NCBI RefSeq assembly: GCF_000003605.2
Contig: NW_003132852.1
Location: 238,302-289,966, forward strand
Direction of reading: 5' to 3'
DNA from: Saccoglossus kowalevskii
Lineage: Eukaryota; Hemichordata; Enteropneusta; Harrimaniidae
DNA: 51,665 bases
Shown: positions 1 through 51,665 of the stretch, one piece after another
Position numbering within the stretch: position 1 is the first letter of the stretch
Layout of the letters: each line of letters opens with the position of its first letter
Program-made: the position numbers and the translations under genes
Notes under the pieces: generated by a model
The model's input: only the letters and a program-made list of their open reading frames with translations
Told to the model about the DNA's origin: nothing
Database searches by the model: none

Positions 1-165
1 GCTGTCTTCTTTCTTCAGTGAGCCATGGCCTGGTCCAGCAGCTTCTGATAAATGGTCTTCTCCCCCTGCTGGTAGGTCAACCTGCCCTTGTCTTTGCTGT
101 TCTTCCTCCCTCTCCTCCGCCTCAAGGGCTAGGATGTAGTTATACAGCATGGAGACAAACATCAT
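1..165 (-). pseudogene. Partial decayed ORF at left edge, unidentified (transposase-like?)
   Basis: Reading the minus strand from the ATG at 165, the frame is open to the window edge (55 codons). It begins MMFVSMLYNYILALEAEE and continues into a Glu/Gln/Arg-rich stretch. Local GC is higher than in the neighbouring introns. An adjacent frame upstream (about 214 to 152) reads MAEQRDSKVPDVPEHD and runs into a stop, so a frameshift may have broken one ORF into two. A short hydrophobic plus acidic N-terminus is compatible with a PIF/Harbinger-type transposon protein, but no catalytic motif is in view. It does not look like part of the channel gene. Confidence 0.3.
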
Positions 166-324
166 GTCTTCTTCAGATCATGCTCTGGTACATCTGGAAC
201 TTTAGAATCTCGTTGTTCTGCCATCGTGTTCTGGAGCCAAAGATGCAATGATTTTGTGGATCTGCTGCATCTTTATGTAGGCTCTGGATCAAAAGCGGCA
301 TGAAATCGGCGTTCTCGACATTTT

Positions 325-600
325 GCAATACGTAACAGAGCTTAACAGAGCGTAACAATGCACAACAGAGCTTGATAATCGTATCAGAGCCTGATTTAAA
401 GCGTCACAATCGTATCAATGCGTAATAAAGAGTAATAAAGCGTAATAAGGCTTATCAAAGCGTGATTTCAAGCGTAACAAAGCCTGATCAAAGCGAGATC
501 AAAGCGTGAGGAACCGTAACAAGTCGGGAAATAATTCGTCCCCCAAAGCGGCAACCAATTCGTATCAGAGCGTATCAGAGTTTATCAGAGCGTAACATTA
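325..600. repeat. Degenerate short-period repeat (about 10 to 12 bp)
   Basis: Many imperfect copies of words such as GCGTAACA, GCGTATCAGA, GCTTATCA and GCCTGATCAAA follow each other with a spacing of about 10 to 12 bases. The rest of the block to about 860 shows no exon. It includes a GC-rich patch near 640 to 690 (CGGCG/CGCCG words) that looks transposon-derived rather than genic. Confidence 0.5.
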
Positions 601-861
601 CTTAGGAGATCGTGATATTTTTGGAAAAGTAAACAAAAATGACGGCGCTTTGCTCGCCGATTTAAAGCGCGGCATTCGCCGTTAGTGTGAACGGTGTATA
701 ATATATATAAACACAAAACAAAATATTAGCTAAAATCTCGATGTGAACGGATTTTGCCCCAAAATGGTCAAGAACAATGACGTCCTCATATTTACATCAA
801 CACAATATGTATCACTCCGGATGGGCAACCTGAACCAGTTTTACAATATAAACACACTCAC

Positions 862-970
862 CTTGCGTTTTGTTCAACATATTACACTTCTTATAACCGT
901 TTTTTGATATGGTATCCACACAACCACATTTGTCACGTAAAAATGTTTGTAAACATTCTTTCCTGCAGGC
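862..970 (-). CDS. Channel exon 22: Cys-rich palm segment (ACRKEC)
   Basis: Acceptor TTACAAG, donor GTGAGTG; phase 0 in, phase 1 out. It codes [19 protein letters not shown] and then [15 protein letters not shown]. The C-x3-C-x8-C-G-C spacing matches the conserved ASC block written ACxxxCxxxxxxxxCxC in ENaC/ASIC proteins. This is the last exon found. The next one should carry the remaining palm cysteines and TM2, and nothing at 1 to 861 fits. Confidence 0.85.
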
Positions 971-3900
971 CTTGTAAAATAAACAATAATTATGTCAAAG
1001 ATAGTTCTTGTTTATATTTTTGCCGAGCACATTATTAGGCGAGGATAATATAAAGTTTCTATGTTTGATTTCGAGATCAATACAGTGTAACAAAGCTCCA
1101 TTCATTGCTCCATCATGTTGGCCCTTCAGAAAGTAACGCGCTCTCATACGTTTCAATACATCATACAGATTGTAACAATGTTAAAACTTACCAAAGTTGA
1201 GTATGGATAATTGCCATAAGGTGTCTTATTTTCTTTTGTACAATTATCCCATGGTTGTCCCAGAGTCTTGGTCTCACTCTACAATGAAAAATAAATATAC
1301 AGATCGTGCACGTGAGAATGTAAAAAAAATAAAAAAAACATTGATTGATTCTTTAATCGACTAGTCTGTCAAACTTACGATAGAAATTCCAATCGAAGTT
1401 TCATAACCAGGTACAACGCTTATTGATTCATCTTCTGGAAAGGGATGATTGTTCGGATTATGCACAGATAGCACAAACCCGACGCCTTCAGATAATAATG
1501 TTAAATATTCAGACTGTTCTACAAATAGGATCAGTGTAACTCCTTGTAACGATATAGAAAACAATAATTCATTATTTTAATATGACATATTTATTATATC
1601 GCCACCTATTTTGTAAGAGCAATGATAGGTATCATATACATGCAATGCATAGGACAATTTATATAATTATACATTAAACTCAATCGCATGAATTCTTTGA
1701 GTATTTAATTTGGTATCGGGTTGCACGAATGTGATAATATTGTCTCTAGTAACTAATACTGACACCTCAAAAGAGCATAGTGAAATATACGCTTTCACAT
1801 TCTTTACTTTAAATGTGACTTACCATACTGTTTGCCAGTTTTAGAAGTTGTATATAATTTTCTGTTTTCTGTTAATGGATTGAATGTTAAACAATTTCCA
1901 TATTCGTTGTTCTGAAATTCTGAAATATCACTGAAATATAACATAAATAACTCGTCATTAACCTTTGACATACATCTTTCAAAAATGGAAAAACACTCAT
2001 TTTTCAAATATATATATAAATACACGGTATTCTCAACGAATGTCACGTCACCACGGGTCGTGCTTGATCATATAGCTACCACAGACGACAGATATAGGGT
2101 TAGTTCCAAGTATAAGATGACACCATGGGAGAATTTATTTATCATACGATTGGTCGATGGCATTTTGAAAGTAGCGTAGCGTTGATGAATATTGCCGCTG
2201 ATACCATTTGATTTTTTTGAGGCATCACGCACATTTACGTAGTCAGTGCTCAGGGATTCAATGCGTCATGACAATAAAAAACCTATGTACTGTACTGCTG
2301 ACACGGTCTATTAATACGATTGGATATTCACAAAAAAGCAACTCAAATTAACGTTACTTTAATATTACCTTGCTTGGCATTTTTTCTGTTGGTATCGACA
2401 TTTCAATATCGTATCTTCTTGTTGATGTCCATATTTAGCTATCTCTTCAACAGGCACGTCTAGCATACTCCGTATATTTAGTGCCGGATCAAATGCAGAA
2501 GCCAAAATAACATGTCTCAGTGATAGAGGATCTCTGTTAGGGATCATCCCAGTTGATGTATTAGTATAGTATTTGTTTCTGAAGTCGGCAAAGATTTTGG
2601 AATCTTGTGTTATGTCATAGAAATATTCAAACCAATGTGGATCTGCAAACACGTCAATATCACGAAATGTGTCCAATACTGAAATATATGAGGTTGTATT
2701 ATGGTCAGTTTAGGCTTTCTTGCATTGCATCTGTTCGCATTGTAATCATAGTATATCCCACAAAACGTAATTCCTGGAATAATCACTTCTCCTACAATGT
2801 TATAAATGTGCTTTAAATATAAATCCTCCGTTTATCATTACTGATACCAATATTTACTTGATGTATCTTCGTAATAATCTTATTATTATACATCTTTTCC
2901 TTTCAAGAATACATCATGGGAATGCCGAAATCCAAAATGTTTGGAACAGAATCAGCGAACTCCTTTGTGTGGAGTCCGGCAGCCATGTTTGTTTTTATTA
3001 TTAGAGGACGCTTAGGCACGTAATTATTCCATATTTAGAAATCGCATTCCATAATATGGTAGGATGAAAATACCCCGTAAACGTAACGCTGTAATGTATG
3101 GCGTTACGGTGACAGATGTATAATAATATATTATAATATTAATTATCCATCAATTTCAAATGATTGATTCATGTTATCAATCATGTTACCTCATCATTTG
3201 AGACTTTGTGCGTGTATATATTATTTATTGTGTAACGAATTGTTTTGATTGCGAGTATGAGAAACAAATTATGCCTTGTACACAAACATTATAATTATTT
3301 ATCATTACAAATTACTTGTTGTATACAAGAGAGTCGATTATGTATTAAATAATTATCATAGTGTAAGCTGTTAACAGCCCACACTCAAAACTAGGATTTA
3401 AAGCCCATGGGCATTTAACACTACACGTTCACATATCTGAGTCTGAAGTCAAACTGGAGAAGAAACCAAGATACAGTTGTGAAGGTTCGACGCTCCAAAA
3501 CTCCAGTCACTGGCTACAGAATTTTTACTGCGCTGACTTACTCTGTACTGCACAGTTTATAATGACGATATCTCCTGAGGTCAATTGCACGTCATGGCAA
3601 CCTAAGTTTGATATGCCTGGTATGTATGTAAGTGAATGGGTATATTCTTTCAATACTTGTTTCACTTCTCAGATCTGGGACTTACAACGCTCATGTATAT
3701 ACTGAATAGTTTCTTTCTTTTGCAAGGGGACTAATCCAATCAATTTTCCACTATATGCCATGGTCAGAAAGTCAATCAAGCCAATTGTACATATATACAT
3801 ATATGTCTTCAGTAGATTTTCTCAAGTTGTGTTACATTCTTTCTGTCCATTAACCAAGCTCTCATGGTAATGGATAGAACAACATGGTTTATGTAGGTCA

Positions 3901-6900
3901 TGTTGCATCACCTTGGAAAAGGTGGCAAAAAAATGAAAGATATAATTATGTATGTCAATGTGGAAATAGTCTGGTAATTATGAGCGTGTATGTGGGGAGG
4001 GGTCCCCCACCTCAATCGTGCTATAATTTGTCATCTTACCCTCAAACTCCTCATGACACCATAACAAATATTTCACTTGTGCTAAAATCGTGAAAATCTG
4101 TGACCACTAACTGGAGTGCCTTATATCTGTTCGACTCAATAATGCAGTATTTAGGATTTCTGTATTTGCTAGCCATCTTATCAATCCTTAGATAGCAGAT
4201 TCAACACTACTTTTGATATGTTTGCCCCGTAAAGGAGGTCTGCAGATTTCGAAATTTTACTTGAGTCATGACACTGCTGTTCCCCCCAAAACACCAACAT
4301 TACAGGGATATACATGCTATAATCATGTTCAGCACTTCCACAGAATAAAACACATTAAACCTTTATATGAACAGGCTTCATTTCCTCTTTTACTTCAGAG
4401 TCTGACTTTGAATGACGGGTTCGGCTATAATAGTACGTGGATTTCAGGGTTACCGAAATAGTGGGAGCACACCATCTAATTTTAAATATCGGCCCCAACA
4501 TCACACATTTTATTGTCTCAATCGTTAATTGGCCCAAACACCTGTACATTCATAACCAAGATACTCATATCAAATGAAGTCCAGTGATATTTTTGTACCT
4601 GTAGTGTTAAATGTCCCGAACTCTGGGATATATTTCCGACTTTTGAGTGTGGACTGTTATACTATATTAATAATAGAATACATAAACACTTCTCTTGTGC
4701 GCAACATGTAAATAGTTTCGTTTAATCAAAATTCAGACAATTCGTGACAAAAGTGAAGGTTCAATTTATCTCTGATATAAACTCTGCTACATTTAAGCAA
4801 CGAATATCCTATTCTTATATAGATAGAAATGTCATTTACCATAATCACAGTTTTGCTCATCATCGCCACCATCGCAATCGATAAACAAGTCACATCTTTT
4901 ATGAAGTGAAATACATTTAGGCAGTGAAGATATGCCATTTGAAAATATGCCAGCTTTGCATTTGTATTCGCCCGGACAAACTAAAAGAATAGACAGAGTT
5001 ATTCCAACAAATTTAATATTATCTATAAAAAAATATAGTAATGCCGTGTTAACTAAAGACGAATTCACATATACCTTGGTAAATGGCTACATCACACTCA
5101 ACTGCACAATGAAGTGATAGAGTAATGAATAACAAAAATTACTACTACCCTTTCTACTAATGCTCACGTGTGCCAACATTGGTGAATAGAACAGAAGTTA
5201 AACACATTAAAAAAACAATAAAAATAACAATATATCATAATGTGTATAGTTTAATCTGCAACATTAACTTACATAAGTATATAGTGACCTGTATCTTGAT
5301 GACAGTTCATTACTATAATTTGCCGTTAACACATTAAAATGCATTACTGAACCCATTACAAATTAGCCCTCGGCTAAGGTCACCATAACCAGATTAATCT
5401 TGTGATTAATTGTTACTCAGTTTGAATTTATCATATCCTGTGAATAAATATCATTCACAATAATATTTTTAACTTACATTCTGTACAGTTGACTTCATCA
5501 TATTTATCACCACAATCATTCCAACCATTACAAATTTTGTCAAAATCAACACACCATCCACCTTTACATTGAAATTGGTCATCGGAACACACATCTGCGA
5601 AAACATATCAAACTACGTAACATTTATTGAAGTTTGTGAAATGAGGGTCAGCACAGCTCTTGTATATTGTAGTTAGACTATTTATGGTTTTCTACATTCA
5701 TCCAAGATCAGACAATTAAATTGACCACAGAAAGAACATACTTGTTTGCAAACGTTAATACACACTTATTAATATTATTATTAATCAATTAATACAGAAA
5801 ATAATAAAGTTGCATTCTTGGAAGATGTGAATTTGTGGTTTTATTTTTTAGAAAATTATGCGACATATTTAGTGATTTGAATATGCGGAAAATGGGCTTT
5901 GGATTTATTTTGTAAATTTTTATTTTTATTCGTATTCGATTTTTTTATATTCGGATCAGAAATATGAGTGCATAACTGTGGTATATTCTGACACACACCA
6001 AATACACAGTTCAATTAACCTTGCAAAAATCACGGTGTACATTTTGTCATATAGTATTTGAATATCACCATCGACTTGGCCTACCCACTATACGCTCGAC
6101 GCTACAAGTACATTCACATCATTCAATTATCAGTAGTAATTTCAAACAACTCACAGTCACAAAACCTTTCGTCACTTCCGTCATTACAGTCGCCATACCC
6201 ATCGCACCATGAGTTGATGTGTATAAACTGAGTACTACGACATTGTTCTATTCCATTTGGTAGTGTTTCTGAAAATAATAATAATAATAATATAACAAAA
6301 ATTATCCGTCGAATAAAACGAATTAAAGTTCTTAATATTCTAAGTATACAGTATACTTGGTGTCACAAATTCGACACACACATTTCCATCAATCAGTGAC
6401 TGTCCTCGTAATCCAGTTGATGTTCCAAATTAAAATGTACTCCCTTATTTTAGAGCCAAATGTCAATACCTGTGTTTAAATTACTAATTTGATTATGCAG
6501 TGAGGTGTTTGTGTCGGTTGTTAGTTTGGATTGCTTTATTTCTAAATAATTTAGTAATGTTATTCTATACATGAATTGTACAGCTAGGTGAAAGGTTCCC
6601 GAAAAGTTTATGTCGCAGGGTGTTTTTATTCGGATCAATGGCAAGGAAAACTTAAATTGATGATGATACGAGGGGCGTTCAATAAGTAATGTCCCTGACC
6701 TACTTCCAGTTGTCTGATCTACATGAAATTTTGCATGTGTAACGATTTACATCTCTATGGGTTATGTTGTAAAAAACAGATTTACATGTGTTTGAACAGT
6801 CGGGTGTGAAATGGAGCCAGTTGAGTGTAACGCAGTGATCCGGTTTTTGTATTTAAAAGAACGCACACCATAGGAGATTACTCGTTTTCTGTTGACCATG

Positions 6901-9900
6901 TGAAGTCACCTAGAACACGTCAATCACAGAATATACAGTTGTCGACCAGCGATCAAAAACGGATGTAAAAGCAACTTTAAAATACGCCAAAGTCAAGTTG
7001 ATAACGTGTTTCGAATACGGAATCAAATTTCACTTTACCACAGTATTTATAATTTTTGAACGCATGGCGCGAGAAAAATACCAGTTTTACTATGAGCAAT
7101 GTCACACGTTATCTCCAAAAAATTACCATTATCGTGTGTGTAACATAATTCGCAAGCAAGTTGTGGAAACTGACCACGAGCGTGAGTATTTGTTGAAAAA
7201 TGTGAATGCGAAACATGTGAAAAAACACGATGTTTGTACTTTAGGATGCATACTCCTAATTATTGTGGTATACGCAAATCTTGAATGGGAGGATTACTGT
7301 CAAAAGCCGAACAATCTGCTTTGCATATTATTGACTCCAATTATATACAAAACGTTGAATGAATGTACATATCGCCCGAAAGCGTTGTTATAGAACGTTC
7401 CAAGGTAGTCAAGAATCATTTTGTAAACTGCACTTTATTGTCAGTTCACAAAAACAAGTGACATATCGTGATATTTTGCTATCAATAGGTAAATTCACAT
7501 TTTCAAGGCATGATTGTGTAAAAGATAATATTAATTTAAAAATGTTGTTATTCGTTAACCTGGGGAAAGCCAGTATAAACAAATCTGTTTGCAGAATATG
7601 TCAAAGACGAATTTAAATTATACATAATATCACTAAATACACGCACACAAAGTATCAGATAACATACAGGGGTGAAATTCATACTGAATCTTGTTTTGCA
7701 AGGTTGTTCAACAGCAATGTAATATCTTTTCAAGTAAAGTACTACTTTCCAAACCAAAGTGGAAGAATATAATATTATGTTGTTAGGATTACATCACATT
7801 ACACTCATATTAAACACCCTTGCATAATATATACTTGTTTCAGGAACGTTTCAACCCGCAACTTAATAAAGTATGAACGAATAAACTAAATATTCACTTA
7901 GGATCAATTATTTTTTTTTCATTACTAAGCCCTAAATCAAAATTTATCTGCAGCCCCTTTCTTTTTTTTAAAAAAAAAGCGATGCAGCTAAATTCAAATA
8001 TTGAGCCTTAAAACTAATTGTGGCTTTCCTCGCATTCGATGCGGCACTACTGCATTAACTCTACCATGTATTAAACACTCACTTTAATTGTTGACAAACA
8101 AAATAACACTATTTTGTCAATAAACCACATCTTGACATTTATCTAACCAAATAGGTCACATTATGGAATGTGACAAACCACTGATCATAGAGATACGGCC
8201 AAATATAAACTGTACAACATATATGAATAACTATACAATATAAACAGTGTTTTCTAGCTACATGGAATTATTATGTCCATGAATAATCTATTTTACCAGC
8301 AAAATGTGCTCAAATAATCAAAATAGCTGAATTAGGCCAAAAATTTATTAAAAAAATATTATCTCCCTCTCTTGTTGATTCACTCAGTGATAATATTATC
8401 TCCCTCTTTTGTTGGCACCACTCAGGGATTTATTATCTCCCTCTTATGTTGGCACCACTCAGGGACAATATTATCTCTCTCTTGTTGGCACCACTCAGGG
8501 ATAATACTATCTCTCTTTTGTTGGCACCACTCAGGGATAATATTATCTCTCTCTTGTTGGCACCACTCAGGGATAATACTATCTCTCTTTTGTTGGCACC
8601 ACTCAGGGATAATATTATCTCTCTCTTGTTGGCACCACTCAGGGATAATACTATCTCTCTTTTGTTGGCAACACTCAGGGATAATATTATCTCTCTCTTG
8701 TTGGCACCACTCAGGGATAATATTATCTCTCTCTTGTTGGCACCACTCAGGGATAATATTATCTCCCTCTTATGTTGACATCACTCAGGGATAATATTAT
8801 CTCCCTCTTATGTTGGCACCACTCAGGGATAATATTATCTCTCACTTGTTGGCACCACTCAGGGATAATACTATCTCTCTTTTGTTGGCACCACTCAGGG
8901 ATAATATTATCTCTCTCTTGTTGGCACCACTCAGGGATAATACTATCTCTCTTTTGTTGGCACCACTCAGGGATAATATTATCTCTCTCTTGTTGGCACC
9001 ACTCAGGGATAATATTATCTCTCTCTTGTTGGCACCACTCAGGGATAATATTATCTCCCTCTTATGTTGACATCACTCAGGAATAATATTATCTCCCTCT
9101 TATGTTGGAATCACTCAGGGATAATATTATCTCTCTCTCTTGTTGGCATCACTCAGGGATAATATTATCTCTCTCTTGTTGGCACCACTCAGGGATAATA
9201 TTATCTCCCTCTTATGTTGACATCACTCAGGGATAATATTATCTCCCTCTTATGTTGCCACCACACAGGGATAATATTATCTCTCTTTTGTTGGTATCAC
9301 TTTAGGGATAATATTATCTCTCACTTGTTGGCACCACTCAGGGATAATATTATCTCTCTTGTATGCATTACTCAGGGATAATATTATCTCCCTCTTATGT
9401 TGGCACCACTCAGGGATAATATTATCTCCCTCTTATGTTGGCACCACTCAGGGATAATATTATCTCTCTCTTGTTGGCATCACTTTAGGGATAATATTAT
9501 CTCCCTCTTATGTTGGCACCACTCAGGGATAATATTATCTCTCTCTTATGTTGGCACCACTCAGGGATAATATTATCTCCCTCTTATGTTGGCATCACTC
9601 AGGGATAATATTATCTCTCGCTTACGTTGGCCCCACTCAGGGATAATATTATCTCTCTCTTATGTTGGCACCACTCAGGGATAATATTATCTCCCTCTTA
9701 TGTTGGCACCACTCAGGGATAATATTATCTCCTTCTTATGTTGGCATCACTCAGGGATAATATTATCTCCCTCTTATGTTGGCACCACTCAGGGATAATA
9801 TTATCTCCCTCTTTTGTTGGCATCACTCAGGGATAATATTATCTCTCTTGTAGGCATTACTCAGGGATAATATTATCTCCCTATTATGTTGGCACCACTC

Positions 9901-12900
9901 AGGGATAATATTATCTCCCTCTTATGTTGGCACCACTCAGGGATAATATTATCTCCCTCTTTTGTTGGCATCACTCAGGGATAATATTATCTCTCTTGTA
10001 GGCATTACTCAGGGATAATATTATCTCCCTCTTATGTTGGCACCACTCAGGGATAATATTATCTCCCTCTTATGTTGGCATCACTCAGGGATAATATTAT
10101 CTCCCTCTTATGTTGGCACCACTCAGGGATAATATTATCTCCCTCTTTTGTTGGCATCACTCAGGGATAATATTATCTCTCTTGTAGGCATTACTCAGGG
10201 ATAATATTATCTCCCTATTATGTTGGCACCACTCAGGGATAATATTATCTCCCTCTTATGTTGGCACCACTCAGGGATAATATTATCTCTCTTATTGGCA
10301 TCACTTTAGGGATATTATCTCTGTCTTATTTTAGCACCACTCAGGGATAATAATATCTCCCTCTTTAGTTGGGACCACCCAGGGATCTCACTCTCTTCCT
10401 TCCTTGTTGGAAACAGTCTGGGATAATGTTGTCCCCTTCTGCTATTTATTCTACCCAGGTATATTACCACTTTTCGTTTTGGGCCTGAGAATATGCATCA
10501 TTGTTCCTGTTATCACACATAGCATTTAATCATAGCAACAATCTTGAAAGAATATTAAAGCGCAATTTTACTAGCAGCTTTAAAATAAAAATAACCCACG
10601 TGTTCATTTTTGGCCAAAAATTATTTATTTTTCACAAGCCTAATATTTTTGATGTCATACATTACCTGATGAAACACCATAGAATAACTTACAAACACAT
10701 AATAAACAATTTCTATTTTATTTTATTAAAATAGGGAGTTTACTCATCTAAAGTAAAAGAGCAAGGTACAATATAATTATGAACGAAATCAGGCTGCGAA
10801 ACGTTCAATTTCGAAACAATTCACAAAACAATTTGTAACATAAAACAGGAAAAAATTAAAATAATAAAGCTGAATGGTAATCAAAATGTTTGTCCCTAGA
10901 GATGACACTATAAGTCAAAGTGGTTAACTAATTTTAACCATTTAGTGTACAGTTAATAGTGTGCTATTAATACAATTTCTTGTTTCTGGGTACTTCGAAT
11001 GTAGCAAATACATTCTTAGCTTACACAAAATTTAAATAATACTGTTACCCAAAAAATCATTCTAATTCAAAACTTCGCACTAGCAAAATTAATGGAATTA
11101 TCCATAGATGACTAAGTACTGTTATGTGTGACATGATCCAACAATTTTGTATATCTAAATTACTTATTTTTCTCTTTTGTGGAGAAGTACTAAGGAAAAA
11201 ATAATATCATTGTTAGATTTTGGAGAAGCCTTGGCAGTTGGGAGAAATTAAACCACCTTTTTAACGTTGCCAATAGAAATAATTGGAGTGGTAATTGTAA
11301 AAGCACAAGAAAGTAACATGGCATATGACATTGTGTATATAAAGTCAGATAAAGCCCAACAAGGTTAGTTATATATATTCTTTTGTGTGGCCACATATGT
11401 ATACAAACGATCTCCTCAAATGTATCAGATTATGAAATAATCAATGAAAAAAAATATATGGATGAATTATACATTAATATAATTTTTTATTTGTTTAATT
11501 TTATTTAGGTGGACCAGGCCATTTTAACAATTATATACAGCCTGGCATAATCATTCACAAGGCCATCACCAGAATTACTAAGGAAAACAATTTATTGGAA
11601 GAAGAATATATGTATGGTGGACTATTGGAAAAATACACAAAACCAGGTGGTTATGTACTTTGTGTAAACATTGATGGTATGTACGGTTTATCACTACAAT
11701 ATACTCATGCTCAATTTGTTTAGTATTTTTGGAGAGAAAAGTACTAATCCATCATTAATATGAGGTTACTATGAGGATACCTAAAAGTATGCACGGAGAC
11801 AGTACAGAGGGAGTATCTACCGGTGTGCAGTGGATGACGATGCAATGGCGTACTGTCTGAGTGCATACTTTGAGGTATCTTCGTAATAACCTTATTATTA
11901 TACATCTTTTCCTTCCAATGATTCATCATGGGAATGCCGAAACAGAAACAGTGTGGCGTCAAGTCATGGTGGCAGCTGTATTTGTTTTTATTATTAGAGG
12001 ATGCTTACACGCATAATCATCCCACTATATTTGTGGAACGCTGCAACTTATGGCACTACGGTGACAGATGTATAATTTATTATTTGTTTTGTACAAATTG
12101 AATTCAGTAGAACAATTCTTGATTGTTTTTTTAAATAAAAATTCTTGACCTATTTTAAATTTAGATTCCCTCTCCAGATTTGTTCATTTCTTCTGGTATC
12201 ATTAATCCAGGTCTCTCTACAGAGTGAATTAAATCGAGAGGGCCGTCACCTGTCCATGCGCAAGAATCGAGTCCCAGGCGACGATAACAACACACGCTAA
12301 AAACTCATGGGTGGAAACTTGTTTGTGAACAATGACACGCTATAGCCATCTGACGCATGGGCAGGTGACGACTCCTCCACTTTAACCATGTATCCTAAAC
12401 AGAATTATTCATGTAATCTAAATACTAGTAGTTGAGCAAATCTTCCAATAAGCTGCTTGTTCCTCTACTTAACCTGTTTGTCATTTTACACAACCCCTAA
12501 CTTTTATGTCAATCGAAATAACCCCGTTCAAGAGTTGTTCAACACAAGATTGTATTTATCTCTACTAAATATTACTTATTGTTTTATTCCCTTACATCGT
12601 CTGTTGTACAAACATGCATGAACATGAAAACAAATTGTATATACTTAGCAGAGGACGCAAAGGCTAAAATATACAAAGCCGTCAACTACTTATCCAGCAC
12701 AAGCACGAATGAAGGAGATGGGAAAGAAAAAAATAACAATAGCGACCAAAACAATATAAAAAATAAAAAGGAAGATGCCAGCAGTGACGGGGAGAAAATG
12801 AATATTGACGAATTTCGAGTTTGATAATAGCAGCGATGATTTATTCGCTGAAATACATTGTAAAATACATTATTTTAGCTCCAGTTCCAGAAAGTAACAA

Positions 12901-15900
12901 CGTTTTCTGCTAAGTTAACTATCACTTGTTTTTGATGTAGTATTAAATTTAATTGTAGAATAAAAATTGATAAAGTATTTTTTGAACTTATTATTTCACT
13001 TTATTTTCCCCATTGATAGAGACATACCATTAAATAAACACTACAAAACCAAATCATGAGTTTGGGTCAGAGATATATAATTTTATTTCATGTTCATGTG
13101 GATTTAATTTAGTAAATTTTACTCGGCGGCAAATAAATCCAGTGAATAATTAGTGTCATTACAGCAAATGGTGTATAAATTCTGATCAGTCCCAGTAATA
13201 CAAGTGGTTATAGTATCTTTATTGGTCTCAATGGGAGAGAGTATTATTTCCCCATGGTCCCAGGAAATAAAGAAAAAAAATTACCCCTAAGCAGTTCCAA
13301 TATTATCCCTGAGTGGTGACAACACAAGAGGGGGATAATATTATCCCTGAGTGATGCCTACAAGAGAAAGATAGCACTATCCCTGAGTGGTGCCAACAAG
13401 AGAGATAATATTATCCCTGAGTGATGCCAACATAAGAGGGAGATAATATTATCCCTGAGTGGTGCCAACATAAGAGGGAGATAATATTATCCCTAAAGTG
13501 TTGCCAACAAGTGAGAGATAATATTATCCCTGAGTGGTGCCAACAAGTGAGAGATAATATTATCCCTGAGTGTTGCCAACAAGTGAGAGGTAATATTATC
13601 CCTGAGTGGTGCCAACACGAGAGGGAGATAATATTATCCCTAAAGTTATGCAACAAGAGAGAGATAATATTATCCCTGAGTGGTGCCAACAAGTGAGAGA
13701 TAATATTATCCCTGAGTGGTGCCAACACGAGANNNNNNNNNNNNNNNNNNNNNNNNNNNNNNNNNNNNNNNNNNNNNNNNNNNNNNNNNNNNNNNNNNNN
13801 NNNNNNNNNNNNNNNNNNNNNNNNNNNNNNNNNNNNNNNNNNNNNNNNNNNNNNNNNNNNNNNNNNNNNNNNNNNNNNNNNNNNNNNNNNNNNNNNNNNN
13901 NNNNNNNNNNNNNNNNNNNNNNNNNNNNNNNNNNNNNNNNNNNNNNNNNNNNNNNNNNNNNNNNNNNNNNNNNNNNNNNNNNNNNNNNNNNNNNNNNNNN
14001 NNNNNNNNNNNNNNNNNNNNNNNNNNNNNNNNNNNNNNNNNNNNNNNNNNNNNNNNNNNNNNNNNNNNNNNNNNNNNNNNAAGTGATGCCAACAAGAGAG
14101 AGATAATATTATCCCTGAGTGGTGCCAACGTAAGAGGGAGATAATATTGTCCCTAAAGTGATGCCAACAAGAGAGAGATAATATTATCCCTGAGTGGTGC
14201 CAACGTAAGAGAGAGATAATAATATCCCTGAGTGATGCCAACAAGAGAGATAATATTATCCCTAAGTGGTGCCAGCAAAAGAGGGAGATAATATTATCAC
14301 TGAGTGAATTAACAAGAGAGGGAGATAATATTTTTTTTAATAATTGTTGGCCTAATTTAGCTGTTTTTGATTATTTGAGCACATTTTGCTGGTAAGATAG
14401 ATTATTCATGGGCATAATAATTCCATGTAGCTAGAAAACACTGTTTATATATGAATAGCTGTACAGCATATATGAATAATTATACAACACATAAGAATAA
14501 CTGTACAACACATATGAATAACTGTACAACACATATGAATAACTGTACTACATTTATGCTTTGAATTTTCATTGTGTACTCACGTATATGACAAATATTG
14601 AAGCTCTCGTCCTGTTCGTTCAAGCAATCTTTTCGGCCATTACACCATTGTTTTATTTCAATGCATTCGCCACCACTTTCACATGGTATGTATCCAAACG
14701 GACAAGTTTCTCGAATAATAAAATGAGCATATGACGTTACCTTACAGCTTATTCGACTTTTTTAAACTATGAGTTATTATCACATCTCACTGCTGTTATG
14801 CCTGTTATGATTGGTTGAAACAACACGACATTGAATAAAAATGGATATCACATGGTATATTGCCCGCCACGTGGTTATTACATGGGTATATTACATGGAT
14901 GACGTCACTGAAACTACTGCGCAACGATACTGCGCTTAACAAATTGTTGTTCGCTGCACCAGTGCTTCTCCGGCCGTTGTTGCTTTCGAGGTTGCTTTCA
15001 AGGTTTTGAAGGAACTTTAGCCATCCGATTTGAAAGAACTTTAGCCATCCGAAATAGACAGTGAACGTGCCAGAATGGATATTATGTAAGATACTCTGTT
15101 TTGATGTTTAGGGTATTCTTTATATGAAGCAAAAATGTACGTCAAAGTCGCCACTGAAACGTCGCAGCCGGGATCGCGGGATCGAGTATTTATGCGATGC
15201 TAACTGAAAACGCTCCAAGCTGTGTGACTTGTGAATAGAAGGTGTAGTAAGTGAGAAAGTAATTTCAAACACTTCCACGGCACTCTGACATTTTTTTATC
15301 TGGTGAGTGGTTAAATCACTTGCGTTTAAGAATTTCTCAATTCATTTCAAAAATGTTATACTCGATAAATTCAGTGATTCACTTTTTAGTATCCGTGTCT
15401 GTGAATAGCGCTTACTGTGTGTATTTCGCAGTTTATTTCAGCAAACAATGTATGTATGATATTGAGTAATGTGGCACTTGTTATAATGCATAAAATAAAA
15501 TATTGCATACTTCAAATATATTTTATGGGAGAGTGGGTGTATGGTTAGATGTATTCGTGCATGGTGGATGTCTGCTCGATGTGATAAATTAAATAACACT
15601 TGGTCATTCGGGCAATATCACGATTTGTTGTCTGCCCTCGAGCTGTTGGTCATGACCACCATCCCAACAAATCGTGATATTACCCTCACAAAAATGTGTT
15701 ATTATTTAAATATAATATCTTTTTTTTAGTTGTTTATAACTACGTACTACATTTGATGCCATGCAGTAGACATAGAACAAATCTCCACACATACAACTCA
15801 AAACTACTTAGAATATAATAATATGTAGAATATATATACATAAATATGACAAGTGGGTGGGAAAACATAATCTCAAAAAAAGTTGGATACGACCCTGATC

Positions 15901-18900
15901 TGACCTAAATAAACCCCTGTAATCATGGTGTCGGGTGACTGTGAGCATGTTTGTGCTCTCAATTGCATGGTAGGAACGAATAAGCATTGATGTTTCTCCA
16001 ACTGATTGACAGTTTCCCATGTGTCTGACAAAAGTGTATGTCTCATCATACTGTATATGTGTTCTTGCTCTGAGTTTAGTTTAGTGTGTCTACAATGGTG
16101 TTGTGAATCTGCCCGATGAGCTTGTATTTTGAAATAATTTTCTGATCGGCATACCGAGAAAAAAACTGGTTAAGTAATGATGACTTCATTCTCATATTTT
16201 TCTCAATCATCGCTCTGCCTGAATTGTTTCCAAAAAAGGCCTCTAGACCTAACCTAGCCATATTTAGTTCTTTCCAAATAATGTAATATTCTGCGTTCTG
16301 CTTCAGATTCCATGTCTGCCCATCATATGCATCCCCGTCCCACGTCCAACACATCTAATTTTGCTGAGGATAGTAGATGATCGGTAGAAGACCGAGTGTT
16401 GATATCTGATCCCGGACTGTGCAGAGCTTTTGCAATATTGACTTAGAAAGACCAACAACCTCACAAATTCATGGATGTATTGTAGATATTCTAAATGGTT
16501 CCTTTTTAGGGTGATGAAAGAGGAGCTAGTTTGCACTACACGGGTAAACAAGATTACGTCAAAGTCCGGCAAAACTAATACACATGGAATACTAGCATAC
16601 TTAGAGCTGAAAACATTACAGGTGATACAAGTGATTTTCTGGCAGTCCCATGTACAATTGGCTCAGGCAAAACAACAAAAAATAACAATTCCAATCGGGT
16701 ACCAACAAGTCACTTCCACTTCCGCGGCAGAAGGTGCCGTGTTCTCCATATGACTTCACACTATTCAAAATGCTATCTTTGATAGTGGATTAAGATTATG
16801 CAATGAACATATACGATGAATGAACAATATCAAATAATTGACGCCATAATAACAAAAGCTTTTAAATAGGCTCTTAAAAATCCATCTTCTAATTGATGAT
16901 GAGTATCTGTAAGTTGAATAGCTTATTTTGGTAAAAATATCAGTTTGGAGCAAAGTGCTCAATATGTGATATTCTATACAACACTATTGCAAAAATAATA
17001 TAGAAAAAAATGATTATACTTCGCTATGGATACAAATATTTACAAAATAAATGTAGAAGATTGGTGAGACACACAGTTGATAAACTAATATACGAATATG
17101 CAAGTGAAAATAATGAAATATCTGATAATATATTTATATTTAGTCTGCCTATTTGAATACTTACGATTCTTACACAACAACATATCTTCATCTTCTGCTT
17201 CACGACAATCTTTGTTTCCATCGCACACAGAGGAATTACTTATGCATTTACGGTTGTGACATAAAAATCCAAATATTTCACTGCATCCTAGAAATAGAGA
17301 TTATGACTTAGTTAGACTTAGCACACAATCCCATTCAATTTGTTATATAAATTATTCAAAACCAATATAATATTGTTGATGTTTTTTTGGTATGGTATTT
17401 CATGGTAAATTTTATAATTCTATCATTGATTTTCTTTAGATACCAAACGCACCACATCTTTATGGAGTGCAACGTTTACATGAATTAAACATCATCTTAA
17501 CATACATAAATAAATTAAAATGCATATTGCCCCACAAACCGTCAAAATGTCTAAGTGAATCACATCGCCATTGACTGTTTAACAGGTCAACGTTATCCAT
17601 GAAATCAATCCGCCAAAATAGCAATAACATATGTAACGATTCTTAAAAAACTATTTAATAGCAACGGATTTTTGTATATACGCCAACACTTTGTTTTCCA
17701 ACTATATTATCAAACACCTTGTACTTGTTGCTCAGGTTTATATAACTATATATTATCACAGGTTTATGAATAATTCTCCACACAAATAAACGAGAAGAAA
17801 AGGAATAATAAAAAAGACCAAAACATTGAATTTCACCACAACATAATAACTAGCAAATAACTAAATTTACATTTACTATAAACAATCCTAAGATGACATC
17901 CTAATGTTTAGAAAGAACTTGTAACTGACAACGACAACAACGATGATGACGACGACGATGATGATGATGATGATGATGATGCATTTCAATTGACAAATAA
18001 TATGATAATAAAGTACGAAGAATCAACAAAATTAATCAAAGGCGAGTATACAGCAATTATTAAAGGAAATGTGTCCGTTTCAGTATATATTGGCATCAGA
18101 AGAAATAACCTCTTGAAATATAAATAGTGTATGTCAGTTAGATGTATTTTTACAAATTTATAGATTCATTTTTTTCAAACGCCAATGTTTGCTTGTTAGT
18201 TGCACAAAAATTATCATAATTTATTCGTTGAAAATAGACAAGCAGCCCCCCCCCCTGAGCATTACTACATATTTCCAATTACCTGTACAGTTATTGTTAC
18301 ACTGTAAATATTGGGAGCATTTTTCAATAAAACGCACTGGTCTAATTGCAATCCCACAGTAGTGTTTTAGATTTGTGAGAAAAAAACGTTTTGGTGAGTC
18401 ATTAAAACACCTTTAAATGATAATTGAGCTCATTGTAAACATACAAATATACAAATTTCAAAATATATTAGGACTATAAATATGTCATTAAAGTGTTAAT
18501 TAATTACTGGATTAATGCATCCATAAGACAATCACCGAATCGGACGTAATTCAAAGCATAATTAGATGGTCATGACTAAAATAGTTTTTTCGCAAGCACC
18601 AGATTGTGAAATCGAGACATGTGACTACCTACGACTCTTGAAAACTGTTCAAATTGAAACACTTTAAAGCGCAAAATCGCCAAACGATGACTCAACTAAA
18701 AACATCAGACTATAAATGTTTCGCAACGTGTTAATGTATAACAACTTCCAAATTCAACAATACCACATTAGAAGAAGTTGGCACATTCATTTATGTCAAA
18801 GGGTTTAAAGCTATTATTGTTTGTTTAAGTTCAATAATCATCTATTTTGTAGTGTCAATGTTTACAATTACTGGGTATTGTACTGCAGTTTAACGAACGG

Positions 18901-21900
18901 TTTGAATTTTAGTAAATATTTTTTTGTAGCTGCACATACGTCGAGACACTTCTTTGTGCGTTTGATATTATTCTTTTTTCAAAAGTATGTATGTGTGTTT
19001 TGTTTAATATTATACTCAAATTCATAAAAACTCTTACTCGATAATTTAATTTGTTCATTGTGTGTTATGATTATTGTACAATAGTGCAAAGTGCGTGGCC
19101 ATGCTTGAAATAAAATGTGACCTGTTACAATCGCTTGTCAATATTCAGGTTGGGTTAAAGCACTTTTTCAGTATATATTTCTGGTGGAAACGCTTCTCAA
19201 AATGTGTGTTAAGTGAAATCACTTATCAAACGGTTTAAAATTCATTAAAACATGCCCTCACTTTAAAAGTGTGTATCTAGTAAAAGAGCATTCAGTAGTG
19301 TTAATATAATAAGCACTATTCAGTGCATGTTCCTCATGTAAACACTTTACAAAATGCGTGTCTTGAAAAATCACTTTCAAATGTGTTGTGATAATAAACA
19401 CTTTTTATACATGCTTTTATTGGAAACAGTTTTCCTAATGTGTTATGGCAATGTTTTATCACACTAACAAATAAGAATGTTTTATTTATTATCAATATGT
19501 TGTTATTTTGATATTGATAGAAACGATTAAATGAATACTCACTATTTATACATAAATCAAGATCTTCGTCGTCTTCCTCATTACAGTCATATTTCCCATC
19601 ACAGACGAGGAGCTCATTAATACACTGGCCATTATTGCATTTAAACCCATCACATGTACCTATAGAAAGATATTGTTTAAATTAGTGTATAATTCATTTT
19701 ATATAACGCTTTATAAATAATAGTTAGTTGATAACTTTGAGGTGTATGTAAAGAAGGGTAATTTAGAAACACCCCCATTTAACAGTTTATTGACTTAACA
19801 AATTGAGTGTATATACTGTTGATATAAATAATTAACTAGTTAACTCATTTGTGTTTTGCGGTGAGGGTATGTAACGTTTTATTGGGACTGCGATAAATTG
19901 TATTTTGGTATAAATTTAGAGATTGTGTGGTTTATAAGCAATACAGATTCTTTTTAAGATTGCAGTTTGATGTATCAAATTTTAGTGTCGACGGATTGGC
20001 GGGTTCAATTGGTTTCAAGACAACTTTAGCAACTGGTTCAGAATGCTGGGAAGTAGTTTTGGATGAAGTTTGATATATTGCATTAGATTTCGGCGAATTC
20101 TGGGTTTGATGTAAATGACCTTAGAAAAGATGTGAATCAACGGAATACAATCTGTAATATATAAGTCAAATTAGGAAAGGTCTAGTTTGTTCGGATTCTC
20201 GACACCACTTGAAAGAAAATGTTGTTCAAACCAAAATCACACAAGTTACACAATATGAGCCTGGAGAACTGGTTTCTGATAGAAGGAACGGGTGAAACCT
20301 CAGCTTCGTAGCCCCAACAGCCACTAACGTATAAAAAGTGCCAGTGATTGCCAAAAAGAAGTGACCCAAGAGAAACAGCACGTGGCTATAGGAGCACCCC
20401 CTGGAAAATGCATCGTAACATGAAACAAACAGTGTGGCTGTGATGTCGGCAATGCATTATATGAAAAATTAATGACCATGTTATGAAAGTCAATATGCTG
20501 GATATGAAGGCCCCGTTACAGGGATATTACACATTTGAACTTCGCATGTCAGAAGACATAAACCTACTACTGCACAATTCAGGAGGCATCATAATACAAG
20601 TAATTGGTATATACCATGTTAATCTACAGCCTGGTAAACTCAAGTGGATATTTCGTTTGAAAGATTGTCTGGTTTCATTTGTTTTGTTTTTTGTTTCGAA
20701 TGTTACATGTTTTGTTGACGATATAATGTGTTATCGGAGATAACCAACTGGTACATATTTTAAAATACCAGATGTGCTTTTCATATATTTCATATGACTG
20801 TATTTTGTCACTATGAACAGCGCAATCTCCGTCATATACTCGTATACGTTACTGGTAATTTGTCTGTGATGGTTTCAAGTATACACTAATGGATTGTCTG
20901 AACTTTTCACACCACATTTAGCTTTGTGGAATACCCTCCACGACAAAGTTTGCTTTAGTGATTTGTTTATATGAAGTCTGATCACACAAAATAAAACAAT
21001 GGATATATAAAAACCACGCAAAATAAATCAAAGTTATTTTTTAAATACATTTCATTTTGTCAAAGTTGATGCCCAATTTCGTAGACATGCCTAACATAAA
21101 AGATGACTTTACAAGATTTGATTATCTGATTATAACAACTTCTCGGTCATTTCACACAAAAACACATCAATAGGCAATTTTGTCCTATTTACTAGGAATT
21201 TGAAAATCGTTCCTTCTTTATTGCAATACTACATATGTACACAAGCAAAATATTGTTATTGTCATCGGCGTGTATGTATATGATTAATAAGTTGAGTTAG
21301 AAGACACTCTTAGAAACATAACATAGTGTTCGATGGTGTGTTTCTCTTCCTGTCAATCAGAAATATCAAATGTCTTTTAGGATCAAATGTGTGCAACTTT
21401 TTCAGTGTGGGATTCTTTGAAATAATGCTGTATGTGCATGTACAAAATGTACTTATGTTTTGTAGTGAAATTATTAGAATCAGTCCCAGTATGATGTCAT
21501 GCTAGTGCAAGTAATATTTAGTTTGAGTGTTCAGTCACATGTTCGTTTGTCACGATTCACATATATCATAATCTTAATATGTTAAATTATTTCTATAAAC
21601 ATTTACTACCACCCTGTGTATCAATAGTATCAAACAGTCACTTAACACTGACAGATAGATTATTAATTATGTGCCAATTTAAACACATTTTTTTGTATTT
21701 GTCTTTCTCTTAATTACTGGCATCTTATGTGATATGCTTACAAGAATTTTTAACAAAAGTGATAAAAGCTTCAAAGTGTCTTTACTTACGATTTCTACAT
21801 AAATTAGGATCTTCATCATATGTATAATAACCATTACAGTCCATTTGCCCATCACACAAACGGTCATCAGGAACACAGTATCCATCTCGACACATTATCC

Positions 21901-24900
21901 CAGAACACACACCTACAAACAAATTATCGATTTCAAAATAAGCTATGTTTTATATTAGTGTATTCACCATAAGTGTATGAAATATAATATTTGTGGGTAA
22001 TGATTGTATCCCAGAACACACACCTACAAAAATTTTCGATTTCAAAATAAGCTATGTTTTATATTAGTGTATTCACCATAAGTGTATGAAATATAATATT
22101 TGTGGGTAATGATTGTGTGGATTTTCAAATCAGTCTAATTTTACATGTCAAGGTAACGTTATACTCATCACTGGGAAGAATAATTGTTCACTAAAATATG
22201 TTGTTGATATATATGCCCTATATTGAAATGAAAAACGCTATATTAGTTATTGGACAAACGCTTTGATTATATTCGAATATTGTACGGTTGGTATATGATA
22301 GAATATTTTTTTTAAATGTTGCCGTTGATTTAATGACTTATTTACATACCTAACATTGAACATAACAAAATAGTTGGTATACATAATATATGATAGAGTT
22401 TTAAATAAATGAACTTGTACGTCAATGCAGATATTTGTGTGAGTCATTTTTCCAGCTTAACATTTTGGCGATTGACGTAATTTTATAGTCGTGTGGGAGG
22501 GAAATTTTCACTCCTTGGCTTTCTCAATTCTCCTGGAATTTCCCCTGGTAATATATGTCCGGTCCATGACTTATATGCGTAAGAGCATACCAATTATATA
22601 CAATAATTCCAGCTAGATATTGATATGTATTCAATGATGGGCCATGGAATATAAAAGTTATTCACAAAACAATTAGACAAAAATGCTAAATTTACAAGGG
22701 TCTTAACTATGTGTAAGCATTTATAAATGTCAAATAAACAAAATATAAAACAGACTTCCTTTTTCAATGTTAATAATGTACTTATGCTGGATAACCAATG
22801 CTCGAATAAATAGTATTGTTTATATCAGATCATCATCTGATGTCAAAACCTGTATACCTCATCCGTGTTTATTACTTCCTAACTTTCATCGCAACTTCAA
22901 TTGAGTAGATACCTCTTGTTGTTGTTGTGCCTACTATTTAAATTATGGAAAGTTGACATATTCATAGCTTACGATTCGAACACATATAATGATCTTCGTC
23001 GGATCCATCTTTACAGTCATCTCTCCCATTGCATACAGCACGGAGACTAATGCATCGACTATTGTTGCACACGAAATCGTTACATGGAACTATGGAGATA
23101 AAAATGAGGCATTCTTCACTATATAATACAATTATGGCAAACGTATTCCATAATGCACTGAAAACGCAATGACTATAACCACAAAATAAAACCAGTTATA
23201 ACATGCCATTAACTAAGGTAAGTATTAACACTAAGTGCTTTAGATATTGTATCAGAGATGCTAATGTCGATGAATTAACAGCAGAAGTTAAGATACTTAG
23301 ATAAGAATTATAGGGAGTTAAGACCAGGTTGGGCGAATGATGAACTGGAACTCCACATAGAAAGGCAAGCTGGATATAAACAAGAAAGCAAGATGAAATA
23401 CGGTAAACTTGTCATTGACTATAACATATGAGTTTAATAAACGCTCACACATGAGGTTTAGGTCATGGCTCAATTATTTAATAAATCTGGACGTGGTCAT
23501 TGACACTGCTGATGACGATATAATACATGCGGTGAGATGAAAGCGTTCAGCGCTAAGCGCAATAGACGAATATGCGTCAGTTCAGTCAACCAATTCGTAT
23601 GATATAATACATTTGGGTGTATGAAAAATAAAAACTAGGAAACCAGTATCAGATGATTTTGAAGACTCCGTTACCACTACGGCGACAGCTTGGCACGCAT
23701 AGTTCGTTGACCTCCACCCCACGCCATGGTTAAACTACCAATTCGCAGCAGTTTTAATAGCTAAGACGAACATTTTTGTTTTACGTTTACTTAAAGCTGG
23801 ATTTTGCCAACACTGTAACATGATGAAAAAACATTTGATAACCCAAATAAATATTATTAATGTGAATTTTGTTTGTATTTGACAGGTCAATATATAAAGA
23901 AAGCCATACCAATGAACATTCCTTTGCGACCAATAACTCATTGCAAGTCGTTTATGTTTATGTCCGGGTTTGTATGGTTAGTTTCGTGGAAATATTAATG
24001 CTACTTATGAACCGCACTAAATAATGAACACAAAATGTATTTCGAGGATGACAATACCGTAATTGCTCTATCAAAAGCATACCACAATAGAAGAGAATGT
24101 TTCTTCTTCTACAGAAGCATGTTGCATGTAGTCGATTATTTGCACTAACATGGTATACTGTACGTCTATACTGTAATTTGAAAGCAGAAACTTTACGTTT
24201 TTTGTTGTATAACTGTCATGTACATACAAGTTTTCATTATGTTCCCCGCGTTTCTTTACATGTGCAGTTACGGATAAATCATGCAATAATTAAAAATGTT
24301 TCCATCTACAATTGAAGCCTAAGAACGGCCCACACATAGGTGAAGCCAGTATTGACGTTGATGGCGCTGTTAGAAACGAAGTCTGCAGAATTGTACCCAA
24401 ATTAAAAATAAAAAAAAAAAACTATTTACCCGTTCTTTTTTAAAAAGGAATTACACTAATGGCTGTTATATAAAATAGATAATCCATACGCTTGAAGTCT
24501 TTGTTTTATATTTATTTATTCATGGGTCAACTACATGTCTTCTGCCCACTCGTGATATCAATACCATGTATTCTAGCTATATTTCAACTACCTTCGCCTG
24601 TGGACAGTATGCACATAATCACTGGTGATAATAACTTCCATGTCCCACAAAGAGCGAGAGAGGCCATGGTGCTCTGGTATTATTACATTAAATCCCAGGC
24701 TTTACAAAATCGCTGGCAAAGTTTTAACCACGTAACTCAGGATGGTATGAGTGTTCGATGATTGATTAACCATTCGTTGGTGATGGAAATGCCGCAAGCA
24801 TTAAATAATGGAAAATAAAACCACACAATTTCACCTTGGAATCTTTTTTGAGACACAAAGCGACTTCGTATGTATTTTAACAATCACTTCAATGAACAGA

Positions 24901-26095
24901 TTTGTAATGGCACCTATTGCACTTCGACCAAGTTTAGATAACAAGGAAGTTTCATTGCCGATTTTCAAATATTTTCTTTCATTTTTAATTGGCTGATGTA
25001 TATCGCAACGACAGCTTTATTTTCTGAAGGAATTGGAGATAAGAAATAAGACAAATCACTTTCATTCAAACATAAATTTTCTATAGTTGCATACCAATGT
25101 CGTCATTAAGAAAATTAAATTTAATGGTAAAGTTTATTCACTCTTCATATAATGAAATTGTTCGTTTTCTTGTAAGAAAAACTTATTGCATGCATATAAT
25201 ATCTGAATTTGACTCGTATGGCGTGTGTACGTCTAACTACTATATTATTTACTGGGTGTGTCATGAATGTTGTGCACACTCCCAGAAATGATGTTGATTT
25301 TTATGTAAGCAAGAATGTTTTCAAATGTGATAATCGCATTAAGGCTGGTGATATAGTTTACTATATTTAAAAGAAAATTCGAGCGAATACAGATGCGGCT
25401 TTTCACGGAATTATAAATTATACTGTTTTCCATGTTAAATGTACAATAATTGTTTGTGTATTGCTGTATTATAACATTTAGTGGTGTATGAAAGATATTA
25501 ATAGAATTTAGATGTAGAGAATAATTATTCATATAAACAACTCACGGTGTCCACATAGATCGGCGTCTTCATCATCGCCATCGGGACAGTGGTTATATCC
25601 ATTGCAGGTAAAACGCATTTCGATACATCTACCGCTCTTGCACTTGAACTCGGTACATATCGCTACAAAATTAACAAAGTAAGCTTTAGATTACTGTGGG
25701 CGACAACGGACATCGAAAGACCCATTAGTAAATATCAAGAAACATGCATCTGAATGGTATATATATATATATTTGTTTCATGTTTTCTTGAACTGTAATG
25801 TATACAATAGATCTGACTACAATATTGGAAGCATAATATTGTGTATAGTACTTTTTAGCTTAATAAAGGTACTTCAGTTCACAGCTCATACCTAGAGACC
25901 TGCCGTAAATACAGTTATTATGTTTTAAAACGTGTGATGGTTGAAAAATGTATTGATACACTGACAACATAATCTTTTTCTATTTGTCTTACGGTACATC
26001 AATTTGAATGTATACTATACTATACTACTGAATAAACTATATCTTTATATGAAGACGTATTAAAGTAGAGATGCATGTTCGTGGGCACTTGGGAG

Positions 26096-26141
<46 letters not shown>

Positions 26142-29100
26142 TTTTATTATCCAAACAGTCTTGGATATAGACTGTTAACATTTTGTAGNNNNNNNNNNNN
26201 NNNNNNNNNNNNNNNNNNNNNNNNNNNNNNNNNNNNNNAACATTCTCTCTTTTGAATGCTTTGCAAGATTTAGCAAGGCTGTACGTAAATAGTAAAAAAG
26301 AAACAAGGTGAAAAATAGAAATGACGGGATCTCCATATTATATATAACTTTTAACAAAACGATAATACATTTAAATTTGGAACTGTTACAGCCATTTTAA
26401 TTATGAGCATTAGCAAACTTCTCACTGAGTGAATTGTTATGCAAATTAGTAAGTATCTTAGCTTCTTTTTAGTGCACATTCCAGAACTTTAAAAAAAATA
26501 GCTCCAGGACGCTTTGACCTTTTGTTTTGAAATTTTCACAAATGATAGACAATGTGTTTATCTTCAAAACGCCGTCGGGGCATTGTTTTTAGTTGAACAG
26601 TGTTACAAAAATCGTACAGACAACTAGCCTGGTTGTTAATTTATGCATAAACTTGAAGTAGTGAAATTTGAGTTGCTGCCCTGCAAAATTGACAACTGGT
26701 AGACAGTTTTCAAGACGGCACTTTATTCAAAGTATACAGATGTACCAATAAACCAATTTTGACAGTAAACAGAAGCATGGTTTAGAAGCTAACTTTTTTC
26801 AAATCACTTTTGACCAAAAAAGCACATTTTTGTGCATATTTCAAACTACAGTGTTCATAAATAAAAAAAAATACTAACAAAATTATAAAATTCATACAAT
26901 ACGCCTTCCGAAAATATATAGTTTGTGGACAAGGGAGATCATATTGGTTTCCTAATTAACTAATTAAAATACCCGTCAGGTAAACTGCATCTCTACCTTA
27001 AATATACTCAGCCGAAGTGTGATGGTGAGCCGATGGAGGAATAAACGAACCTTGCCTGGCAAAGATGGGATACTTAAAAACACACAATCCGCCATTGCAG
27101 AATCACAACAAGCCAAGGTTATTTAGACTCGGGCTTTTATTACTCTAATTGTTAAAGTCGACTTTTAGATTCTTCGTTTGGTTTGGGGGCTGGGAAACTT
27201 GGTCGGAGATCATCGAGTTCATACATTAGAGAGGGTTTACGAAGTCAACTCACAGACAAAGTCAGCGTACGCACATTACTGCCTTGGTTCTTACTATTTC
27301 AGCTTCAAAGATACAATGTTTGTTTTACAAAAATATTTTAAACGATCTTTGAAATGGACAATTCCGACCGATCGATCACTTGGTTTTGCTTGTGTTATTT
27401 CACCGAGATTAATTGACGGAGTGTCATGCGGGACCAAATTATACGTTCAATTTACTATTTCAATCTCGAATTTACCTGTCACTGATTTACTATCAGAGTT
27501 ATTACGCGACATCTTCGTGATGTCCTATTTACAAGTGATCTTGTTAGTTTTAGGGAACACGAAAGAACTAGTGAAAATACCAAGATACACACAATAATAT
27601 TTACGCTAGATGCAGCCTGCGTTGATGTGGAACCATTCATGGTCAATGGGATAAACGTGATCTTGCATGTGCATGAGATTTATTTGATGTTGCAGTTTAT
27701 GACATTTAGTAAAATATAATCGTAACAATTTTAGAAAGTGCTAAATTTGTCTGAAATAAAATAACTTTGGGCTTCAAGAATTCTGATTGGTCAAAATCAT
27801 GAATTGACAAATTAACGGCAGTCATTATTTTGTGCAATTGTGTATGTTGTATTTGTTTTAAATGTCACACTTGTCCACTTCAAATATGCATTTCTCTCTC
27901 AATATATCACATACCTAGGTCACTAAGTTCGACGTCAATGAACTGGGCCGTCTAACATCAATATCAATATCAACAATCTCAAACGCCGTTGCATGTAGTG
28001 AGATACTATTATGAAGGCATTTAATAAGAGATGTGACTGAAAGGCAGGCGACCATATATGGACATGTGAACACATTAACATGCATAACTGTCATATCTGA
28101 AAAACTGGAATATTCGGGAATATTTCAACAAATGTGGGTGAGTATTTACTTACTGTTGTTACACGCAGCTTCATCTTCGTCTTCTCCATTGGGACAACGG
28201 GGATAACCATCACATACTTCAAATTCGTCAAGGCAGATGTGGTTGCTACATTTGAAATGAGGACATGTATCTGAAGAATATAATTCGATTGCCAATCATG
28301 TCTACTTTTTATTAACTTGTTACTGTATTTACACATATTTACCCCAAAAAATTGTTAACATTTATTATTACCACTGTCAACAAAAGTTGTTTTGTTATTG
28401 TCCGATAAAATATGTAATTTGAATACTTGTAGTTTATTCAAATGACAATTTCATACGCTATATATCAGTATTAAACGTTTAGAATTGTACCTTTTGAATG
28501 TTAGGGCGCGATGGTTCCTACAAAACCATTGTTCCAATGGTTTGGAGAAGAAAAGATAATGTGTTTTTTTAAAGTATGCATATTTACTACATCCCTTGGC
28601 ATTGTGTCTGACTAAATAAAGTATGTACCCTCATACGTAGATCATATTTTACTGTAATGATGTAGACAATTTCTGAAATTGAGAATTGATTCATAAGTTG
28701 TTGATGTAGTGTAACGTCGTCCACATTCAATATCTTCGATATAAATGTTATGAGATAATCAAATGACAAATTGGTATCATCTCCTCGGGGTTTATATATC
28801 ATTATTTTAGTGATTTGATCATGTTAAATCATGCATTGTTTATGTGTTTAATTTGTAGTTGTTTTTTTGTTCATGAACTCGTATTATCTCCAAGTAACAA
28901 CTGTTTTATTGATTCAAATTCGGTGTGATATTACCACTATACAACTTGCAAGGATACTACACAATTATTTACTCACGAATTTCGCACATCACGGGATTTT
29001 CGTCCTCCCCCCAAGGACACGCACGATATCCGTCGCAAACATCTTCATCCTCAATGCACTTGTCGTTGAAACACGTAAAGCCAGGACATGTATCTGCCAA

Positions 29101-32100
29101 AGTATGTTGGAATGTTAAATTCGATTGATGTAAATATATATTGACGTAACTATGTACTGTGTTTGGTGTTCAATCATAAAAAGCAACGTTTGAGCAATCA
29201 ATCAAATCTGTATTGATTTCCATTGATATGTCAGTCAACGAATCAGTCAACGATTTAACATAGTTAATGCTAATCTAATTAATTTCAAGAACAATTATGA
29301 AGTGTATTACTATTAGTCGCGTACACTTGTATTTACTTTAATGCGTAATGTTCGTTTAATTTAAGAAAGATAGCATATCATTTGCATTATATATGTTTTT
29401 TAATTCTTTTTTGTATAATAAACCCAACTATTTTGTATTGTTTAACAATTACTCGGCATTCCTCAACACATTCCTAGTTGAAATCAAAAAGTACATTATG
29501 TTCTAGTCTGACATGAGGCTGTTGGTTTGTTTATCTAACATGATTAGTATCCCAGTTACCAGTTGGCATAATACAAACACGTTGAATTTATTTCATCATA
29601 CCTGCAATTAGGCATTTTTGTCACGTAATATTTATGTTGTACATTTGCACATTGCATATATATGTGCATGAATTACCTTATTATTCTCATAGTACACTTT
29701 ATAAAAGCCAAGAGAAGTATGACCTGTTTGTATCAACAGATCGTAACGAGGACCCCGAAAACTCTCATGGTATATATGTAATTAATGTAAATAACTTCAT
29801 ATACATCAGAAACTTAATAACTATAATGAGCAACGATGTATTAATTTTACAGCATGTTTTATTTATTTATTTTTTATTTTCCAATCTCACACAAAATATT
29901 AAATGGAAAATGAACAGGAAATGTACTTACAACTATCACAGTTTTGTTTCTCTTCACCTTTAGAACATTCTTTATTATTACGGTACAATTGGGCACATCT
30001 TTTGAAACCACTGATACAAGTACCATCATAACACCGAAACTCACTTTCCGAACATTGTTCTGCATAATGAAAGATATGGCATTTAAATATAGGTGCTCTT
30101 AATATGTTTATTCTGCATTCGCGTGTAAACCCATCACTCCCTGATGTTAAGATTATAACTTATCACTTTTGCAAATAGTTACTAAGATCCAAATTAGCAT
30201 GGTTATGTTCAGTATATATTAAATACTCGCTGTTAATACCAAATAGCATGTATGGGATATTTTCCGAACAACGCTAAGCGATATATCCTGTAACAGCAGC
30301 GAATCACCTATTTGTCATATTTTAATTGCATCAATAAAAAGAAGACATATCAAGTATACCGTCATAATTCTGGAAGCATAGCATGATTATAAATATGCGC
30401 TATTAGGGGATACGACTTATTTCAATATTTAATTTGGTTGTTAATAGTAATAATACGAGAGAATTTCGATTTACTGCTGATAACTTGAAGTAAAACTCGG
30501 CGACTCTGTCGTGATGAAACGTACTCTGTGAGGATCAGTGTTAGCCAGTTAGAAAACCATATTGATTTTGGCCAGTTTCTACTAGATCAGTGTTCTATAA
30601 TGTTCGTAGAACAAAAACATTGTTACGCCTACACAATAACGAGTATGATAGCATACGTTACTACGATGCAACAAAATCTGAATTCTTTCAGTTTCATCTG
30701 CATTTTCTCCAATAACGTTTGACCACTCTTAAATGTGACATTGTGCACGTTAAATGTGTTTAAAACAGCAGAATGGTACCAGAGCCAAAACAATATAACA
30801 GCACCAATATCAAATTAAATTATACGGGACACACAAATATTATATCGTGTCTAGATTTGTACTTACGAAGCGGATATTTGCAATCTTCATTATCAGGTTC
30901 ATCACTGTAATCGTAACAGTCACGAATTCCGTTACAAAATGATGAACTTGGAATGCAATCTAAGTTGTCACACGTCCACTCGAATCTAGTGCAAGTTACT
31001 AAGAAGACAAAGAGATGAGTTACAATGCACACTTTTGGGTCAAATTCAAGATCAATTGCAAAAAGTAAATTTCTCGCTCATACATCGAATCAGCCAAATT
31101 ATGTCACATATAAATCCTCAAACTCTTTACATATACATTTATTAACATAGATCAATGTCACAATTGTACCTGGAATTAATTATATTATTATCGTATGTGT
31201 ATACAAACATACACTCAAGGAAACAATAAATATAAACATACATACCTTTAGGACAGTCTGCTTCGTCCATGTCATTTGAACAATCAAATTTGTAATCACA
31301 TTTCTGGTATAACGGGATACACTCGCCTTCAGTGCATTTGAATTCAGAGTCATAACAGTCGCCTTAAAAAAACAATATATTAAAGGTGCAAGCATCATTA
31401 CGAGTTACAGGCAAAGTGTTTTCTAGATGGTTAGTAAATTTAAACTCCATTATAAAATTGTACATGTACTATAACTAACCTACTACTGGTATTATTTATA
31501 TTATCATATTAGATAATATAATGTAATCGAAAGTGTAATTTTTCAACAAACTCCGAAAAAATATCTACAATGCCTGCCAAATGAAACTTTAGATCAAACG
31601 GGATAATACAACGCCAGATGGAAAATCAAATTTATGATCCAGTTGTATGGTTTGTCCCAAAGAGGGCGCCATAATGTCTGCAAGTGTTAAATATTTTTAA
31701 AATCCAATGTGACATTTTGTTTGTGAATTAGCTAGTCTACGTAGTCTACATTAGCTAGTCTAAAATAAGCAGAATGCCTAAACTTCAAAATGGCAACTAT
31801 AATTTAATCCGATATGACTGCCGAAAAAGTTGACCAATCAAAATTCTGAAAATTAGGTACCTCTGATCAAATCAGGGTCAATAAGCACATCATGTTTTTT
31901 TAAAGTATAACGGATTGAGAACAATTCAACGGAGAGTTAGAAACAAACGTTGTTTAACACAAACCACGTGACTGATCATTTTGTTTTCTTAACAACTTTG
32001 ACCATATAAGGTACACGTTTAATTTTTAAGTCAATTGATTAAATACTCATGAAAAACAAATGCTTAAATATTTAAGATGTTCAAATCACGTGATTTTCCA

Positions 32101-33832
32101 AATAAGCGCTGTGCAGTATGAAGTACATCAATTTAGAAATGACAAATTTCAAACCGATCATCTTTCTGTATCAGTATAAAACTACTTTCTGTTTAGAAGA
32201 AATCTAAGATAACTGCCAACAACGTGGTCAATCATTAGAAATTTGCAAACGGCAATGTTCTTTATACATAGATGCTAAATACAAAATTTCAGATAAATGT
32301 ATTGTGTGATTCTAAAAAAAATATTTTCAAGATATCGAATGTAACGTGTAAAGTCACATGATTGCTAAATTTGTATTCATAAAAAATTGTTTTCAAGATA
32401 TCGAATGTAACGTGTAAAGTCACATGATTGCTAAATTTGTATTCATAAAATAGGTAGTCCATCTACCAGCAATTCCATAGCAACAACATAAGAATGCATA
32501 TAGCCTCAAAAAAGGTTCCAAATGGTTACTTTCACTTTAACTTCACTCCAAGATGGCCGTCAAAGTAGTGGAAACTTTTCGCAACATTTCACTGCATAAC
32601 TTTCACTCAAGGTCTACAAAGTTAAATATTTAATAATAGATGACCAAAGAATCCGTTGAGAAGAAGAAATAAAGACAAAAGACTAGCAATAAGACTACAA
32701 TCTTTGCTCATAGCCCTAATTAAAATAAGTAATGTAATATGTTATAACAATGTACCAAAAATTTACTTACGGCAGTTATTTTCATCTTCTGAGTTTAAAC
32801 TGTCTGTTACACCATTACATTGCATATATGGTTTGATGCAGTTGTTTTCGATGTCGTTACATGCTATATCATTTTCTGAACAAGGCTCTTGTAAGAGAAA
32901 AAGAAAGTTTTAGAAACATATTTGGCATAAACTGTCATTTGATCACAAAGCTGTTCAAATTGAGTATGCAAATTAGATATAAACATGGTTTTAATTTATT
33001 TACTAAATTTAACTATGTTTAGAAACAGCATGTTATCTTATTTCCATAATATGTCGCGCAAAATGCAATATAAAATTATCAATATTAGAGTTTTAAATAT
33101 CATGTGACACAATAGAAATCTGTTACACTAAGTACCCAATGGCTATACTATACAGGATCAACGATTAACTCAAATAGCTATTGTGAGATGTTTCAATGGT
33201 AACAAACAGTTCTTTAATCCAAGTTGCAAAAGATATTAGGATGGTTATAGTGTCAAACATGGAAAGCACAGTTGATAATCATTCATCGGTATTATCGTCC
33301 AATTGAAGGATGAGTAAAATCAATAATAAATTGGTCTCGAGATAAAGATTATACGAAAGACACATATCTTACCTTTATACATGATAGGAAAATATTCATC
33401 AGATTTAGCTATGTCATAGTATATTGTGTTCTTTATAGCTGATCTCCGCATCTTATTCATATTACACAACGTCACAGAAGGGAACAGAATGGTGTTATTC
33501 TTTGTGACTGTCAGCTTAAAAGTTACATCGTAGTCAAAATATTTAATAATCAATGCACTAGCATGTAAAGTGAACACACAGAATGAAGCCAGAACAATAA
33601 TACTCCATATTATCTTGTGCATTGGTTTTACCGATGATGACACACGACTTATCCCATGTGCTGATGTTTCTGATGCAAATTGTGCTATGACATTTCTGAG
33701 TTTCTTGGTTTTTTTGCTTGTGAGTATTTCATGAGGGCTGCTTGTCTCTTTGGACGAGGCGTCAACGATTGATGCATCTGTGAGTCCATCATCAGTCTCA
33801 TCCTCAATGACGATCATTTCTGTGGAGGCCAT
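862..33832 (-). CDS. DEG/ENaC-family channel with a 15-module LDLa array (whole gene model, 3' incomplete)
   Basis: Joined model of 22 exons, listed separately below. Exon 1 supplies the cytoplasmic N-terminus, HG motif, TM1 and FPSVTLCN strand. Then come 15 LDLa exons and a half-module exon, all in phase 1. Five exons then restore the amiloride-sensitive channel (ASC) extracellular domain, with [41 protein letters not shown] and ACRKEC motifs. Family members are trimeric Na+-selective or cation channels with two TM segments and a large Cys-rich ectodomain. The LDLa insert falls between the first palm strand and the GHxxED segment, which is finger-domain territory in ASIC1. All junctions keep frame across exons (3,115 nt, ending with one base of a codon). 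TM2, the selectivity filter and the C-terminus are missing from the window. Ligand and ion selectivity cannot be told. Confidence 0.85.
1192..1278 (-). CDS. Channel exon 21: SETKTL...[10 protein letters not shown]
   Basis: Exactly 29 codons, phase 0 to phase 0, acceptor TTGTAG and donor GTAAGT. It codes a start [14 protein letters not shown] and an end [11 protein letters not shown]. This corresponds to the family region R/K-x-L-x-x-PYGxC that follows ETSIG. The Cys usually found after PYG (PYGDC/PYGNC) is Tyr here (PYGNY), although a Cys lies ten residues earlier (WDNC). Confidence 0.8.
1379..1542 (-). CDS. Channel exon 20: FVEQSEYL...FPEDE...ETSIG
   Basis: Acceptor TTACAAG, donor GTAAGT; phase 1 in, phase 0 out, 164 nt. 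It reads [14 protein letters not shown], then [20 protein letters not shown], then [10 protein letters not shown]. The LxLxLxVEQxEYL, GVxxxxH and PFPEDxxxSVxPGxETSIG blocks are diagnostic for the ASC family palm and beta-ball region. This is the clearest family match in the window. Confidence 0.92.
1824..1930 (-). CDS. Channel exon 19: YGNCLTFN block
   Basis: Acceptor TATTTCAG, donor GTAAGT; phase 2 in, phase 1 out, 107 nt. It codes [19 protein letters not shown] and then [16 protein letters not shown]. The family motif YGxCYTFN is present with Leu for Tyr (YGNCLTFN). The longer open frame upstream, to 2046, is intron read-through, because the TTTCAG acceptor gives the correct AG+T codon join. 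Confidence 0.9.
2369..2678 (-). CDS. Channel exon 18: finger/palm segment with [11 protein letters not shown]
   Basis: 310 nt, acceptor ATATTTCAG, donor GTAATATT; phase 1 in, phase 2 out. It begins [20 protein letters not shown] and ends [20 protein letters not shown]. The end matches the conserved GHxxEDxxLxCxFxxxxC segment of ENaC/ASIC. The middle ([25 protein letters not shown]) is helical and less conserved, as expected for the finger. It follows the last LDLa module directly. Confidence 0.9.
2880..3128. mobile_element. MITE-like element, copy 1
   Basis: It is bounded by an inverted pair: TTATTATTATACATCT at 2880 to 2895 and AGATGTATAATAATA at 3114 to 3128. The interior contains GGAATGCCGAAA, TGTTTTTATTATTAGAGG and a GGTGACAGATG end, which recur in the same order at 11892 to 12081. 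Two diverged copies with shared ends support a small non-autonomous DNA transposon. Confidence 0.6.
3372..4659. mobile_element. TIR element of about 1.29 kb, TA-flanked (Tc1/mariner-like, non-autonomous)
   Basis: The left end reads TAACAGCCCACACTCAAAA, followed by GGCATTTAACACTACA to about 3426. The right end (4599 to 4659) is its imperfect reverse complement: TGTAGTGTTAAATG, then TTTTGAGTGTGGACTGTTA. Arms are about 55 to 60 bp. TA lies at both outer edges, consistent with a TA target. No transposase frame survives. Confidence 0.6.
4840..4980 (-). CDS. LDLa module 15 (exon 17)
   Basis: 141 nt, phase 1 to phase 1, acceptor CTTTTAG, donor GTAAATG. It codes CPGEYKC, an unusually long C2 to C3 loop ([14 protein letters not shown], 14 residues where 4 is usual), then [15 protein letters not shown] and DGGDDEQNC. 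All six cysteines and the acidic calcium-site end are present. It directly precedes the ASC exon, so it sits nearest the channel body on the C-terminal side. Confidence 0.88.
5478..5594 (-). CDS. LDLa module 14 (exon 16)
   Basis: 117 nt, phase 1 to phase 1, acceptor TTCGCAG, donor GTAAGT. It codes [20 protein letters not shown], then [16 protein letters not shown]. This is a canonical six-Cys LDLa with the FxC signature, CNGWxDC and DE-x2-C spacing. Confidence 0.9.
6155..6268 (-). CDS. LDLa module 13, lacking cysteines C1 and C3 (exon 15)
   Basis: 114 nt, phase 1 to phase 1, acceptor TTTCAG, donor GTGAGT. It codes [20 protein letters not shown], then [17 protein letters not shown]. The C-terminal calcium-site half is canonical (CDGYGDC, GSDE). 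The C1 position is Leu and the C3 position is Phe. In known LDLa structures C1 pairs with C3, so a whole disulphide appears to be missing while the other two pairs stay intact. Confidence 0.82.
6669..6910 (+). mobile_element. Mariner-type transposon fragment, decayed
   Basis: After TA at 6667 the sequence starts CGAGGGGCGTTCAATAAGTA, typical of a mariner-family end. From the ATG at 6811 the plus strand codes [19 protein letters not shown] and then hits a TAG stop at 6871. This matches the N-terminal helix-turn-helix start of mariner transposases (VExRAVIxFLxLKGxTP). The following codons (EITRFLLTM) end at another stop. No opposite end and no DD34D catalytic core were found. Confidence 0.65.
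8208..8235 (+). repeat. 21-bp motif at left border of the foldback element
   Basis: One full copy of the ACTGTACAACAyATATGAATA motif plus the start of a second copy. The same motif lies in the same orientation just outside the right arm (14451 to 14549). It is either the insertion target or duplicated host sequence. Confidence 0.5.
8385..10450 (+). repeat. Left satellite array, about 36-bp unit, more than 50 copies
   Basis: The repeated unit is TTGGCACCACTCAGGGATAA followed by TATTATCTCTCTC, 35 to 38 bp. Variants have CATCACTC, CTCCCTCTTATG or TTTAGGG. Between 8430 and 9090 many units are exactly 36 bp, which leaves two frames open over the array as a by-product. Every unit carries the palindrome GATAATATTATC. 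Units become irregular toward 10300 to 10450. Confidence 0.95.
11277..11363 (+). CDS. Unrecognised spliced gene inside foldback element, exon A
   Basis: 87 nt, phase 1 to phase 1. The acceptor GTTGCCAATAG is preceded by a T-rich tract and the donor is GTTAGT. It codes [17 protein letters not shown] and then [11 protein letters not shown]. The frame joins exactly with exon B. An earlier exon with the start codon must lie between about 10450 and 11270; I could not fix it. The protein is unknown to me. Confidence 0.4.
11509..11676 (+). CDS. Unrecognised spliced gene inside foldback element, exon B
   Basis: 168 nt, phase 1 to phase 1, with a strong acceptor (TTTTATTTAG after a T-rich run) and donor GTATGT. 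It codes [20 protein letters not shown], then [17 protein letters not shown], then [19 protein letters not shown]. There is no stop, the composition is balanced, and Gly/Pro turns alternate with hydrophobic segments. It reads like a folded domain, but no family comes to mind. The transposon context suggests an element-encoded protein, though a captured host gene is possible. Confidence 0.5.
11776..11879. repeat. Hairpin with 30-bp arms in the element gene's intron
   Basis: The left arm 11776 to 11805 (GATACCTAAAAGTATGCAC...) and the right arm 11850 to 11879 are inverted, with about 26 of 30 positions matching and a 44-nt loop. It directly precedes MITE copy 2. Confidence 0.65.
11892..12081. 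mobile_element. MITE-like element, copy 2
   Basis: Same ends and internal words as copy 1 at 2880 to 3128 (TTATTATTATACATCT, GGAATGCCGAAA, TTTTTATTATTAGAGGA, CGGTGACAGATGTATAAT), but about 60 bp shorter. It is inserted in the intron between exons B and C of the element-internal gene. Confidence 0.6.
12245..12369. repeat. Inverted repeat with 16-bp arms
   Basis: GTCACCTGTCCATGCG at 12245 to 12260 and CGCATGGGCAGGTGAC at 12354 to 12369 are reverse complements except for one base, with a 93-nt loop. Local GC is higher than in the surroundings. Confidence 0.7.
12649..12824 (+). CDS. Unrecognised spliced gene inside foldback element, terminal exon C
   Basis: Acceptor ATACTTAG, phase 1 in, with the stop TGA at 12822 to 12824. 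It joins exon B in frame and codes [20 protein letters not shown], then a polar low-complexity tail ([30 protein letters not shown]) ending IDEFRV. The tail is rich in Asn, Lys, Asp, Glu and Ser and is probably disordered. The longer frame from 12579 is intron read-through. AATAAA at 12959 to 12964 fits as the polyadenylation signal. A further exon may hide in the roughly 970-bp intron before it. Confidence 0.5.
12959..12964 (+). terminator. Polyadenylation signal AATAAA
   Basis: A canonical hexamer 135 nt after the stop codon of exon C, in an AT-rich 3' region followed by T-rich sequence. It supports the plus-strand gene model inside the element. Confidence 0.45.
13225..14340 (-). repeat. 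Right satellite array (inverted), interrupted by an assembly gap
   Basis: Units are the reverse complement of the left array (AGAGATAATATTATCCCTGA, then GTGGTGCCAACAA), about 35 bp, with variants such as CCCTAAAGTG. Bases 13733 to 14080 are N, so the true length is unknown. The inner units at 13225 to 13310 are degenerate, mirroring the inner end of the left array. Confidence 0.93.
13733..14080. other. Assembly gap (348 N)
   Basis: A run of N inside the right satellite array, as expected for an unresolved tandem repeat. Confidence 0.99.
14451..14549 (+). repeat. 21-bp tandem repeat at right border of the foldback element
   Basis: Four to five copies of ACTGTACAACACATATGAATA, starting right at the outer end of the right arm. 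The array ends about 35 bp before the donor site of LDLa module 12. Confidence 0.8.
14584..14709 (-). CDS. LDLa module 12 (exon 14)
   Basis: 126 nt, phase 1 to phase 1, acceptor ATTCGAG, donor GTGAGT. It codes [20 protein letters not shown], then [19 protein letters not shown]. It has six cysteines, CNGRKDC and the DE-x4-C end shared with modules 5 to 11. The donor lies about 35 bp from the right border of the foldback element's flanking repeat. Confidence 0.88.
14900..15090 (+). promoter_or_regulatory. CRE-like palindrome followed by an ATG and splice donor (possible transposon promoter)
   Basis: TGACGTCA at about 14900 is a perfect cAMP-response-element palindrome. Downstream comes a GC-richer stretch with a tandem AACTTTAGCCATCCGA pair (about 15013 to 15052), then ATGGATATTATGTAAG, which is an ATG a few codons before a GTAAG donor. 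The layout resembles a promoter and first exon of an inserted element. No downstream exon was identified, so this is tentative. Confidence 0.25.
15591..15703. repeat. Palindromic hairpin, 17-bp perfect core arms
   Basis: AATATCACGATTTGTTG (15614 to 15630) and its exact reverse complement (15665 to 15681), flanked by weaker outer complementarity (AATAACACTT against AAATGTGTTATT). It looks like a small foldback/MITE or the terminal hairpin of an element. Confidence 0.7.
17165..17287 (-). CDS. LDLa module 11 (exon 13)
   Basis: 123 nt, phase 1 to phase 1, acceptor TTTCTAG, donor GTAAGA-like. It codes [20 protein letters not shown], then [18 protein letters not shown]. All six cysteines are present, with CDGNKDC and the DE-x4-C ending. 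Confidence 0.9.
17288..18282 (-). other. Intron with a GAT/GAC microsatellite
   Basis: Nothing gene-like. A GAT/GAC trinucleotide run lies at about 17936 to 17982 and a run of 10 C at about 18246 to 18255. Confidence 0.7.
18283..18336 (-). CDS. Half-LDLa mini-exon (exon 12, tentative)
   Basis: 54 nt, phase 1 to phase 1, acceptor ACCAG after a T-rich tract, donor GTAATT. It codes [17 protein letters not shown]. The C-x5-C-x3-C pattern resembles the C1 to C3 half of an LDLa module (compare CPGEYKC and CNNGQC in neighbours), and the second half is absent. Being symmetric, it can be included or skipped without a frame change. The open frame extends further upstream (to about 18409, with [18 protein letters not shown]), which loosely resembles the end of a Frizzled-type CRD. 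I cannot rule that out, but no in-phase acceptor supports it. Confidence 0.4.
18640..19440. repeat. Dispersed repeat, copy 1
   Basis: It shares long collinear similarity with 37880 to 38760 (for example AGCTGCACATA, GGTTTGAATTT, and alternating blocks of AACACTTTTCAAAATGTG and TCTAGTGAAA). A shorter relative lies at 35260 to 35500 (ACACCAGACTATAAA). It is non-coding, lies in the channel intron, and its internal blocks repeat about every 50 to 60 bp. Confidence 0.6.
19543..19659 (-). CDS. LDLa module 10 (exon 11)
   Basis: 117 nt, phase 1 to phase 1, acceptor TCTATAG, donor GTGAGT. It codes [18 protein letters not shown], then [18 protein letters not shown]. Six cysteines, FKC signature, CDGKYDC and an acidic end with DE-x4-C. 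Confidence 0.92.
19660..21789 (-). other. Intron with a possible retrotransposon relic
   Basis: 2.1 kb. On the plus strand, about 20167 to 20307 codes a stretch including [20 protein letters not shown] followed by ELVSDRRNG and a stop. QYEPGxLV resembles the C-terminal end of LTR-retrotransposon integrases (YxPGDLVW), but the match is short. The rest shows nothing. Confidence 0.4.
20167..20307 (+). pseudogene. Possible LTR-retrotransposon integrase C-terminal relic
   Basis: An open stretch of about 47 codons contains [20 protein letters not shown]. The QYEPGELV word fits the PGDLV region seen near the end of Ty3/gypsy-type integrases. The usual Trp after LV is Ser here, and a stop follows soon after. 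No catalytic core or LTR was found nearby. Confidence 0.25.
21790..21912 (-). CDS. LDLa module 9 (exon 10)
   Basis: 123 nt, phase 1 to phase 1, acceptor TTTGTAG, donor GTAAGT. It codes [18 protein letters not shown], then [20 protein letters not shown]. Six cysteines are present. The C5 to C6 loop is long and partly aromatic ([12 protein letters not shown]), with DE-x4-C. Its acceptor and first 16 exon bases have been duplicated upstream (see the repeat at 21896 to 22116). Confidence 0.9.
21896..22116. repeat. 111-bp tandem duplication covering the module 9 splice acceptor
   Basis: 21896 to 22006 and 22007 to 22116 are near-identical. Both contain CCCAGAACACACACCTAC, which on the minus strand is the acceptor AG plus the first exon bases. 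The copies differ mainly near AAACAAATTATCG versus AAAAATTTTCG. Confidence 0.93.
22973..23089 (-). CDS. LDLa module 8 (exon 9)
   Basis: 117 nt, phase 1 to phase 1, acceptor CTCCATAG, donor GTAAGC. It codes [18 protein letters not shown], then [18 protein letters not shown]. This is the most canonical module of the array (CNGRDDC-x-DGSDE), with the DE-x4-C ending. Confidence 0.93.
23090..25545 (-). other. Intron between LDLa modules 7 and 8
   Basis: 2.5 kb, no exon seen. On the minus strand, around 23690 to 23635, there is a weak tRNA-like head (GTCGCCGTAGTGGTAACG, then GGTTTCCTAG), so a SINE remnant is possible. Short open frames at 24097 to 25290 lack motifs. Confidence 0.5.
25546..25662 (-). 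CDS. LDLa module 7 (exon 8)
   Basis: 117 nt, phase 1 to phase 1, acceptor TTTTGTAG, donor GTGAGT. It codes [18 protein letters not shown], then [18 protein letters not shown]. Six cysteines are present. The Asp before C5 is His (NHC), as in other variant LDLa modules. DE-x4-C ending. Confidence 0.92.
26099..26138. repeat. Poly(T) run, 40 nt
   Basis: An uninterrupted T tract, next to an assembly gap. It could be the poly(A) tail of a minus-strand retroposed sequence or a plain homopolymer; no adjacent body was recognised. Confidence 0.9.
26189..26238. other. Assembly gap (50 N)
   Basis: Fixed-length N run, probably of unknown true size. Confidence 0.99.
28154..28270 (-). CDS. LDLa module 6 (exon 7)
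   Basis: 117 nt, phase 1 to phase 1, acceptor TCTTCAG, donor GTAAGT. It codes [18 protein letters not shown], then [18 protein letters not shown]. Six cysteines are present. CDGYPRC has Arg where Asp is usual before C5, like module 5 (CDGYRAC). DE-x4-C ending. Confidence 0.92.
28977..29093 (-). CDS. LDLa module 5 (exon 6)
   Basis: 117 nt, phase 1 to phase 1, acceptor TTGGCAG, donor GTGAGT. It codes [18 protein letters not shown], then [18 protein letters not shown]. Six cysteines are present, with the DE-x4-C ending. It shares CPxF and CDGYxxCPxGEDE with module 6, which suggests a recent pair. Confidence 0.92.
29094..29930 (-). other. Intron, no recognisable content
   Basis: About 840 bp of AT-rich sequence. 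A 109-codon plus-strand frame at 29634 to 29963 overlaps the start of module 4 on the opposite strand and has no motif. Confidence 0.6.
29931..30059 (-). CDS. LDLa module 4, degenerate calcium site (exon 5)
   Basis: 129 nt, phase 1 to phase 1, acceptor TATGCAG, donor GTAAGT. It codes [20 protein letters not shown], then [20 protein letters not shown]. All six cysteines are kept with FxC, but the CDGxxDC and SDE acidic ligands are replaced ([19 protein letters not shown]). By LDLa rules it should fold without, or with weak, calcium binding. Confidence 0.82.
30867..30998 (-). CDS. LDLa module 3 (exon 4)
   Basis: 132 nt, phase 1 to phase 1, acceptor TTCTTAG, donor GTAAGT. It codes [20 protein letters not shown], then [19 protein letters not shown]. 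Six cysteines, FxWxC, CNGIRDC and YSDE are present, with a longer five-residue spacer between DE and C6. Confidence 0.92.
31246..31362 (-). CDS. LDLa module 2 (exon 3)
   Basis: 117 nt, phase 1 to phase 1, acceptor TTTTAAG, donor GTATGT. It codes [20 protein letters not shown], then [16 protein letters not shown]. Six cysteines, FKC and DE-x2-C are present. The usual CDG is CDY and SDE is MDE. Confidence 0.9.
31363..32770 (-). other. Intron with a 66-bp tandem duplication
   Basis: 1.4 kb, non-coding. 32324 to 32389 and 32390 to 32450 are two nearly identical copies of a 66-bp segment (TTTTCAAGATATCGAATG...). No exon was recognised elsewhere in it. Confidence 0.8.
32771..32887 (-). CDS. LDLa module 1, lacking cysteine C5 (exon 2)
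   Basis: 117 nt, phase 1 to phase 1, acceptor CTTACAAG, donor GTAAGT. It codes [20 protein letters not shown], then [16 protein letters not shown]. The C5 position (after TD) is Ser, while its usual partner C2 (IAC) is kept, leaving a predicted free cysteine. The acidic end (SEDE-x2-C) is retained. It is the first module after TM1 and the most divergent at the N-terminal end of the array. Confidence 0.8.
33373..33832 (-). CDS. Channel exon 1: N-terminus, HG motif, TM1, FPSVTLCN
   Basis: 460 nt coding from ATG 33832 (MASTEMIV), phase 1 donor GTAAGA. Residues 1 to 50 are acidic then Lys-rich (KKTKKL) and cytoplasmic. [13 protein letters not shown] at about 52 to 64 carries the conserved His-Gly gating dipeptide (59 to 60) of DEG/ENaC channels. 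TM1 is about 74 to 96 ([14 protein letters not shown]). [10 protein letters not shown] at 117 to 126 is the family post-TM1 strand (FPAVTLCNLN in ASICs). The ATG was chosen because an acceptor (TTATATAG) lies at 33852, just upstream. The earlier TTG-started frame would read into that intron. Confidence 0.92.
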
Positions 33833-33851
33833 TGACGTATTACTTGTAGAA
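33833..33851 (-). other. 5' UTR part of exon 1
   Basis: 19 nt between a probable acceptor (TTTGTTATATAG) and the ATG. It implies an upstream non-coding exon. Confidence 0.5.
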
Positions 33852-34377
33852 CTATATAACAAAAATATATGGTCAGTATGTTAATATAAAAAAACATTTA
33901 TATAGATACAAAATGTTGTATCCATGCAAAATATATTATTCAATTGAATACAAACCTTTCTTTATTTCCAACTTAGTTACATGATATGATAGCTTCTGAT
34001 ATATTTATAAATTATTGTAGTACAGTCAGTTGTTGAATTTATCACGAAAGCGTAGACAAACTGCGCTCAACAAATGCTTATGTATGCATATTTAAATAAA
34101 GCATGTGTAATACAAAAGTAGATTTTCTTGAATGAAAGCTGATATTGAAAGTAACTACTAATGAGTAAAATATAATGCAGCGTTTATTTAATAAATTATC
34201 AAGTATCAATTATTAGTTAGGTAAAATGCGTGTGCTTATACTTTTTTAGTTATGTATTCAATACATTCACACTTATTACTATGTTATTGTATTCTCAATA
34301 GACACAATATAGGATTTTTTTTTAGAACTGATTGTGATTTATCGTAAACCAGCAAAGATGTACATTTTAATACTCAC

Positions 34378-34450
34378 TGAGATCATTAAAGAAGTAATTG
34401 CTTTTAATTATCATTGGCAGATTCGTCACCAAGTATTGCGTCTGGGGCCT
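34378..34450 (-). other. Possible 5' non-coding exon
   Basis: On the minus strand a good donor (CTCA followed by GTGAGTATT) ends a moderately GC-richer stretch (GCCAGGCCCCAGACGCAATA at its start). This would give a 5' UTR exon 526 bp upstream of exon 1. The right end and the transcription start are unknown, and no TATA box is obvious. Confidence 0.3.
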
Positions 34451-34459
34451 GGCTAAATC

Positions 34460-36415
34460 TGTTTTAATTCTGTATACTTCAGTAATAAAGTTGGAAAACT
34501 AGTTATGTTTTTTTCCAAGAATCTATATTTAGAAAATTTAAATTTGTTACCTTAAATCAAACAAACATGTTCGTAAAATGATATATCTCAAAATATCAAT
34601 GCATTTTACAGGTCAGTTGGTTGCATTAATGACAATAACGCTACTGCGTTTCGTCATATTTTTACAATTTTCCAAATTCGGCTTGAGGGGAAAAGTATTT
34701 TTGGGTTTGAATATTGTAATGCAATGTCGAGTCTGTGAATACATTACTTGACTGAATATTTGCAATAATAATTCATTACACATCAAAGGAGAAAGAGAAT
34801 ATTTATTAGGGGAAGTCTTATACTTTTGAAGGTAAATTAAATGTTGCGAAGCCCATATTTTTAAATGAAATGATGAAATATCATACATATTCGCACACGA
34901 GAAGGTTCACAAAGTTTTTCGAAAAAAAAATAATTAATTGTGAGTAGCATCTGTAGAAATCAAATTTTCTTCACTGTAGATATGATGTGGCAACGTGTAG
35001 CCTCTGTGCCTCATATTTTAATTTGTGGTGAAAACACGGTATTTTAGAATTCTTGAAATCGGCATGCCCGAGTGAGATGATACAGCTATGTTCCATCTAT
35101 GTATTACCGTAAATTCCGTAAATTAATAGTATGTACTCTTATTTGGTCTTATCAACCTATGAGTACAACGTTTGTTTAACCTATTGGAGCACCAGCGAGA
35201 CGAAGTACATTGTGGCCGAATAGATTGCATTACTCTGCATTCTCACTCGTGATATAAACATGTTTCTGTTTGAAACACTTTAGAAAGCAAAAACACCAAC
35301 GATGTTTCAACCCAAAACACCAGACTATAAAAGTATATAAGACACATTTGTGTTCATGAGAGTAACTGAAACTCTTTCAAAATCTATTGAAGCACTTCAT
35401 AAATCAAACACACATGCAATGTTTTAACCCAAAACACCTGACTATACATGTTTTAAATGTGTTTTTGTACAGGACACTTTTGTATTCGGTACGCTTCTAT
35501 AATGCTCACGATGCCTAATATCGTGACTTTATACCGCAAATATATGAAAAACACCGAACACATCACCATTTTGACTATGTGCGTACAATGTACTTGTCAA
35601 AAGTTAAGTAACCGATAACCTTAAACATGACAGATGTTGTTATGCTCAATTCAGTAAACTGGGTGACACAAAGCTATTGACAAAGCCTCAATATTGAATT
35701 CCATAATGTAGTGATTACCACAAAGCTGTGCAAAATTGCATATAATCTAAACGAAAGTCACTCTAACTTTGTTATACAATATACAATACAATATGAACAA
35801 TATATTAGCTTGCTAATTCTTTTTTAAATATCTTTCGTAAACTAAGGTGTTCACAATAAACACTATTATATTTTGCATGATAAAGTAATTGGTAACTTGG
35901 TGTTCGCACGCTCATTGGATGATTGAATTCTACTATTAGAAGCATATGGACAGGTGACATGATCGTTAAATATGCAACAGTTTGGACCGTGTGCTTTTTA
36001 GCCTAAATAAACTCAGAGTTATGGTGATAGTGTAAATCCCTCACGAAATGTCTGGAAAGTGTAATTGAAAGAGCCAATTGTCGGCAGCTGTGTATTGTAT
36101 TTGCAGCAGCCTCCATATTTATCATTATGTGCGATTCAGTACGATAACAGATTTAACTCAATTTCATATATTTACAGGATCAGACAATTCCATACTGCAT
36201 TTATTTTTGTCGACATTCCTCATAGACATGATTTGAGTTACCAAATAGAAATTCTAGAAACGTTAGGCAGAATTTAAGAAGAAACTGCTGTTCAATTCAA
36301 TTCAATTTCCCTGTCCACGTTACACGTGCGTTACTTATAACAACAATAATATCATCACATATTTCTGATTCAAATATCGCATTGATCGAAACAATAATTG
36401 TAATCAATTAAACAT
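34460..36415. other. Upstream flank of the channel gene
   Basis: AT-rich with no gene seen. It includes a partial relative of the dispersed repeat (35260 to 35500: ACACCAGACTATAAA and ACACCTGACTATACA words). The promoter presumably lies here, but nothing distinctive marks it. Confidence 0.5.
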
Positions 36416-36419
36416 TGCT

Positions 36420-37440
36420 AACTAAATTTTTATCTCCGCTGTCGACGAAGTTTATAGTATTACTGATTGGCCGTCGGCGTCCGTCGTCACCGTCGCCGTC
36501 GTCACCTTTACATTTTCGACTTCTTCTTAAAAACCACAAACTGTATAGCTGTGAAACTTTCTATGAAGATACCTTGGGTGGTTCTCTCTCAGATTTGTTC
36601 ATTTTGTGTGGATATGTTCAATTGTCTTATTTATAGCGAATATTTTTTGTCATTTTTGGTCAAAAATGCTATTTTCGACTTCTTCTTGAAAACAGCTAGC
36701 CCAAATGATTTGATACTTGGGTACCTTGGTGGACCTCTCTCAGATTTGTTCATTTCGTGATGATATCTTTAATTCTCTGATTTTAATGAATATTTTTGTC
36801 ATTTTTGGTAAAGAGTGATATTTTTGACTCCTTGTTAAAAACCGAAAGTTCAATTGCTTTGATATTACATATCTTGGTACTACATGTGGACCTCTCCCAG
36901 ATTTGTTCATTTAGTGATGATATCTTCAAGTCTCTAATTTTGATGAATATTTTTCTCATTTTTGTAAAAAGTGACATTTTCGACTCCTTGTTAAAAACCG
37001 AAAGTCCAATTTCTTTGATATTACATATCTAGGTACTACATGTGGACCTCTCTCAGATTTGTTCATTTCGTGATGATATCTTTAATTCTCTTTTTTTCAT
37101 GAATAGTTTTTGTCATTTTTGGTAAAAAGTGATATTTTCGACTTATTGCTAAAAACACCAAGTCTAATTGCTTTGATATTATATATACTACATAGGTACT
37201 ACAGGTAGACCTCTCTCAGATTTGTTCATTTCGTGATGATTTCGTTCTTCAATTATCTAATTTTAATATTTTTGATAAAAAGTTTTTCGAATTTTTGTTG
37301 AAAACAGCAAGTCCAACTGCTCTAATACTATACATATTGTTCATTTTCTGATGATATCTTCAGTTCTTTAATTGAAATGTGCATTGATAACAGCGGGGCT
37401 ATCTCAGCCGACAGGCTGCTGGTTATAATAAAATATTTGT
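36420..37440 (+). repeat. About 170-bp tandem repeat block with CCGTCGGCGTCCGTC head
   Basis: It opens with GGCCGTCGGCGTCCGTCGTC, then has about five imperfect copies of a 160 to 175-bp unit. Each contains TTTTCGACTTCTTCTT or TTTTTGACTCCTTGTTAAAA, then TGGACCTCTCTCAGATTTGT and TCATTTCGTGATGATATCTT. It closes near CAGCGGGGCTATCTCAGCCG. Repeats with a GTCCGTC head and TTCGACTTCTTC core are common in invertebrate genomes. Open frames here (FDFFLKTASP and similar) are by-products of the repeat. Confidence 0.8.
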
Positions 37441-37879
37441 CAGACTTAAATAAAGATCGGAGCGAGATGGCTTTGCTAATAGTGGCAATTCATTTCGTCC
37501 TGTTAATATGGATTATTGTTTGTTCATTTTACTCGCTCTCTGTGTTAAAATAAATCTGCTTTTTAATCAATATACCATACTGCCGTTTTATGGATGATTT
37601 TAAAAGTAGTGAAAATTAGCAGCAAGTCATTGTATGAAGGCGAATGACAAAGACGGGATGTAGTGCATTTATACAGATTGATTGAGTGAGAATGTAATTG
37701 GATAAGAATACATTTATTTCAGTGAGCATGTTTCTCTGAAATTTAAAGATTTTTTATTTGTCTCACTATTTCTGTTTCCCAGGAATTTGCCGTGCCCAGA
37801 TGGGCTGCATTCGAGGCATCAATACCACAGGGGAAAATATTTGGCACGTCCATTCATATAAATGACGAAAGAATTTAAA

Positions 37880-38760
37880 GATGCCTTTGTTTGTATTGCT
37901 TCATGACTAATCTATTTTGAAGTGTCAGTGTTCACAATTATATTATTAGGTATTTTGGTTTCTACAGTTCCAAGAAAGGTTTGAATTTCAGTAAAAAAAC
38001 TTATTTAGCTGCACATAATGCGAGGATTTTGTTATCTAACATTGTTATTATTCTTTGTATCTTTAATGTTTATTTAATAATAAATATTTACTTGGTTGTG
38101 TGATTTGTTTATTGTTGGATGATTACTGTGCAATAATGCTTGATCGTGAAACGCATCTTTTGATATATTTTGTTAATTAACAATATTCAAAAGGATGATG
38201 ATTTTTGCTACCATATTATCGCTGGAACCCTTTTTAAATCCTGTCTGTTAAAAGCAATTTTCAAACTACTACGATCACATTTTTCTAGTGAAAACACTTT
38301 TTCAAAATGTCTGTCTAGTGAAATACTTTTTTGAAGAGTTGTGATGGTAAATACTTCATTAAAACATGTCAGTTGAGACACTATTCCGCATGTCATGATC
38401 ATAAATTTCACTTCACAAAATGTATGTCTAGTGAAATTACTTTTAAAAAAGTTGTGTTAGTGAACACTTGTCATTACATGTTTCTGGTGAAAGCACTTTA
38501 CAGAAATGTGTGTCTACTATTAAAAGCACTATTAAAATAAGCACTTTTCAAAACATGTTCCTAGTGGAAACACTTTTCTGAAAATGCACTTGTTGTCACT
38601 ATAAGCATTTGTTAATACATGTTTTTGTTGGGAACACGTTAAACAATGTGTTATATGCAAAAACAACCATAAAATTCTGCAACCAAAAACACTGACTAAT
38701 CATATACACTGACTATGCAGATTATAAACACTTTGGATGTTTTAAAGTGGGGACAAGACT
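37880..38760. repeat. Dispersed repeat, copy 2
   Basis: Collinear with 18640 to 19440: TTTAAAG, CTATTTTGAAGTGTCA, GGTTTGAATTTCAGTAAA, TTAGCTGCACATA, then multiple CACTTTTcAAAATGT/TCTAGTGAAA blocks. It has the same orientation as copy 1. Confidence 0.6.
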
Positions 38761-38841
38761 GTAAAAACTTTAAATGTGCCATTTCCCATGGGATTTTTTT
38801 TTGTCATAGGGTGTAATATGGAAATTGATATTATACCCTTA

Positions 38842-39500
38842 TCAAGTTGAAGATAGGTATCACTCGTATTTTATAACTAAACTATATAACCACCATATTT
38901 TCGAAAAATCAATTCACTCTAATTGAAAGTCTAGCAAACCAATTCCCGAATTGTCTACCAACGCTAAACCAAAATCTCTAATCAATGTGTACCCTTTGCT
39001 TTAGCTAATCTTTTCAACTAAATCACACTGTCTAAACAATCATACCTGGCTTATTTTCCTGAACCATCTAAAATACTTGTGAGCTGAAAAGTATTCTACT
39101 GCCAATTACAACCAAATTATATAGTTTGGAATCGCCACTTTAGTGCTTGCTATATTCATAGAATATTTACTCAGAGCTAATTGTGTTTTATTGATTACCA
39201 TAAAATAGGAGGAGGATTTTACAAGTTAATATTGTATGTCGTCGATGAAACACAACCAGCTATTCGCATGCTATTGATGAATTAATTAAACTGTTTTTTG
39301 TTATGTCCTAGTAACAAATCCAACAAACTCATCAGGTGTCATGTGATATACATTGTAAAAATGGAACACATTACACATTAGATTTCAATGAATTCAGAAT
39401 TAATTCTTCTTTCTCAATTGACTAATTTTAGAATGTTTTACTCAGATGATTGTGTGTTATTGTAACTATGGTAACATTTGTGGAAACAAGCAAAGCCAAA
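38842..39500. repeat. Dispersed direct repeat A, copy 1
   Basis: It begins GTTGAAGATAGGTATCACTC and includes TAGGAGGAGGATTTTACAAG and TATGTCGTCGATGAAACACA. The same words occur in order at 41927 to 42760. Confidence 0.7.
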
Positions 39501-40179
39501 ATGAGTCAGCGGAATGATATACGTTTTAAGGGACTTGATTTATTTTTTGTATGTTTAACCCGACCTTATCAAACAGGCTTTACATCAATCACATGCCAAC
39601 AGTACTAAAATATTCCTTTGAGAAATACTAGTAAAGATTTAGTAGATTCCCATGAATCTGCTATTTCCAATTCCGATGACATTTCCATGGGAAAAAAATA
39701 CATTTTCCCGGATAATTGCTTTACATAATGACAGTGTCATTTTGAAACAGATCATAGGGAAACTTCAGTCCCAATAATTAGTGATTAGTTTGAATCTGAA
39801 AATCATTATCGTCTTTGGAAAAAGTGTATGTGGAGATAAACAGATTGGGGATGTATATTTTGCAGCTATGCACAGTAGCACTGTAGCTAAATCCAAAGCA
39901 ATGCTTTCTATTATAGACTAGTGTATTCAGGAAATGTGGTATCTTTTGATTGGAGTGGCACCCAATTAAAAACAGTAAGAAAATTGTAAAAAAATCATAA
40001 TATCAATTATTCATAGATAATTTCCACAAATTGGCCTATTTAATGCACTAAACAAATGATTACCAAAATATTGGCATATCTAGGGATAGACATAAGTTCT
40101 AGAAATTGGTTTGACTAATATCATTCAAATCTGTGCGAAACATTGTATAGTTGATTGACTGTGAATAACATGATCCTGA

Positions 40180-40620
40180 CAGGAAACTTTGCCATTGACC
40201 CAAGATAACGTGTGCATATATATTGAATACTACTTTAGAGCTCTTTTTGGACGCGGATGGCTGTTTTGCATATACACCATAACATATATCCCGAAACCAA
40301 ATGTGCAAGCACAATTTATTGGTACTAGGATTAACATGTTGAACCACTCAGTTTGAGCCATGAAGTGTTAGTTGTTGTACAATACCATTTTTTTGGACAG
40401 ACCAGCTAAATTTGAACAAAAATCTTGCCGTTGCGACAATGTATTTTCACAAGAACAAATTTGTTATTTTAAAAGTGTTGGCAAACATGATTATAGTAGG
40501 AAGGCAATCAGTAATGTCACTGGATCATGTAATGCAATTGGGCCTTTGAGTGATAATAAAACGTGTAAAATAAAATGCTGCAAATCGCACACAAACTATC
40601 ATGGGGGACCACACAAATAA
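40180..40620 (+). pseudogene. Coding-like relic, two in-frame stops, unidentified
   Basis: One plus-strand frame is open from 40180 to 40353 (QETLPLTQDNVCIYIEYYF, then GRGWLFCIYTITYIPKP), has two stops close together, and is open again to the stop at 40620. The second part is Cys-rich (KSCRCDNVFSQEQICYF, SNVTGSCNAIGPLSDNKTC, KIKCCKSHTNYHGG). Nearly 150 codons in one frame with only two adjacent stops is suggestive of a dead gene or transposon. I do not recognise the family. Confidence 0.35.
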
Positions 40621-40956
40621 ATACTGAGTGTTAAAAACAATATTATAACTAATGGTTGTTAGGTCAAGGATTGAACCTGGTTTGTATTGGTAAATGATTA
40701 TAACAATGCAAAACAACAAAAAGGTTGGATTCGCAATAGATTGAAGTAATACGATTACAAATATATAAAGAGCAATTAATTAGATTTTGATGGAGCTTGT
40801 TACAAATAAGCTATGGGTTGATACACTAGCCACTGACATATATGAGATTAACAACTAGTAACACATTTTATTACGGCATTTCCGACGATTTATTTTCTCA
40901 ATATTGCAAATGTTTTGAATGTTTTTTTGTCCCCCCCCCTACTCCAATGACAAAGA

Positions 40957-41151
40957 TTGCAGTTGGAAAACAATTCACTGAATAATCAGACAGTGGTCAA
41001 GCTAACTGTAGCCACCAATGGTGTAATCAACCGTCTTGTTCATATTCACATACGAAACACACAAATGGAAGGGAGAGTTGGAATTACAAAGTTCCATTCA
41101 TTATGTGTTCACTATGGCTACCAAAGAAATTGGCCCAGTAATTTCATCTGA
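40957..41151 (+). pseudogene. Coding-like relic, unidentified
   Basis: 64 codons in the same frame as the relic at 40180 to 40620: NQTVVKLTVATNGVINRLVH, then IRNTQMEGRVGITKFHSL. It has mixed composition and no motif I know. It may belong to the same dead element. Confidence 0.22.
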
Positions 41152-41926
41152 TTCCTACTTTCCTCCAAACAGGGCAATACAACATTAGTGGAGAGGAGCA
41201 GAGAAAACGTTTGAAAGGCAGTCGATCAGCATATTGTATGATAGTATTTCTAATGGCAGCCTTTTACATGTTAAAGAAGTAAGGTTTCCTCACTATTATT
41301 ACGTGTAAGGTTAGTGACAAAATTGTTAGCACACTGGAAGAGAAGACGATAATGGAAGAAAAACTGTTATTACAAGTACAAATGTGTCGGAGCTGAAGAT
41401 TAAGATTGCTACAGATAATGCCACAGTCCAAGCTTTTGAATGAATTCATGAAAATGTCAGACCATAGAGAAGTTCACTGTACATACATAAATTATTTACA
41501 TCTGCAGAAGATGTGGAAGTTAAAAAGAGAATCACAATGATAAAAGTTGTTTCAAGAAGCTCAACCAACAGTTGCAAAACTACATACAACACAGTGTATA
41601 ATTAAATAACACGCAATTTATGCATGCAGTTCCAGTAAATGTGGTTATATCATTCATAGTTTAGATGTATTTGCAGCCTCAAAACACATAGTATATTATT
41701 TTGAGCAGTGTGATAGCAGCTTCATACACACTAAACAAGCATAAGGTTACTAAAATACCTGGTCATATCTTGAAGAACAGTATGACAACCTTTATAATGT
41801 TGCCAAGACATACACTCCAGAAGATGGGCTGATATCAATGCAGAGGATAAACAAGCATGAACAATTGTGTAATCTTTCTAATTTTGTGTGGAAACGCTAT
41901 GGCAGTATATTATGCTAAGTATAGTA

Positions 41927-42760
41927 AGTTGAAGGTAGGTATCACTCATATTATCATAGTAAGTATCTGCTCAAATTTGACTGGAAATGTCTACTATTTG
42001 CTCTATTCTTGAACTGCCCACTCCCACTCCAATTTCCAGAACTATATCATGTAGCATGTAGCATCACATTCCTACACATTTATGACATAATCACATACTG
42101 CCTAACTGTCTTACTAATCATATTTCTGAACTGTTCATCCAACATACTTTTTACTCTACTTATTCTATTGTTGGTCAAGCTGTTCACCCAATTCCTATAT
42201 AGTCTACCTAGCTTATTCATGGTCAATATACCCTCTTCATTTTCTGCCCAATAATTTATCCTACTCATGATCTGTCTAATCAATGTATTGTCTAAATGTG
42301 TATCTGGATTATTCCTGAGCCATGTTTTCTTTCCATATCTCCCAAATTGAAAATACTTGCAATAACAACTGAATTATATAGTATTAAATCGTCACATTAT
42401 TGCTCGCAGTTATATTTATAGAATATATTTTTCAGAGGTGCTTGTGTTTTATTGATTACCATGAAACAGGAGGAGAATTTTACAAGTTAATACTGTATGT
42501 CGTCGATGAAACACAAGCACTTATTCAAATGTTAGTGATAAATTAATTAAAATGCTTTTTTGTTTATTGCCCGGTAACCAATCGAACAAGCTCATCAAGT
42601 GTCATGCGATATGCATTGTAAGAATAGAGCACATTACACATTTAATTTAATGATTTCAGAATTATTACTTCTTTCTCAATTGAATAATTTCAGAATCTTT
42701 TACTCAGAGCTGATTGTGTTTAATTGTTACGATGGCAACATTTCTGGACAATGCCTTATC
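41927..42760. repeat. Dispersed direct repeat A, copy 2
   Basis: It matches 38842 to 39500 in order (GTTGAAGGTAGGTATCACTC, ACAGGAGGAGAATTTTACAA, TATGTCGTCGATGAAACACA). It has extra internal sequence at 42070 to 42300, where the minus strand is open. Confidence 0.7.
42080..42372 (-). pseudogene. Coding-like minus-strand relic inside repeat A
   Basis: About 98 open codons, including KKTWLRNNPDTHLDNTLIRQ, INYWAENEEGILTMNKLGRL and NWVNSLTNNRISRVKSML. Composition is protein-like and rich in Asn, Arg and Leu. The equivalent part of repeat copy 1 is broken by stops. It is probably a transposon protein fragment of unknown family. Confidence 0.3.
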
Positions 42761-43115
42761 ACGGCAACAAAAGGATAGGCCACTTTTTGAAGAACAATAT
42801 GGCTGAAGAACCCTTACATTATTGCCCAAGAATTCACTACAGAAATAATAAATGGTCTGATATCAGTACAAAATATATGGTAGCACGAACAATTGTGTGA
42901 TCTTTCTAATTTTGGGTGAAAACGTTAGGGTTAGCTTCACCTTACTGATGATTTCAATTTTAAGATTTAGTGGTTTACACAGAAAATGAGTATTCGACAT
43001 TGTTTGTAAAATATTTCGTGTGCTGCTTGCAAACGGAAACACCACAGTATTATGCTTATAGTGAAAGCAATGACAAAGACAACAAAACGGCTTCAACAAC
43101 TGTAGAAATGTATAG

Positions 43116-43289
43116 CAGCACTTTATTGGATTCCCATTAGTGAACACCCGGGATACCGTACTATTCTCAACAAAAGACATACTAAGAAGACAGGTAACTC
43201 TTATTTGCACAGGATATGTGTATATAGCCACTGACCTAGGCCTTATTTGTAACAACTTGCCAAAAGAATTTGAATCATGGAAATGTTGA
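43116..43289 (+). pseudogene. Coding-like plus-strand relic, unidentified
   Basis: 57 codons between stops: FIGFPLVNTRDTVLFSTKDI, then RRQVTLICTGYVYIATDLGL and CNNLPKEFESWKC. It is protein-like. The 172-codon minus-strand frame across 42863 to 43381 is more likely its shadow. Confidence 0.28.
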
Positions 43290-43727
43290 TCTTCGTTTTG
43301 CGTTTGTGGGGATAAAGTTATGCCAAATAATGATACAGTTGCATAATATAGAATAGGGCATTTGGAAAAAAAAGTATACATCAGTACAACAAGAATTTAA
43401 TAAGGATAATATAGAAAAGATGTTCGATAAGAGAACCCCAGAGTGAAGAAGACAAAGCGTTACATTATAAATCACCCAAGAAAATCATAGAGTTTGACTG
43501 TGCCACAGTAAACATAATTACTTCAGGGTTCAGATTCGAAGTGTTGACTAGATTTTGTTGGAGAATGTAAAAAGGATATTCCCTCAAATTACCATGCCCA
43601 CAAATTATTGGAGATTCCAAAGATATCTGGAGACGCAAAAATGAATCAATAGGTATCATTAGCACATGGCGAACCACACTGCCCTAATAGATTTATACTA
43701 TCCTTATGAATAGATTAGCGGGAATAC

Positions 43728-43886
43728 ATGAAGGGTTCAATAGACCAAACTGTGCATACTTTTGTAAAGAATGCTAGATTACCTGATTTGTTTTTGGAGT
43801 TTCCTGGTGCATGGCCTGGACATCATTATGACTTTCAATTGCAGCCTGAAGACAATTATTTAAAGGTTGTTGCTGATGCCCCATGA
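43728..43886 (+). pseudogene. Coding-like plus-strand relic, unidentified
   Basis: From ATG 43728 to TGA 43886: MKGSIDQTVHTFVKNARLPD, then LFLEFPGAWPGHHYDFQL and EDNYLKVVADAP. It is protein-like (52 codons), near the relic at 43116 but in a shorter open stretch. Possibly part of the same dead element. Confidence 0.28.
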
Positions 43887-44673
43887 AATTAACAACAAGA
43901 ATTTGAAAGAAGCATAAGATACTGTATATAATGCAAATTGTTCAAATGTTTTGAATATGAAATCAAGAAATCAGTAATTGCGAGTTAGACCCAGTTCTAA
44001 TTAAGACTACTCTTTCGAGTGAACAATATCATATCACATAACATCTTATATCTTAATCCGTAAAAGAAATATCGATAACAAGTCTAATGACGTATCAGAA
44101 AGTGGTTTGATCCACCCACGAAAAACAGTGTACAGCCGGTATGGAGTCCGGTGATTGTATTGGACCGAATTAGTTAGGCCTATGTTTTTTATACGTGGTC
44201 ATTGGAAAAGCCCACCGTGAAACAAAATTACTAGAAAGCCACATCCTTTATTGGCAAGTTTAGTATAGTATGTTTTATTTGCACCGGATATTAAACAAGC
44301 GCACTAGTTTAATATTATGATGAAAAAGACGTATCATTGTCATATAATATATATTTCACATAATATATCAACAACCATAAATATAACAACTTTCATTCTT
44401 GAAAAAAAGGCATGCCCTTTATGGTATATAATTCACAGACCCCCTTGGGTACCTCACACATCCGTTGGTATGTTTCTATCATTTCTAACTCAGGTGAAAT
44501 AGAGGTGACAAGTCAATTGTCTATATTCCTGAACGAATTTACTTAAAAATAGTAAATGTGAAGTAGAAAAAGAGAAACGTAGAGGCCAAAACGACTAGAT
44601 ATAAATGAACTCGCCCACGACGCCTGGACCGCGAAAACTTTTTACAAATATTACTACGGGACTATAGCGGGAG

Positions 44674-46965
44674 AGGGGTGGTTGAGACACATACTGTTTT
44701 TTTTACATCCAAACCAATGCTGTAAGTGTATATCGAACATAAGACAAGTATAAATTTTGTTAGCTATTGTAAACATCATCATCAGTGATTTTAAGCTGAT
44801 TCAAGCGCATTTTCATGGTGTGACTGAATTTCTGCATAAAATTACTATGTTAGGTAACACTCGTTTATCATATAAACAGAACACTCCGCGCAGTTCTTAT
44901 CGACAAAACAATCATAATGTTATTACTTTATCGTCATTATTGACTAAGCCTACTACTCGTTTTGCTCCAATCAGGTGTTACCATAGTATTAGAATATTGA
45001 CTAGATGAATGAGTGTGATTAGTTGTAGCTTGTTTTATTGGGTTTATGAAAGCGGGTTAAATTACATCAATTAAAATCAGTGAATTTAAATTCATTACTA
45101 TTTCATGATTTCATCACTAATTATAGAATATTTAGCTCATAATCATTATGTTTTATTGGTTACCATGGAAACAATTATGAAAGCAGAGAGAGAAACTGAA
45201 ATAGGATAATAATAATGCACATTCCAATATTCATTTTGATCATAAAACGATCAAAATGACACTAACGAGGTGGGGAAGTCATCAAGTAATAACTGGTGTT
45301 TTGAACTACTAGGAAATATTATGTTTGTTTTTTTATAATTCCCAATGATTCTATCTGAGAATAATATAGCAGTTGTACTAAAAGACAAAATAGTTCAATT
45401 CTGACATCGCATATTTTACTAGTGGAATGCAGGAATCGCATCTTCACTGCGAGGTCATACTGACTCTTCGAATAATGTTGATTTTGTAGTAAATAGAATA
45501 ATACATTTCACCCAAACTAATAACAAACTTGTTACTAGCATCGTTATTTTAAATTTACCTTAAAAAAATGTGTAATGATTATCTGTATGAGACATGCATT
45601 ACTAAATTCCTTGTTGCAAAAATAAAGATACAGGAATGTTTTTATGAAAACTACAATCGAAATATACATTGGGTATAAATAGGATATATATCATACGTGA
45701 CCCGGCAATATCAGATTTTAAACTAGCTTTCGCGGGAAAGTAATGCAAATTAGTACAGGAGTTTAATACTGTGTAATATGGCACCCCGATTATCTCATAT
45801 ATTTCTATTTCGCAGTGTTTAAAGGCTTAAAATCCAATATAGATATCGTAATTTGTGAGATGCGTATTTGAGGCACAGTAGAACGTTCTGGTTCATTTAC
45901 ATAACCTTATTACCTTTCATTGACAACAATAACCGTTAGTTAACCCTATTGCGATTATTTTAGGAACTATCACTAGATGTACGGTTTCGAAGATGCATTG
46001 GTAACATAACTACCAATTATCAAGTCAATTCAAACCAAATCATATTTCATAAAATTAGCAATAACATACCAACAGACTATAGATATTTAGAAAAAAAGTC
46101 ATATAAGGAAATTTACAAAGAAAGTGTGCAAGTCTAAGAACACAAAACAAACGAGTGACAATGATTGACAAAACAAATCACAAGAACAAATAGTCGAACA
46201 AATGTACAATAAACTACATAGACACATTAGATATATTGAAAATGAAAGATATATGGGCTCAATGGTATACATAACATAATGTTAGGCCAGTGAGCATAAT
46301 CAGCTCCACATGTTTCATCAGTTATATTTCTTTTTAAGCCATAAACAATGTTTTCTGTTTGAAACTTTCACCCTAAGTTCAAATGTAGTACGTATATAAC
46401 TTATAACCTTGCAAACTTGTGTTTTTCTTAAGCTTGCTGCCACACAAGGTCTCGGCGCTTAGCTGCATATCTCTGTTGTTAGATAAAACATATATTTGGA
46501 TGTTTTGCTTACTTCATAGGTAGTATTTTTCCGTTAAACCAAAAAAATGTCAGTTACACAATATAATGTACTTTAACATTGTCGCGACTTACCTTAGCTT
46601 AGCGCGAGAACGCAGAAAGAAAGTACAGTGTGTGACCAGTCTAGCATGTTATACGATCAACGTGCTTGCAGTTCTTTTTCAGTAATCCAGTGATTGGCCA
46701 TTGCATATCACATGATTATTGCGCCTTACAGTAGATTGGCTGGCTCTAGTTAGTTTTATATTATATTATACATTCATAACACATGCCCTAATATATTATA
46801 CTGAGCTGCTGGAAGCATGTGGATTGTTAAAAGTTATTTATTAAAATGTTAATATGACTATTATTAATATTGGATTTGATTTGGCAAATCGTGAAATGAT
46901 TTTCTCAGATCCGATTGTATTATATTGTCAAGCTTTATAGAAAAAAAAACATTCATCATTATGAT
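44674..46965. repeat. 2.3-kb tandem duplication, unit 1
   Basis: Starts AGGGGTGGTTGAGACACATA. Shared landmarks in order with unit 2: TATATCGAACATAAGACAA, ATTTTAAGCTGATTCAAGCG, GAACACTCCGCGCAGTTCTT, TCATCAAGTAATAACTGGTG, GGAATGCAGGAATCGCATCT, CCAGTGATTGGCCATTGCAT, and an end near TGTATTATATTGTCAA. Open frames are not conserved between units, so it is non-coding repeat. Confidence 0.85.
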
Positions 46966-49195
46966 AGGGGTGGTTGAGCCACATACTGTTTTCTTTACTT
47001 CGAAGACAATGCAGTAAGTGTATATCGAACATAAGACAATTATAAATTGTGTTAGCTATTGTAAACATCACGCAGTGCAGCGATTTTAAGCTGATTCCAG
47101 CGAATTTCCATGAATGGATTGTGGCTGAATTTCTGCATAAAATAATTAAATTGTCGCCAATAACATTAGTTTGTCGTATAAACAGACATTGTTTCACTAT
47201 TGTAAAACTCAGGTGTTAGCATAGTATTAGAATATTGACTAGATGAATGAGTATGATTAGATGTGATTTTAAGCTGATTCAAGCGCATTTTCATGGTGTG
47301 ACTGAATTTCTGCATAAAATTACTATGTTAGGTAACACTCGTTTATCATATAAACAGAACACTCCGCGCAGTTCTTATCGACAAAACAATCATAATCATT
47401 ATTGACTAAGCCTACTAATCGTTTTGCTCCAATCAGGTGTTACCATAGTATTAGAATATTGACTAGATGAATGAGTGTGATTAGTTGTAGCTTGTTTTAT
47501 TGGGTTTATGAAAGCGGGTTAAATTACATTAATTAATATCAGTGAAATTAAATTCATTACTAGTTCATGATTTCATCACTAATTATAGGATATTTGGCTC
47601 AGAATCACTATGTTTTATTGGTTACCATGGAAACATTTCTGAAAACATAAATAGGATAATAATAATGCACATTCCAATATTCATAAAACGATCAAACTGA
47701 CACTATCGAGGTGGGGACGTCATCAAGTAATAATTGGTGTTTTGAACTACTTGTGAATATTAATGTTTCTTTTTTATAATTCCCAATAATTCTATCTGAA
47801 AATAATATAGTAGTTGTACTAAAAGACAAAATAGTTCAATCCTGACATCGTACATTTCACTAGTGGAATGCAGTATTCGCATCTTCACTGCGAGGTCATA
47901 CTGACTCCTCAAATAATGTAGAATTTTTAATAAATCAGATAATTTATTTCATCCGAAATAACAAACTTGTTACTAACATCTTTATTTTAAATTTACATTA
48001 AAGAATTATGTAATAAATGATCATCAATAGAAGATATGTATTACTAAATTCGTTATTGCAATAATAACAGTAATGTTTTTATTAAATTCTTTGTAATAAC
48101 TTGTGTGGGAATGTAATGCAAATTACTACACGAGTTTAATGAACGTAATACTGAAGGGTCACGAATGCGGTACCCCGTTTATCTCATATATTTCCATTTC
48201 GCAGTTTCTAACGGCTAATATAGAGATCGTAATTTGTGAGTGCGTATTTGAGGCACAGTAGAAGTATCGTTATTTTTGGAACCATCGCTAGATTTACGGT
48301 TTCGGAGATGCATTGATAACATACCTACCAAATTTCAAGTCAATTCAAACAAAATCATATTTCATAAAATTAGCAATAACATACCCAACTGTACATTATT
48401 AGACAAAAGTGATATAACGAAATTTACAAAAAAGGTGTACAAGTCTAAGAACACAAAATTATCGCCTGGCAACGATTGACAAAACAAATGACAAGAACAA
48501 ATAGTCGAACAAATGACATGTAGATTTAACTACATAGACAAAGTATGAAGTGAAAGATATATGGGCTCCGTGGTATACATAACATGATGATAGGCCAGTG
48601 AGCATGATCAGCTCAAGTTTTCTGAGCCATAAACAATGTTTTCTGTTTGAAACTTTCGGCCTAACTTCAAATGTAATACGTATATAACATATAACTCTGC
48701 AAACTGTTTTTTTTTCTTAAGCTTGCTGCAACAAGGTTTCGACAAGAATCACATAGCTTCATATTCTTGTTGTTAAATAAAACATATGCATGTTTTGCTG
48801 ACTTCATGGGTTGTAGTTTTCCGTGAAACCAACAAATTATATGTTACAGAATATGACATACTTTAACATTGTCGCTACTTACCTTAGCTTAGCGTGAGAA
48901 CACAGAAAGGGAGTACAGGGTGTGAGCAGTCTAGCATGTCATGCAGTTCTATTTCAGTAATCCAATGATTGGCCATTGCATATCACATGATCATTGCACA
49001 TAGTTAGTCTTACATTATACATTCATTACGCATGCCCTAATATATTATTATTCAGGCTGAGCTGATCGCAGCATGTGAATATTAAAAGTTATTTATGCAA
49101 ATTTTAATACGACTATTATTATTATTGAATATGATTTGGCAAATTGAGAAATACTTTTTCCCAGATGCGTTTGTATTATATTGTCAAATGTTTCC
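46966..49195. repeat. 2.3-kb tandem duplication, unit 2
   Basis: Starts AGGGGTGGTTGAGCCACATA and follows unit 1 closely, with small deletions. It contains an extra partial internal repeat: the GATTTTAAGCTGATTC to GAATGAGT segment occurs at about 47085 to 47260 and again at about 47262 to 47480. Confidence 0.85.
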
Positions 49196-49449
49196 ATTGT
49201 ATACCAATACTGCTGTCTTTCCCTTTAAAGTACATATATTGTAAATAAACCTTTAACGCCACATAATACTATTTATACTGTGCGAATGGTTGTTTTTTTG
49301 TAATAATTGGGAAACAGATCTAACAATTAGTAATATTTCACTGCCCAGAACACCAACATTTTTACAAAGTAGACAAAACAATTCAAAAATAACAGGCACA
49401 AAAAAACGAATAATTAAATAAGTCAATAAACTAATTAATTACTTAATTT

Positions 49450-49875
49450 AGATGGAACGTTTCAAATTTATTCATATCCAGGTCGTCGTCGAAGCTGCAA
49501 CTTTCCTCTTATCTGTTTTACTGTTTTAAATTGTTTCTATTATCACGTTATAGTGATGTTGGCGATGAGCTGCACATATAACTTAACTGAAAAATGATAA
49601 ACAATTACTCAATTTAGGAAAATATATATATATTCTTTATTTGGCTAGCTTGGATATGATGTTTTTAGTAATGCCATGACTTGCAATGAAAAGTTCATTA
49701 GCATTCATGTGGAACGTTTCAAATACATTCATATCGAGGTCATCGTAAAAAACGCAACATTCCTCTTAATTAATTTAATTTTTTCCTATTATCACGTCAT
49801 GGTGATGTTGGCGATGGGCTGCACGTATAATTTAATTAAAAAGTGATAAAAATTACTCAGAAAATATATATATTG
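49450..49875. repeat. Tandem duplication of about 170 to 180 bp
   Basis: 49450 to 49632 and 49709 to 49875 share TGGAACGTTTCAAATT, TATTATCACGT, GGTGATGTTGGCGATGGGCT (variants), GCACATATAA and an AAATATATATAT end. Confidence 0.8.
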
Positions 49876-50560
49876 TGACGTAAAATACGGAGAGGGGCCT
49901 TTGTGGGGCCACCCCGTATTCAGAATCTGGGAGCTTATCTTCAATACAGGTCTTATAATATACATTTCTGGTAGCGTTCTCATCTTATAAGTCTTCTCCC
50001 TTCAGCACGTCCGCTGTCACGGGGTGGGGATCGTTTGGTGAAAGTATATCACCAGACCTGGGGCAGTGCAGGGAAGGAAACATACCGGTAACGAATACAA
50101 TAAATTAAAACAACACAATATATAAGGTTTCCTTCACTTTATTAAATGAATAGACGGGTACTAGTCACTGGAACCAGCAGAGGATGGGGATATACACTAA
50201 ACAAATAAACTTTGGAGTTGATCGATGTTGCAGAGAACACTCCACTCTCCGGTGAACAGCAATGTACAATGTTGCATTCCTTCGTATCCTGGCACACTGT
50301 CAAAGCAGTTGCACTACAATTTAAATCCATGCTTTGTGTCCAGGGAGTATCGGCAACTGCACGGCTATCTGCTGCTACTAGTAGCATCGGTACAGCAGGA
50401 GTATTTCGGGCAGTGAGCGTCAGTGGTTCCTGTTGATCAGCACGTCTGCATATGTACCCTGTATAGTGTACAGCTCACAGGGAGTCAAGAATCAGCATCC
50501 CAGGATATTACAGGATCAAGTCAGGTCATCTCTCTGACGAAAGGTTTTCACACTTGTCTC
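49876..50560. other. GC-richer block, possibly transposon-derived
   Basis: From TGTGACGTAAAATACGGAGA onward, GC is clearly higher than in the flanks. Overlapping frames on both strands at 50142 to 50436 are open, but neither shows a motif. An LTR interpretation (TG start, TGGAACCAGCAGAGG as a primer-binding site near 50168) was considered, but no second LTR or pol frame is present. Confidence 0.3.
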
Positions 50561-51084
50561 AATTTAAATACTGCAACTAAATTATGACCATGCAAACAAT
50601 AAAATGTATTCACCGAAATGATTGGTTATTTTGAAATAGCGGACAAGTCAGTGTATAGATGATGGCAATTTTGGTAGTGAAATAAACCACTTTTTATCCT
50701 ACCTACCAATTTAAAGTAGGAGACTCAATGATGTCATATCTATTTTCATTGCCAACAACGCTGGGCTCAGAACAGTCCAAAGTATTTCACAATCACTATG
50801 CCACTGTCTGAGACATACCATTATGCCAAAGGGGGAGACAGGATGTATGTATCACAAATTCTGCTGACAACACAATCCACTGACTGTATCAGCACTCAGA
50901 TCTAGATGAAGTTCATGACCAAAGAAGAATCTTACTGTAAGCCCGTCGCTGACTGCCTTCGAAATTGGAATGTCAATTTTGGTTACCTCAAGAAAATGTT
51001 CTAGTGTAATAATGTGTTGATAAGCAGAGGATTCTCCAGGCAAAAAACAAAGAATTAGGCCGGATTGTGTTAGCGCTTGGCTTA
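50561..51084. other. No recognisable gene
   Basis: Single-copy-looking sequence. The 81-codon minus-strand frame at 50852 to 51097 has no motif and runs into the minisatellite. Confidence 0.5.
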
Positions 51085-51665
51085 ATAGCCTAGTCACATC
51101 AGTGTTCTACACCACTCACCTACATGTACATAACCTAGTCACATCAGTGTTCTCCAGTCACCTACATGTACATAGCCAAGTCACATCAGTGTTCTTCACC
51201 AATCACCTACATGTAAATAACCTAGTCACATCAGTGTTCTCCAGTCACCTACATGTGCATTAGCCTAGTCACACCAGTGTTCTCCAGTCACCTACATGTA
51301 CATAGACTAGTCACATCAGTGTTCTGTACCAATCATCTACATGTACATAGCTTAGTCACATCAGTGTTCTCCACCACACAGCTACTTGTACATAACCTAG
51401 TCACAGCAGTGTTCTCCACTCACCTATTTGTACATAACCTAGTCACATCAGTGTTCTTCATTCGCCTAATTGTACATGACCTAGTCACATCAGTGTTCTC
51501 CACTCACCTACTTGTACATAACCAAGTCACATCAGTGTTCTCCAGTCACCTACATGTACATATCCTAGTCACATCAACGTTCTTCACCAATCATCTACAT
51601 GTACATAACCTAGTCACATCAATGTTATTCACTCGCCTACTTGTACATAACCTAGTCACATCAGT
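51085..51665 (+). repeat. Minisatellite, about 40 to 46-bp unit, runs off the window
   Basis: About 13 copies of CCTAGTCACATCAGTGTTCT, then CCAGTCACCTACATGTACAT. Units alternate between a shorter form (CCAGTCACC) and a longer form (ACACCACTCACC or TCACCAATCACC). The array continues past the right end. Confidence 0.95.

Follow-up and report, generated by a model that had tools for sequence, protein, structure and literature searches.

A predicted DEG/ENaC channel gene of the hemichordate Saccoglossus kowalevskii with fifteen LDLa modules in its finger domain, and relatives with other modules in the same place

Protons, peptides, proteases or force gate the channels of the DEG/ENaC superfamily, and the finger constitutes one entry point for these stimuli; their subunits form trimers, which gate by motion of the finger against the thumb. 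LDL-receptor (LDLa) modules are folded about a calcium ion and attach to basic patches on other proteins, and the exons encoding them are often of phase 1-1. According to PMC11026163, the outer corner of the channel is divergent and important for gating across the superfamily; in ENaC it harbors sites for ions and proteases, and for mechanosensitive members matrix-tethering sites have been proposed there. The peptide pocket of FaNaC is placed by PMC11026163 largely in alpha1-alpha3a. Between finger helices alpha1 and alpha2 lies the GRIP domain, called unique to ENaC in PMC6197857. Among the papers listed by a search of the open-access literature, no title describes LDLa modules in a DEG/ENaC channel; the search did not extend to the majority of subscription journals or to any protein database, and predicted proteins of this kind may well be listed in the latter. 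In the portions available of the main text of DEG/ENaC papers, the word "lipoprotein" is absent from PMC10507113, PMC9234716, PMC11750451, PMC10148893, PMC9949801 and PMC9822975, and "LDL" from the same papers with the exception of PMC9234716, for which only the former word is reported here; in the available part of PMC9545775, "LDL" occurs twice.

The DNA analysed in this work (the window) is a stretch of 51,665 nucleotides of S. kowalevskii (C2444:238302-289966; genome 572 Mb). It contains a single gene on the minus strand, running from position 33832 to 862 of the window, for which 21 exons were placed with exact splice sites, in the order of a TM1 exon, 15 LDLa exons and five ASC exons. 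All 20 introns between exons 1 and 21 are GT-AG, every join keeps the frame, and the joined exons constitute 1,020 codons with no stop; thus, an earlier note that had proposed this frame-compatible succession from the sequence letters was right in coordinates, count and frame. Exon 1 (33373..33832) encodes the N-terminus, an HG motif (SAHGIS), TM1, FPSVTLCN and the first finger stretch, ends in phase 1, and when scanned alone matches PF00858 over positions 1-90 (E 1.1e-20). Beyond the array, the ASC finger resumes in exon 17 (2369..2678; acceptor phase 1, donor phase 2), and is followed by the ectodomain exons 18 (1824..1930), 19 (1379..1542) and 20 (1192..1278) and by exon 21 (862..970; donor phase 1), which encodes an ASC Cys-rich stretch. 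The ASC exons are numbered 17-21 here, instead of the 18-22 of the earlier note, and the resumption that it had set at the GHQQED segment of exon 17 is found at VLDTF, about 80 residues earlier, so that this length of exon 17 separates the array from GHQQED. Scanned alone, exons 17-21 match PF00858 over positions 129-329 (E 2e-37), and they are therefore, together with exon 1, complementary and collinear pieces of one channel. On the joined window protein, Pfam reports PF00057 (E 8.9e-76, with 8 stretches passing individually) and PF00858 (E 1.8e-48, two stretches) only, with no EGF or beta-propeller units.

All 15 LDLa exons begin and end in phase 1, and exons 2-16 sum to about 608 residues, as against the about 600 of the earlier note. 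LDLa modules are present in exon 2 (32771..32887), which encodes module 1 and has Ser in place of the fifth Cys that is present in the tandem paralogue, and in exons 3 (31246..31362), 4 (30867..30998), 5 (29931..30059; six Cys, calcium-cage residues lost), 6 (28977..29093), 7 (28154..28270), 8 (25546..25662), 9 (22973..23089), 11 (19543..19659), 12 (17165..17287), 13 (14584..14709), 15 (5478..5594) and 16 (4840..4980), the latter with a long loop and a weaker donor, GTAAAT, past which read-through hits a stop after two codons. The array is completed by exon 10 (21790..21912) and by exon 14 (6155..6268), which has four Cys only. Upstream of exon 10, a 109-bp tandem duplication (window 21896-22116) copies its 3' splice site and first bases, a possible decoy acceptor.

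A profile built from all 15 modules was searched against the window, the reversed window and the complemented window. Each module scores 40-58 bits with this profile, the best other piece of the window 9.1, and the best pieces of the reversed and complemented windows 9.2 and 6.3; since the profile was made from the modules themselves, the Pfam score constitutes the independent test. An initial LDLa profile had missed exon 5, which the 15-module profile recovered with nothing else above 9.1 bits. The 15 modules counted in the earlier note were all detected, although not all are intact: six cysteines are present in 13 of 15, and six cysteines together with D/N, D, D and E at the calcium-cage positions in nine, the other six being without a Cys or a cage residue. 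Differences among the 15 modules amount to 0.50, 0.43 and 0.63 at codon positions 1, 2 and 3, respectively.

The window ends short of the wrist and TM2, and a motif scan of the window for TM2 gave no credible candidate. Its left edge is adjoined by a run of 2,696 N (C2444:235606-238301), located between exons 21 and 22, which could hide an exon. Past this run, five further exons (22-26; C2444 234802-233507) continue in phase, with the CNCPEPC stretch, SRYSYRMTTSLAVWPSDDYS, and a TM2 containing DIGGALGLWIGMSAVTLFE; they came to light through an alignment of this region to its counterpart in a neighbouring paralogue, and match PF00858 over positions 352-454 (E 1.8e-27). The completed gene has 26 placed exons, 1,151 residues and a GMS filter in TM2, and covers positions 1-90, 129-329 and 352-454 of the 455 of the ASC profile. 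The HG motif of exon 1, before TM1, and the G/S-x-S of TM2, which in exon 26 is found in WIGMSAV, are motifs of DEG/ENaC channels; furthermore, the CNCPEPC of exon 22 corresponds to CxCxxPC ahead of the wrist and aligns to CGCYQPC of FaNaC. A trimer with an amiloride-sensitive sodium current is the trait of this class, and the window channel is predicted to be trimeric as well. The reading of the earlier note, one DEG/ENaC gene with an LDLa array in the finger, is supported, a TM2 and paralogues of the same plan having been found; the wrist and TM2 lie beyond the window.

The insert is located in the finger, where it separates position 90 of the ASC profile from position 129. In alignments to ENaC gamma, the channel parts match as far as residue 114 and then from residue 237 onwards, the corresponding limits in Aplysia FaNaC being residues 152 and 194; this alignment gap, together with the placement of GRIP in PMC6197857, puts the array at the position of GRIP or near it. 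With the array removed, the best solved match of the channel is FaNaC, the FMRFamide-gated sodium channel of molluscs and annelids (PDB 7yvb, 8on7; Aplysia 7yvb_A, E 1.6e-46), and ENaC subunits and ASICs come next. The HG motif, psvT.CN and the TM2 pattern DLFADIGG.LGLW.G.S align between FaNaC and the window channel; however, FaNaC is without LDLa, its aligned parts being about 40 residues apart, and as the insert interrupts the region of the peptide pocket, the window channel was not filed as FaNaC. ENaC (PDB 6wth, 9blr; 9blr_B, E 4.1e-45) likewise has additional sequence separating alpha1 from alpha2 of the finger, but in its case this is GRIP, a small unit of beta strands that contains protease sites, whereas the window channel has 15 LDLa modules instead; against the TIGR00859 cut-off of 428 bits, the two channel pieces, scanned apart, reach 66 and 148. 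LDLR, VLDLR and LRP2 also contain LDLa arrays, the best matches being LRP2 chains over residues 399-727 (E about 1e-116), but they carry EGF and beta-propeller units that are absent here, and the window array is looped between finger segments with both ends anchored. In the relaxin receptors RXFP1/2, an LDLa module of a signalling membrane protein is reported to be needed for activation, this being a single N-terminal module on a GPCR in contrast to an internal array in a channel.

A profile search of the genome gave at least 93 scored PF00858 matches. Among those listed, 33 start at profile position 1-5, of which 17, the window included, end at 87-100 and were examined as loci, the other 16 not being fetched as long stretches; having been picked by a match ending near position 90, this sample is one chosen for genes interrupted there. 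In 14 of these 17 loci, the TM1 exon is succeeded by LDLa exons, namely in the window gene, copy B, L025, L026, L027, L029, L030, L031, L032, L033, L036, L038, L039 and L040, the last four being viewed over 3 kb only and L036 displaying one weak, partial module (E 1.4e-4). LDLa modules were not found in the 8 kb viewed of L028 and of L034, and none was seen in the 3 kb viewed of L037. Copy B is located on the same contig as the window, with a second TM1 exon at C2444 205.8-206.3 kb followed by LDLa exons matching exons 2-11 in order; past a 77-kb N run from it, copy C consists of exons matching 11-15 and a TM2 exon, and B and C are treated here as two tandem copies. In closer relatives, the first modules resemble exon 2.

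Other modules are found at the same place. L032 and L033 contain TM1, six LDLa modules, the ASC finger and more ASC exons within 8 kb, with one ShK exon each (PF01549, E 1e-8 and 1.7e-10, respectively); in phmmer comparisons their finger exon resembles exon 17 (E 1.5e-14 in L032 and 3.4e-12 in L033), and the Pfam ASC profile gives 0.071 on the re-entry exon of L032, below the cut-off, and nothing in L033. In L031 (minus strand, 141-1425), three PAN_1 domains come after the LDLa exons, the fetched stretch stopping before the ASC end. In L034 (2705-5869), three PAN_4 domains take the place of the LDLa array, and the third shares one ORF with the ASC finger, which matches the corresponding part of exon 17 (phmmer E 7.7e-5) and in which Pfam calls no ASC; further along this contig, on the same strand, there are more ASC matches. 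As PAN and finger are joined within one ORF, this fusion is independent of any splice inference. According to these sequence comparisons, the window gene is one member of a DEG/ENaC family in which the GRIP position is occupied by extracellular modules of varied kinds.

No LDLa was seen in L001-L008, eight short loci of about 3.4-3.6 kb. A tree of exon 1, which is short (93 columns) and in which 4 of 21 inner branches are starred, splits L001-L006 from the other 18 rows (98/94), which include all the LDLa and PAN loci entered and also L007, L028 and L037. A different group of five ASC matches lies within about 86 kb at C3473:25621-111409, uninterrupted across the insert position and without LDLa in the 3.5 kb viewed, one of them with two stops. 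Two more matches to exon 1 are located at C2444:71093-71559, one with five internal stops, perhaps a decayed or interrupted tandem copy.

Splice phases were scored around 82 LDLa modules of the window and its relatives, a strong donor being defined as GTRAG or GTAWG. Such a donor follows the module in phase 1 in 64 cases, in phase 0 in one and in phase 2 in five, with 18 of the 82 modules being without a strong phase-1 donor; pyrimidine-rich acceptors are in phase 1 in 49 cases, and in phases 0 and 2 in one each. After exon 1, a strong phase-1 donor is present in 13 of 17 loci, and a strong donor in the other phases in none; L026, L027, L029 and L033 have no strong donor there, and the one of L031 is probably coding sequence (LRKS). 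In comparisons with eight paralogue sets, restricted to collinear exons, the LDLa exons display dN/dS values of 0.14-0.29 (Fisher p 8.5e-5 to 1e-16), those of the window yielding about 0.25 against the tandem copies; a looser run, using best matches with no requirement for the orthologous exon, gave 0.16-0.32. Within local alignments, the cysteines of the window gene are kept in 236 of 236 cases, and exon 2 of L025 is without its last Cys, outside the aligned part. For exon 1, dN/dS is 0.14-0.24 against six paralogues. These low values indicate purifying selection by which both the arms and the TM1 part are kept, exons 17-26 being outside this test.

The earlier note had itself named what would overturn its reading, namely two interleaved genes, with an LDLa gene residing in a same-strand intron of an ordinary DEG/ENaC gene and never joined to it. 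Exon 16 can indeed read through to a stop, and given that LDLa exons are often of phase 1-1, the phase match alone is weak against such an arrangement. However, intron 1 has just 485 bases, and none of the 11 ATG-started ORFs in it reaches a strong phase-1 donor; further, 14 of the 17 loci have this same arrangement, with exon 2-like first modules in closer relatives, and is kept within 8 kb in L032 and L033. Because of the paralogues, of the purifying selection on exon 1 and the LDLa exons, and of the single-ORF fusion of L034, two genes are very unlikely here. For lancelets, PMC4967905 cautions that gene-model artefacts may underlie novel domain combinations, a concern that the paralogue and single-ORF evidence answers in the present case. 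The possibility that the window gene is a decaying copy is suggested by the loss of a Cys in exon 2, the four Cys of exon 14, the minisatellites in the introns and the tandem match with five stops near C2444:71 kb, but is highly unlikely since the 26 placed exons contain no stops or frameshifts and dN/dS against the tandem copies is low.

Two further alternatives accept a single gene and concern how the arm is used. The LDLa exons might be optional, a spliced switch from which one gene would produce a plain channel and many arm lengths; all 15 are symmetric, a direct join of exon 1 to exon 17 would keep the frame, and FaNaC and ENaC match the channel once the array is taken out. Symmetry is, however, equally expected from exon shuffling and duplication, and the constraint on the LDLa exons says only that they are used, so we consider such a switch a lesser but appreciable possibility. 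Alternatively, the arm could act as a GRIP-like inhibitory or protease-sensitive plug, whose cutting or displacement relieves inhibition. While the array occupies the GRIP position, 15 disulfide modules would seem a poor protease-released peptide, and residues 115-236 of ENaC gamma are unmatched in the alignments, no similarity to GRIP thus being seen, which makes a plug improbable.

The explanation that we prefer, one DEG/ENaC gene with a modular arm through which the channel would be gated, is probable when taken as a whole, a judgement that blends a part of high confidence with one of far lower confidence. The anatomy of the window channel, as predicted, is very probably correct. The finger would have taken up phase 1-1 exons of extracellular modules in a phase-1 intron that divides its first part from its second, the contents of this slot being 15 LDLa in the window gene, and apparently LDLa with ShK, LDLa with PAN, or PAN alone in relatives. 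Assembled as a trimer, the subunits would bear three arms, each about 608 residues long, projecting from the outer upper corner of the channel; these arms would leave it at the loop where ENaC has its inhibitory, protease-released GRIP domain, and be anchored in the finger at both ends. The earlier note had conceived of a ligand-tethering, calcium-dependent array and of a lipoprotein-, protease- or matrix-gated channel, which would be conjectures of a similar order. The arm-binding gating mechanism, which we regard as the likeliest, is offered tentatively: through its acidic, calcium-coordinating LDLa faces, the arm may bind an extracellular protein (matrix, a secreted ligand or a neighbouring membrane protein), and tension or occupancy on the arm would move the finger against the thumb, by which the pore might be opened, closed or primed.

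With regard to the wider family, we lean slightly towards a modular-sensor arrangement, in which the phase-1 intron of the DEG/ENaC finger would serve as a slot where LDLa, PAN and ShK exons are plugged in, multiplied and exchanged (15 loci seen), providing different receptor arms on the same gate; owing to the symmetry of the exons, each gene may also be able to vary its arm by splicing. The position of GRIP in ENaC would then be filled by several kinds of adhesive or ligand-binding modules, and these channels may unite the catching arm of a receptor and an ion gate in one protein. As chimeras made by nature, they would also allow the opening of the pore by pull on the finger, or by its occupancy, to be studied, and may bear on the gating of mechanosensory degenerins by matrix tethers, a long-standing question.

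In the rest of the window, Rfam (gathering scores) and tRNA scans gave no match, and for ten other ORFs Pfam returned only matches below the curated cut-offs; relatives of exons 17-21 were not found in collections of viral contigs and genome contigs, as one would expect of a gene from an animal. LDLa exons 13 and 14 are separated by an 8.3-kb intron, which contains a 38-bp minisatellite of about 55 copies (window 8355-10386, plus strand) and a second array in the opposite orientation (13299-14332, minus strand), with a flank common to both, the pair being perhaps a mobile element with an internal satellite. Outside the gene, a long direct duplication is found at window 44671-46931 and 46963-49187, 77-87% identical in pieces, with another duplicated pair at 39.1 and 42.4 kb (83%), as well as tandem arrays of 156 bp at 36584-37267 and of 42 bp at 51085-51665, the latter continuing past the end of the window.
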